Source: Acidobacteriota bacterium (GTDB taxonomy: Bacteria; Acidobacteriota; UBA4820; DSQY01). From it: a stretch of DNA of 40,713 nt. The stretch is taken from assembly GCA_021833665.1 (NCBI GenBank), contig JAKBES010000006.1, positions 1 to 40,713 of the forward strand, read 5' to 3'. Below, one piece after another: positions 1-40,713 of this stretch. The translations under genes and the position numbers were made by a program. The notes below the pieces were generated by a model. It did not search any database, was not told the origin of the DNA, and worked only from the letters and a program-made list of their open reading frames with translations. Positions within the stretch are counted from its first letter, which is position 1; every line of letters starts with the position of its first letter.

Positions 1-1
1 T

Positions 2-397
2 CATGCCGGGTACATGTATGACAAGGGCGACTACAAGGCCTCCCTCTCCTACCCGCCTTTCTTCTACACCCCGGACTACAAGTTCTCCCGCCAGGTGAAC
101 CTCTTTGAGGTGGGCCCCGAATTCGTAGGCCAGGCGGGCCAGAACGGCCAGATCTACGGCCAGATCAACGTCGGGTACACCTTCGGCGGTTCCGACACGA
201 AGTTCTACCTCAACGGCCACCGTTATGACATGGGCAACGTGGGCAGCAACGAGTGGGCCTTTGGCGGCGCCCTGGGCTACCGCTATTTCTTTAACAGCTC
301 CGTGGGCCTCGGTCTCCAGGCCACCTACCACCACATCGACAAGTGGGAAGTGAACGACTTCTGGGATGCCCGCCTCGGCATCTGGTTCAAGTTCTAA
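2..397 (+). CDS. Outer-membrane beta-barrel protein, C-terminal part (5' end outside window)
   Basis: The reading frame is open to the left edge, so only about the last 131 residues are seen. The visible part alternates aromatic/hydrophobic and polar residues in short strands separated by Gly/Asn/Asp turns, and it ends in the residues GIWFKF. A terminal Phe is the usual recognition signal of the BAM machinery for outer-membrane barrels. Aromatic girdle residues (Tyr, Trp, Phe) are abundant. The protein is therefore most likely an integral outer-membrane barrel; which family (OmpW-like, OprD-like or other) cannot be told from this fragment. A strong intrinsic terminator follows 27 bp after the stop, so this is the last gene of its transcript. 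Confidence 0.7.
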   Translation, partial: HAGYMYDKGDYKASLSYPPFFYTPDYKFSRQVNLFEVGPEFVGQAGQNGQIYGQINVGYTFGGSDTKFYLNGHRYDMGNVGSNEWAFGGALGYRYFFNSSVGLGLQATYHHIDKWEVNDFWDARLGIWFKF

Positions 398-423
398 AAC
401 TCTTGCACAGCACCAAGGAAAAA

Positions 424-451
424 GGCGGGCCAGCAGGCCCGCCCTTTTTTT
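424..451 (+). terminator. Rho-independent terminator of the beta-barrel gene
   Basis: A perfect 8-bp stem (GGCGGGCC / GGCCCGCC) closes a 4-nt loop (AGCA) and is followed by C and seven T. An A-run precedes the stem, so the hairpin could extend into the T-tract. It lies 27 bp after the barrel stop codon. The next gene is on the opposite strand, so the site separates convergent transcripts. Confidence 0.9.
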
Positions 452-500
452 GTGCCGCGAATGAGCGGGCACAGGGAAGGGATTGTCTTCTCCCGCCTAT

Positions 501-535
501 CTTTTCACTCCCTGCTCCCTGCTCCCTGCTCCCTG
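501..535. repeat. Heptamer tandem array (CTCCCTG x4, preceded by CTTTTCA)
   Basis: Four perfect copies of CTCCCTG run from 508 to 535, immediately preceded in the same 7-bp register by one CTTTTCA (501-507), the unit that forms the array at 13861-13916. The array sits just past the 3' end of the minus-strand DnaC-like gene, between its stop and the barrel terminator. A purine-rich stretch lies to its left (about 464-485), so it may be the right arm of a paired element like those at 4931-5091 and 29119-29217. No coding function is supported. Confidence 0.75.
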
Positions 536-555
536 CCTACTTATCACCGTCCTCC

Positions 556-1257
556 TCACCGCTTCCTGTGGTCGGGCCCGTCCATGAGAACGGTCTGGCA
601 CATCTCCATGAGCCGGGAGCGCGTGCGCGTGCCGATGCGGTCATCGAGGGCCGTTTCGCCCGGTCCGGGCGAATCCAGGTAGTTGCTCGTACACAGGGTA
701 GGGCGCTGCTCGTTGTAGCGCTGGCTCACGAGATAGTGAAGGGTGTCCTGGGCCCACGGGGTGGCCACGCAGCCCAGTTCATCGATGAGCAGGAGGGGCG
801 TTTCCACCAGGGGATTCAGGATGTCGTACTCCGTTTCTTCGCTGCCCGTCCTGCCGTAGGTCGCCCTGATCTCTCGATAGAGTCCGTTCAGGTCCACGAA
901 CAGGGCCGGCATTCCCTTGCGAACCACCACTTCCTGGAGGATGGACACGGCCAGGTGCGTCTTGCCCACGCCGCAGGGTCCCAGAAAGAGGAGGCCATTG
1001 GCCCCCTCGGGAAGGACGGGATAGTCCTCCGCGAACCGCCGGGACAGCATGAGGGCCTCTTCCTGAGTGGGGTGGGCCGGTCTGAAGGTGTCGAAGGTGT
1101 AGCCCTTGCGATACCGGAGCGGGATGGAGGCTTGCTCCACGAGGCGGGTGGCGCGGTCCGGAATGCGGCAAGAGCAGGGGCGGGCCACCAGGGCGCCCCC
1201 GTGCTCTTCAACCAAGTACCCCGAGCCTCCGCACGTTGGACAGTTCGTGGGGCTCAT
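556..1257 (-). CDS. DnaC/IstB-like AAA+ ATPase with N-terminal zinc-binding motif
   Basis: The 233-residue protein begins with a Cys cluster (C6, C9, C28, C30) that looks like a small zinc site. An AAA+ core follows: Walker A GPCGVGKT (93-100), Walker B LLLIDE (155-160), sensor I TSN (190-192) and an Arg-rich RTRSRLMEM segment (211-219), as in DnaC, DnaI and IstB helicase-loader ATPases. In replication these load the DnaB helicase onto DNA; in IS21 elements IstB helps the transposase. No IS21 istA or inverted repeat is seen nearby, so a chromosomal helicase-loader role is more likely. It is monocistronic here, convergent with the barrel gene and divergent from the small exported protein at 1390. 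Confidence 0.8.
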   Translation of the reverse strand: MSPTNCPTCGGSGYLVEEHGGALVARPCSCRIPDRATRLVEQASIPLRYRKGYTFDTFRPAHPTQEEALMLSRRFAEDYPVLPEGANGLLFLGPCGVGKTHLAVSILQEVVVRKGMPALFVDLNGLYREIRATYGRTGSEETEYDILNPLVETPLLLIDELGCVATPWAQDTLHYLVSQRYNEQRPTLCTSNYLDSPGPGETALDDRIGTRTRSRLMEMCQTVLMDGPDHRKR

Positions 1258-1389
1258 TCATCCTCCGCCAGACTCTGGCCCATCCACGGCGGCACCTGCC
1301 TGACCCTCGCCGCCCATTTCCTTCCGCAGGATACCACAGGGGTGATGGGCTGGCAGGCCATGGTATAGTTCATCAGGAGGTCTCCAGCC

Positions 1390-1797
1390 ATGGCCCGTTT
1401 GATGGCCCTTGGAACCGCTCTCCTCCTGCTGTTGCTGTGCCTCACGGGAGCCGCGAGCACCGGGGAGACCGTCCTCACGGCCGCCTGCGGTCCTGGTTGC
1501 GACCCGGCGCCCACCGGATTCACGGTGCCTACCAGTCAGGCCGCCTCTTTTTTCAAGGTCGTGACCCTTCTCCCGGGGCGCCCATGCGCCGGCAAAGAGC
1601 GGGATCCCGTGAAAGGCTTCAGCATCCGGCGTGGCGGGCAGACGGTGCTGGTGTACTACTGGACACCCGGGGGCGTCGTCTCCGACCCTGTCCCGCTGGA
1701 CGATCTGGAACTGGGACCCGGCACGTATCAGGTCTACGCCGCTCCCGCGTCAGGGGCCAGCGTGACGTTGTCGTTCAGGATCACCCCGAGGGGCTGA
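1390..1797 (+). CDS. Small exported protein of unknown function
   Basis: The 135-residue product starts with a classical Sec signal: Arg near the start, a long Leu/Ala run (about residues 7-20) and a likely cleavage after the AAS region. The mature part is about 110 residues with three or four Cys (two in AACGPGC, one in RPCAG) that could form disulfides, and it is beta-rich with Gly/Pro turns. An AGGAGG Shine-Dalgarno lies 9 nt before the ATG, which fixes the start. An extended -10-like TGGTATAGT occurs just upstream but would place transcription initiation on the ribosome site, so it is not called. I do not recognise the family. It converges on the sigma54 activator gene, with only 25 bp between the stops. 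Confidence 0.6.
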   Translation: MARLMALGTALLLLLLCLTGAASTGETVLTAACGPGCDPAPTGFTVPTSQAASFFKVVTLLPGRPCAGKERDPVKGFSIRRGGQTVLVYYWTPGGVVSDPVPLDDLELGPGTYQVYAAPASGASVTLSFRITPRG

Positions 1798-1822
1798 TGC
1801 GCCCCTCCGCCCGCGCGAGGCC

Positions 1823-3181
1823 TCACGTGGTGGCGGCTGTCCGCTTTTGAACCCCGTACTCCTTCATCTTCCGCCAAAGGGTGACCCGGCTTATGCCGAG
1901 GTGCTGGGCCGTGCGGCTGATCTTCCACTCATTGGCATCCAGGGTCTTGAGGATGAGATCGCGCTCAAGGGTCTCCAAGGGGGAGTGGATCTGATAGAGG
2001 GGCATGGGAGACTCTTCGGGCTGCGCGGAGCTGGGCAGCGGCAGGTCGCGCGTCCGGATAATGCCTTCCTGGCATCGGATGGCCGCGTGCTCCACCAGGT
2101 TTTCCAACTCGCGGATGTTGCCGGGGAACCGGTAGTCCATGAGACGCGCCAGCGCATCGGCCTCGATGCGCTCCACTTTCTTGGCAGGCATCTTGGCGGA
2201 GATCTTCTTGATGAAGTGGTCCACGAGCAGCGGAACGTCATCACGCCGCTCGCGGAGGGGCGGCAGGGTGATGCGGAAGACGTTGAGCCGGTAGTAGAGG
2301 TCCTGCCTGAAGCTCCCCTCCTCCAGCGCCGTAACCAAGTCCCTGTTGGTTGCGGCCACGACCCGTACGTCCACTTTGGTGCTCCTGGCCGATCCCACCC
2401 GCTCCAGCTCGCCCTCCTGAAGGACTCGCAGGAGCTTCACTTGCGTGGCCGGAGGTATTTCCGCGATCTCGTCCAGAAAGATGGTACCGCCGTGGGCGAG
2501 CTCGAAACGGCCCATCTTATCGGCGATGGCTCCGGTGAAGGCTCCCCTCACGTGCCCGAAAAGCTCGCTCTCCAGGACGCCCTCGTTCAGCGCCGCGCAG
2601 TTGACTTTGACGAAGGCCCGGCTCCTTCGCGTGGAGTTGAAATGGATGGCGTTGGCCACCATTTCCTTGCCCGTCCCGCTCTCGCCGGTGATCAGAACCG
2701 TAGAGTCCGTCTCCGCGACCAGCTTGATCAGGTCGAAGACCTCCTGCATGGTCTTGTTGTGGCCGATGATGCTGGAGAAGGAGAACCGCTCCTGGGCCGA
2801 CTCCTGCAGGCGCGTGATCTGGGAAATGTCATTGAAGACTTCCACCCCGCCCACGATGTGGCCCGAGTCGTCCCGCAAGAGGGTCACGCTGGTGAGGCAA
2901 TTGAGGAGCTGGCCGTCCTTGGTGCGGTACCACATGGGGACGCCCGACATGTCCTGGCCGTTTTGCATGGCCCTGGTCATGGGACACGAATACTCACACT
3001 CGGATGAGCGGGTGATCTGCTTGCAGCACGCCTCGGCCACTTCCCCTTCGGAATACCTCAGGAGGCGCCGGGCCGTTTCGTTGATGAAGACAATTTTCCG
3101 CTCAAGATTCGTGACGATGACCCCATCACTCACGCGGTCCAGGACTTTTCGGGTATTGGGGTCACGAATCAGTTCGTTCAA
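1823..3181 (-). CDS. PAS-domain sigma54-dependent transcriptional activator with Cys-bearing sensor
   Basis: This is a 452-residue bacterial enhancer-binding protein. Residues about 13-125 form a PAS domain; AAA+ follows with Walker A GESGTGKE (166-173), the sigma54-contacting GAFTGA loop (213-218) and Walker B TIFLDE; a Fis-type helix-turn-helix closes the protein (about 420-445). There is no receiver domain, so sensing should be by the PAS domain itself. That domain holds C52, C53, C62 and C66 in a spacing suggestive of a redox or Fe-S site (inference). The TTG start overlaps the end of the ferredoxin gene by 20 bp, has GAGG upstream, and makes this the last gene of an operon with a cysteine desulfurase. 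It may regulate its own operon or distant sigma54 promoters. Confidence 0.9.
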   Translation of the reverse strand: MNELIRDPNTRKVLDRVSDGVIVTNLERKIVFINETARRLLRYSEGEVAEACCKQITRSSECEYSCPMTRAMQNGQDMSGVPMWYRTKDGQLLNCLTSVTLLRDDSGHIVGGVEVFNDISQITRLQESAQERFSFSSIIGHNKTMQEVFDLIKLVAETDSTVLITGESGTGKEMVANAIHFNSTRRSRAFVKVNCAALNEGVLESELFGHVRGAFTGAIADKMGRFELAHGGTIFLDEIAEIPPATQVKLLRVLQEGELERVGSARSTKVDVRVVAATNRDLVTALEEGSFRQDLYYRLNVFRITLPPLRERRDDVPLLVDHFIKKISAKMPAKKVERIEADALARLMDYRFPGNIRELENLVEHAAIRCQEGIIRTRDLPLPSSAQPEESPMPLYQIHSPLETLERDLILKTLDANEWKISRTAQHLGISRVTLWRKMKEYGVQKRTAATT

Positions 3182-3452
3182 GGTCCCGCCTCACTTCGGC
3201 TATGATCTCCCCGCCATCGGCCCCGCCGCACCGCTTGAAGGCGACGCCCCCCTTGCATACCAAAACGTTCGGCCCTTCACCGCACATGCCAAGGCAGGAG
3301 ACGTACGATACCTTCACGCGTTTGGCGGGCAGTTCCCTCGCCGCCTGCTTGAGGGCGACGCGGATCTTCTCGGGGTTCCCCTTCTGGCTGCACGAATCTC
3401 CCTTGCAGACCAGAACCCATACACGGTCTAAAGCTTCAACCTTTTCGCTCAT
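3162..3452 (-). CDS. Thioredoxin-like [2Fe-2S] ferredoxin
   Basis: This small protein of about 96 residues has the cysteine pattern of thioredoxin-fold [2Fe-2S] ferredoxins (NuoE C-terminal domain, Azotobacter FeFd): a CKGDSC motif near the N-terminus and SCLGMCGEGPN later, four ligands in a Cx4C...Cx3C arrangement. Two further Cys (in LVCKG and KRCGG) are present. It should carry electrons in the cytoplasm. ATG at 3452 is chosen because AGAGG lies about 8 nt upstream and the codon follows the desulfurase stop by 4 nt; an upstream in-frame GTG at 3473 would overlap that gene. Its 3' end overlaps the sigma54 activator start, implying translational coupling. Its place between a sulfur donor enzyme and a PAS regulator suggests a role in Fe-S supply or signalling (inference). 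Confidence 0.85.
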   Translation of the reverse strand: MSEKVEALDRVWVLVCKGDSCSQKGNPEKIRVALKQAARELPAKRVKVSYVSCLGMCGEGPNVLVCKGGVAFKRCGGADGGEIIAEVRRDLERTDS

Positions 3453-3456
3453 GGCG

Positions 3457-4635
3457 TCAAGCCTCTGGCCCACCTTTCAGCCGCTTCAGGATGGCGGGAA
3501 GAAGGGAGAGGAGCGTCTCCGTGTCCTGCCGTTCGCTTTCCCGGCCGAGGCTGACGCGAAGAACCGATCCCATGAGGCCCTGATCCACGTCCATGGCTTT
3601 CAGAACCCTGGGACCCGCCGTACCCCCGCTGTGGCAGGCGGACCCGGTGGAAATGGCCACTCCCGCTTCATCCAAGGCCAAAACGAGGGCGGGACCCGAG
3701 AACCCCGGAAGACTGAAAAAGGAGGTATTGGGCAACCGCGGGGCCTCCCCGCCATGCACCACGGCGCCGTGGTCCTTCCTGAGCCGGCGCTCCATGTCAT
3801 CCCTGAGCTGGGCCAATCGCCCCCCCTGATCAAGAGCTTTGACAGCCAGTTCGCAGGCCGCACCAAAGGCCACGGCCAAAGGAACGGCCTCGGTGGATGA
3901 CCGCCGCCCCTCTTCCTGGCCTCCGCCCACGAGGAGGGGAACCAGCGGAGCCCCATTCCGAGCCGCCAGAGCACCGATTCCCTTGGGCCCGTAAAGTTTA
4001 TGCGCGGCCACGGCCACGTAATGGGGCCGCGCCGTCCTCCAAGGCGAGGAGACTTTGCCCAGGGCCTGAACGGCATCCGTGTGAAAAAGGGCGCCGTAGT
4101 GGCGGCACAGGCGTCCCACGTCCTCCAAGGGCTGGAGGACCCCCGATTCGTTGTGAGCGGCCATGACGCTCACGAGGGCCACGTCTTCGCCCATCTGGGC
4201 CTCGAAACGGGCCAAGTCGAGAACCCCTTGCGCCGTGACAGGGATCTCCTCGACCTGGAACCCTTTCCTCTCCATGGAGTCTCGCTGATCGAAGACGGCC
4301 GGGTGCTCGATGGCGCTCAGGAGAACCCGGGTGCGCCCTGGATCCGCCCCGTGGAGGGCCGATGCGACGGCCAGGTGGTCGGCCTCCGTGGCCGACCCCG
4401 TGAAGATCACCTCGCCGGGTTCGCAGCCCACCAGGGCGGCCACGCGCTCCCGGGCGGTGAAGAGGGCGGCCATGGAGTCCCGCCCTTCGCGGTAAAGGCT
4501 GGAGGCGTTGCCGAAAAGTTCGCGCTGGGCAGATTCCAGGGCTTGAGCCACGGGTCCCGCCAAGGGCGTCGTGGCGTTGAAGTCCAGGTAGATGCGCCCC
4601 GAAGGCAGTTTCACGGCAGTCTCGAAACGGGCCAA
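3457..4635 (-). CDS. Class I cysteine desulfurase (NifS/IscS-like)
   Basis: A 392-residue PLP enzyme that removes sulfur from cysteine as a protein persulfide for Fe-S clusters or other thio-cofactors. Family marks are visible: YLDFNATTP near the N-terminus, the SAIEHPA histidine that stacks on PLP, HTDAVQALGK, the PLP lysine in AAHKLYGPKG, and the catalytic-Cys loop STGSACHSG. The length is normal for NifS/IscS. The start is a TTG that directly follows the stop of the ferritin-like gene (TGATTG), so translation is probably coupled; a GTG at 4614 is an alternative without a better ribosome site. No IscU/NifU scaffold is in the window. Because selB lies upstream, a selenium-delivery role is possible but unsupported. 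Confidence 0.9.
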   Translation of the reverse strand: MARFETAVKLPSGRIYLDFNATTPLAGPVAQALESAQRELFGNASSLYREGRDSMAALFTARERVAALVGCEPGEVIFTGSATEADHLAVASALHGADPGRTRVLLSAIEHPAVFDQRDSMERKGFQVEEIPVTAQGVLDLARFEAQMGEDVALVSVMAAHNESGVLQPLEDVGRLCRHYGALFHTDAVQALGKVSSPWRTARPHYVAVAAHKLYGPKGIGALAARNGAPLVPLLVGGGQEEGRRSSTEAVPLAVAFGAACELAVKALDQGGRLAQLRDDMERRLRKDHGAVVHGGEAPRLPNTSFFSLPGFSGPALVLALDEAGVAISTGSACHSGGTAGPRVLKAMDVDQGLMGSVLRVSLGRESERQDTETLLSLLPAILKRLKGGPEA

Positions 4636-4845
4636 TCAGTTGTCCGCGTAGAAAAAGCGGTCGAGCTGTTCCTCGATGTGGCGAACGTGCCGCTCTTCCT
4701 CCTCGGCCATCTCCAGGAGCGTCTGCTTGGTGGCGGGGTGCTGAGCCACGGCGGCGGCCTCCTTGTAGAAAGCGTGAGCCTTTTTCTCGCGCTCCAGCGC
4801 CATGCGAAGGATGTCGATAGGGGGGGTATTGGGATCGATGGGCAT
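4636..4845 (-). CDS. Small ferritin-like/rubrerythrin-type di-iron helical protein
   Basis: The 69-residue protein is almost entirely helical with two Glu/His-rich segments, EREKKAHAFYKEAA and AEEEERHVRHIEE. These match the ExxH-type iron ligands of rubrerythrin N-terminal helices. It is shorter than classical rubrerythrins (about 140 or more residues) and lacks a rubredoxin domain, so it could act as a dimer binding iron or as a peroxide/iron sensor (inference). The ATG at 4845 has GAGGAG 8 nt upstream. The frame stays open further upstream only because the repeat array at 4931-5028 has no stops on this strand, so longer versions are not credible. It is first in the operon with the desulfurase, ferredoxin and sigma54 activator. 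Confidence 0.75.
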   Translation of the reverse strand: MPIDPNTPPIDILRMALEREKKAHAFYKEAAAVAQHPATKQTLLEMAEEEERHVRHIEEQLDRFFYADN

Positions 4846-4930
4846 AGGCCAACTCCTCGAATGAACGCCGATTGTAGCAGGTCGGCCCACGAGGGGGAAG
4901 AGTGCGAGGCGGACAGGGGTGTTGGTTAAG

Positions 4931-5028
<98 letters not shown>

Positions 5029-5048
5029 GCCTGGAAGCTCGTGGGGGT

Positions 5049-5091
5049 TCACTCCTCACTCCCCCACTCCTCACTTTTCACTTTTCACATA
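5049..5091. repeat. Heptamer array, TCACTCC/TCACTTT units (right arm)
   Basis: Six degenerate units (TCACTCC, TCACTCC, a slipped unit with one extra base, TCACTTT, TCACTTT, TCACATA) follow the GTTGAG array after a spacer of about 20 bp. It is pyrimidine-rich on the + strand, opposite in bias to the left arm, and ends 7 bp from the selB stop codon. Confidence 0.75.
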
Positions 5092-5098
5092 TTTGCCC

Positions 5099-6985
5099 TC
5101 ACTGAACCAAGATTCTGCGCCCGTCCCCTTCCCGGCGGGTCCATTTCAGGTCGTCCAGATATTCGAGAAGGGGCATGGCATATTTCCGGGTGATGCCGAG
5201 CGCCTCCTTGAATTGGGGCACGGACAGGACGGCGCCTTCTTCGCGCGCCCTGGCGGCCAGGGCCGCGCGCAGGAGGTCCCGCGTGGAGGCGGCCATGAAG
5301 AAATCGCCCCCGAATCGCACGATGTCGCCGGCCGCTGTCAGAAGGGGCAGGACCTGCCTCGCGGCGGAACCCAGCTCCTCCTCCATCTCCTTGCCCGTGC
5401 GGATGGGATACCCCTCACCGCCGAGGGCCGAGCGCACCCCGCGCGCCGCGGCTTCCTGCGCCGCCGTGAGCTGAAGCCGGTGCCCCGCGGCCCGGATGCC
5501 GTCTCCCCGGGTTTCCACGCGGCCGGCCTCCACCAGTGCTTCCAGGAGGGCCTCCGCATGAGATCCCAGCACCCGCTGCCAGCGCACCAGAAATTCCTGC
5601 CTGGGAAACCATTCCATCGGGCCTTTGCCGCCGTGTCTCGCCGTGAGCCAGGCCTCGGACCGGTCGAGCCACGCCTTGGCTTCGCCAGGCGCCAGCCACC
5701 AATTTCCCTGGCCCCAGCGCACGCACGTACCTGTCGCTTCGGTCGTTTCGGCTAGCGCCCGGGCGCGTTCAGGCCCAAGGCCCAGACGGGCCGACGCCTG
5801 GCCCGCGTCCACGCCCACGGGCCCGGCTTCCACGAGAAGGGCCCCGAGAAGGTCCCCTCCCTCCAGGGCCTCCGCCGTGGCCCGTTCGAGGCTCCTCCGC
5901 CAACGGGCTTTGCGTCGGGCCACGAGAAGGATCTCGCCTCCCGCCACAGTCCCCGCGGGAGCGGGCTGTCTCAAGATAAACCTGTCTCCAGGCCAGGCCA
6001 TAACGGGTTCGGGGGTCCGTATCTGCGCCAGCGCAGACTCGCCCGGACCGAGCGCCGCGGCGCCGGCGAGGTGAAGGTGGGCTTCTACCTCCTGGGTGTG
6101 AAGGTGGAGAACGAGGGTAGAGCCGGACTTCACGGGGAGGCGGGCCGTGGGAAGCACCTCGACGCGTACGTCCAGCATCCGCGTGGGCCAGATGCTGCCT
6201 GGTGCGGCCCCCAGACAGCCGCGCCGGAGATCTTGGTGGTGAAGGTCCGGAAGGTTGAGAGCCGCCCGCTGGCCCGCCTGAATCTTGGACACGTCCTTGC
6301 CGAAGACCTGGAGGCCCCGCACCCGGCTCTGTCCACCTCCCGGGTACACCTCCACGCGGGCCTCCACCTCCAGAACACCGTCGGTGCACGTTCCCGTGAC
6401 GACGGTCCCAAAGCCCTTCACGGGGAACACCCTGTCCACGGGGAGCCGGAAAGGCCGGTCCTCGGCGGGCCGCTCCGTCCGGGCCGCCTGCTCGTAGAGG
6501 ACCTCCACCAACCCGGCGACGCCCTCGCCCGTGAGGGCGCTCACGGGAACGACGGGCCATGAGCCGAAACCCAGCCCCGCCAAAAACTCTGATAGCTCGA
6601 GGAGGGCCATGTCCCGGGTCTCGGCGTCCACCAAGTCGATCTTGTTGAGGGCCACCACGCCCGATGTGACCCCCAAGAGCCGAATGATCTGCGCGTGCTC
6701 CACGGTCTGGGGCATGACCGACTCGTCGGCCGCCACCACCAGGAGGCACACGTCCACGCCCGTAGCTCCCGCGAGCATGTTCTTGATGAATTTCTCGTGG
6801 CCGGGAAGGTCCACGAAGTGGAGCGTTCCCTTCTCTGACGCCAGGGTGGCAAAGCCGATGTCCAGCGTGATGCCCCTGCGCTTTTCCTCCGCCCACCGGT
6901 CCGCGTCCATACCCGTCATGGCTTTGACGAGGAGGGTCTTGCCGTGATCAATGTGCCCCGCGGTTCCAACGACGACGTCTCTCAT
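5099..6985 (-). CDS. selB: Selenocysteine-specific translation elongation factor SelB
   Basis: A 628-residue GTPase that brings selenocysteyl-tRNA to in-frame UGA codons marked by a SECIS element. The N-terminal G domain shows G1 GHIDHGKT (10-17), the DLPGHE switch II motif (59-64) and NKID; EF-Tu-like domains II and III follow, with a long C-terminal region of winged-helix domains ending in residues RRILVQ. Length and domain order fit bacterial SelB. Start chosen at MRDVVVGTAGHIDHGKT because the family begins there; the upstream in-frame extension is repeat-derived. selA, selC and selD are not in the window, and no convincing selenoprotein is seen. It lies downstream of rsmD on the same strand, separated by a repeat-bearing gap. 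Confidence 0.95.
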   Translation of the reverse strand: MRDVVVGTAGHIDHGKTLLVKAMTGMDADRWAEEKRRGITLDIGFATLASEKGTLHFVDLPGHEKFIKNMLAGATGVDVCLLVVAADESVMPQTVEHAQIIRLLGVTSGVVALNKIDLVDAETRDMALLELSEFLAGLGFGSWPVVPVSALTGEGVAGLVEVLYEQAARTERPAEDRPFRLPVDRVFPVKGFGTVVTGTCTDGVLEVEARVEVYPGGGQSRVRGLQVFGKDVSKIQAGQRAALNLPDLHHQDLRRGCLGAAPGSIWPTRMLDVRVEVLPTARLPVKSGSTLVLHLHTQEVEAHLHLAGAAALGPGESALAQIRTPEPVMAWPGDRFILRQPAPAGTVAGGEILLVARRKARWRRSLERATAEALEGGDLLGALLVEAGPVGVDAGQASARLGLGPERARALAETTEATGTCVRWGQGNWWLAPGEAKAWLDRSEAWLTARHGGKGPMEWFPRQEFLVRWQRVLGSHAEALLEALVEAGRVETRGDGIRAAGHRLQLTAAQEAAARGVRSALGGEGYPIRTGKEMEEELGSAARQVLPLLTAAGDIVRFGGDFFMAASTRDLLRAALAARAREEGAVLSVPQFKEALGITRKYAMPLLEYLDDLKWTRREGDGRRILVQ

Positions 6986-7020
6986 GAGGGCGGGCCTTCG
7001 ACGAAGAATCGAGAGGCGGG

Positions 7021-7044
7021 AATGAGGGAATGAGGAAATGAGGT
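7021..7044. repeat. Octamer array AATGAGG(G/A/T) x3 (left arm)
   Basis: Three 8-bp units AATGAGGG, AATGAGGA and AATGAGGT lie between selB and rsmD. The arm is purine-rich on the + strand and is paired with the pyrimidine-rich octamer array at 7063-7110. A short GTGGC/GCCAC stem separates the two arms. Confidence 0.7.
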
Positions 7045-7061
7045 GGCCCCGCCACGTTCCG

Positions 7062-7652
7062 TCATCTCCGCATCTCCCCATTTCCACATCCCCGCCTCTC
7101 CTCATCCGTCCGTTCAAACACCGTGAGTCCCGTATCTCCGTATCTGTAGCTCCGTCTCAGCTTCATCCCCTCGGGACAGGCCGGGAGGGCCTTCGCGCCG
7201 TGCTCTACCACCAGAAGGCACCCCGCGGCCAAGATTCCGCTTGCACCCATGGCCGCCAGCAGCGAGGGCCAGCGGCCGTCCGCGTAAGGCGGGTCGCAAA
7301 AGAGGATGTCCAGCGGCGGGCCCTCCTTCTCCAGCAATGCCACGGCCTGCGCCGCGTCCACCGGAAGGATGCGGGCCCGCGGGCCGGCCCTCAAAGCCTC
7401 GATGTTCCTCCGAAGGCATTCCAGCGCCCGGCGGCGGCGTTCCACGAAGAGGCAACGGGTGGCGCCCCGGCTCAAAGCCTCCAGTCCCACCGCGCCCGTC
7501 CCGGCGTAGAGGTCGCCGAAAGCCGCGCCGGCCACCCGCGCTCCGAGGATGTCGAAAAGGGCTTCACGCACCTTCTCGGACGTGGGCCTTGTGGCCTCAC
7601 CCTCGGGAGCGAAGAGCTTGCGGCCCCTGTGTTCTCCCCCTACGATGCGCAT
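7062..7652 (-). CDS. rsmD: 16S rRNA (guanine966-N2)-methyltransferase RsmD
   Basis: A SAM-dependent methyltransferase of 196 residues. It begins MRIVGGEHRGRKL, followed by RPTSEKVREALFDIL, the SAM-binding segment DLYAGTGAVGLEALSRGA and the catalytic DPPY motif, all characteristic of RsmD/YhhF, which methylates G966 of 16S rRNA in the small subunit. The ATG at 7652 is the family start and has GGAG-rich sequence upstream; longer in-frame extensions enter the ssb promoter region. The last roughly 15 residues (Glu/Arg/Gly-rich) and the stop are encoded by an 8-bp repeat array, so the native C-terminus appears to have been replaced or extended by repeat sequence. rsmD is divergent from ssb. Confidence 0.93.
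   Translation of the reverse strand: MRIVGGEHRGRKLFAPEGEATRPTSEKVREALFDILGARVAGAAFGDLYAGTGAVGLEALSRGATRCLFVERRRRALECLRRNIEALRAGPRARILPVDAAQAVALLEKEGPPLDILFCDPPYADGRWPSLLAAMGASGILAAGCLLVVEHGAKALPACPEGMKLRRSYRYGDTGLTVFERTDEERRGCGNGEMRR
7063..7110. repeat. Octamer array CATCTCC-type x6 (right arm), inside the rsmD 3' end
   Basis: Six 8-bp units (CATCTCCG, CATCTCCC, CATTTCCA, CATCCCCG, CCTCTCCT, CATCCGTC) run in register. The array overlaps the end of rsmD, encodes its last residues and provides its stop. A weaker echo of period 8 (CGTATCTC, CGTATCTG) occurs at about 7133-7148. Confidence 0.7.
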
Positions 7653-7676
7653 GCTCCCGGTCTCCTGAAAATCTCG

Positions 7677-7706
7677 TTGACACCGCCAAGGCCACTTTCG
7701 TATTAT
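7677..7706 (+). promoter_or_regulatory. Sigma70-type promoter of ssb
   Basis: A perfect -35 TTGACA (7677-7682) and -10 TATTAT (7701-7706) are separated by 18 bp. Transcription would start near 7713, leaving a leader of about 30 nt with AAAGGAG before the ssb ATG. It is the best promoter match in the window. Confidence 0.8.
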
Positions 7707-7743
7707 AGGGGCACCCAAGGACGGGTAGAAAGGAGTGTGGCTC

Positions 7744-8154
7744 ATGGGTAGCGTTAACAAAGTGATTCTGTTGGGGAACCTAGGCCGGGACCCTGAGCTG
7801 AAGTACACGCCCAGCGGTAGTGCCGTGGCGAATTTCACGATCGCCACCAACGAAACCTGGAAAGACAAGGAAGGGCAGAAGCAGGAACACACGGAATGGC
7901 ACCGGGTGGTGGTCTGGGGCAAGCTGGCCGAAATCTGCGGCGAGTATCTCCATAAAGGCCGCCAGGTCTATATCGAGGGCTCCATCAGGACGAGGACCTA
8001 CAAGGACCGGGAAGGCAACGAGAAGAGCGTTACGGAGATCAAGGCCGACAACATGGTCATGATCGGCAAGGGTGACGGCGGACCCGCCAAGAGCGGCGAC
8101 CGCGGCGCCACCGAAAAAGAGCCCGAATACAGCGACGAGGACATTCCCTTCTGA
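7744..8154 (+). CDS. ssb: Single-stranded DNA-binding protein
   Basis: The 136-residue protein starts [19 protein letters not shown] and contains an OB fold with the usual NFTIATNE and [19 protein letters not shown] segments. A short disordered linker and the acidic tip DEDIPF follow; the tip recruits repair and replication proteins. It coats single-stranded DNA during replication and recombination. The ATG at 7744 has AAAGGAG 8 nt upstream; an in-frame GTG at 7735 is too close to that site. A strong promoter precedes it. The MBL hydrolase and DedA genes follow on the same strand after a gap with a nested inverted repeat. Confidence 0.97.
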
Positions 8155-8166
8155 GGCGCGAGGATT

Positions 8167-8213
8167 GAGGCATGGGACCGAGGAGCAGGCATGCCTCCCG
8201 CGCCCCATGCCTC
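8167..8213. other. Nested inverted repeat between ssb and the MBL gene
   Basis: A perfect 10-bp inverted repeat, GAGGCATGGG (8167-8176) and CCCATGCCTC (8204-8213), encloses a second palindrome, AGGCATGCCT (8187-8196). The transcript could fold as one long hairpin or two alternatives. There is no T-tract, so a simple terminator is unlikely; attenuation, processing or protein binding are possible. Confidence 0.6.
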
Positions 8214-8237
8214 TCCCTTAGCTCCTTCTTGAACCCC

Positions 8238-8861
8238 ATGCGCGAGATCATCACGCTGGACGTGGGCGGCGACGCCAACCGTTCCTACTGCCTCGTGGAC
8301 GAACCCGGCCGCGAGGTTTGGTGCGTGGATCCCTCCTACGGTGCCCCTCAGATCCTCGCTCTCCTGGCCGCGCGCGGCCTCCGCCTGACCGAGATCTTCC
8401 TCACCCACACCCACCCGGACCATGTGGCCACCCTTTCGGACCTTCAAAGGGCTACGGGAGCGCGCACCTGGGTCCATCCCCTCGAAAGGGCGAGAGTTCC
8501 GGCCGCCACGGCGCTGCCGGGCGAGGGCAAGCTCGGCCAGGTCCCGGGCACCGAAGTCATCTTCACTCCCGGCCACACGCCGGGAGGAACGTGTTACCGG
8601 ATGGGCGAGGCCCTTTTCACGGGCGACGTCCTCTTCGTGGATTGGGTCGGCAGGAGCGATTTCCCGGGAGGCGACGCTCGGGCCCTTTTTCAAAGCCTGG
8701 CCAAGCTTCGGACCCTTCCGCCCGGCCTCATCATTCACCCGGGACACCACTACGGCAGCGTCGAGACCCGGACGCTGGGCGAGGAGGCTCGGGTGAACAA
8801 ATTCTTCGGATGCAAGGACTATGTCCGCTTTCTCAGCCTCCTGCCCGAGCTGAGCGAATGA
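8238..8861 (+). CDS. MBL-fold metallohydrolase (glyoxalase II / persulfide dioxygenase-like)
   Basis: A 207-residue metallo-beta-lactamase-fold enzyme. The metal site is seen as THTHPDH (H57, H59, D61, H62), GHTPGG (H113), LFTGDVLF (D130) and HPGHHYG (H170), the order found in hydroxyacylglutathione hydrolases and ETHE1-type persulfide dioxygenases. The FPGGDAR segment resembles the latter, but the substrate cannot be fixed by eye. The ATG at 8238 starts directly on the family's first strand; a longer in-frame version would run through the nested inverted repeat and looks non-coding. Its stop overlaps the DedA start (ATGA), so the two are translationally coupled. Confidence 0.85.
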   Translation: MREIITLDVGGDANRSYCLVDEPGREVWCVDPSYGAPQILALLAARGLRLTEIFLTHTHPDHVATLSDLQRATGARTWVHPLERARVPAATALPGEGKLGQVPGTEVIFTPGHTPGGTCYRMGEALFTGDVLFVDWVGRSDFPGGDARALFQSLAKLRTLPPGLIIHPGHHYGSVETRTLGEEARVNKFFGCKDYVRFLSLLPELSE

Positions 8862-9496
8862 GCCTCTGGCACGACCCCGCCGCCTGGCTCCCGCACAACC
8901 TGGCCTATCTGTATGGGGCCCTGGCCCTCTTCGCGTTCCTCAAATATACCCTTCCCGTCTTTCCCGGCGACGTCCTTCAAGTGGCCTGCGTGTTTCTCGT
9001 AGGAGCGAAGGGCGGCGCGGGATGGATTTCGGCGTGCTCCATAGCCGCGGGAGGGACCTTGGGGGCGTGGCTCGCCTTCTGGTGGGGGGAGCGGTTCGGC
9101 GAGGCGTACCTCAGGCGGCCCAGGTTCGCTCGGCCCATGGGCCGGGTGGAGCACCTCCTGGGCCGGTGGGGCTACTGGCCGCTGGTGTTGAACCGCTTCG
9201 TGCCCTACGTCAGGATCGTCCTCTTCCCCGCCGCGGGGCTGCTCAAGATGAGAACCTTGCCCGTGGCTGCCTCAGCCCTGGCGGGAAACGCTCTCTTCGG
9301 AGCCTTCGTGGTTCTCCTCGCCCACCGAGCCGGCCAGGAGTGGGGCCAACTCGCTTCCCTCTATCACTACTACCAGCTCTGGCTCGGGCTCTTCGTCTTC
9401 GCGTTCCTCAGCCTGCTGGTGGCCTATCTCGTTCTGGGGGCGTGGCGATCGCGCCGCGAGTCCGCGCGATCGGGACCTGAGGATGACGAAGTCTGA
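8858..9496 (+). CDS. DedA-family membrane protein
   Basis: A 212-residue integral membrane protein. It shows the DedA/SNARE-associated signature: LPVFPGD in the first re-entrant region, a conserved Gly-rich second segment with WWGERFG, and RFVPYVRIVLFPAAGL, where the paired Arg residues are essential in characterised members. Hydrophobic spans lie at about 15-35, 45-75, 110-135, 140-165 and 180-200. DedA proteins are implicated in lipid-carrier or phospholipid flipping and membrane homeostasis in the inner membrane. The gene begins within the last codons of the MBL gene. The tail (SRRESARSGPEDDE) is hydrophilic. It converges on rng. Confidence 0.88.
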   Translation: MSLWHDPAAWLPHNLAYLYGALALFAFLKYTLPVFPGDVLQVACVFLVGAKGGAGWISACSIAAGGTLGAWLAFWWGERFGEAYLRRPRFARPMGRVEHLLGRWGYWPLVLNRFVPYVRIVLFPAAGLLKMRTLPVAASALAGNALFGAFVVLLAHRAGQEWGQLASLYHYYQLWLGLFVFAFLSLLVAYLVLGAWRSRRESARSGPEDDEV

Positions 9497-9551
9497 GGGA
9501 AGCCGAGACGGGGAGATGCCGTGATGAGGAGAGGGGAGGGGCTTCGCGCCG

Positions 9552-10994
9552 CTACTTCGGCTTGACCGAGTATCCCGCGGGGTTGGGGAGGGCCGCCGCC
9601 TCGAGCCGGGTCGTGGCTCCAAGACCGAAGCGATCCCGGTTCTCTTCCAGATAGCGGACCACCTCGGGCGAGGCGGTCACGGTGGCCGGCCGGGACTGCT
9701 TCATCCCCGCGACGGTTTGGGCAATCTGCTGGGCAACCCGCCAAGCCGCGGGCACTCGTCCCCGGCCTTCGCAGCAGGGGCACACGCTCGTCATGACGCG
9801 TTCGAGGCTGCGGTGGCTGCGCTTTCGGGTCATCTCCACGAGGCCGAACTCGCTGATGGTGAGGATGCGGGACTTGGCCCGGTCCGTCTTGAGCGCCTCG
9901 TTGAGGTTGGCCACGAGGGCTTCGCGGTGGGCTTTCTTCGTCATGTCGATGAAATCGATGACGATGATGCCGCCCAGGCTTCGCAGGCGGATCTGCCTCA
10001 CGATCTCCGCCACCGCCTCCATGTTGATGGCGAAGGCGGTCTCTTCCAGGGATTTCTTGCCCATGTAGCGTCCCGAGTTCACGTCGATGGCCACGAGGGC
10101 CTCCGTGGACTGGAGGACGATGCATCCGCCCGAGGGAAGCCAGACCCTCGGCCGGAGGGCCTTGTCGATCTCCTGCTGGACCCGGTAATGGTCGAACAGG
10201 GGCACGGAAGCGTCGGCCCACCCCCGTATTCTGGACGGGCTGAGATCGAGGGTCTCCATCAGCTCCCGGCAACGCTGGGCTATCTCCTCGTCGTCCGTAA
10301 TGACCGTTCCCTCGCCCCGCAGCAAAATCTCTCTCACGGCGCGCCCCACCAAGTCCGCTTCCTGGTGCACCAGGGCGGGCGCTTCGCAGAGCTGGCTCTT
10401 GAGCCGGATGAGGGACCATAAATCGGCCAGCGCCTGCATCTCGCCGGCCAGTTCCTCCTCGGCCACCCCTTCGGCGGCCGTCCGAACGATGAATCCCCCC
10501 ACGGCCTCCCGCTTGAGGCGCCGCAAGATCTCCTTCAGTCGCCCCCGCTCCGTCCCGCCGATCTTCCGCGAGACGGCCAAGTGGTTCATGAAGGGCATGT
10601 AAATCAGGTAGTGGCCCGGGAGGGCGATCTCTGTGGAGAGCCTGGAGCCCTTGGCCCCCATGGGTTCCTTGATGATTTGTACGAGCAGGCGCTCGCCCTC
10701 GTGGAGGTTTTTCACGGTGGAGCTTTTTCGGTCGGCGAAGTCGCCTACCTCCTCGTCCATCAGCCCCGACGGGCCCATGTCCCCCTCGTAGAGGAAGCCG
10801 TCACGCTCCAGCCCCACGTCCACGAAGGCGCTCTCCATCCCTTGAAGGATGCGGTTCACCCGGCCTACGTAGAGGTTGCCCACGAGGCCTTCAAGGTGGG
10901 TCGGCTCGTGAAAATACTCCACAAGCCTGCCTTCCTCAATCACGGCGATCTGCACTTGCCACCGGTCCTTGGTGACCAGCAACTCCTGCTTCAT
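9552..10994 (-). CDS. rng: Ribonuclease G (RNase E/G family)
   Basis: The 480-residue length matches RNase G, without the long C-terminal scaffold of RNase E. It starts with the short N-terminal strand and an S1 domain (VGNLYVGRVNRILQGMESAF, about 38-125). The catalytic DNase I-like region has D304 in AIDVNSG and D347 in GGIIVIDFIDM, corresponding to the metal-binding aspartates of E. coli RNase E. The zinc-link is CPCC at 405-408. It matures 16S rRNA 5' ends and degrades mRNA in the cytoplasm. It lies 145 bp downstream of the radical SAM/DUF2344 gene on the same strand, an arrangement I recall from many genomes. Confidence 0.95.
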   Translation of the reverse strand: MKQELLVTKDRWQVQIAVIEEGRLVEYFHEPTHLEGLVGNLYVGRVNRILQGMESAFVDVGLERDGFLYEGDMGPSGLMDEEVGDFADRKSSTVKNLHEGERLLVQIIKEPMGAKGSRLSTEIALPGHYLIYMPFMNHLAVSRKIGGTERGRLKEILRRLKREAVGGFIVRTAAEGVAEEELAGEMQALADLWSLIRLKSQLCEAPALVHQEADLVGRAVREILLRGEGTVITDDEEIAQRCRELMETLDLSPSRIRGWADASVPLFDHYRVQQEIDKALRPRVWLPSGGCIVLQSTEALVAIDVNSGRYMGKKSLEETAFAINMEAVAEIVRQIRLRSLGGIIVIDFIDMTKKAHREALVANLNEALKTDRAKSRILTISEFGLVEMTRKRSHRSLERVMTSVCPCCEGRGRVPAAWRVAQQIAQTVAGMKQSRPATVTASPEVVRYLEENRDRFGLGATTRLEAAALPNPAGYSVKPK

Positions 10995-11139
10995 CGGCTC
11001 CAGTCCGCCGCCGAAATCGTTAGGCGGCTCAAAGGGTTATTGTACTCGAAACAGGCAAGGATTACGAGGCGGACCCCGGGGACGAGCGCGAGCCGGCGCC
11101 CCCTCGTCAACCGGGGGCCTTTCCTGCCGGCCTCATGGG

Positions 11140-13632
11140 TCAGGGGGGGAATTCGAACCGCAATCGGGCCAGGGCGAGGCGATCCCGTTCGGTGCCGGGG
11201 CACAGGAGGCCCACGAAGTCCATGAAGCCGCCCTGGACGAGGTGCACCTCGACTCGGTCGTGTCCGGACGTGGCGGCGAGCACGCGGGATTTGAGGTCGT
11301 ACGTCCTGCTGCTCCCCTTGGATACCCGGGTGATGGGCCACTCGGACGCGGCGTGGAACCCCGCGAGACGACCCTCCAAGGCCAGCTTCTCGCCCTCAAG
11401 CAACCGCCCCGTGGCGATCTCGTATACCTGGACGGTGAGCGCCGAGAGGGGCGGGGAGCTGGGTGGAATCATGAACAGATGTTCCGCCGTCAGGCCCGCG
11501 GGAAGGAGGCCGTCCAGCCGCTTCATGAGCACGGCCCGGTCAAGCGGGGCGGCTTGGAACTCCATCCATTCTTCCCGGCCCTCCACCCCCAGCGGCAAGG
11601 GCGCCGGCAGCTCGACCTTGGGCATGGGATGGTAGCCCTGGGAGTAGGCGAGGGCGATCTCGGCACGGCGAAGGGCCCGCACGAGGATGTCCACGAGGTC
11701 CAGGTGGCCCACGAAGCGCGCCAATCCCTCCTTGCGGTATCGGAGCCGGTATTTGGCCGGTGCCATGACCTTGGCTCCCCGGCCGGGGTTGGGGGGCGGC
11801 TCCGGCACGGGAGCGCGCTCCAGCTCGCCCGAGAGGCAAGTCTTGGCAAAGAACCCACAGCCATGACACGCGTTGGGCCCGCATTTCTCGGTCACCTCGG
11901 CGGCGAGCGCCTTCTCCCATTCCCGCCACAGGAAGGCCCGGGTGAGGCCCACGTCGATCACGTCCCACGGCAGGCGTTCGTCGCGTCCGCGCTCGCGGAA
12001 AAGGTAGTCTTCCGTGGACAGCCCGCACGACGCGAAGGCCTCTCTCCACTTGTCCGCGTCGAAGTGCTCGGTCCAGCCGTCGAAGGCACATCCAAGCTCC
12101 GCGGCCTTTTCGAGCACCGGGGCCAGGCGCCTGTCGCCCAAGGAGAACGCACCTTCCACCAGGCTCGCGTCCACGTCGTGCCAGCGGTAGGTGACGGGGC
12201 GTCTGAGGGCCCGCTTGAGGGCATCCTGTCTCTCGCGGAGCACTTCGGGGCGGGCCATGGCGCACCACTGGAAGGGCGTGAACGGCTTGGGAACGAACGA
12301 CGACGTGGAGAGGGTCACGCCCGGGTTCCGGCACCCGGCTTCTCTGCCCGCCCGGGCCACGCGTCCCCCCAGCCGCACGATGGCTTCTACGTCCTCGTCC
12401 GTTTCCGTGGGAAGGCCGATGATAAAGTAGAGCTTCACCAGGTTCCAGCCCGAGGAGAACACCACCTGCGCCGCCCGGGCCACGTCTTCGTCCGTGAGCT
12501 GCTTGTTGATGACATCCCTGAGCCTCTGGGTGCCGGCCTCAGGGGCGAGCGTGAAGCCCGATTTGCGCCCCGAGGAGAGGGAGCGGGCCAACTCCTTGGT
12601 GAGTGAGGGCACGCGCAGGCTGGGCATGGCCACGCCGACGCTCTGAGATGCCCCGTCCGCCGCCACGTTCGCCACGAGGTGCTCGATGCCGTCGTATTCT
12701 CCGGCGTTGAGGCTCAGGAGCGTCGTCTCATTGTAACCCGTGGCCCTGAGGCCGTCTCTCACGGAAGCGCGGACTGCCTCGGGCTCGCGCTCGCGCACGG
12801 GGCGGTAGATGTATCCCGCCTGACAGAACCGGCACCCCACGGCACAGCCGCGCGCAATTTCGACGGAATAGCGGTCGTGGACGACTTCGTGATGGGGCAC
12901 CAGCACCCGCGCGGGAAAAGGGTACGGGGCGAGGTCCATTAGGATGCGCCTCCGCACGGGAAAGGGTACGCCATCCTCCACGGGACCCAGCACCACCTCC
13001 ATCCCCGTGGCGGGGTCCCGTTCGGTGCGGTAGAGGGCGGGAACGTAGGTGCCCTCCACCTTGGCCAGGGCCCGCCAGACTTCCTCGCGGGGCCGGCCCT
13101 TCGTGGCGCGCACCACCTCGCAGAGGTCGAGGATGCCTTCCTCGCCATCCCCAACGAAAACCGCATCGAGGAACGGCGCGATGGGCTCCGGATTCACGGC
13201 GCAGGGTCCGCCCGCGAGGATGACGGGGTCACCGGGACCCCGATCCGCCGCCCTGAGCGGAATGCCCCCGAGGCGAAGCATGTGCAGGATGTTGGTGTAC
13301 GTAAGCTCGAACTGAAGGGTGAAGCCGATGGCGTCGAAGGTCCGCAAAGGCCGCTTGGATTCCAGCCCGTAGAGGGGGAGCCCCCGTGCCTCCAGCTCCT
13401 TGACCATATCGGGCATGGGCATGAACACCCGCTCCGCCCAGATGTCCTCCCGGGCGTTGGCGATGCCGTAGAGGATCTTGAGGCCCATGGTGGACATGCC
13501 GATGTCGTACCCGTCGGGAAATGCGAGAGCCACGTGCAGGAGCCCCGGGGCTTCCGCTTTGACCACTTCGTTCACTTCACCGCCGGTGTAGCGCGTCGGC
13601 TTGGCCACGTTCCGCAGAAAATTCAGATCCAT
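11140..13632 (-). CDS. Radical SAM protein fused to DUF2344 (TIGR03960/TIGR03936-type)
   Basis: An 830-residue fusion. The N-terminal part resembles a cobalamin-binding Rossmann region, followed by the radical SAM core with C263, C267 and C270 in RGCAVGCRFC and the GLPTETDEDVEAI loop. A Cys cluster (CGPNACHGCGFFAKTC) links to a C-terminal DUF2344 domain from about residue 625 (FVGHLDLVDIL, QGYHPMPK). The family is widespread and often precedes RNase E/G; an RNA-modification role has been suggested, but I know of no settled function. The start MDLNFLRNVAKPTRYTGGE is standard for the family, with GGAGG just upstream. A promoter is proposed at 13654-13682. Confidence 0.92.
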   Translation of the reverse strand: MDLNFLRNVAKPTRYTGGEVNEVVKAEAPGLLHVALAFPDGYDIGMSTMGLKILYGIANAREDIWAERVFMPMPDMVKELEARGLPLYGLESKRPLRTFDAIGFTLQFELTYTNILHMLRLGGIPLRAADRGPGDPVILAGGPCAVNPEPIAPFLDAVFVGDGEEGILDLCEVVRATKGRPREEVWRALAKVEGTYVPALYRTERDPATGMEVVLGPVEDGVPFPVRRRILMDLAPYPFPARVLVPHHEVVHDRYSVEIARGCAVGCRFCQAGYIYRPVREREPEAVRASVRDGLRATGYNETTLLSLNAGEYDGIEHLVANVAADGASQSVGVAMPSLRVPSLTKELARSLSSGRKSGFTLAPEAGTQRLRDVINKQLTDEDVARAAQVVFSSGWNLVKLYFIIGLPTETDEDVEAIVRLGGRVARAGREAGCRNPGVTLSTSSFVPKPFTPFQWCAMARPEVLRERQDALKRALRRPVTYRWHDVDASLVEGAFSLGDRRLAPVLEKAAELGCAFDGWTEHFDADKWREAFASCGLSTEDYLFRERGRDERLPWDVIDVGLTRAFLWREWEKALAAEVTEKCGPNACHGCGFFAKTCLSGELERAPVPEPPPNPGRGAKVMAPAKYRLRYRKEGLARFVGHLDLVDILVRALRRAEIALAYSQGYHPMPKVELPAPLPLGVEGREEWMEFQAAPLDRAVLMKRLDGLLPAGLTAEHLFMIPPSSPPLSALTVQVYEIATGRLLEGEKLALEGRLAGFHAASEWPITRVSKGSSRTYDLKSRVLAATSGHDRVEVHLVQGGFMDFVGLLCPGTERDRLALARLRFEFPP

Positions 13633-13653
13633 CGGGCCTCCGCAAAGCGGCTA

Positions 13654-13682
13654 AGTATACTATGGATGGCGGGAATTGCGAA
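13654..13682 (-). promoter_or_regulatory. Probable sigma70 promoter of the radical SAM/DUF2344-rng operon
   Basis: Read on the minus strand: -35 TTCGCA (13682-13677), a 17-bp spacer and -10 TATACT (13659-13654). The start would be near 13647, leaving about 15 nt before the ATG with GGAGG inside it. The -35 lies inside the heptamer array at 13671-13705. Confidence 0.5.
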
Positions 13683-13705
13683 TTGGGAAGGGCGAAGGGC
13701 GAAGG
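13671..13705. repeat. Heptamer array GCGAAGG-type x5 (left arm)
   Basis: Five 7-bp units in register: GGGAATT, GCGAATT, GGGAAGG, GCGAAGG, GCGAAGG. It is purine-rich on the + strand and lies upstream of the radical SAM gene. It pairs in layout with the pyrimidine-rich array at 13861-13916 at the other end of the same intergenic gap. Confidence 0.7.
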
Positions 13706-13833
13706 AAGCCAAGTGCCCAAGAAGGGGGGCCGAAGTGTCACAAGACCGGCACGCAGGAGAGGCGATCGCAGGGTGCCTTTAGGGGTAGACGCGGCAACGC
13801 CCCAAGCGGACAGGGGCGCTGGCCTAAAGCAGG

Positions 13834-13852
13834 GAGAGGGCGGTGCCCTCTC
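13834..13852. other. Perfect stem-loop beside the RAYT-like gene
   Basis: GAGAGGGC and GCCCTCTC form an 8-bp stem with a 3-nt loop (GGT). Pyrimidine-rich sequence with T runs follows on the + strand, but no + strand gene precedes it; on the minus strand it lies about 50 bp after the RAYT-like stop with only a weak T run. It could be a terminator of that gene or a palindrome of the kind RAYT proteins bind. Confidence 0.5.
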
Positions 13853-13860
13853 TTTCCTTC

Positions 13861-13916
13861 CTTTTCATTTTTCACTATTTACTTTTCACTTTTCACTTTT
13901 CACTTTTCACCCTTTA
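13861..13916. repeat. Heptamer array CTTTTCA x5 plus variants (right arm)
   Basis: Eight units in strict 7-bp register: CTTTTCA, TTTTTCA, CTATTTA, four CTTTTCA, CCCTTTA. It overlaps the 3' end of the RAYT-like gene, encodes its last five or so residues and supplies the stop. The same unit occurs once at 501-507, and a shifted form (TCACTTT) in 5049-5091. Confidence 0.92.
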
Positions 13917-14763
13917 CACTTTCCTCCTGACGCCGCTCCGCCTTCCGTACGATGCGGCTAATCGTAGCGGGATGGAGCCCCAAGGCCCCTCCCAGCTCGG
14001 CGAGGGTGTAGCCAAACCGGAGGTAAGCCTCCGCGACACGGCGGTCCCGTTGGGCGTGGTCATCGGCGAGCGCGCGAGGCAGAAATCGCGAGAGAGGCGG
14101 CCGCCCCGGGGGGGCCTTGGAAGGGGGCCTCATGGCCGGCTGGCGGGGTTCCAACTGTGCGCCAAACGCCTCCGATCCCACAAAGTGCACCCGGACTACC
14201 GAGGGCAGTGCCTTCCCCGCCCCCGCCTTCACAAATTTCTCGTAGCGGTTCCTCGCCTTCTTGGGCCTCCCGCCGAACTGGGCCAGGAGCCAGGAGGGAT
14301 TGACCACGTGGGCCTGATCGTCGGCCCCTGCCGTGGCCCCGAAACTGCTCCAGCGCCACTTTCCCGCCTTCTTGACGTGCCCTGCGCGGACGGGTGCCAG
14401 GACGACCTCCCTGCACACGTCCACGAGGGGCGTCCCCTTTTCCACCGGCCAGGAGCCAAATCGTCCTTTGAATACTGGCCCTTTCCGGCCCCGCCGGCGG
14501 TTGTAACCCTGCGTAAACTCCCCGTTCAGGTCGCGCATGCCCCTGGACAGGTTGGCCTCGGGCGTCTCCACGACCAGGTCGTACCCCGCTTCCAAAACGC
14601 AGTAGGCGTGGCAGATCCACCTGTGGCGCGTCACCACGTGGCCCAGTATCTTCATGAAGCGGTCCCTGTCGGCCGCGTCGAGGGCACGGCCCGTCCCATC
14701 GATGCATCGGGTCTCAACCCAATAGACGGCCCCTGGCGATTCCAGTCTTGCGCGTCTTGCCAT
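13900..14763 (-). CDS. RAYT-family (REP-associated, Y1 transposase-like) protein lacking catalytic residues
   Basis: The 287-residue protein has the full RAYT/Y1 (IS200-like) scaffold: PGAVYWV at the N-terminus, TPEANLSRGMRDLNGEFTQ, YNRRRGRKGPVFKGRF, VVLAPVRAG and KWRWSSFGATAG. A C-terminal helix-turn-helix of DnaA/Trp-repressor type (about 240-275) follows. The catalytic positions are replaced. Where the family has NHxH (the HUH metal site) this protein has AGYD (G60, D62), and where the catalytic Tyr sits in a VEKDxYLL-like segment it has VEKGTPLV (P112). The usual HVTxRG is WVETRC. The frame is intact, so this looks domesticated rather than decaying. The ATG at 14763 has a G-rich site upstream. 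The C-terminus is encoded by a heptamer array. DNA binding without cleavage is the likely activity (inference). Confidence 0.85.
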   Translation of the reverse strand: MARRARLESPGAVYWVETRCIDGTGRALDAADRDRFMKILGHVVTRHRWICHAYCVLEAGYDLVVETPEANLSRGMRDLNGEFTQGYNRRRGRKGPVFKGRFGSWPVEKGTPLVDVCREVVLAPVRAGHVKKAGKWRWSSFGATAGADDQAHVVNPSWLLAQFGGRPKKARNRYEKFVKAGAGKALPSVVRVHFVGSEAFGAQLEPRQPAMRPPSKAPPGRPPLSRFLPRALADDHAQRDRRVAEAYLRFGYTLAELGGALGLHPATISRIVRKAERRQEESVKGEK

Positions 14764-14804
14764 GGCGCCCCCCGAGATGATGCCTGCAATGTACCGCAAA
14801 CCCA

Positions 14805-14829
14805 TTGACAGGAACAAGCACGTTGACAG
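14805..14829. promoter_or_regulatory. Direct repeat TTGACAG in the divergent promoter region
   Basis: TTGACAG occurs twice (14805-14811 and 14823-14829), 18 bp apart, on nearly the same helix face. The first could be a -35 for + strand transcription with a GAATAT -10-like hexamer 18 bp on; alternatively the pair is an operator, perhaps for the HTH of the RAYT-like protein encoded just to the left. Confidence 0.35.
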
Positions 14830-14940
14830 AATATGCTGGAGGGCCGTAAGGAGCAAGCGCAGGGTCACCTGCTTGCCCTTCATCCATTACAACTAGAGGC
14901 GAGGTGCACGTGAGGCAGGATAAGAGACACCGGCGGCGCG

Positions 14941-15621
14941 ATGGTTAGGATGGCCCCAAGACCGGCAGGGATCGGGTGGCGCCGCCTCCTCGTCCTGGCG
15001 GCTCTGCTGTGCCTGCCCATGTCTGCCCTTGCGTCCCGTGCCCGGGCTGTGTTGGACCTCGGTTCGGACGCCCCCGTCTTCCTGCCGGGGCAGGACCTCA
15101 CCCTCTCGTGGAACGCCCTGCCCGAAGGCACGGCGGAGTTCGAACTCCTCCTCGTCTGCGAATCGCCCGTGCCCATCAAACTCCGTCTGACCACGTGCCT
15201 GGACCCCCGGCTTCGGACGTACCGCTGGCGCGTCCCCAATCTGCCGTGTGACGTGGCGCGCCTCCGCATCCGCGCTGGGGTGGAGGGCGAGGAGCTGGCC
15301 TGGGCCTGGAGCGCTCCCTTCCGAATCGCTTGGGAAGCCCGGGCTCCCCTGCCGAGGGTCTCCCTCGAAGGAGGCGAACTGTGGCTGACCGAAGGCCGCG
15401 GCCAGAGTGATTTGGCTTCCATTGAAGGATCAGAATCCGCCGATCCGAGCGCGTTTCCTGGCCGGGGCGAGACCCTCGCCCCGGCTCCGCCATCTCAGGG
15501 CCTCGGGCTGCCGGCCGCTTCAGGGACAGACTTCGCGGAGGTTCGCCAAAGGGAGCCGTCCGCGCGGCCCCGCGCAGGGAGCGGTTCCGGCCGTCCCCTC
15601 ATCATTCCCCTCAGGATTTAA
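14941..15621 (+). CDS. Exported protein of unknown function
   Basis: A 226-residue product with a Sec signal: basic start (RPAGIGWRR), a hydrophobic core of about 12 residues (LLVLAALLCLP) and a cleavage site near ALAS. The next 110 residues look like a single beta-sandwich (FLPGQDLTLSWNALPEG, then TYRWRVPNLPCD), with Cys residues (around 73, 86 and 103) that could form disulfides. The remaining 90 residues are Pro/Ser/Gly/Ala-rich and probably disordered. I do not recognise the family. The Shine-Dalgarno site is weak; ATG codons at 14941 and 14950 are both possible. It precedes the TonB-dependent receptor by 117 bp on the same strand. Confidence 0.6.
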   Translation: MVRMAPRPAGIGWRRLLVLAALLCLPMSALASRARAVLDLGSDAPVFLPGQDLTLSWNALPEGTAEFELLLVCESPVPIKLRLTTCLDPRLRTYRWRVPNLPCDVARLRIRAGVEGEELAWAWSAPFRIAWEARAPLPRVSLEGGELWLTEGRGQSDLASIEGSESADPSAFPGRGETLAPAPPSQGLGLPAASGTDFAEVRQREPSARPRAGSGSGRPLIIPLRI

Positions 15622-15738
15622 CCTCCTCCCGCCCACGAAACGAACGTTCATCGTCGCCAGCGATTCGCCATCCGGGGCCGCGGCTCGAGGCGCGGCTCCG
15701 AGTGGGAGGGCATCATTCATCATGCGTGGGAGGACCAT

Positions 15739-17859
15739 GTGCATTTGAAATCATCCGTGCGTTTCCCGGTCATCGGCGGGGCGATCCTTGCGTCACTTTT
15801 CCTCCTGGGGCCGGTTCGGGCCTCTGGCCAAGAAGCGCCCCCCCAGGACAAAACCCAGCAAGGCTCCATGACACCTGCTGGCTACAGCGAGATCGTCGTC
15901 ACGGCGCCCCGCATGGGCGTTCCCTACAAAGAGGCGCCGGGGGCCACGTCGGTGGTGGGCGAGGACACCCTTGAGGCCATGCCCAAGGCCATCTCCCCGG
16001 GCGAAGCCCTCGCGCTCGTGCCGGGCGTGAAGGTGGATACTCAATATGACAGCGAGAAGTCTCACATCTCTATTCGCGGCCAGGGGATCCTTACGGAGAG
16101 GGGCATCCGGGGCATCCAGGTTCTGCTGGACGGCATCCCCCTCAACGACCCCAGCGGCTTCGCACCGGACCTGTACGACGTGGACTGGTCCACCGTCCAG
16201 CGCATCGAGGTGATCCGCGGCCCCTCGGGAGCTTTTTACGGCGGAGGCTCGTCCGCCGGCGTCATCAACATCATCACGAAGGACGGCCGCTCCGACCCGA
16301 ACGCCGCCGACGTCATGGCCGAGGGCGGGACCAACCGGTTCTGGAAGGCGCTGAGCGAGTTCGGCGGAGCCACCGCCTCCACGGACTACCGCGTCTCCGC
16401 ATCGCGCTCCATGGGCGACGGGAACCGCGATCACTCGGCCTTCTTCTCAACCAACCTCTACGGCAAGTTCAGGTTCGTCGTGACCCCCTCGTTCCAGCTC
16501 AGCGCCGTGATCATGGGAACGAGCTATTTCAACGAGAACCCCGAAGGGCTTAATGCCCAGCAGGTCCGCGAGAACCCGAACCAGGCCAACCCGGACTCGG
16601 CCCGCCAGAACGAGTTCGCCCAGACCCGCCGCTTCACCGCGGGCATCGTCGGCGCCGCCAAGGTCGCCTCCAACCAGGACCTGAATTTCACGGTCTACGG
16701 ACGCAACACCGACTTCGTGGAGTCCGTGCCCGCCACGGTCCAGCACCGGACGCTGAAAAACCCCGGCGCCATGGTCCAGTACACCTTCCACAGCGGCACC
16801 GGCCCCGTGAAGAACCACTTCAGCCTGGGCACCGACGCGTCGTGGCAGGACATCGACGAGTACCGCCGTCCCAATCTCGGCCACGCCGTCGAGGGGCCCA
16901 CCAAGGTTTCGGACGAGACCATCAGCCAGCACGGGTACGGCGTCTACGCCCTGGACCGCATCGAGTTCGGACCCCAGTGGGCGGCCACCTTGAACCTTCG
17001 CCACGACAGCATCCGCAACGAACTGAACGACCGCCTCAAGCTGGGCGGCGTGGATCTGAGCGGAGCCCGCGAGTTCAATAAGACCACGGGCCGCCTGGGC
17101 CTCACCTGGAACCCCCAACCCGACTTCGGCGTCTACGCCACGTGGGGACAGGGCTTCATGCCCCCGGCCACGGAGGAGATGCTGGCCAACCCCATCCACC
17201 AGGGAGGGTTCAACACCACTATCCAGCCCGCCACCTCCGTGGGCGAGGAGCTGGGCATCCGCGGAACCTTGATCGGCAAGGTCTCGTACGACGTGGCCGG
17301 ATTCTACCTCCACACCAACGACGACTTCGAACGGTATCGCGTGCCCAGCCGTCCTCTGGAGACCTTCTACGGCAATGCGGGAGATACGCGCCGGTACGGC
17401 CTGGAGACGGCCTTCGGCTGGTTCCCCGTGGAGAGCCTGGCGGTCCGCCTGGCCTACACCTACAACCACTTCACGTACACGCAGATCAGCAGCAAGGTCT
17501 TTCCCACGGCCGCGCCCGGAAACTGGCTGCCCAACAGCCCGGCCCATCAGGCATACCTGGACGTCCAGTACACTCCCGTGACCCACTGGATCCTGGGACT
17601 TTCGGGGGAGGCGCAGAGCCGCAACTACGTGGACCCCACCAACGTTCCCTACACGGGCGGGTATACCCTCGTCCACGCCCGGGTGGCCTACCAATGGCGG
17701 ACCGTCCACAGCCGCGGCGAGGTCATGCTCTCCCTGCGCAACGCCTTCGCCAAGAAATACATCGCCTTCACGGAGCCGGACCCGGACGGCAACTCCTACC
17801 AGCCCGGACCGGGCCGGGAAGTCTTCATGGGTGTTCACTTCTGGTTCGGGAAAAAGTAG
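15739..17859 (+). CDS. TonB-dependent outer-membrane receptor
   Basis: A 706-residue receptor for active uptake of a chelate or vitamin across the outer membrane, powered by TonB-ExbBD. It has a signal peptide (to about residue 30), a TonB box in SEIVVTAPR (about 50-58), and a plug domain with SIRGQGI, VLLDGIPLNDPSG, RIEVIRGPSGAFYGGGSSAGVI and NIITK. A 22-strand-type barrel follows, ending in VHFWFGKK. Substrate cannot be told; the plug resembles siderophore or cobalamin receptors in general. Start: GTG at 15739 or TTG at 15745; GGGAGGA at 15728-15734 fits the TTG spacing slightly better. An out-of-frame ATG-TGC-ATT-stop mini-ORF overlaps the start region. No Fur box or B12 riboswitch is evident in the 117-bp leader. 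A strong terminator follows. Confidence 0.93.
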   Translation: MHLKSSVRFPVIGGAILASLFLLGPVRASGQEAPPQDKTQQGSMTPAGYSEIVVTAPRMGVPYKEAPGATSVVGEDTLEAMPKAISPGEALALVPGVKVDTQYDSEKSHISIRGQGILTERGIRGIQVLLDGIPLNDPSGFAPDLYDVDWSTVQRIEVIRGPSGAFYGGGSSAGVINIITKDGRSDPNAADVMAEGGTNRFWKALSEFGGATASTDYRVSASRSMGDGNRDHSAFFSTNLYGKFRFVVTPSFQLSAVIMGTSYFNENPEGLNAQQVRENPNQANPDSARQNEFAQTRRFTAGIVGAAKVASNQDLNFTVYGRNTDFVESVPATVQHRTLKNPGAMVQYTFHSGTGPVKNHFSLGTDASWQDIDEYRRPNLGHAVEGPTKVSDETISQHGYGVYALDRIEFGPQWAATLNLRHDSIRNELNDRLKLGGVDLSGAREFNKTTGRLGLTWNPQPDFGVYATWGQGFMPPATEEMLANPIHQGGFNTTIQPATSVGEELGIRGTLIGKVSYDVAGFYLHTNDDFERYRVPSRPLETFYGNAGDTRRYGLETAFGWFPVESLAVRLAYTYNHFTYTQISSKVFPTAAPGNWLPNSPAHQAYLDVQYTPVTHWILGLSGEAQSRNYVDPTNVPYTGGYTLVHARVAYQWRTVHSRGEVMLSLRNAFAKKYIAFTEPDPDGNSYQPGPGREVFMGVHFWFGKK

Positions 17860-17884
17860 GCCGAGCCTGACGATCCACGAAAAG

Positions 17885-17911
17885 GGAGGGGCGCTCGCCC
17901 CTCCTTTTTTC
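17885..17911 (+). terminator. Rho-independent terminator of the TonB receptor gene
   Basis: An 8-bp stem GGAGGGGC / GCCCCTCC with a GCTC loop is followed by six T, 26 bp after the receptor stop codon. An A run precedes the stem. It separates the receptor from the convergent UPF0173 gene. Confidence 0.9.
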
Positions 17912-17987
17912 GTTCATGCAGTGCGCGGAATCAAGCGGAAGAAGGCTGGACTCACCCCTCGGCTTCAAGCCATCGGGAGCAGCTCTC

Positions 17988-18014
17988 GTCCCCTGTCCCC
18001 TGTCCCCTGTCCCT
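17988..18014. repeat. Heptamer array GTCCCCT, almost 4 units
   Basis: Three perfect GTCCCCT units and a fourth shortened one (GTCCCT) end 4 bp before the stop codon of the minus-strand UPF0173 gene. It is pyrimidine-rich on the + strand. A purine-rich stretch (about 17926-17946) lies to its left, the same polarity as the other paired elements. Confidence 0.8.
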
Positions 18015-18017
18015 GCC

Positions 18018-18695
18018 CTACACCGTGACCGTTTCCCCGAATCCCACGACCCGGCCCTTCACGCCTCGGGCCGTGAGCCGGCGCAGGAACTCGCGGGGAT
18101 CGGACTCAATCACGGGGAAGGTGCCGTAGTGGATGGGCATGGCCTCGCGGGTCTGGCAGAGGACCGCCGCTTCCACGGCATCGTCGATGCCCATGGTGAA
18201 ATTGTCCCCGCTGGGAAGGAGGGCCAGGTCGATGGGGTTCAGGCGCCCGTAGAGGGCCATATCCGAGTGGATGCCCGTATCGCCGGCGAAGTAGACGCAC
18301 TTCCCGCCCATCCAGATGAGCAGGCCCGCGGGGTTTCCGCCGTAGGTTCCGTCCGGCAGTGAGGATCCGTGCAAGGCGGGCGTCAGTTTGACCCTGCCCC
18401 ACGGAAACGTGTGGGCCCCCCCGATGTGCATGCCGTGGGCCTTGGCTCCTTGGCCCTGCATCCAGTTGGCGATCTCGAAATTGGTGACGACCTCACAGTC
18501 GTTGCTCTTGGCGATCTCCACCGCGTCTCCCACGTGGTCCCCGTGTCCGTGGCTCACCAGGACCGCTTCGACCTTCACGTCGGAGGGCTTGATCTTGGCG
18601 TGCATGTTGCCGTTGATGAAGGGGTCCACGATGACCCGGTGTCCCTCCGCCTCTAACTCGAAGCAGGAATGGCCGTGATAGGTCAGCTTCAACAT
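18018..18695 (-). CDS. UPF0173-family MBL-fold metal-dependent hydrolase
   Basis: A 225-residue protein starting MLKLTYHGHSCFELE. Metal ligands are visible in VSHGHGDHVGDA (H49, H51, D53, H54), the later TPALHGS, FAGDTGI and PIHYGTFP segments, as in the UPF0173/YtkL group of metallo-beta-lactamase-fold hydrolases. The substrate of this group is not established. Length is normal. GGAGG lies 8 nt before the ATG. It lies 91 bp downstream of lipM on the same strand, with a GC-rich 8-bp stem-loop (18732-18767) in that gap that lacks a T-tract. Its 3' end touches a GTCCCCT heptamer array. Confidence 0.92.
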   Translation of the reverse strand: MLKLTYHGHSCFELEAEGHRVIVDPFINGNMHAKIKPSDVKVEAVLVSHGHGDHVGDAVEIAKSNDCEVVTNFEIANWMQGQGAKAHGMHIGGAHTFPWGRVKLTPALHGSSLPDGTYGGNPAGLLIWMGGKCVYFAGDTGIHSDMALYGRLNPIDLALLPSGDNFTMGIDDAVEAAVLCQTREAMPIHYGTFPVIESDPREFLRRLTARGVKGRVVGFGETVTV

Positions 18696-18786
18696 CCTTC
18701 ACCTCCTCGCCGCCCAGGCGGCTCATGCTCGGGCCCCGGCCAGGCTGAGGGGCGGGCCACCGGGGCCTCTCCCTCGCCGGCCTTGC

Positions 18787-19650
18787 TCACAAACGTGTGG
18801 CCGCCCTGGCTCGCTCCCGCCCGGGGCCGACGGCGTTCCCGCCGGGCACGTTTTGCGTCCACCACGGCGCGCCGAAGCGCTCCCGCGCGAGCACCTGGGC
18901 GGCGCTGGCCTCCGCCTCGTTGGGAGGCCGGTCATCCCACGCCTCGGGAAATGTCCGCCTGAACCCCTCCACGAGGGCCTTGCGCAGAGCCTCTCGCGTG
19001 ATGGAGGGATTGAGGGCCGCCACCCCGGCGAAGGCCCGGCGGTAGGCCGGGATGCTGGCTTCGGACTGTCCGGAGGACAAGGCCAAGGCCCGGTAGTCCA
19101 GGTTCAGGGGCACGGCGCCGTGCTGCAAGAACGCCCTGGCGCCCCGCCGCTGCGCGCTGCCCACGACCTTCCGGCCGCCCACGGTGATTTCCCCCTCGGA
19201 GGGCACGAGGAAGCAGGGCGCTCCGCCGCGGGGGGTCACCGCCGAAGGTCGCTCGCTCAGCACCACGTCCAGGCCTAGGGAGGCGAGGGCGTACCTAAGC
19301 CCTCCGGCGATGAGGACGTAGGTCTGTCCGAGGCTGAGCCCCGCAAAGGGAGGCAGATCGTGCCTCCCCACGACGGCGTAGGTCACTTCGTCGTCGTGCA
19401 GGACCGCCTTGCCGCCCGTGGAGCGCCTCACCACGTCGTACCCCGCGCGGGCGCAGAAGGCTGGGTCACACGTCTCATCCAGGGCCTGGTGGAATCCGAT
19501 GGAGAGGCAGGCGGGGGACCAGGCGTACAGACGCAGCACGGGGCCTTCCGCCCGGCCCTCCTCGGCGGCCCGGAAGAGGACCTCGTCGAGGGCCATGTTC
19601 CATGCCCCGGGCTTGGGTTCGGGATCGTCCAGAAGGCGCCAGCGGACCAT
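18787..19650 (-). CDS. lipM: LipM-like octanoyltransferase (lipoate ligase family)
   Basis: A 287-residue cofactor transferase of the LplA/LipM/BirA fold. The family motifs are RRSTGGKAVLH (75-85), GGRKVVGSAQ (159-167, with the active Lys161) and LQHGAVPLN. C146 in APCFLVPSEGEITV sits where Bacillus LipM has its catalytic Cys150; LplA-type ligases lack it. LipM moves octanoyl groups from acyl carrier protein to GcvH or E2 domains for lipoate synthesis. The assignment to LipM over LplA rests on that Cys. The ATG shares one base with the stop of the upstream dehydratase-like gene (TGATG), so the two are coupled. The C-terminal 20 residues are Arg/Ala/Gly-rich. Confidence 0.8.
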   Translation of the reverse strand: MVRWRLLDDPEPKPGAWNMALDEVLFRAAEEGRAEGPVLRLYAWSPACLSIGFHQALDETCDPAFCARAGYDVVRRSTGGKAVLHDDEVTYAVVGRHDLPPFAGLSLGQTYVLIAGGLRYALASLGLDVVLSERPSAVTPRGGAPCFLVPSEGEITVGGRKVVGSAQRRGARAFLQHGAVPLNLDYRALALSSGQSEASIPAYRRAFAGVAALNPSITREALRKALVEGFRRTFPEAWDDRPPNEAEASAAQVLARERFGAPWWTQNVPGGNAVGPGRERARAATRL

Positions 19651-20624
19651 CAGGACCGCCCGCACTCGTTCAGGAAGCGATCGAGCTGGTGAGTTTCCAC
19701 ATCGGACAGGGGAACGCCCCTGGCGCTTTCCAAGACCAGCACGGGCAGCCCCAGGTTGGCCCGGAAAAATCCTTCGTCCCGGATGTTTTCGCACATGTAT
19801 TCGACTCCGAGGATCACGCCCCTGATGCGGCGTGAGGCGATTTCACGGAGGGCCCGCTCCTGCCGCCGTTTCAGCCCATAGGGGATCGGGCAGCGGTTGT
19901 AGAGCCCCACCAGATCCGTGGCCGTGGCCATGGGGTTGTTCTCCACGCCCCATTCGTCGTAGACCACCACGGCCCTGCGTTCCTCCAGCGCATCGTAAAA
20001 CCCCTCGCGGTAGGGGGTCAACCCCAGGATGCCCACCCGCGTCCACCGGTCGCGGCCCACGTCCTGGTAGGTCAGGATCCCTGCTTCCACTTCCCTTCGG
20101 ATGCTGTCCACGTCGCGGCGCGGGTCCATACACAGGGCAAGCATGGAGACATACTCTCGCGAAGAGAACCCGGCGGACCGCTGCTGGAGTCCATCGAACC
20201 GCCTCAGGGAGGTCCGCACCTCGGCCCAGCGAGCGAGAACCGCCTCCAGGATGCCGGGTGCCACCTCCAGACTTTCGGAAAGTTTGGCCAGTTCATCCCG
20301 GAGGCGGCCTTCGTTGCGGAGGATGGGGAAGCTGAAGGGAACGACCCGCACCTCCTGCTCGCCGAGGAGCTGCATGACCCGGGCCACCTCCTTGGGAAGG
20401 CCCGGCTCGGGGTAGTAGACCGTCTGAGTGGCCGTCTCGAAGACCATGCCGTAGAGGCATCGCGCCCAGAGGGAGAAGTTATCCGGAAAGCCCGCCAGGC
20501 GAGCCGTCTCCACCCAAGTCTCGCGGTCTCTGGCCAGAAAGAAGGCGCTCCAGAGGTTGGCCGCCTCGTGGGGCGACGCCGAGAAGGGCTCCATGGGCAC
20601 TGGCGGGATGACCCCAATCTTCAT
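19650..20624 (-). CDS. 2-hydroxyacyl-CoA dehydratase D-component / BcrB-like protein
   Basis: The 324-residue protein resembles the D subunit of 2-hydroxyacyl-CoA dehydratases and benzoyl-CoA reductase subunits, which hold a [4Fe-4S] cluster. The match is clearest in the C-terminal half: NRCPIPYGLKRRQERALREI, then RIRGVILGVEYMCENIRDE and LGLPVLVLES. Candidate cluster ligands are C56, C245 and C278. It is shorter than usual (about 370-430) and lacks the usual partner subunit and ATP-dependent activator nearby. It is instead coupled to lipM. Function is uncertain: possibly an orphan reductive or sensor Fe-S protein. ATG at 20624; the ribosome site is modest (ACGGAG). The HSP100 gene ends 72 bp upstream. 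Confidence 0.72.
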   Translation of the reverse strand: MKIGVIPPVPMEPFSASPHEAANLWSAFFLARDRETWVETARLAGFPDNFSLWARCLYGMVFETATQTVYYPEPGLPKEVARVMQLLGEQEVRVVPFSFPILRNEGRLRDELAKLSESLEVAPGILEAVLARWAEVRTSLRRFDGLQQRSAGFSSREYVSMLALCMDPRRDVDSIRREVEAGILTYQDVGRDRWTRVGILGLTPYREGFYDALEERRAVVVYDEWGVENNPMATATDLVGLYNRCPIPYGLKRRQERALREIASRRIRGVILGVEYMCENIRDEGFFRANLGLPVLVLESARGVPLSDVETHQLDRFLNECGRS

Positions 20625-20696
20625 CCGGGCTCCGTCTCATATCTCGCGGGCAAGGGTATACCTTACGGGCGTCGCTCGCCCCGAGCACGCGCCACG

Positions 20697-23600
20697 CTAT
20701 TTTCTCCGCTCCGTCTCGGATTCCTGCTCGGGCGCCGCCACTTCAAGGGCCACTTCTCCCCCCTCGAAGAGAAGCTGGAGGAGTATCCCGGCACCCGCGC
20801 TGGCCACCCGAACGGCCACGGCCCGGTCCCATTCGGGCTCCAGGGCCAGCTCCGCCATGGGTTCGAGCACCTTGCGGCGCAGGATCCGCCCGAGGTTGCG
20901 GGCTCCGTATTCGAAGGAGTATCCCTCACTGGCCAGAAGATCTCTGGCGCCCTGCTCCAAGATGAAGGCCTTGCCCTGGTGCGCCAGGCGCCCGGTGAGG
21001 TCTTCAAGCTGGAGGTCGACGATCTTGTTGAGGGAGTCCGCCGTCAGGCTCTTGAAGAGGACCACTTCGTCCACCCTGTTGAGGAATTCGGGCGTGAACT
21101 CGGCTCGTACCTCGCGCATGATGGCCTCTTCGTCCGCCAGGGCGCCGCTCCCCTCGCTGTACCCCACCCGGCCCTTGGAGAAGAGGTGGGTGCCCACGTT
21201 GCTGGTCATGATGATGGTGGCGTTGTGAAACCGGACGGTGCGGCCTTTGCCGTCCGTGAGCCGGCCCGCGTCGAAGATCTGAAGGAAAAGGTTGAGGACT
21301 TGGGGGTCGGCCTTCTCGACCTCATCGAAGAGGACGACGCAGTAGGGGTTCTTGCGCACCTGGTCGGTGAGCTGGTTCTGGTCGTAGTAGCCGACGTAGC
21401 CGGGCGCCGTACCGATGAGGCGCGAGGTGGAAATGCGCTCCATGTACTCGCTCATGTCGATGCGGATGAGCTTTTCCTTGTCTCCGAAAAGGAGCTCCGC
21501 CAGACAGCGGGCGAGCTCCGTCTTGCCCACGCCCGTGGGCCCCACGAAGAGGAAGACGCCGTCGGGCCGCTGGGGGTTGAGATCGAGCCCGAGTTTGGCC
21601 GTCCTCACCAGGCGGCTGAGTTTGGCCACGGCCTCCTCCTGGTCCACCACGTGGTGAGAGAGGAGGCCTTCCATGTGGGCGAGCCGGTCCTTGTCGAGGA
21701 GAGACAGGCGCTCGTAGGCCACGCCCGACATTTCGGAGAGGGTCTGGAGGAGGTCATGGCGGGTCACCTCCGCGCCCTGGCGCCTGCCAAGGGCCATGGC
21801 CCTGGCGGTGCGCGAGGCCGCCCGGTCCATGAGGTCGAGGGCGCTCTCGGGGAGGGCGCGATCGTTGATGGAGAGCCGGATCAGATCGAGGCTTTTCTCC
21901 ACGAGGCCGCCGGGGAAGGTGACGCCATGAAAGTCTTCGTACATGGGCGTCCGGTTCCGAACCACTTCCTGCACCTGCTCGATGCTCAGCTCCTCGATGC
22001 GCAGGAGGTGGAAGTATTTGAGGAGGGAGGGATCCTTTTCGAGGATGGCGGCGTAGGATTCCTCGTCGGTGGTTCCGATCATCTGAATTTCGCCGCTCAC
22101 CAGGTGAGGTTTGAGCAGGCTCGCCAAGTCCAGAGAGCCGCCCTTGGACCCTCCCGTGGCCACCATCTGGTGCATGTTTTCCACGAGAAGCACGTGGCCG
22201 CGCTCCCGTACTTTCCTCACCGTCTCCAGGGCCCGCTCTTCAAATTGGCCCCGAAATCGCGCCCCCGAAATGAGGGCGCCCAAGTTCAAGGCGGAGATAA
22301 ACTTGCCCCGGATGACCTCGGGAGCCGTGCGGTCCTGCAGGACGAGGGCCAGCTCCTCCACGAGGGCCGTCTTTCCCACGCCCGGTTCGCCCACCACCAG
22401 GACGTTGCGTTTTTCCCTGCACGCGAGGATTTCGACCATCTGGTCCAGGGCGCTCTCTCGGCCCACGAGAGGCAGGCGCGGCTTGAGCCGCACCCGGTGG
22501 GTGAGGTTGAGGAGGATGTCCTCGGGCGCGGCTTCGGCTTTCTCGGGTTCCCCCAAGGGTTTGGCCTCCAGGCGGTCCTGGGCCTGTTGCTTCCGGTCCG
22601 CCGCCTCGGGGTGGTGAGGGTTCAGGAGGAGAGCTTTCTCGTAGGCCCGCTGGGCCCGGCCGAAATCGTGCTTGGCCATGTACACGCCGCCCAGGGCCAC
22701 GTACCCCTCGTCGCTGAGCGGATAGCGCTCCAGGAGCCGGTTGAGGACGCCCACGGCCTGGGCGAATCGCTTCTGGCCCAGATAATCGTGCGCGGCCTCG
22801 TAATAGAGGATGGGCACGTCCGGCCGCACCGTGAGGGCCAGCTCCCACTCGGAGCAGGCCCGCACCGCCTCGCCCCGGGATGAGTACTCCCTGGCGTTGA
22901 TGCAGTGGTTCAGGGCGGACACGACCACCGCCGCCTCTCTGTTCTCCTGTTCCAGGAGCCTATACAGGCGCACGGCGCGGTCGTAGGCGCCGGCCCTGAA
23001 CAGGAAGTCGCCAAGATCCGTGAGCAGGAGGGCCTTGAACAAGAGGCTGTACCCGTCCCGGCCCAGGTGCCGAAAGAATGCACCGTCCGAAGTGAGCATC
23101 CGGAACATGAAGCCCTGGTCTTCGTCCAGATAGAAAAATGGATGAAGGGGCACGGGCTGGCCCGCATCCGAAACGAGGTAGAGGCCCGGCCTGATCTGGT
23201 GAGAGAGGGAGCGCACTTTGCCCGTGGGCGCCGGCCCCGAGAGAATCTCCACGGAGGGTCCCTCGGGCGCGCGAGCGGAAGGCCGAAGGATGGCCAGGGC
23301 CCCGGCCCAGTTGTTCACCAGGAAGGTCAGGGCGTGCTCCAGGGACTGTTCGAGGTCTCTCCCCTTACGATCCTGGGTGGGCATGCGGGCGATCTGGCCC
23401 AGCTCCTCCAGCACCTGCAAATACTTCCGCAAATAGAGGGGGAGGAGGTCCTTCCCCACGTACTGGACGGGGAAGACTTGGGCGAAGGCGTCGCGATGCG
23501 CCGGGAAAAGCAGCGACTGGAACCGGATATGGCTCTCCATGGACGGGTCGCACAGCGCGTCCACGGAGGCTTGGGCAAGGGAGCGCTGGTCGTTGTTCTT

Positions 23601-23774
23601 CCGCCAGAGGATGGCCAGCCCCACCATGCTGACCGTGTGCAGGGCCTCGCCCAGCACGACCATGCACTGTTCCGCGCTCGGCACTTCCTTCTGGCCGCCC
23701 GCCGGGTCCGGCGGCAACGCTCCGCCCATGCTCTCCCTCAGGCGGCTGGTGAGCCCCGCGATCACTTGATTCAA
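20697..23774 (-). CDS. TPR-HSP100 (ClpB/ClpC-like) double AAA+ protein with degenerate first ATPase
   Basis: A 1025-residue protein. Residues 1-240 match nothing I recognise; about 245-400 hold TPR repeats (for example YVALGGVYMAKHDFGRAQRA). D1 has Walker A GEPGVGKT (462-469) and the pore-type GARFRGQFEER, but its Walker B is VLLVENMH, with ENM where HSP100 has DE-L, and the Arg fingers (ERRF) read LKYF (585-588). D2 is intact: GPTGVGKT (745-752), PGYVGY pore loop, VVLFDEVEK (813-821), TSNVG, FLNRVDE and the sensor-2 GARNLGR. No Clp N-domain and no ClpB M-domain are present. It should unfold or remodel protein through D2 only (inference). TTG at 23774 has GAGG upstream and overlaps the preceding stop (TTGA); GTG at 23765 is an alternative. 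Confidence 0.88.
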   Translation of the reverse strand: MNQVIAGLTSRLRESMGGALPPDPAGGQKEVPSAEQCMVVLGEALHTVSMVGLAILWRKNNDQRSLAQASVDALCDPSMESHIRFQSLLFPAHRDAFAQVFPVQYVGKDLLPLYLRKYLQVLEELGQIARMPTQDRKGRDLEQSLEHALTFLVNNWAGALAILRPSARAPEGPSVEILSGPAPTGKVRSLSHQIRPGLYLVSDAGQPVPLHPFFYLDEDQGFMFRMLTSDGAFFRHLGRDGYSLLFKALLLTDLGDFLFRAGAYDRAVRLYRLLEQENREAAVVVSALNHCINAREYSSRGEAVRACSEWELALTVRPDVPILYYEAAHDYLGQKRFAQAVGVLNRLLERYPLSDEGYVALGGVYMAKHDFGRAQRAYEKALLLNPHHPEAADRKQQAQDRLEAKPLGEPEKAEAAPEDILLNLTHRVRLKPRLPLVGRESALDQMVEILACREKRNVLVVGEPGVGKTALVEELALVLQDRTAPEVIRGKFISALNLGALISGARFRGQFEERALETVRKVRERGHVLLVENMHQMVATGGSKGGSLDLASLLKPHLVSGEIQMIGTTDEESYAAILEKDPSLLKYFHLLRIEELSIEQVQEVVRNRTPMYEDFHGVTFPGGLVEKSLDLIRLSINDRALPESALDLMDRAASRTARAMALGRRQGAEVTRHDLLQTLSEMSGVAYERLSLLDKDRLAHMEGLLSHHVVDQEEAVAKLSRLVRTAKLGLDLNPQRPDGVFLFVGPTGVGKTELARCLAELLFGDKEKLIRIDMSEYMERISTSRLIGTAPGYVGYYDQNQLTDQVRKNPYCVVLFDEVEKADPQVLNLFLQIFDAGRLTDGKGRTVRFHNATIIMTSNVGTHLFSKGRVGYSEGSGALADEEAIMREVRAEFTPEFLNRVDEVVLFKSLTADSLNKIVDLQLEDLTGRLAHQGKAFILEQGARDLLASEGYSFEYGARNLGRILRRKVLEPMAELALEPEWDRAVAVRVASAGAGILLQLLFEGGEVALEVAAPEQESETERRK

Positions 23775-24166
23775 GACTCTACCTCGACTCTCGTACTCGA
23801 ACTCCGTACGACGAAGATTTTCAAGTTGTTGTCCAGGGGATCGGGCGGGAACAGAAAGAATCCGCTCGATCCCTCCGCCAGGTTCAACACCTTGCCCCGG
23901 AGAACCTCCCCGTCGGGAAAGGTGACCCTCACCACCTTCCCGGCCTTGGGTGAGTTTTCCGTGAACTCCGGGTTGGGGCGGTATCCGGGATTGCCCTCGT
24001 GTTCGCGAACGAAGAAAATGGCCTTCACGTCCTGCAAGTCCACCGTCTTGAGGTTGCCCACCGTGTCCAACACCTTGAGTTTTCGGTAAGCGGCGGAGAA
24101 GTGGGAGTAAATAGAGCATTTCTCCATGGCGCCGTCGCGCAACCTGAGAACGATGTTCTGGCGCAT
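23771..24166 (-). CDS. Small conserved protein, probably DUF6982-like
   Basis: A 131-residue soluble protein with two similar beta-rich halves: VLRLRDGAMEKC at the start and VRVTFPDGEVLRGKV later, each a short-barrel-like strand pair, plus VDLQDVKAIFFVREHEGNP and SGFFLFPPDPLDNNLKIFVVR. I recall such KAIFFVR proteins in Acidobacteriota and deltaproteobacterial relatives, I think catalogued as DUF6982, but this is from memory. The ATG at 24166 has GGAGGGGG upstream. It lies 20 bp after the GspE-like gene and overlaps the HSP100 start by four bases, so the three genes are co-translated. It may be an adaptor or ligand-binding module for its neighbours (inference). Confidence 0.75.
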   Translation of the reverse strand: MRQNIVLRLRDGAMEKCSIYSHFSAAYRKLKVLDTVGNLKTVDLQDVKAIFFVREHEGNPGYRPNPEFTENSPKAGKVVRVTFPDGEVLRGKVLNLAEGSSGFFLFPPDPLDNNLKIFVVRSSSTRVEVES

Positions 24167-24186
24167 GGCCTTACCCCCTCCGCCCG

Positions 24187-25410
24187 CTACAGCGAATTCA
24201 TCACGTCTTCGAGGGAACAAAATCCCGAAAGCGCCTTAAGGGCCCCGTCCACTTTCAGCGACGTAAGGCCTTCGCGCTGGGCCCTCTGCCGCAGCGCTTG
24301 AGCGGACTCCTTGGCGACGATCATCTTGTTGAGTTCCTCGCTGGGGAGATAGAGTTCGAAAATGGCCACGCTTCCCGCGTAGCCGGTCCCGCCGCAGGCG
24401 CCGCACCCCTTGGCCCTGTAAAACCGGCCGTCCGCGGGCAGCCTGAGGCCGATCTCCTTTTGCAGGTCCTCGGTCACCGGATAGGGCTCCCGGCAGTTCA
24501 CGCACAGCCGCCGGATGAGGCGCTGGTTGAGGACCGCCGCCAGGGAAGCGGCCAGGAGGAAAGGCGCCACGCCCATGTCCAGCAGATTCTGGATGGCGTT
24601 CAGCGTGTCGTTGGCGGTCATCCTGGCGAAGACGAGGCGCTTGGCGAAGGCCCCCTGGATGGTGGCGCGGGCATCGGCATCGTTGGTGATGTCGCCGATG
24701 TACGCCACGTCCGGCTCCTGCTTCATCAGGGCCTGGATGCCCTCGGCGAAGGAGTACTCCGCCCGCTCGTCGGGCTTGCCCTGGATCATCCCCGGCACTT
24801 CGTACTTCACGATGGGATCGAAGGACATGGCCAGCATGTCCGGCCGGATCACCTCCATGATGGAGCCGTACACCGTCGTGCGCTTGCCCGAGCCCGGAGG
24901 TCCCGTGATGAGGTAGAGCCCCGAACTTTTCCCCAGGGCCTTCCTGTAGGCCGTGAGCAGGGCCGCGCTCATGCCCATCTCGCTGATCCGCATGGTGGCG
25001 CTCTGCTTGTACTGGAGCTTCACCACGACCGATTCGCCGTAGAGGCTGGGCATGACGTGGACGTAGAGCTCGATCTTCCGGTCTCCGAACTCCTTGCGCA
25101 GAAAACCCGTCTGGGGGATGCGGTTCTTGGTGATGTCCATGCCCGACTGGACCTTGAGCCGGTTCAAGACGTTGGTGCGCACCTTTTCGGGGAAGTCCCT
25201 GACCTGCACCATGGAGCCCTTGACGCGCATGCGAACATTGAGGATCTCTTGCAGCGGCTCGAAGTGGATATCGGTCGCGCCCGCCTCCACCCCATCCTGC
25301 AACACCTTGTCCACGTCCTGGATGACCGTCTTATCGTCGGCCCCCCCCGTCGACTGCGGGGGAGCCCCCGGCTGCGGACGCCTCAACGCGTCGAACTGGG
25401 GCTTGTCCAT
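24187..25410 (-). CDS. GspE/PilB-like secretion ATPase homologue with degenerate nucleotide motifs
   Basis: The 407-residue protein keeps the layout of type II/IV secretion ATPases: DGVEAGATDIHFEP, RIPQTGF, LYLITGPPGSGKRTTVYGSI, and the tetracysteine zinc motif (C303, C306, C336, C339). The active site is eroded. Walker A ends GKR (R177 in place of Ser/Thr); the Asp box EDPVE is FDPIV; Walker B GEIRD is GDITN; the His box LTGHLVLSTLHTND is FAKRLVFARMTAND, losing both His. ATP hydrolysis is doubtful. The N1 domain for GspL/PilM docking is absent. No pilus or T2SS genes are adjacent. The start has AGGAGG 7 nt upstream. It is first in the operon with the small conserved protein and the TPR-HSP100. 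Confidence 0.85.
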   Translation of the reverse strand: MDKPQFDALRRPQPGAPPQSTGGADDKTVIQDVDKVLQDGVEAGATDIHFEPLQEILNVRMRVKGSMVQVRDFPEKVRTNVLNRLKVQSGMDITKNRIPQTGFLRKEFGDRKIELYVHVMPSLYGESVVVKLQYKQSATMRISEMGMSAALLTAYRKALGKSSGLYLITGPPGSGKRTTVYGSIMEVIRPDMLAMSFDPIVKYEVPGMIQGKPDERAEYSFAEGIQALMKQEPDVAYIGDITNDADARATIQGAFAKRLVFARMTANDTLNAIQNLLDMGVAPFLLAASLAAVLNQRLIRRLCVNCREPYPVTEDLQKEIGLRLPADGRFYRAKGCGACGGTGYAGSVAIFELYLPSEELNKMIVAKESAQALRQRAQREGLTSLKVDGALKALSGFCSLEDVMNSL

Positions 25411-25428
25411 GGGCGCCTCCTAGGGGCG

Positions 25429-25457
25429 AATGTACCACCGGCCAAGGGGGTGAGCAA
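25429..25457 (-). promoter_or_regulatory. Weak promoter candidate for the GspE-like/HSP100 operon
   Basis: On the minus strand TTGCTC (25457-25452), a 17-bp spacer and TACATT (25434-25429) lie just before the AGGAGG of the GspE-like gene. Match to consensus is 3/6 and 4/6, so this is tentative. Confidence 0.3.
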
Positions 25458-25719
25458 GGATACCGCCCCTGCCGTGGGCGGATCCCGATGCTGGGAGCCC
25501 GTTGCGAAGCGAGGAAGCTCATGCGGTGGACACATCATGCGAGGCGAAATTGAGACCTCCGGCGAGGCGTTGCCTTCTCCTATTTGGGGGGCGCGATTCG
25601 GGAGGTCCCTGTATGAGGCGGCCAGCCGAGCCATGAACCAGCTCACCCATCTCCTTCCTAGTCCAGAGGCCATCACCCACCGGCGAACCGGGAGGCCTTC
25701 CTTTTCGTAAGGAGATCCC

Positions 25720-25740
25720 TTTCGCCCAGGCGTCGCGAAA
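25720..25740. promoter_or_regulatory. Inverted repeat upstream of the NmrA-like gene
   Basis: TTTCGC (25720-25725) and GCGAAA (25735-25740) form a 6-bp inverted repeat with a 9-bp centre, ending 17 bp before the ATG and just before the GGAGG site. Position and symmetry suit a repressor operator; a leader hairpin is the alternative. Confidence 0.35.
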
Positions 25741-25757
25741 TGCGACAGGAGGACACC

Positions 25758-26681
25758 ATGACCACGAAGTCCAAGGTTTTCGCCGTCACCGGCGCTACGG
25801 GAAACACGGGCAGCAAGCTCACGGAGCTTCTTTTGGAGCAGGGCAAAGAGGTCAGGGCCATCGCGCGGGGACGCGAACGGCTGCAGGCGCTGACCAAGAA
25901 GGGCGCCGTCGCCCACGCGGGCTCCCTGGAGGACGTCCACTTCCTCGCCAACGCGCTCAAAGGAGCCGACGGCGTCTTTATCATACTCCCCCCCAACTAC
26001 ACGGCGGATCACGTGCAGAAGTACCACCAGTCCCTCTCGGACGCCGCGGTTGAGGCCATCCGGCAGGCGGAAGTCCCGCGCGTGGTGGCTCTGAGCAGCT
26101 TCGGCGCCCACCTCCCTGCGGGCGCGGGGCCCATCTCAGGGCTGCACTACCTGGAGGAGCGGCTCGGATCCCTCAAGGACGTGGACGTCCTTTGCCTCAG
26201 GGCCGGATTCTTCATGGAGAACTTTCTGCAAAACATCGAGATGATCAAGCACCGCGGCATCAACGGCAGCCCTCTGGCCCCCGATCGTGCCGAACCCATG
26301 ATCGCCACCCGCGACATTTCCGCCGCTGCGGCCCAGCACCTGACGGAAGGGGACTTCTCGGGGAAGGAGGTCCGCTATCTCTTGGGCGCCCGAGACGTGA
26401 CCTTCAAGGAAGCCACGCGCGTGCTGGGCGAAGCCATCGGCAGGCCCGACCTCAAATACGTCCAATTCTCCTACGAGGACACCCGCAAGTCTCTCCTGGG
26501 GGCCGGCCTTTCCAAGAGCGTGGCCGAAAGCTTCGTGGAGATGTACAAGGCCTTGAACGAAGGCCGCGTCAAGCCCACGGAGGCCCGCTCTCCGAAGAAC
26601 ACGACGCCCACGAGCCTGGAGGAGTGGTCCCGCACCTTCACCATGGCGTACGGGGCTCATGCGCGGGCCAAGTCCGCCTAA
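25758..26681 (+). CDS. NmrA-like NAD(P)-binding protein / NAD(P)H-dependent reductase
   Basis: A 307-residue atypical short-chain dehydrogenase. The nucleotide-binding motif is VTGATGNTGSKL near the N-terminus, followed by AIARGRERL (NADP-preferring Arg) and a central VVALSSFGAHLP. LCLRAGFFMENFLQNI is typical of NmrA/QorB/azoreductase-like proteins, which sense or reduce with NAD(P)H. Substrate unknown. The ATG at 25758 has GGAGG 7 nt upstream; an ATG 18 bp earlier lacks a site. A possible operator (25720-25740) precedes it, and a terminator-like hairpin follows 45 bp after the stop. It is monocistronic and divergent from the GspE-like operon. Confidence 0.85.
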   Translation: MTTKSKVFAVTGATGNTGSKLTELLLEQGKEVRAIARGRERLQALTKKGAVAHAGSLEDVHFLANALKGADGVFIILPPNYTADHVQKYHQSLSDAAVEAIRQAEVPRVVALSSFGAHLPAGAGPISGLHYLEERLGSLKDVDVLCLRAGFFMENFLQNIEMIKHRGINGSPLAPDRAEPMIATRDISAAAAQHLTEGDFSGKEVRYLLGARDVTFKEATRVLGEAIGRPDLKYVQFSYEDTRKSLLGAGLSKSVAESFVEMYKALNEGRVKPTEARSPKNTTPTSLEEWSRTFTMAYGAHARAKSA

Positions 26682-26726
26682 ACGGGCCGAGACTTGCGCC
26701 GGGATAAATGGCTCTCGGCGAGGGCA

Positions 26727-26760
26727 CAGGAGGCGGGCGCTGGGCCCGCCTCCTGCTTCT
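26727..26760 (+). terminator. Probable terminator of the NmrA-like gene
   Basis: A perfect 12-bp stem (CAGGAGGCGGGC / GCCCGCCTCCTG) with a 5-nt loop is followed by CTTCTT, a weak T-tract. The long GC stem and location between convergent genes support termination. Confidence 0.7.
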
Positions 26761-26794
26761 TACCTGTTCGGATCGTTTGCGCCGAGGCCCCAGG

Positions 26795-28114
26795 TCACTT
26801 CATGATCGGAGTGAGCCTGTCGTTGGGAGCCTTGCGTAGAACGTTGTAGGCGAGATTCGTGAACCGGTGGTGGGAGTTCCGGGCGACGCGGGAGAAAATT
26901 GAGCTCCAGGCGTAGGCGGCCTGGCGGGCCTCCACCCATCCCCGGTACAGGCGCTCCGGGGTCATGCGTTTCGGGCGGAACACGACGTCGCTGTGGTTGT
27001 ACCGCTCCCAATCCTTGTGCAACATGCGGCCCTCCGCCTGGAATTGAGCGTGGAGCGCCGTCCCGGGGTAAGGGGTGAGAATGTGGAAGGTGGCCCCGGA
27101 CGGCGCGCAGTCTTCCACGAACCGCAGGGCCTCCTCGAAGCATTCCTCCCCCTGGTCATCAAATCCGAAAATGAGGGAGACTTCTACGAGGATTCCCGCA
27201 TCCTGAACCCGTTTCACTAGGTCCCTCTGGGGTTCCTGCCCACTCAGTTTAGTCAGGTGCGACGCGGCTCCTCCAAGGGCCTCCACGCCGGCGAAAAGGG
27301 CGAGACAGCCCGAGCGGGCCACCAGTTGGAGAAGGTCCTTGTCCTGTGCGAAACGGAGGGTTGTTTGGGAGGCCCACTGCAGGTCCAGACGTCCCATCCC
27401 TTTGAGGAACGGTGCCGCCCGCCCGGGATCGCCCAGGAGATTGTCGTCCAGGAAGATGGCGAGGCGTTCTCTGAAGGTGGCCAGCTCACCGAGCACATCC
27501 CCGGCGGCCCTGTAGCGGAAGCGACGCCCAAAGTAAGGCGTCACGGTGCAGAACGGGCAATCGTAGGGGCACCCCCGGCTCGCTTGGAGCGCCTGGGTGG
27601 TGACGTAACGCTTGCCTCTCAGGATGTCCCTCCGGGCCCAGGGACCCTGGAGCAGGTCGCCCGAGGGTTCAGGCGCCACGTAGGCGGAGGCCATGCGGCC
27701 CGCGAGGACGTCGTCCAGCACCCGGCCCCAGACCGGCTCCGCTTCTCCTACCACGACGCAGTCCGCGTGAAGGGCCGCTTCTTGGGGCAACACCGTGGGA
27801 TGGATGCCCCCCAGCACGACGGGCACGCCCTCGCCCCGAAACCGCGCCGCGAGTTCGTAGGCCCGGGGGGCCTGTTCGGTCATGCACGTGATGCCCACCA
27901 GATCGAACCCCGGCCCGGAGGGCATCGCCTCCTCCTGCACCTCGTCCACCATCACCACCTCCCAGGGTTCCGGGGTGCAGGCGGCCACGTGCATCAGGGA
28001 CAGGGGTGGGAGCTGGAAGCGCCTGACCCAGCCGAGGCGCTGACGGTTCGGATAGACCAGAAGCAGCCTTGGAGCGCCCTTTTTGTGGGGAAGGCGGCTG
28101 GCACGGCGATCCAT
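26795..28114 (-). CDS. B12-binding domain / radical SAM protein
   Basis: A 439-residue enzyme with an N-terminal cobalamin-binding-like region (LLLVYPN, then VMVDEVQEE and VVLGGIHPTVLP) and a radical SAM core with C182, C186 and C189 in RGCPYDCPFC. GFDDQGEECFEEAL is the usual glycine-rich follow-on. It belongs to the large class of cobalamin-dependent radical SAM proteins (methyltransferases, hopanoid or lipid modifiers); the C-terminal segment YAWSSIFSRVARN resembles those acting on lipids or hopanoids, but the substrate cannot be assigned. The ATG at 28114 is preceded by a hairpin holding the Shine-Dalgarno. It lies downstream of ymdB on the same strand, 160 bp away. Confidence 0.87.
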   Translation of the reverse strand: MDRRASRLPHKKGAPRLLLVYPNRQRLGWVRRFQLPPLSLMHVAACTPEPWEVVMVDEVQEEAMPSGPGFDLVGITCMTEQAPRAYELAARFRGEGVPVVLGGIHPTVLPQEAALHADCVVVGEAEPVWGRVLDDVLAGRMASAYVAPEPSGDLLQGPWARRDILRGKRYVTTQALQASRGCPYDCPFCTVTPYFGRRFRYRAAGDVLGELATFRERLAIFLDDNLLGDPGRAAPFLKGMGRLDLQWASQTTLRFAQDKDLLQLVARSGCLALFAGVEALGGAASHLTKLSGQEPQRDLVKRVQDAGILVEVSLIFGFDDQGEECFEEALRFVEDCAPSGATFHILTPYPGTALHAQFQAEGRMLHKDWERYNHSDVVFRPKRMTPERLYRGWVEARQAAYAWSSIFSRVARNSHHRFTNLAYNVLRKAPNDRLTPIMK

Positions 28115-28115
28115 C

Positions 28116-28132
28116 GGAGGGTTACCCCCTCC
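28116..28132 (-). promoter_or_regulatory. Hairpin over the ribosome site of the radical SAM gene
   Basis: On the minus strand GGAGGG (28132-28127), a 5-nt loop and CCCTCC (28121-28116) form a perfect 6-bp stem that ends one base before the ATG. The left strand is the only good Shine-Dalgarno, so folding would hide it. Confidence 0.45.
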
Positions 28133-28274
28133 GCTTCGGCCGGGACTCCGCCTGGGACCAAGCGGCGTCGAGAGCCCGATCAAGGACTGCAAAGAGCGAA
28201 GCTTGGGACTCCCGGCTCATCTCCAGGGTTGCCTCCGATTTTGCACCTAAGCGTTGGGTAGCCCGTCCCCCGCG

Positions 28275-29057
28275 CTACACCTCTCGGAGATAGACGCCTT
28301 CGATTCCGGTGCAGTGCCCGGTAGCGTCGTCGATCTCCGCGTAGAGGCCCGCGAGGCGGGGGCTGCCCTTGGCCACGTTGAGGATGGTGGGCATGCCCGT
28401 GATCAGGCGCTTGAGGGAATCCTCCGGCGCCATGCCGATGACGCTGTCGTAGGGGCCCGTCATGCCCGCGTCGGTCAGGTAGCCCGTGCCTTTCGGAAGG
28501 ATTTCCGCGTCGGCCGTGGGCACGTGGGTGTGGGTTCCCACGACGAGGCTCGCGCGGCCGTCCAGATAGTACCCCATGCCGCGCTTTTCGCTGGTGGCCT
28601 CCGCGTGCATGTCCACGAGGATGCACCGCTCACCCGGGGGCAGTTCCGAGAGGATACGGTCGGCGGCCCGAAAGGGGCAATCCACGGGCGGCATGAGGAT
28701 CTTGCCCTGCAAATTGATCACCCACAGGGCCCGGCCGTCGTCCAGTCCGTGCCGGTGCACGCCCTTTCCTGGAACACCAGGCGCGTAGTTGGCGGGCCTC
28801 AGGAGGGGCAGCCCGCCGTCCACGAAGGCCAGCGCTTCCTTCTTGTCCCAGATGTGATTTCCCGTCGTTACGACGTCGATGCCCAGCCCGAGCAGCTCGT
28901 CCAGCACTTTTCGAGTAAGGCCAAAGCCTCCCGCGGCGTTCTCGGCGTTGGCCACGACCACGTCGAGCCCGTACCGCTCCCTCAGGCCGGGAAGGAGGTG
29001 CGCCACGGCGTGGCGCCCGGGCCGTCCCACGATGTCGCCGATGAAGAGGATCCTCAT
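28275..29057 (-). CDS. ymdB: YmdB-family metallophosphoesterase (2',3'-cyclic nucleotide phosphodiesterase)
   Basis: A 260-residue protein starting MRILFIGDIVGRPGRHA. The dinuclear metal ligands are seen in GDIVG (D8), NAENAAGG, TTGNHIWDK, DMHAEATSEK and GTHTHVPTAD, the full YmdB/TIGR00282 signature. In Bacillus YmdB hydrolyses 2',3'-cyclic nucleotides and influences biofilm and motility; it is usually next to RNase Y. Here it lies directly downstream of rny on the same strand, separated by an octamer repeat pair, which fits that known neighbourhood and suggests RNA-turnover linkage. Confidence 0.95.
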   Translation of the reverse strand: MRILFIGDIVGRPGRHAVAHLLPGLRERYGLDVVVANAENAAGGFGLTRKVLDELLGLGIDVVTTGNHIWDKKEALAFVDGGLPLLRPANYAPGVPGKGVHRHGLDDGRALWVINLQGKILMPPVDCPFRAADRILSELPPGERCILVDMHAEATSEKRGMGYYLDGRASLVVGTHTHVPTADAEILPKGTGYLTDAGMTGPYDSVIGMAPEDSLKRLITGMPTILNVAKGSPRLAGLYAEIDDATGHCTGIEGVYLREV

Positions 29058-29118
29058 CTTCTAGGTACACTCCGAAGCCAGTGGCGCCGTTGTGACGCTT
29101 CCGCCAATCTCGTTGATC

Positions 29119-29150
29119 GTGAGTAGGTGATGAGGAGATGAGGAGAGTAG
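29119..29150. repeat. Octamer array GTGAGTAG/GAGATGAG x4 (left arm)
   Basis: Four 8-bp units in register: GTGAGTAG, GTGATGAG, GAGATGAG, GAGAGTAG. It is purine-rich on the + strand and lies between ymdB and rny. Its first unit is the exact reverse complement of the unit in the right arm. Confidence 0.8.
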
Positions 29151-29184
29151 GAAGGACACATCGCTGATGCTCTCCACATCTTCC

Positions 29185-29217
29185 CTACTCACCTACTCAC
29201 CAAACTTTCCTACTCAC
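29185..29217. repeat. Octamer array CTACTCAC (right arm)
   Basis: Two adjacent perfect CTACTCAC units (29185-29200), a degenerate CAAACTTT unit, then another CTACTCAC (29210-29217). It is the reverse complement of GTGAGTAG in the left arm, 34 bp away, so the gap can fold into a hairpin. It ends 24 bp from the rny stop. Confidence 0.8.
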
Positions 29218-29241
29218 GACCTCGAAGGTCATCTCCGCAAG

Positions 29242-30804
29242 CTACGTCGCATACCCCACGAACCGGCTTTCGCGGACCACTTGAACCTTGATCTGCCCGG
29301 TGAAGCGGACCTCCCGCTCGATGCGCTCCGCGATGTCCTTGGCCAGCCATAGGGTGTATTCGTCGTCCACCATCTGGGTGTCCACCAGCACGAGGAGCTC
29401 TCGGCCCGCCTTCATGGCGTAGACCTTCTGCACGCCCTTGAAGCCGCGCACCATCTGTTCGAGGGACTCCATGTGTTCCACATATTTCTCCAGCCCTTCC
29501 TTGTGGACGCCCGGCGCCGTGAGGGCCAGATTCTCCGCCGCCTCCAGGAGGTGGGCTTCGGGAAGCGTGGAGGGATGGTCCGGGTGGAGATGGGCGATGC
29601 ACGCCACGACGGCCGGCGACTCTCCGAAGCGCTTGGCCATGTTGGCGGCCACGAGGATCGGATGGCTGTCATCCAGGTGCTCCTCGATGTGGCCGATCTC
29701 GTGGAGGATGCCCGCCCGCCGGACGGTTTCCGTGTTGGCGCCCACGGCCTGGGCCATGTACAGGGCGATCTTGGCCACCTCCATGCTGTGTTCCAGGAGG
29801 TTCTGTCCGTGGGCCATGCGCAGGCGCATGCGCCCGATGGTATCCACGAGGTGCTCGTGCATGGTGGGGATGCCCAGGTGGAAGAGGGCGTCCCTGCCGT
29901 ACTGGGCGATAGCCTCGTCCACCGTCTCCCGGGCCTTCTCGAAGAACTCCTCGATGCGGGCGGGGTGGATTCGGCCGTCCTCCACGAGCTTTTCCAGCGT
30001 GAGCTTGGCGATCTCCCGCCGAAGCGGGTTGTGGCTGGCCAGCATGATGATTTCCGGCGTGTCGTCCACGATCACGTCCACACCGGTGACGCGCTCGAAA
30101 GCTCTGATGTTCCGCCCCTCGCGGCCGATGACCCGCCCCTTCATCTCTTCGTTGGGCAGGTGCACCATGCCTACTGCACCCTCCAGCGGCAGGTAAGGGA
30201 TCATCTTCTCTACGGCCTGGGTGGTGATGATCCTGGCGAGGCTCTTGGCCCTGTCCCGCGCGTTCTCCTCGATTTTCTTAATGATGCGCGTGGCTTCCTT
30301 GCGGGCGTCGTACTCGAGCTGGCGCATGAGTTCGGCCTTGGCATCGGCGGTGGTGAGCCCGGCCATCTCCTCGAGTTTGGCTCGCTGGCCCTTGAGGAGG
30401 TTCTCGGCTTCCTTCTTCTCCTTGGCGACGATCTCTTCCTTCTCGGTGAGCTTTCGCTCCCGGTTGGTGAGTTCGTTCTGCCGGTCCTTGGCCTGCTGCA
30501 GGGATTTGTCGAGGGTCTGTTCCTTGCCCGCCAGCTCCGATTCGAGCTTGGACAGATCCTTCCGCTTGGCTTTCCATTCCTTTTCGAGAGCCTGTTCGCG
30601 GGCGAGAAATCGCTCCTTGGCGGCCAGTTCGGCCACGGAGACGACCGTCTCGGCTTCGCGCTTGGCGTCGGCGACGACGCGCTGCGCCTCCGTCCCGGCC
30701 TGCCGGAGTTCGTTCCGGCGTTGGACGGAAAGGATGGCGTAGACGACGCCGGCCCCCAGCAGGAACGCGACGAGGGCGATCACGAGCGTGATGACGATAT
30801 TCAC
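29242..30804 (-). CDS. rny: Ribonuclease Y with altered HD motif
   Basis: The length of 520 residues equals that of B. subtilis RNase Y. An N-terminal membrane anchor (about 4-25), a long coiled coil (30-200), a KH domain with GRVIGREGRNIRAFE (223-237) and an HD domain follow. RNase Y is a membrane-tethered endonuclease that starts mRNA decay. The catalytic doublet, LHDIGKA in the family (H368-D369 in Bacillus), here reads LHEIGHI, so D369 is Glu; AxHHxD is also changed (IAHLHPD). The upstream metal His (LLEHSMEV) is kept. Activity may be altered. The GTG start has GGGAGG 7 nt upstream. It is followed by ymdB and preceded by zapA. Confidence 0.93.
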   Translation of the reverse strand: MNIVITLVIALVAFLLGAGVVYAILSVQRRNELRQAGTEAQRVVADAKREAETVVSVAELAAKERFLAREQALEKEWKAKRKDLSKLESELAGKEQTLDKSLQQAKDRQNELTNRERKLTEKEEIVAKEKKEAENLLKGQRAKLEEMAGLTTADAKAELMRQLEYDARKEATRIIKKIEENARDRAKSLARIITTQAVEKMIPYLPLEGAVGMVHLPNEEMKGRVIGREGRNIRAFERVTGVDVIVDDTPEIIMLASHNPLRREIAKLTLEKLVEDGRIHPARIEEFFEKARETVDEAIAQYGRDALFHLGIPTMHEHLVDTIGRMRLRMAHGQNLLEHSMEVAKIALYMAQAVGANTETVRRAGILHEIGHIEEHLDDSHPILVAANMAKRFGESPAVVACIAHLHPDHPSTLPEAHLLEAAENLALTAPGVHKEGLEKYVEHMESLEQMVRGFKGVQKVYAMKAGRELLVLVDTQMVDDEYTLWLAKDIAERIEREVRFTGQIKVQVVRESRFVGYAT

Positions 30805-30848
30805 AAAAGCCTCCCCTCGGGGATGCGGGGGGGACCGGGGCGGAAAGA

Positions 30849-31142
30849 TCAGCGCAATGCCTGGTCGAGCTCCTCGACGACCTGCCTCGATGCGATCTGC
30901 ACCTCGTTGGCCAGGGCGCTCTTCGACTCCTCCAGGATCAGCAGGCGGTCCGCCAGGTTCAGGGCCGCCAGGATGGCCACCTTGGTGGTGTCCTGGAGCC
31001 GCATCTGGGACTGGATCTCCTGCATGGTCTCATCCACGATCTTGCCCACCTTTTCAGCCCATTCTCTGGACCCTTGGATGCGGACGTGGTACGTCTGCCC
31101 CAGGATCTCAAGCTCGAGCAGCTGGTCCCCCGCAGGGTTCAT
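30849..31142 (-). CDS. zapA: ZapA-like cell-division protein
   Basis: A 97-residue protein with the ZapA pattern: a short beta start (LLELEILGQTYHVRI), REWAEKVGKIVDETM, the KVAILAALNLADRLL helix and a C-terminal coiled coil. ZapA cross-links FtsZ filaments at midcell. Its ATG overlaps the stop of the upstream coiled-coil gene (ATGA), and rny begins 44 bp after it. There is no room for a 6S RNA gene, which often neighbours zapA elsewhere. Confidence 0.85.
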   Translation of the reverse strand: MNPAGDQLLELEILGQTYHVRIQGSREWAEKVGKIVDETMQEIQSQMRLQDTTKVAILAALNLADRLLILEESKSALANEVQIASRQVVEELDQALR

Positions 31143-31390
31143 CGAGATACCTGTTCGAACTCCTTCAGGAGTTCCTCCACGATGGCCTTCAGCTCGCCCC
31201 GCTCGGTCTCATAGGCGGCCAGCCTGGCTTTGTACCGGTTCATTTCGTCCTGAAGCGCCCCCAGCTCCTGTTTGAGGACCTGGTTCTCTTCCCGCGCCTC
31301 CCGAAGGACCCGGGAGACCTCCCGGGCCTTCCCCTTGAGCTGTTCGAGCAGCTCCGCGGGGAAGGGCTTGTCTTGTTCGTCGAATAACAT
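31139..31390 (-). CDS. Short coiled-coil protein (ZapB-like)
   Basis: An 83-residue, mostly helical and highly charged protein (LLEQLKGKAREVSRVL, then ENQVLKQELGALQDEM) with heptad spacing throughout. Coupling to zapA (4-bp overlap) and size suggest a ZapB-like division partner, but sequence alone does not prove it. AAAGGAG lies upstream of the ATG at 31390; longer in-frame versions would overlap pheT. It starts 11 bp after the pheT stop. Confidence 0.7.
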   Translation of the reverse strand: MLFDEQDKPFPAELLEQLKGKAREVSRVLREAREENQVLKQELGALQDEMNRYKARLAAYETERGELKAIVEELLKEFEQVSR

Positions 31391-31401
31391 CGCGTGCTCC
31401 T

Positions 31402-33438
31402 TTAGCGCAGAACGGCCCCGAAGGCCTCCTGCAGGGCCCCCGTCACCACTGGGGCGACGGAGACGACATCCTCCTCGGTGAGGGTGCGGTCCGGCGACTG
31501 GAAGATCATGGACACGGTCCATGACCTCTTGTCCTCCGGCACGCCTTCACCTTCGTAACAGTCCACGAGATGGATCGCTTTCACGTTGGGAAGGGGCAAC
31601 GACACGAGTTTGCCTCGCAGCGCGGCCCATGAGACGCCCTTGTCCGCCATGAAGGAGAAATCCCTCACCACGGAAGGATACCGGGACAAAGACGTGAAGG
31701 AAGGCGGACGGCACAGGGCCTCCAGCCCGCCCAGGGACCATTCGGCATAGTGGGCTGACCCGCCCTTGAGGCCTGCCGCGTCCAGCGCCCGCGGGGCCAG
31801 AGTCCCGACGGAACCCACACGCCGCCCCCCCACGCTCAGGTTCAGGCACAGGCCGGAAGCGAAGGGAAACCGCTCCGCCGCCGTGAAGACGACTTCGAGG
31901 CCCAGGCGATCGAGGGCCGATTCCACCTTCCCCTTCAAATCCAGCAGACGGGGAACCGGCGCGGCACCCCACGTCTTGGCCGGCGCGTCGGCGTAGAGCA
32001 GGACGGCGGCACGCGGGTCCTCACCGGGGCGGCCCGATTCGGCGGGCAGGTAGGCCCGGCCCAGCTCGAAGAGGGCCACCTTGCGCGCGCCGCGAGACCG
32101 GTTTTTGGCGGCGGTCAGGAGGAGGGGCGGCAGCAGGGACGTGCGCAGGACGGAATTGGCGGGAGCCAGGGAGTTGGCCAAGGGAACCGCCTGCGCGCAG
32201 GCACCTAAAGCCTTCTCCACAGCGGGGTCCGTCATGCTCATGTGGATGGCCTCGGAGCACCCCGCGGCCACGAGCTGGTCCCGAAGGCGCTCCTCGAACT
32301 CCAGCTCGGCGGGACGGCCGCCCACGGGGTCGATCCCCTGGGGCAGTTCCGCGCGAAGGCCTTCCAGGCCGTTGACGCGAACCACTTCCTCGATGAGGTC
32401 CGCCTCGCGGCTCACGTCCACTCGGAAGCTCGGCACCGTGACGGCCCAGGACCCGTCCCCGCGAGCCTCCAGGCCGAAGCCCAGGGCCGTGAGGATGGAG
32501 GCGCACCGCTCGGGGGCGATGTCCATCCCCAGCAAACTCACGAGCCGCCCGTGGCGCAGGATCACCCTCTTGGGGACCGCGGGGGCAGGATAGACGTCCA
32601 CGGGGTCCGGCGCGAGGGTTCCGCCGCACATGTCCAGGATGAGCTTCGCGCACCGGTCCAGGGCGGCCACGGGGCCCTCCGGATCTACTCCCCGCTCGTA
32701 GCGGTGGGAGGCGTCCGTGTGGAGGCCCAGGGCCTTGCTCGTCCGGCGGATGTTCACGGGTTCGAAGACGGCTCCCTCCAGCAGAATGCTGCCCGTGCCG
32801 AAGGTGACGCCCGTGTCCTCTCCGCCCATGACCCCGGCCAGGGCCACCGGCCGAAGGGAGTCGGCGATGACGAGGCGCTCGGGGTCGAGGGTGCGCTCAA
32901 CGCCGTCCAGGGTCGTGATTTTCTCCCCCGGCCCGGCCCTTCGCACCACGATGCGCCGCTCCTTAAGCCTGTCCATATCGAAGGCGTGGAGCGGGTGTCC
33001 GAGTTCCATGAGGACGAAGTTGGTCGCGTCCACTACGGCGTTGATGGGCCTCAGCCCGCACTGGGCCAGGCGCTTCTGCATCCAGGCCGGACTCATGCCC
33101 ACCTTGACGCCCCGAATGACCCGGGCCCGGTAGCGCGGGCAAAGCTCGGGGGCCTCGACCACCACGGACGTGAGCTGGGCCGTAGACGGGCCCGATTCTA
33201 AAACGGCCGCCTCTACGGGCTTCAATCTCTTGCCAAAGAGGACCGAAGCCTCCCGGGCCAATCCGTAGACGTTCATGCAGTCGGGGCGGTTCACGGTGAT
33301 GCCGAACTCCATCACCGTCTCGCCCTCTTCCGTCTCCCTGCCCTCCACCTCGCTGCCTGAGAGGGTGAAGGCCCGGGCCACGTCGTCGTCGCCGGGAAGC
33401 TCCGTGTACTGGCCGATCCAAGGGATGGGGAACTTCAT
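31402..33438 (-). CDS. pheT: Phenylalanyl-tRNA synthetase beta subunit, short form without tRNA-binding (EMAP) domain
   Basis: A 678-residue beta subunit, about 100 or more residues shorter than usual. The N-terminus (MKFPIPWIGQYTELPG, LSGSEVEG to residue 33) passes straight to VMEFGITVNRPDCMNVYGLARE; the OB-fold tRNA-binding domain that normally sits between these is missing. B3/B4 (FDMDRL, MGGEDTGV), B5 and the B6/B7 synthetase-like core follow, and the C-terminal anticodon-binding domain is present (LSRYPSVVRDFSFMADKGVSW). The frame is clean, so the deletion is not a frameshift. It starts 1 nt after the pheS stop. It forms the alpha2-beta2 enzyme with PheS. The zapA genes follow. Confidence 0.95.
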   Translation of the reverse strand: MKFPIPWIGQYTELPGDDDVARAFTLSGSEVEGRETEEGETVMEFGITVNRPDCMNVYGLAREASVLFGKRLKPVEAAVLESGPSTAQLTSVVVEAPELCPRYRARVIRGVKVGMSPAWMQKRLAQCGLRPINAVVDATNFVLMELGHPLHAFDMDRLKERRIVVRRAGPGEKITTLDGVERTLDPERLVIADSLRPVALAGVMGGEDTGVTFGTGSILLEGAVFEPVNIRRTSKALGLHTDASHRYERGVDPEGPVAALDRCAKLILDMCGGTLAPDPVDVYPAPAVPKRVILRHGRLVSLLGMDIAPERCASILTALGFGLEARGDGSWAVTVPSFRVDVSREADLIEEVVRVNGLEGLRAELPQGIDPVGGRPAELEFEERLRDQLVAAGCSEAIHMSMTDPAVEKALGACAQAVPLANSLAPANSVLRTSLLPPLLLTAAKNRSRGARKVALFELGRAYLPAESGRPGEDPRAAVLLYADAPAKTWGAAPVPRLLDLKGKVESALDRLGLEVVFTAAERFPFASGLCLNLSVGGRRVGSVGTLAPRALDAAGLKGGSAHYAEWSLGGLEALCRPPSFTSLSRYPSVVRDFSFMADKGVSWAALRGKLVSLPLPNVKAIHLVDCYEGEGVPEDKRSWTVSMIFQSPDRTLTEEDVVSVAPVVTGALQEAFGAVLR

Positions 33439-33439
33439 G

Positions 33440-34450
33440 TCAGAACTGCTCCAAGAAGCGGACGTCGTTGTCGTAGAGGTGCCGGATGTGGTCGATGCCG
33501 TACTTGAGCATGGCGATCCGGTCGATGCCCAGGCCGAAAGCAAAGCCCGTGTACTCCTCCGGATCGATGCCCACGAACCCGAAGACCGCCGGGTCCACCA
33601 TGCCGCACCCGCCGATCTCCAGCCATCCCGTGCGCTTGCACACGGCGCATCCCGAACCCCCGCAGATGACGCAGGTGAGGTCCGTTTCCGCCGAGGGCTC
33701 GGTGAAGGGGAAGAACGACGGACGGAAGCGCACCTCCACGTCCCTGTGGAAAAGTGCGCTGTAGAAGTGGGTCAGGGTCCCCTTGAGATGGGCCATGGTG
33801 ATGCCCCTGTCCACCACCAGGCCCTCCACCTGGAAGAACATGGGCGAGTGGCTCACGTCGTCGTCCCGGCGGAAGACCCGCCCCGGGGCGATGATCTTGA
33901 TGGGGGGCCTGCGCGCCTCCATGGTGCGGATCTGCACCGGGGAGGTCTGCGTTCTCAGCAGAACGTCCGGAGTGATGTAGAAGGTGTCCTGAATGTCCCG
34001 GGAGGGATGGTCCGCCGGCGTGTTGAGGGCCTCGAAGTTGTGGTAGGCGTCCTCCACCTCGGGACCCGTGGCCACGGCGTAGCCCATAGAGATGAAGATC
34101 TGCTCGATCTCCCTGCGGACCCGCGTGATGGGATGAAGGTGCCCCAGATCGGGCCGGAGGCCGGGAAGGGTCACGTCCAGCCCCGCCGGGGCGCGCTTCG
34201 CGTCCCTCACCCGGGCCAACGCCTCGTCCACGCCCTGCTCGAGCTCGGACTTGAGGGCGTTTACCGCCTGTCCAAAGGCCGGGCGCTCCTCTGGTGCGAC
34301 CTCCTTGAGGGAGGCCATGAGTTCCTGCAGGATGCCGCGCTTCTTCCCCGTGTAGCGGCCTTTGATGTCCAAAACGTCCGATTCTGAGGCCGCCGAGGCG
34401 ATTTCTTCGGCAAATCGTGCCCGGATGTCGTCGAATCTCTCCTGGTGCAT
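33440..34450 (-). CDS. pheS: Phenylalanyl-tRNA synthetase alpha subunit
   Basis: A 336-residue class II synthetase catalytic subunit. Motif 1 lies around HPITRVRREIEQIFISMGY, then DTFYIT, LLRTQTSPVQIRTM, motif 2 APGRVFRRDDDVSHSPMFFQ, and motif 3 GFAFGLGIDRIAMLKYGI. A Cys-rich insert (CVICGGSGCAVCKRTGW) is a common zinc-like feature of PheS. It charges tRNA-Phe. The ATG at 34450 has GGGGAG upstream. The leader from the proposed promoter is under 20 nt, so T-box or leader-peptide attenuation is unlikely. Confidence 0.97.
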   Translation of the reverse strand: MHQERFDDIRARFAEEIASAASESDVLDIKGRYTGKKRGILQELMASLKEVAPEERPAFGQAVNALKSELEQGVDEALARVRDAKRAPAGLDVTLPGLRPDLGHLHPITRVRREIEQIFISMGYAVATGPEVEDAYHNFEALNTPADHPSRDIQDTFYITPDVLLRTQTSPVQIRTMEARRPPIKIIAPGRVFRRDDDVSHSPMFFQVEGLVVDRGITMAHLKGTLTHFYSALFHRDVEVRFRPSFFPFTEPSAETDLTCVICGGSGCAVCKRTGWLEIGGCGMVDPAVFGFVGIDPEEYTGFAFGLGIDRIAMLKYGIDHIRHLYDNDVRFLEQF

Positions 34451-35178
34451 GCGACTCTCCCCGTAACCTAAGGAGTATACACAAGAACTTGGCATTGAAC
34501 AAACGCCAATCGGCCCGAGAAGCAGGTGGCCTTGACCGAGACCTCGCCAGAGGCCAGAACGAAAAACCAAAAACTGCGGAACAGGATACTCTGTTCATGC
34601 CAAGCGTCCTTGACATGATGGTGCCAATGCCCGCATATTTTCTCCATGCAAAGCCTATGCTTTTGGGGGGCCTTCAGCGGAGCCAAATTAACGTCACTGG
34701 GGGCATGATCGCGACCACGCCGACTCAAACCCAGATTTTTGCTCCTGACACTACCCTTGACCACTGAATGGGCAGCCTCGCGTGCAATTCGCCCTACAGC
34801 TATTTCGTGGTGGCGAATAACGGGTGCGGAGCGTCCGCGAACGGGACATGCGCCAGCCAGACAACCGCGGCCTGTTCTATCCCGACCCCCCTCCGCGTTC
34901 CCTACAGCGTCACACCCACGATGCTGACCACATCCACCCACGGTACCAACGGCACCGTGCCCTGGGACGTCAGCGGCGTCTGCTCCATGCCGACAAAAAC
35001 CAAGCCACCACAACCCTAGGCCGGGCCCTGGTTTGGAAATTTCCACATCACTGCTCCGGAGGACATCGAGTCCAGGTGTTTGCACTCATTTACACTTGCA
35101 GATGCAGGCGAAAGAGCGTAAACATAGACGTGGGACAGGGAGACCTCGTGTCCGGGGTCTTGGGAAGAGGGGTTGGCT
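34451..35178. other. 728-bp AT-richer region without a confident gene
   Basis: Base composition is visibly lower in GC than both neighbours. Apart from the pheS promoter, it holds two same-frame + strand open stretches (about 34417-34764 and 34768-35019) separated by a single TGA. The second encodes a Cys/Thr/Ser-rich peptide (NNGCGASANGTCASQTTAAC). Neither has a convincing ribosome site or known family, so they may be a decayed gene. A 205-codon minus-strand frame is probably a shadow. The right end holds the leader of the LRV-repeat gene. Confidence 0.4.
34474..34502 (-). promoter_or_regulatory. Probable promoter of pheS-pheT
   Basis: Minus-strand TTGTTC (34502-34497), a 17-bp spacer and TATACT (34479-34474; 5/6 match). 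The start would be near 34467, 17 nt from the pheS ATG. Confidence 0.55.
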
Positions 35179-37668
35179 GTGAAATCAAAGGGCCTCATTG
35201 AAGGCAGCGCAATGGGGGTGGTGTGCGTGCTCAGCGCGCGCCTCCGTCTTATGGGAACAGGTTTGCCGGTTGAGACCTCAAGGCACGCGGCTCACCGCTT
35301 CTCGCCGGTCTTGCTGCTCCTGGCCGCCCTCTTGATCCGAACGCCCTTTCCAGCCTCAGCGCAGGCTCCCGCCGCCGAAGGCGATTGCCGGCCGGGGCTG
35401 GCCGCCCCTTTCCCCCTCTTCAACCCCGACGCGCAAGCCAGGCTCAAGGCCCTGGACGCATCACTGGACCAGTCGGTTCTTGCCGCGATCGCCCGCGGCG
35501 ATGCCGACGCGGCCGTGCGGCTGAAAGCCACCTCCCTGCTCCACGAGCAGGCCGTGCTCGAGCAGATCGCCCTGGAGGACACGAGCGAGCCCACGCAGCT
35601 CCAAGCCCACGCCGGTCTGGAGGACGAGGAGAGGCTCGTGCGCGTCGCGCACAGCGCCGCCTCGGAATCGGTCCGGCGCGCGGCCGTCCTGAGTCTCTCA
35701 AGCGAAGAATGGATCGAGTCTTTCCTCAGGGACCCAAACTGGGTCATCCGATCTGCGGCCGCCTCGCGGGCTTCGGACCAAGCCGCCCTGATCGGCGCGG
35801 CGCTGTATGATCCGGACCCATACGTGCGTGAGGAGGCGGTCTCTCACCTCGCCGACCGGGACCTGCTCTGCACGATCGCCCTGAGGGATCCGAGCAGGAT
35901 GGTCCGATTCGCTGCCCTCAAGGGGCTTGACAGCCAGGCGCTGTTCTCGAAGTTCATCCTTGCCGAAGATGAGAGCGACCTCAGGGAGGCGGCGCTCACC
36001 CAGGTCGCCGACCCGCAGATCCTCCTCGCCATCGCTCGCAAGACGCCCGATCCCACGTTGCGCGCCGCGGCCATGGCCAGAATCTCGGACCGGGAGGTGC
36101 TCCGGCAGCTCGCCCTGGGCGACCCTGATCCCGCCATTCGGACCTTGGCGGTGCAGGGAAGCGGCGACCGCGCCCTCCTGGAGGACCTGGCCCTGGACGA
36201 GCCCGTGCTCGCCGTGCGGCTCGCCGCCGTCGGAAAGGTTTCGGACCAAGCGCTCCTCGCTGCGCTCACACAGGAGGATCAGCCCATCGAGGTGCGTCTC
36301 GCGGCCGTCGGCCGCCTCACGGACCAGGCCCTCCTCGCCCAGCTCGCGAAGGAGGACCGGTCGGAGGATGTCCGCTGGGCCGCGGTGAACGTCCTGGCAT
36401 CTTCGGAGACCTTGGCCCTCGTGGCCCGGGACGAGACGGCACCGCGCGTACGTGCCAGGGCCGTCTCCCGCATCTCGGATCAGGGGGTTCTGCGGCACGC
36501 CGCGGCCTCGGACCCCTCGCCCCTGGTGCGCAAGGAGGCTGTAGCCCGGCTCGACGACCCGTCCGCCCTCGCGGCCGTCGCCGCCGGCGATGAGGCTGGA
36601 GCGGTCCGCGAGGCCGCCGTGGGCGCCCTCGGGAACGCCCCTGATGTGTTCCGGCGCCTGGCGCTGGGCGATCCCGATCCCCTGGTGCGCGCCGGCGCCG
36701 TCGCGCGGCTCAACGACCAGGTGCTGCTCAACCGGATCCTCCGGCAAGACCTCGATCCGAGGGTCCGAGCCGTGGCGCTCAAGCGGCTCACCGATCCCGT
36801 TCTTGTGGCAGCCGCCGCCTCGACGAACTCGGACTGGACCATCCGGCGAATGGCGGTGAGCAAGGTTCTGGACCAGGCTTCGCTCGTCAAGATCGCGTCG
36901 GACGATCCGGACGAAGACGTACGGGCGGAGGCCCTGGCGCGCATCGGCGACGAGAACGCCATCGCCCAAGTGGCCGCGCGTGCTGCGTCGGGCGCCGCCC
37001 GCGCGCAAGCCGTGGAGTTCCTGACTCTACAGCCGCTCCTGCTGAACCTGGTCCTGAAGTCGGACGACGGCGCCGTGCGCCTCGCGGCCTTGAACGGGCT
37101 TACGGAGACCAAGCTTCTCCAGGAAATAGCCAGAGACTCCAAAGAACCCGACGTACGCGGCGGGGTGATCCTGCGTCTCATCCGGCTGGATGGACAGCCC
37201 GCGGACCCCAGGAACGTGGAGATCCGGGCCATCCTGCTCGATCCGGCGGTGATGGCGCAGTACGGCGAACTCAGCGTCGGCTTTCGCGTCTGGACCGACG
37301 AGAAGCGTTACGTCATGGAGGGCCCACCCGGCTCTCCCGCTCCGCCCAAGGGCAAGGTTCTCATCGAGAACGTGAGCGTGGCGGTCCGGAAAGGCGACCA
37401 GATTCTATTCCGGCAGACGTACCGGGGAAACAGGCCGCGGAAACTCGAGCCGTTTGCGCCGGAATCGGCCTCGGCGGGGGGCTACCACGTGCGCCTTAAC
37501 CGGGCCACGGTGGACTATCTCGACCTTTGCGGGGCGCTGCTCGCGCCCCTTTCGCCCGCCCAGCGCCGTGACGCTTCGGGGTCGGCAAACAAGTACCTAC
37601 GGACGGCGGCGAGCCAAGGGCCGGAAACTCTTCGACCCCAGGCGGCGCCGGACGGTGACGATGACTGA
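35179..37668 (+). CDS. Exported LRV/HEAT-like repeat protein (about 22 repeats of 26 residues)
   Basis: An 829-residue protein. A long basic lead is followed by a strong hydrophobic signal (SPVLLLLAALLIRTPFPASAQA). From about residue 87 to 660 it consists of roughly 22 tandem units of 26 residues, each like VRxxAVxxLxDQxLLxxLAxxD; examples begin VRLAAVGKVSDQALL and VRLAAVGRLTDQALL. The period and VR...D pattern fit leucine-rich-variant (LRV) repeats, with HEAT as the alternative. A beta-rich C-terminal domain of about 170 residues is unrecognised. The Fe-S domain known from nitrogen-fixation LRV proteins is absent. GTG at 35179 is preferred (GAAGAGGGG upstream); TTG 35173 and ATG 35212 are alternatives. 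It should act in the periplasm or on the surface as a binding scaffold. The giant secreted protein follows 17 bp later. Confidence 0.8.
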   Translation: MKSKGLIEGSAMGVVCVLSARLRLMGTGLPVETSRHAAHRFSPVLLLLAALLIRTPFPASAQAPAAEGDCRPGLAAPFPLFNPDAQARLKALDASLDQSVLAAIARGDADAAVRLKATSLLHEQAVLEQIALEDTSEPTQLQAHAGLEDEERLVRVAHSAASESVRRAAVLSLSSEEWIESFLRDPNWVIRSAAASRASDQAALIGAALYDPDPYVREEAVSHLADRDLLCTIALRDPSRMVRFAALKGLDSQALFSKFILAEDESDLREAALTQVADPQILLAIARKTPDPTLRAAAMARISDREVLRQLALGDPDPAIRTLAVQGSGDRALLEDLALDEPVLAVRLAAVGKVSDQALLAALTQEDQPIEVRLAAVGRLTDQALLAQLAKEDRSEDVRWAAVNVLASSETLALVARDETAPRVRARAVSRISDQGVLRHAAASDPSPLVRKEAVARLDDPSALAAVAAGDEAGAVREAAVGALGNAPDVFRRLALGDPDPLVRAGAVARLNDQVLLNRILRQDLDPRVRAVALKRLTDPVLVAAAASTNSDWTIRRMAVSKVLDQASLVKIASDDPDEDVRAEALARIGDENAIAQVAARAASGAARAQAVEFLTLQPLLLNLVLKSDDGAVRLAALNGLTETKLLQEIARDSKEPDVRGGVILRLIRLDGQPADPRNVEIRAILLDPAVMAQYGELSVGFRVWTDEKRYVMEGPPGSPAPPKGKVLIENVSVAVRKGDQILFRQTYRGNRPRKLEPFAPESASAGGYHVRLNRATVDYLDLCGALLAPLSPAQRRDASGSANKYLRTAASQGPETLRPQAAPDGDDD

Positions 37669-37685
37669 GTACAGGGGGGAGTGCG

Positions 37686-40600
37686 ATGGGCAAACGACTC
37701 TTAGGGCTGGTGTTGGTGTGGATGCTTCTTCCCCTGGCGGCTCAGGACGCGCCGCCTCGCGGGCCGGTGTACGTCGGCGAGCCGGCGATCCCCACGATCT
37801 CCCCGGCCGTGAGGGACCTCCCCGACCTGGCGCCGAACCCGAATATGTACGGTCTGGAGATGAAGCGCAGGGAGGACTTCGGGTTCATCCCCACGCCCTA
37901 CCCCATCGAGCCCAAGGTCGATCCCCTGCTCGAACTGAACATGAAGGTGCCCGCGCCCGCACCGGACGCCTTCAGCACACCCCTTCACACTTACACCGGC
38001 ATGACCTCGCCCTCCTCCCCACCGGACGACACGGGAGACGTGGGGCCGACGCATTTTCTTCAGGGGATCAACAGCTCGGGGGCCTACAGCACCTCCACGG
38101 TGGGCGTCTTTTCAAAGGCCACCGGAACGAATCTCAAGACCTTCAGCATGCAATCCCTCGCCTCCGGTTCGCCATGCAGCAGCGGCTATTGCGACCCCAT
38201 CGTCCTTTACGACCGCATGGCCGACCGCTGGATGATCGCGGAGTTCCCCAGCTCGGGCGGCCACCTCTGCGTCTACGTGTCCACCACGCCGGACCCGACG
38301 GGCACTTGGTACGCCTACGCCTTCATGAACGTGGAGCCGAGCACTCCGGACTATCCTAAGTACGGCGTCTGGCCGCAGAACGGGAACGGCGGCTCCTACT
38401 TCGTGGGCATCAACGCGGGGGCGACGGGCGTTCATGACGTCGTAGCCCTGGACCGAGCCAAGATGCTGGCCGGCCAGCCCGCCACCTATCAGAAGTTCAC
38501 CGTGCCCGACCTCCCCAACTCGGGGTTCCAGCTCGTGCTGCCGGCCAACCAGCAGGGCAAGGTCGCTCCTCCCAACGGCTCCCCCGCCATCGTCATGCGT
38601 CCCCGCGACGACGAAGCGCAGGACGGGGCCAACACGCCCACCTACGACCTTCTGGAGATGTGGGCCATCAGCGTGGACTGGGCCACTCCCGCCAGTTCCA
38701 CCATCACGCAGCTTCCGAGCCTGCACATGGCCGATTACGACATGACCCTGTGCGGCATGGGAAACACGTGGAACTGCATGCCCCAGCCGGGGACGAGCCA
38801 GAAGATCGACCCCATTCGAGAGCCGGTTCACTTCCCCCTCCAGTACCGGAACTTCGGAGACCACGAGAGCGTCGTCGGGTGCTTCGTGGAGGACGTGGAC
38901 GGGACGGACCACGCGGCGCTTCGCTGGTTCGAGGTCCGTAAGACGGGGGGCGTGTGGTCCCTCTACCAGGAGGGCGTCGTGGGCGGTGAGGCCAACGTGC
39001 ACCGGTCCGTGGGCTCCGCCTCCATCGACGGCTCGGGAAACATCGCCATGGGGTACACGCGAACGGGCACTGCGGCTCCCTACTATCCCTCCATTTACTA
39101 CAAGGGCCGTCTCTCCTCCGACCCGCTGGGCACCATGCCCCAGGGCGAGTACGTCATCCAGGACGCGACCACCTCCAACACGGACAACCAGCGGTGGGGC
39201 GACTACGCGGGCATCGGCGTGGACCCGGTGGACGACTGCACCTTCTGGTTCACCACGGAATACGGCGGTTCGGGCCAAACGAAGATCGCGAGCTTCAAGT
39301 TCGACGCGTGCGGCTGCCTCTCGGTGCCGGTGCCTCCCGCCGCCACGATTTCGGCTCCTGCAGCAAACCGCATCGACGTGAGCTGGGACGACTCGACCAC
39401 GGGCGCCATCACCCGGTACTTCGTGTACCGCTCGCTCACCGCCGGCGGTCCGTACACCATCCTCGCCACGGTCCCCGACACGAGCCCGGGCGTGGGAGGC
39501 GGCGCGGCGTACACTTTCTCCGACAACACGGTGAGCGGCGGCACGACCTACTACTACACGGTCAAGTCCAACGACGGCGCCGCCTGCACGTCGCCGGCTT
39601 CCAACGAGGTGAGCATACCCGCGACTGGCTTGTGCATCTTTCCGCCCAGCTTTGCCGGGCTGATCTCCGTGACCAATCCCGCGGGCACCACCTGCACGCT
39701 GAACCTATCCTGGTCCGCTGGGACACCGGCCTGCGCCGGTCCCGTCAAGTACAACATATATCGATCCACCTCGGCGGGGTTCGCGCCGGGGCCCTCCAAC
39801 CGTATCGCCCAGAACGTCTCGGCGGCCTCCTACAGCGATCTGGACAGCCTGGTGAGCGCCACCACCTACTACTACGTGGTCCGCGCGGTGGACTCCGGCA
39901 ATTCCGTGGAGGAGACCAACACCGAGGAAAATAGCGGAAAGCCCACCGGGCCCTATACGGAAGGCACGTGGTCCGCCGGGGCCGAAGCGGGCGATCCGGC
40001 CATGATCATGGCCAGCCCATGGACCACGTCGACCACCTACAAGCGGACGGGGACCTACAGCTACTCCACGGGGGCGGCCTACCCCACGAGCGTCTGCACG
40101 GGTCTCACGACGCCGTCTCTCACGCTCGGCACCGGCCCGGTGCTCACCTACTTCCACATCTACTCCACGGAAACCGGCTACGACGGCGGGCGGGTGGAGA
40201 TCTCCACCAACGGGGGCGGCTCGTGGACGGCGCTGACGCCCACCCCGCCCTACGGCGGCACCATCACCAGCTCCGGGAACTCCTGCTCCTGGCCCACCGG
40301 CACCGCCTGCTACATCGGCACGTCCACGGGCTACCCTGACACCTGGCAATCCGCCTCCATCGATCTCTCCGCCTACAACGGCCGGACCATCCTCCTGCGA
40401 TGGGACTTCACGACCGACAGCAGCGGGGCGGGCTCCGGGGCGAACCCCGGCTGGTACGTCGACGACATCCAGGTAACGCACGTCCAGGTTCTCGGCTCGT
40501 GTGCCACGGGCTCCGCGTGCGCCAACAATCCCTTCGTGGTGGACGTGACGCCCGACGGACCTCTCACGGCCTGCGGCGGCGCGGCGCAGATCCTCACGTG

Positions 40601-40713
40601 CACCCCCACGGGCGGCACGGGCGTTACCTACCAGTGGTACGACAACGGCTCGCCCATCGACGGCGCCACATCGAGCACCTACGCGGCCACCGCCACGGGA
40701 ACGCACTCCTACA
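37686..40713 (+). CDS. Large secreted multidomain protein with FN3-like and jelly-roll domains (3' end outside window)
   Basis: The frame opens at ATG 37686 (GGGGGAG upstream) and continues for 1009 codons to the window edge without a stop. It has a signal peptide (KRLLGLVLVWMLLPLAAQ). A region of about 430 residues (from about 112) begins DDTGDVGPTHFLQGIN and resembles the beta-propeller-like part of other large secreted bacterial proteins. Two fibronectin-III-like domains follow (about 545-640 and 651-753; RYFVYRSLTAGGPY, KYNIYRSTSAGF), then a jelly-roll/immune-inhibitor-A-like domain (about 758-932; LRWDFTTDSSG, GWYVDDIQV) and the start of an Ig-like repeat (YQWYDNGSPI). Cys pairs suggest disulfides. 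No protease motif is visible. It may be an adhesin or matrix protein; sorting signals at its C-terminus are not seen. Confidence 0.85.
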   Translation, partial: MGKRLLGLVLVWMLLPLAAQDAPPRGPVYVGEPAIPTISPAVRDLPDLAPNPNMYGLEMKRREDFGFIPTPYPIEPKVDPLLELNMKVPAPAPDAFSTPLHTYTGMTSPSSPPDDTGDVGPTHFLQGINSSGAYSTSTVGVFSKATGTNLKTFSMQSLASGSPCSSGYCDPIVLYDRMADRWMIAEFPSSGGHLCVYVSTTPDPTGTWYAYAFMNVEPSTPDYPKYGVWPQNGNGGSYFVGINAGATGVHDVVALDRAKMLAGQPATYQKFTVPDLPNSGFQLVLPANQQGKVAPPNGSPAIVMRPRDDEAQDGANTPTYDLLEMWAISVDWATPASSTITQLPSLHMADYDMTLCGMGNTWNCMPQPGTSQKIDPIREPVHFPLQYRNFGDHESVVGCFVEDVDGTDHAALRWFEVRKTGGVWSLYQEGVVGGEANVHRSVGSASIDGSGNIAMGYTRTGTAAPYYPSIYYKGRLSSDPLGTMPQGEYVIQDATTSNTDNQRWGDYAGIGVDPVDDCTFWFTTEYGGSGQTKIASFKFDACGCLSVPVPPAATISAPAANRIDVSWDDSTTGAITRYFVYRSLTAGGPYTILATVPDTSPGVGGGAAYTFSDNTVSGGTTYYYTVKSNDGAACTSPASNEVSIPATGLCIFPPSFAGLISVTNPAGTTCTLNLSWSAGTPACAGPVKYNIYRSTSAGFAPGPSNRIAQNVSAASYSDLDSLVSATTYYYVVRAVDSGNSVEETNTEENSGKPTGPYTEGTWSAGAEAGDPAMIMASPWTTSTTYKRTGTYSYSTGAAYPTSVCTGLTTPSLTLGTGPVLTYFHIYSTETGYDGGRVEISTNGGGSWTALTPTPPYGGTITSSGNSCSWPTGTACYIGTSTGYPDTWQSASIDLSAYNGRTILLRWDFTTDSSGAGSGANPGWYVDDIQVTHVQVLGSCATGSACANNPFVVDVTPDGPLTACGGAAQILTCTPTGGTGVTYQWYDNGSPIDGATSSTYAATATGTHSY

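What the first reader, a model, noticed from the sequence alone, without database searches (positions are those of the whole stretch)
501..29217. Paired, oppositely oriented 7- or 8-bp tandem arrays in intergenic gaps: a candidate new repeat class
Seen: in four gaps (4931-5091, 7021-7110, 13671-13916, 29119-29217) a purine-rich short tandem array on the left faces a pyrimidine-rich array on the right, + strand polarity the same each time. Both arms of a pair share one period: 7/7, 8/8, 7/7, 8/8. Unit sequences differ between elements (AGTTGAG, AATGAGGG, GCGAAGG, GTGAGTAG), but some recur (CTTTTCA at 501, 13861; shifted at 5071). Single arrays at 508-535 and 17988-18014 follow the same polarity. 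All lie next to 3' ends of minus-strand genes. Known analogue: heptameric STRR repeats of cyanobacteria, but I know of no description of inverted, period-matched arms. Inference: a BIME-like element or a slippage- or R-loop-prone transcript-end structure.
Basis: partly seen in the sequence, partly recalled or inferred. Interest (0 to 1): 0.8.

Follow-up and report, generated by a model that had tools for sequence, protein, structure and literature searches.

The report
Heptamer-armed intervening-sequence (S23) elements
The facing 7- and 8-base repeat arrays between these genes are real, and most likely they are the two ends of a small, widespread family of bacterial insertion elements; the same paired arrays surround the S23 'four-helix-bundle' gene in many phyla, and in one case inside 23S ribosomal RNA, which links two old puzzles that had been studied apart.

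Summary
In 687 kb of this genome, tandem arrays of period 7 (44) and 8 (8) far exceed every other primitive period (at most 4); a Markov control gives none. A purine array is followed by a pyrimidine array 49 times and the reverse once; in other phyla 56 to 4. Arms share a period more often than chance (p = 0.0002 and 0.001). Arrays abut stop codons (median 6 bp).

The new finding is what lies between such arms. All four PF05635 (S23p, '23S rRNA intervening sequence protein') genes of this genome sit between matched arms. Across 84 S23p loci, 49 have arrays on both sides, 48 with equal period and 40 with perfectly complementary words; control genes give 9 of 414 and 0. Finished plasmids agree. 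One S23p gene inside 23S rRNA has heptamer arms forming a 28-bp stem. One pair without a gene is a decayed S23p element.

Best reading: the arrays are arms of IVS/S23-type elements, mostly ORF-less. That step is inference for the window's pairs, whose spacers hold no S23p remnant and only two of which fold strongly. Convergent heptamer pairs were already reported in Xanthomonas (Rehm 2015); the S23p link appears new.

The parts
508..536 (.). single Y array, period 7 (CTCCCTG), 20 bp from the stop codon of the minus-strand gene 556-1215; no R partner, a separate intrinsic terminator lies to its left
   Evidence: (TRF, 100% matches); kept in sister G002, array absent in G001
4925..5028 (.). R arm, period 7 (GTTGAGA, 14.9 copies) of pair 1, between the small gene 4636-4845 and SelB
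   Evidence: same word as the arms of S23p locus L281; 5 copies in G002, different word GTGCTGA in G001, period 8 in G003, period 9 in G006
5049..5088 (.). Y arm, period 7 (TCACTCC then TCACTTT) of pair 1, 11 bp from the SelB stop codon
   Evidence: TCACTCC is the arm word of S23p locus L279; expanded as TCACTCT in G002
7018..7043 (.). R arm, period 8 (GGGAATGA) of pair 2
   Evidence: folds with 7058-7106, z -4.75; related to GATGAGGA arms of S23p locus L278
7058..7106 (.). Y arm, period 8 (CATCTCCG) of pair 2
   Evidence: 73% matches
13673..13705 (.). R arm, period 7 (GAAGGGC / GCGAATTG), weak, of pair 3
   Evidence: conserved but degenerate in G002
13861..13910 (.). Y arm, period 7 (CTTTTCA) of pair 3, overlapping the stop codon of the minus-strand gene 13900-14883
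   Evidence: the exact 21-mer also occurs on four other contigs of the genome
17988..18013 (.). single Y array, period 7 (GTCCCCT), 5 bp from the stop codon of the minus-strand gene 18018-18695
   Evidence: fewer copies in G002
29121..29156 (.). R arm, period 8 (GTGAGTAG, GAGATGAG) of pair 4, between ymdB and rny
   Evidence: folds with the Y arm, z -6.04; GTGAGTAG is the arm word of S23p loci L280 and L262
29184..29217 (.). Y arm, period 8 (CCTACTCA) of pair 4, just downstream (in sense) of the RNase Y stop codon
   Evidence: pair absent in G005 and G006, where the gap is short

Best explanation
The facing arrays are the two arms of small insertion elements of the intervening-sequence (IVS)/S23p kind. 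Architecture: 5' purine-rich 7- or 8-mer array, then a loop, then a 3' pyrimidine-rich array of the same period. Intact copies carry one ORF in the loop, S23p (PF05635, four-helix bundle, relative of the DGR accessory protein bAvd). Most copies, including all four pairs in this window, have only a short spacer. They sit in transcribed gaps directly after stop codons. Proposed working: in intact copies the arms are inverted copies of one word, so any transcript crossing the element folds into a long stem. In rRNA IVSs that stem is cut by RNase III and the insert is removed from the RNA; the same processing would make the element harmless between genes of an operon. S23p is under purifying selection and probably serves the element's own spread. 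ORF-less pairs arise by internal deletion, and their arms then drift in copy number and word by slippage and exchange while often keeping the period. Shown: architecture, order, period match, S23p between arms in many phyla and in one 23S rRNA, one decay, one two-site copy, presence and absence at orthologous sites. Inferred: mobilisation by S23p, RNase III cutting of mRNA copies, and that the window's pairs descend from such elements.
For: All 4 PF05635 genes of this genome lie between arms of equal period: GATGAGGA 8/8, AGTGAGG 7/7, GTGAGTAG 8/8, GTTGAGA 7/7; versions of these words make up the window's arms at 4925, 5049, 7018 and 29121. Pooled S23p loci: 84 with full flanks, 75 with an array on at least one side, 49 both, 48/49 same period, 40/49 perfect complement; control genes 9/414 both and 0 matched; Fisher p about 1e-35. 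Arms re-paired between loci: perfect complement falls from 82% to 5%. Genomes picked only for a GTTGAGA array: 33 of 36 have S23p above cut-off, 0 of 14 control genomes. Finished plasmids: 20 of 22 with at least one array, 16 both, 15 matched and complementary. S23p inside Azospirillum 23S rRNA (Rfam LSU) with period-7 arms forming a 28-bp perfect duplex, -55 kcal/mol. Coxiella's rRNA IVS has tandem heptamers before its S23p ORF and RNase III-cut inverted repeats (PMC4990558). Decay: L281 intact, sister G002 same arms with only the ORF's 3' end left, G003/G006 empty. Two copies at unrelated sites in one MAG, homology starting at the arm. dN/dS 0.05-0.15 in four pairs.
Against: Only about 4 S23p genes against an extrapolated hundred or so ORF-less pairs per genome. 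Spacers of ORF-less pairs show no S23p remnant except the one sister-species case. In two of four window pairs the arm words differ and do not fold above chance; in this genome ORF-less arms are not more complementary than re-paired arms (p=0.19, and 0.16 in G002), though they are in other phyla (p=0.0004). A word is shared by S23p proteins only 24-48% identical, so word and protein do not travel together over long times. A few loci have arms in direct orientation (L368, L328). No transposase, target-site duplication or insertion endpoint was defined. The two-site copy pair could be an old duplication by another route. One S23p pair (L262/L278) has dN/dS 1.25 at low divergence, and L280 has an in-frame TAG, so some copies decay.
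Confidence: 0.62

Rival explanations
1. Ordinary slippage-born simple sequence repeats: replication slippage favours 7-8 bp units, arrays survive in gaps, and S23p elements merely insert into the loops of pre-existing pairs.
For: Heptamers are the commonest long SSRs in bacteria and a polymerase-contact explanation was proposed (Mrazek 2007, as cited in PMC4692102 and PMC4679880). Copy numbers change freely between sister species. Word and S23p lineage are decoupled at long range.
Against: Slippage does not predict a fixed R-then-Y order (49:1, 56:4), equal periods in both arms, complementary words around S23p, the same arms on an rRNA IVS, or homology between two copies that starts at the arm.
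Confidence: 0.2
2. A selected gene-end device: bidirectional terminator, mRNA 3'-end stabiliser or quadruplex element, kept because it is useful at stop codons.
For: Median 6 bp from stop codons, R then Y as in a bidirectional hairpin, two window pairs fold strongly, divergent gaps under-used (5/44 versus 7/27 convergent). Rehm 2015 found the same placement.
Against: Absent, or with a different word and period, at the same gap in relatives; half of the window's pairs do not fold; no T-tract; real terminators are present separately in two gaps; most words lack the G-tracts needed for quadruplexes.
Confidence: 0.12
3. Retro-elements: S23p works like bAvd with a reverse transcriptase, which copies element RNA back into DNA and builds the arrays by repeated priming on the tandem units.
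For: S23p matches bAvd weakly (E 2e-6, below Pfam cut-off); arrays at both ends suit repeat-primed copying; S23p and RVT_1 co-occur (11/13 versus 12/27, p=0.02, uncorrected for phylogeny).
Against: 12 of 23 relatives with S23p have no RVT_1, among them a genome rated 100% complete with 9 copies (G035).
Confidence: 0.06

Closest known systems
rRNA intervening sequences (IVS) with S23p ORF (Coxiella, Leptospira; PMC4990558)
   Same: S23p/PF05635 ORF between inverted repeats that form a stem; heptamer repeats upstream of the ORF in Coxiella; sporadic distribution; an Azospirillum 23S IVS found here has period-7 arms
   Different: The elements here lie between protein genes, arms are multi-copy tandem arrays with changing words and periods 7, 8 or 9, and most have no ORF
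Heptameric GGGAATC / GGGGA(C/T)T repeats of Xanthomonas and Nostoc (Rehm 2015, PMC4692102)
   Same: Intergenic heptamer arrays, G-rich strand just after the stop codon in sense or before the ORF in antisense, convergent pairs, length variation between relatives; Xanthomonas campestris also encodes a solved S23p (XCC0516, PDB 2GSC, hit)
   Different: They were read as quadruplexes of one consensus and not linked to mobile elements or S23p; here many words, mostly without G-tracts, plus 8-mers
STRR heptamers of cyanobacteria; TAACTGA repeats (MacGregor 2015, PMC4679880)
   Same: Tandem heptamers in gaps, same word in distant phyla, no mechanism known
   Different: Paired arms and the S23p link were not described there
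MITEs / BIME-REP elements
   Same: Small, inverted, ORF-less, intergenic, variable between strains
   Different: No constant terminal sequence or REP palindrome; the inverted repeat is a tandem array of variable word

Membership tests
S23p-type IVS element | ORF of PF05635 between inverted repeats | tested here: met
   Met for the 4 genome copies, not for the window's four pairs, which have no ORF
S23p-type IVS element | Inverted terminal repeats that form a stem | tested here: inconclusive
   Window pairs 2 and 4 yes (z -4.75, -6.04); pairs 1 and 3 no; arms of S23p copies 40/49 perfectly complementary
S23p-type IVS element | Inserted in rRNA | tested here: not met
   All window arrays lie between protein genes; so they are not rRNA IVSs, only IVS-like
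S23p-type IVS element | RNase III excision of the RNA | not testable with these tools
   Known for Coxiella; no RNA data for this organism
Heptameric SSR / STRR | Tandem 7-bp units, intergenic, many loci | tested here: met
   44 p7 and 8 p8 arrays in 687 kb; 78 of 85 looser ones outside called genes
G-quadruplex heptamer repeats (Rehm 2015) | GGG tract in each unit | tested here: not met
   GTTGAGA, GTGAAAA, AGTGAGG, GAGACGC, GTGAGTAG lack it; GGGATTT and GAGCGGG have it
MITE | Constant terminal inverted sequence and target-site duplication | tested here: not met
   Words differ between elements and change at one site between species; no duplication seen at the occupied/empty site L281 versus G003, though 78% identity limits this
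BIME/REP | Conserved REP palindrome with RAYT | not tested
   No common palindrome seen by eye in the pairs; RAYT was not searched for
Diversity-generating retroelement | Reverse transcriptase with the Avd-like protein | tested here: not met
   12 of 23 S23p-bearing relatives lack RVT_1

The most novel reading that the evidence does not exclude
One pan-bacterial family of minimal mobile elements, of which rRNA IVSs are only the best known members, builds its ends from inverted tandem 7-, 8- or 9-mer arrays whose word is renewed from site to site, and mobilises many ORF-less copies through S23p. Much of the unexplained heptamer-repeat content of bacterial genomes would then be the ends and remains of this family.
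Probability: 0.4. Interest if true: 0.9.

Novelty: new variant of a known kind. Interest (0 to 1): 0.75.

Why it matters
Two questions open for decades meet here: why tandem heptamers fill the intergenic gaps of so many unrelated bacteria, and where the S23p intervening sequences of 23S rRNA come from and what their protein is for. Finding S23p genes between matched heptamer arms in many phyla, on finished plasmids and inside an rRNA gene, makes both testable at once: delete or express S23p and watch the arrays; knock out RNase III and watch the transcripts. It would also change how such arrays are annotated (as ends of an element, not as random microsatellites) and gives a role to a large 'four helix bundle protein' family.

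Tried and rejected
Strand bias: rejected, because R-then-Y is self-complementary. Stop codons in three frames as the reason for periods 7 and 8: rejected, several words (GGGATTT, GAGCGGG) contain no stop. Head-to-head telomere-like fusion: order fits, but many different words and no template, so not pursued. Apparent orthology of L032:106-425 with L262:3125-3827: dropped, it is a tandem-paralogue artefact; L280 is the true partner of L262:3175. Search for S23p remnants in ORF-less spacers by profile HMM: no signal above shuffled or reversed controls, apart from the intact ORF of L262. Correlation of one purine-word pattern with S23p over 40 relatives: 10 of 10 pattern-rich genomes have S23p versus 13 of 30, p=0.002, but phylogenetically uncontrolled, with pattern-rich defined afterwards and the reversed-pattern counts included. 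Reverse transcriptase as necessary partner: rejected. S23p in phages: none in 50,697 records.
Full report
1. The observation. In 687 kb of the same genome (81 stretches), arrays scoring at least 14 number 44 at period 7 and 8 at period 8; period 14 (26) restates period 7, and no other period from 4 to 15 exceeds 4. A first-order Markov control gives none. In 119 loci from many phyla fetched by one GTTGAGA pattern, period 7 again leads with 269 arrays against at most 19 for any other period, and dozens of other words are present; many of the 269 are the query word itself.

2. Order and period. A purine-rich array is followed within 250 bp by a pyrimidine-rich array 49 times in this lineage and the reverse occurs once; in other phyla 56 and 4. 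Around GTTGAGA anchors the opposite-type neighbour is on the expected side 46 times out of 46 and has period 7 in 43 (elements with both arms made of the anchor word are counted from each side). Periods of the two arms agree in 39 of 49 pairs (26.7 expected, p=0.0002) and 47 of 56 (40.9 expected, p=0.001). Because R-then-Y is its own reverse complement, this is an order rule and not a strand bias.

3. Position. They are found in 37 of 170 co-directional, 7 of 27 convergent and 5 of 44 divergent gaps of at least 60 bp. Rehm et al. 2015 reported the same placement for one G-rich heptamer class in Xanthomonas and Nostoc, and 70 and 75 'convergent' pairs in two Xanthomonas genomes (PMC4692102). 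The paired arrangement is therefore not new in itself.

4. Evolution at one site. In the gap downstream of the SelB stop codon, this genome has GTTGAGA / TCACTCC (7/7); the 94%-identical sister G002 has the same words with other copy numbers; G001 has GTGCTGA / TCAGCAC-type arms (7/7); G003 has 8-mers; G006 has 9-mers CACCAAGAC / CTTGGTGCC. The ymdB-rny pair is absent in G005 and G006. In another gap (L033:2666-3128) one arm changed word and period between sisters while the other was kept.

5. What lies between the arms in other copies. Reading the sister genome's gaps showed an ORF between two matched arms that looked like the 23S rRNA intervening-sequence protein. The genome holds four PF05635 genes, and each lies between arrays of equal period and matching word: L278 GATGAGGA 8/8, L279 AGTGAGG 7/7, L280 GTGAGTAG 8/8, L281 GTTGAGA 7/7 (the L278 arms match at 7 of 8 bases). 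Versions of these words make up the window's arms at 4925, 5049, 7018 and 29121. In relatives, 22 of 34 S23p loci have arrays on both sides, 20 with the same period, and 82% have a perfectly complementary word against 5% when arms are re-paired between loci.

6. Beyond the lineage. Of 36 genomes chosen only because they contain one GTTGAGA array, 33 carry PF05635 above the curated cut-off; 0 of 14 control genomes do, and 23 of 40 relatives do. Those 36 were not matched for phylum, and some of the selecting arrays may themselves flank S23p. Pooled, 84 S23p loci have full flanks: 75 have an array on at least one side within 300 bp, 49 on both, 48 of these with equal period (38 at 7/7, 9 at 8/8, 1 at 9/9) and 40 with perfect complement. 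Among 414 ordinary genes of this genome, 9 have arrays on both sides and none matches in both period and word; Fisher p is about 1e-35. The loci include related copies, so the p-value overstates independence.

7. Finished sequence. In complete plasmids, mostly cyanobacterial, 20 of 22 S23p genes have at least one array, 16 have both and 15 of these have perfectly complementary words, for example AGTAGGG / CCCTACT in Nostoc edaphicum and AGGGAAC / GTTCCCT in Nostoc sp. C052. Assembly error in MAGs is therefore not the cause. Several sit between genes of one operon (cas6 and cas4; cas10 and cmr3). One (L368) has arms in direct orientation.

8. The rRNA link. A further S23p ORF on an Azospirillum lipoferum plasmid lies inside a 23S rRNA gene (Rfam LSU_rRNA_bacteria over the whole locus). 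Its arms have a period-7 signal (18/29 and 19/27 matches; every other offset is under half) and form a 28-bp uninterrupted duplex of -55 kcal/mol. Warrier et al. 2016 (PMC4990558) describe tandem heptamers GACAGAT just upstream of the S23p ORF of Coxiella's IVS, with copy number varying between strains, terminal inverted repeats and RNase III cleavage, and state that origin and function are unclear.

9. Decay and spread. Own locus L281 (arms plus S23p) corresponds in G002 to the same arms with the ORF deleted except for its 3' end, and in G003 and G006 to a gap of about 50 bp without arrays. Two S23p copies in one Bacteroidaceae MAG have the same arm word and 80% DNA identity that begins at the left arm, in unrelated surroundings. 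Four S23p pairs have dN/dS 0.05-0.15; one orthologous pair at low divergence has 1.25. Over long distances the word and the protein are decoupled.

10. Limits. None of the window's spacers shows an S23p remnant. Only pairs 2 and 4 of the window fold significantly, and ORF-less arms of this genome are not significantly more complementary than re-paired arms (p=0.19), unlike those of other phyla (p=0.0004). That the window's pairs are ORF-less members of the S23p family is thus inferred from shared words, architecture, position and the one decay series. A reverse transcriptase is not required in the same genome, no phage in the collection carries S23p, and the way of movement is unknown.

11. 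Verdict. The arrays are real and non-random; they are best read as arms of IVS/S23-type elements. Five literature searches for the S23p and heptamer combination or its neighbours found no paper that links the two beyond the Coxiella remark; the library holds open-licence papers only, so this is not proof of novelty.

Noticed in passing
window 420-455 and 17880-17915: Ordinary bidirectional intrinsic terminators (GGGCGGGCC...GGCCCGCCC with T-run; GGAGGGGCG...CGCCCCTCC with T-run), conserved in the sister genome and separate from the arrays.
   Followed up: partly
L280:1501-1857 (own genome): This S23p ORF has an in-frame TAG, while the sister-species copy (L262:3175) is intact: a decaying copy.
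   Followed up: partly
L033:2666-3128 versus L258: Between sister species one arm changed word and period (TCAACTC, 7 to CATCCCGG, 8) while the other (GGGATTT) stayed; no explanation found.
   Followed up: no
L368, L372, L381: S23p elements sit inside CRISPR-Cas operons of cyanobacterial plasmids (cas6|S23p|cas4; cas10|S23p|cmr3).
   Followed up: no
L368:1060-1680: Arms around this S23p gene are in direct, not inverted, orientation (AAAAGCT and AAAAGCC), an exception to the rule.
   Followed up: no
G006 (L245), SelB gap: Period-9 arms CACCAAGAC / CTTGGTGCC: the same architecture also exists with 9-mers.
   Followed up: partly
window 2210-2760: This stretch of the gene 1823-3181 matches many places in each relative at about 65-71% identity, so it belongs to a large paralogous domain family in this lineage.
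   Followed up: no

What the first reader, a model, noticed from the sequence alone, without database searches (positions are those of the whole stretch)
13900..14763. RAYT protein with every catalytic residue replaced but its fold intact
The scaffold is strongly conserved (TPEANLSRGM, YNRRRGR, APVRAG, RWSSFGATAG), yet the HUH histidines are G60 and D62 and the catalytic tyrosine position is P112, while the frame is full-length with a C-terminal HTH. Random decay would not spare the rest. This suggests selection for DNA binding without cleavage: a domesticated regulator or structural protein.
Basis: partly seen in the sequence, partly recalled or inferred. Interest (0 to 1): 0.72.

Follow-up and report, generated by a model that had tools for sequence, protein, structure and literature searches.

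The report
Catalytically dead, domesticated RAYT-family transposase relative
A gene descended from a small DNA-cutting transposase has lost its cutting residues and its mobile-element ends, yet natural selection has kept it at one chromosomal place in three related Acidobacteria, so it probably now serves the cell as a DNA-binding protein.

Summary
The 287-aa ORF at 13900-14763 (minus strand) is a diverged RAYT of the inverted-repeat-flanked type (TIRYT, TnpA_REP subclass 2.1) with a C-terminal HTH. HxH is G60/D62. The catalytic tyrosine position is E119, not P112, and the conserved Asn four residues later is A123. The decisive new facts are these. (1) Orthologues sit at the same site in all three held species of the genus: G002 (87% identical, G/D, Y to E) and G001 (61%, G/H, Y to A). 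(2) They are under purifying selection: dN/dS 0.26-0.28, and a codon model beats omega=1 by 85 log units. (3) Catalytically intact relatives with both flanks readable are almost all bounded by GGGGTCA[GC]RTCTT terminal inverted repeats (10 of 11); all three dead copies lack them. (4) Of 114 homologues from the phylum, 108 keep H, H, Y and N. The three dead orthologues lost them as one clade, and one distant protein (G229) lost a similar set independently. The fold is retained: the best Foldseek hit is E. coli RAYT 4ER8. So this is a domesticated, nuclease-dead, immobile TIRYT. DNA or hairpin binding without cleavage is likely but inferred; its target is unknown. New variant of a known kind.

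The parts
13900..14763 (-). Catalytically dead TIRYT/RAYT gene (287 aa, ATG at 14763, TGA at 13900)
   Evidence: ORF; homology; orthologues in G002 and G001
14344..14763 (-). HUH/Y1 domain, residues 1-140
   Evidence: Alignment A1; AlphaFold fold and Foldseek hit 4ER8; dN/dS 0.16-0.28
14578..14586 (-). Former HxH motif, now G60-Y61-D62
   Evidence: codons read
14407..14409 (-). Former catalytic tyrosine codon, now E119 (A in G001)
14395..14397 (-). Former conserved Asn at Tyr+4, now A123 in all three orthologues
13906..14058 (-). C-terminal helix-turn-helix, residues 236-286
   Evidence: family-level HTH described for TnpA_REP subclass 2.1 (PMC6006769)
11140..13632 (-). Conserved downstream neighbour: TIGR03960/TIGR03936 B12-binding radical SAM protein, followed by RNase E/G family gene 9552-10994
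   Evidence: syntenic in G002 and G001
14941..15621 (+). Conserved divergent upstream neighbour, 226 aa, no family
15739..17859 (+). Conserved upstream neighbour, TonB-dependent receptor (PqqU-like)

Best explanation
It is a TIR-associated tyrosine transposase (TIRYT, the HTH-bearing branch of RAYT/TnpA_REP) that became fixed beside the radical-SAM/RNase G genes before three species of an acidobacterial genus diverged. It then lost its metal-binding and nucleophilic residues and its terminal inverted repeats. Shown: homology, loss of the active site, loss of the mobile ends, vertical inheritance at one locus, purifying selection, retention of the fold (by prediction). Inferred: it is made, it cannot cleave DNA by the HUH-Tyr route, and it now works by binding nucleic acid without cutting. 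The HUH domain would hold a hairpin or single-stranded element and the HTH a duplex site, acting as a repressor or architectural protein. The most economical targets are the TIR repeats of its still-intact relatives in the same genomes; a newly acquired host site is the alternative.
For: Syntenic orthologues in all three held genomes of the genus, with the losses. dN/dS 0.26-0.28 against 0.17-0.21 for intact pairs, with dS up to 1.3 and no frameshift or stop; free omega (best grid value about 0.15) beats omega=1 by 85 log units. In neutral simulation no ORF survives at d>=0.6 and expected identity is 0.16-0.32, against 0.61 observed. TIRs on both sides of 10 of 11 intact copies with both flanks, absent from the three dead loci. 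Dead copies are monophyletic at 100/100 on a long stem. 54 of 93 columns conserved in intact copies are unchanged in all three, while the active-site set is lost. Fold kept: pLDDT 80.7, 4ER8 E=2.6e-5, TM 0.73 on the target. TIR repeats remain in the same genomes: 27 (G000), 11 (G001), 7 (G002), none in relatives without the transposase.
Against: Only three genomes, all fragmented draft assemblies (at least one a MAG), one 67% complete. No expression or binding data. The family's RGN signature (G20, N21) and H15 are also lost, so the original TIR specificity may be gone. The HTH evolves faster than the HUH domain in comparisons with G001 (dN/dS 0.48-0.55 against 0.16-0.22), so HTH targeting may have diverged between species.
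Confidence: 0.68

Rival explanations
1. It is a slowly decaying pseudogene of a transposase, caught before the frame broke.
For: Active-site residues are lost; the stem branch is long (1.05 changes per column), consistent with a relaxed phase; dN/dS is slightly above that of intact copies.
Against: dN/dS 0.26-0.28 between three species, dS up to 1.3, no stops or frameshifts, omega=1 rejected by 85 log units, neutral simulations lose every frame.
Confidence: 0.04
2. It is a dominant-negative or competitor: a dead subunit that pairs with, or competes for TIRs with, the intact transposases still present in the same genomes, keeping them in check.
For: Intact relatives (C251, C50 in G000; C221 in G002; C136 in G001) and TIR repeats coexist with it in all three species.
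Against: It shares only about 43% identity with them and has lost the RGN/H15 residues of the first strand; from memory, E. coli RAYT crystallised as a monomer, so subunit poisoning is less likely than site competition.
Confidence: 0.17
3. It is a different enzyme: the rebuilt pocket (for example D62/E119) supports a new chemistry.
For: D62 and E119 could bind metal and are identical in G000 and G002.
Against: G001 has H62 and A119, so no new acidic pair is conserved; the positions look free to vary.
Confidence: 0.05
4. The retained HUH domain now binds RNA or a hairpin in the neighbouring transcripts (radical SAM / RNase G cluster), acting as a local post-transcriptional or transcriptional regulator.
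For: Fixed position next to that gene set in three species; the HUH domain is the most constrained part over the longest distance.
Against: Position alone; the intergenic stretch, its hairpin and its heptamer array are not conserved in G001.
Confidence: 0.06

Closest known systems
TIRYT / TIRtron transposases (Di Nocera et al. 2013, PMC3733652), equated with TnpA_REP subclass 2.1 (Quentin et al. 2018, PMC6006769)
   Same: HUH-Y1 core, about 290 aa, C-terminal HTH of the HTH_23/HTH_28 type; close intact relatives in the same genomes carry GGGGWSAS-type TIRs; a known acidobacterial group.
   Different: Those proteins keep HUH and Tyr in all examples published there and are flanked by TIRs; this clade has lost the catalytic residues and the TIRs and is fixed at one locus.
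RAYT / TnpA_REP of E. coli (PDB 4ER8)
   Same: Best fold match; alignable through the HUH and Tyr motifs.
   Different: No HTH in E. coli RAYT (165 aa), which cleaves REP hairpins with an intact HxH and Tyr; here these are G/D and E, and no REP-like palindrome conserved between species was found at the locus.
TldR, the nuclease-dead TnpB-derived RNA-guided repressors (PMC13418256)
   Same: Concept: a transposon-derived nuclease that lost its catalytic residues and was kept as a binder or regulator.
   Different: TnpB/RuvC is an unrelated protein with an RNA guide; this one derives from the HUH transposase side. Analogy only.
Domesticated catalytically inactive eukaryotic transposases (e.g. ALP1/ALP2, FHY3/FAR1)
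   Same: Loss of catalysis with host-retained function.
   Different: DDE transposases of eukaryotes; no homology.

Membership tests
RAYT/TnpA_REP sensu lato (HUH-Y1 fold proteins) | Sequence homology over the Y1 core | tested here: met
   NCBIfam NF047646 E=3e-12 but below curated cutoff; 42-49% identity to intact members; Pfam Y1_Tnp not reached
RAYT/TnpA_REP sensu lato (HUH-Y1 fold proteins) | HUH fold | tested here: met
   AlphaFold pLDDT 80.7, Foldseek 4ER8 E=2.6e-5, TM 0.73 on target
RAYT/TnpA_REP sensu lato (HUH-Y1 fold proteins) | HxH metal-binding motif | tested here: not met
   G60/D62
RAYT/TnpA_REP sensu lato (HUH-Y1 fold proteins) | Catalytic tyrosine | tested here: not met
   E119 in the Tyr column, A in G001
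RAYT sensu stricto | Flanking REP palindromes repeated in the genome | tested here: not met
   No dispersed palindrome in the flanks; upstream flank unique, downstream hits are almost all the heptamer array
TIRYT (TnpA_REP subclass 2.1) | C-terminal HTH | tested here: met
TIRYT (TnpA_REP subclass 2.1) | Flanking terminal inverted repeats with GGGGWSAS | tested here: not met
   Present around intact relatives, absent at the three dead loci
TIRYT (TnpA_REP subclass 2.1) | Cleavage of its TIR or hairpin DNA | not testable with these tools
   Needs purified protein
Domesticated transposase | Vertical inheritance at a fixed locus under purifying selection without mobile ends | tested here: met
Domesticated transposase | Demonstrated host function | not testable with these tools
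   No expression or phenotype data

The most novel reading that the evidence does not exclude
A nuclease-dead HUH transposase has become a host DNA/hairpin-binding regulator, and this has happened more than once in Acidobacteriota: a distant protein in G229 lost H15, the RGN motif, the first His, H96, Tyr and the Asn independently while staying full length.
Probability: 0.4. Interest if true: 0.72.

Novelty: new variant of a known kind. Interest (0 to 1): 0.55.

Why it matters
What RAYT-type proteins do for their hosts is an open question, usually framed around their cutting activity. A clade that was kept by selection after losing both its active site and its mobile ends separates binding from cutting, and gives a clean system for asking what the binding alone is worth. 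It would be, as far as the open-access library searched here shows, the first described nuclease-dead counterpart on the TnpA (HUH) side of what TldR is on the TnpB side.

Tried and rejected
Pseudogene: rejected by selection tests. REP association: no dispersed palindrome in the flanks. The hairpin at 13834-13852 as a binding site: imperfect in G002, absent in G001. The heptamer array as a specific partner: it matches about 40 places in the genome. A conserved operator upstream of the gene or of the radical SAM gene: G001 is too diverged to align usefully. Degenerate TIR remnants at the dead loci: none clearly better than shuffled sequence (best P=0.07 in G001). Clean empty site: in G003-G006 the gene is absent beside the radical SAM gene, but the other neighbours are not there either, so insertion cannot be dated exactly. 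Antisense ORF 13843-14808: broken in G002, so not the selected frame. Defence-system library: no match. Papers on catalytically inactive RAYTs: none found; Bertels et al. 2017 on domesticated bacterial transposases is not held.

Full report
Observation. The frame at 13900-14763, minus strand, is 287 codons long with its natural start at 14763; a 40-codon in-frame upstream extension to 14883 exists but is not shared by the homologues. The protein matches the REP-associated tyrosine transposase model at E=3e-12, below that model's cutoff, and does not reach the Pfam Y1 transposase model at all, whereas two intact relatives tested match Pfam Y1 strongly. Automated annotation would therefore probably call it hypothetical.

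Active site. Alignment A1 of 21 homologues and residue read-out show N-H-Y-H replaced by A-G-Y-D, and R-Y-V-V-L-N-P by R-E-V-V-L-A-P. The tyrosine column is thus residue 119, not 112. A profile search aligns the E. coli RAYT structure 4ER8 in the same register. The Asn at Tyr+4 is also lost; by position it corresponds to the third metal ligand of IS608 TnpA (Gln at Tyr+4; my inference from family knowledge). Of 93 columns at least 90% conserved among intact members of the order, 54 are unchanged in all three dead copies and 18 are lost in all three, among them H15, G20, N21, N59, H60, H96, K103, Y119 and N123. The losses include every catalytic column but one and are not spread evenly.

Orthologues. 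The two other held species of the genus carry it: G002:C207 (87%) and G001:C123 (61%). G002 shows G/D and E; G001 shows G/H and A. In all three the gene lies between the TIGR03960 radical SAM gene and a 226-aa gene followed by a TonB receptor. Relatives in other genera lack it beside their radical SAM gene. The history reads as loss of the first His, Tyr and Asn before the genus diversified, and of the second His later in the G000/G002 line.

Selection. Nei-Gojobori dN/dS is 0.27 (G000-G002, dS 0.23), 0.26 and 0.28 (against G001, dS about 1.3). Intact pairs give 0.17-0.21; the neighbouring radical SAM gene gives 0.07-0.10. A codon model with free omega (best grid value about 0.15) exceeds omega=1 by 85 log units. 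Neutral simulation at d=0.6 or more leaves no frame open. Against G001 the HUH domain (0.16-0.22) is more constrained than the HTH (0.48-0.55), so the HUH fold itself seems to be in use.

Immobility. Di Nocera et al. (PMC3733652) described RAYT-like genes flanked by terminal inverted repeats with GGGGWSAS (TIRYTs), including an acidobacterial group, and Quentin et al. (PMC6006769) placed most of them in subclass 2.1 with a C-terminal HTH. I found that motif, extended to GGGGTCA[GC]RTCTT plus about 11 further conserved bases, on both sides of 10 of 11 intact copies with both flanks readable (L042 has an exact match on one side only) and at neither side of the three dead ones. The motif occurs 27 times in the window's genome and not once in the reversed control; the three genomes of the order in which no homologue passed the threshold have none. 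Published TIRYTs and RAYTs keep the HUH and Tyr residues in the members aligned by their authors (PMC3733652, PMC2817692).

Rarity. Among 114 distinct homologues of at least 170 aa from the phylum with all key columns, 108 have H, H, Y and N. The exceptions are the three dead orthologues, one with only Tyr changed (L028), one divergent protein (L180) and L146 in G229, which independently lost the first His, Tyr, Asn, H15, the RGN motif and H96, is full length, and has one GGGGTCAG upstream but no TIR pair. L146 has no close orthologue among 41 genomes around G229, so selection on it could not be tested.

Fold. The AlphaFold model (mean pLDDT 80.7, pTM 0.66) has the HUH-type strand and helix order and a C-terminal three-helix unit. 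The only PDB match below 0.001 is 4ER8 (E=2.6e-5), followed by ISDra2 and IS608 transposases.

Mechanism. Shown: dead active site, no mobile ends, fixed locus, selected frame, predicted fold kept. Inferred: nucleic-acid binding without cleavage as a repressor or architectural protein. TIR repeats of intact relatives in the same genomes are candidate targets, but loss of the RGN/H15 residues may mean a new target.

Verdict. New variant of a known kind; moderate to good interest; limited by three genomes and the lack of any binding or expression data.

Noticed in passing
L146/L218 (G229:C90:118731-119687, minus): An independent full-length RAYT-like protein that lost nearly the same residues (first His to R, Tyr to H, Asn to S, H15 to F, RGN lost, H96 to A); one GGGGTCAG upstream, no TIR pair.
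   Followed up: partly
G000 contigs C50, C64, C48, C251 and others (loci L073-L099): Two families of 24-nt terminal repeats (GGGGTCAGGTCTTTACTGTTAGTG and GGGGTCACATCTTGCA..TAGCA), 27 core copies, some solo or as short paired elements of about 250 bp (MITE-like).
   Followed up: partly
window 13861-13910: (CTTTTCA)7 array running into the 3' end of the dead gene; this heptamer matches about 40 places in the genome.
   Followed up: partly
window 4924-5028: (GTTGAGA)15 tandem array, 92-96% matches.
   Followed up: no
window 13692-13894 and G000:C66:6851-7060: About 200 bp of the intergenic stretch matches another contig at 69% identity: a possible dispersed element.
   Followed up: no
window 14941-15621, plus: 226-aa gene of no known family, conserved beside the dead transposase in all three species (48% identical in G001).
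   Followed up: no
L180 (G350:C120): Divergent full-length RAYT-like protein with Q-Y-Y in place of H-Y-H but Tyr kept.
   Followed up: no
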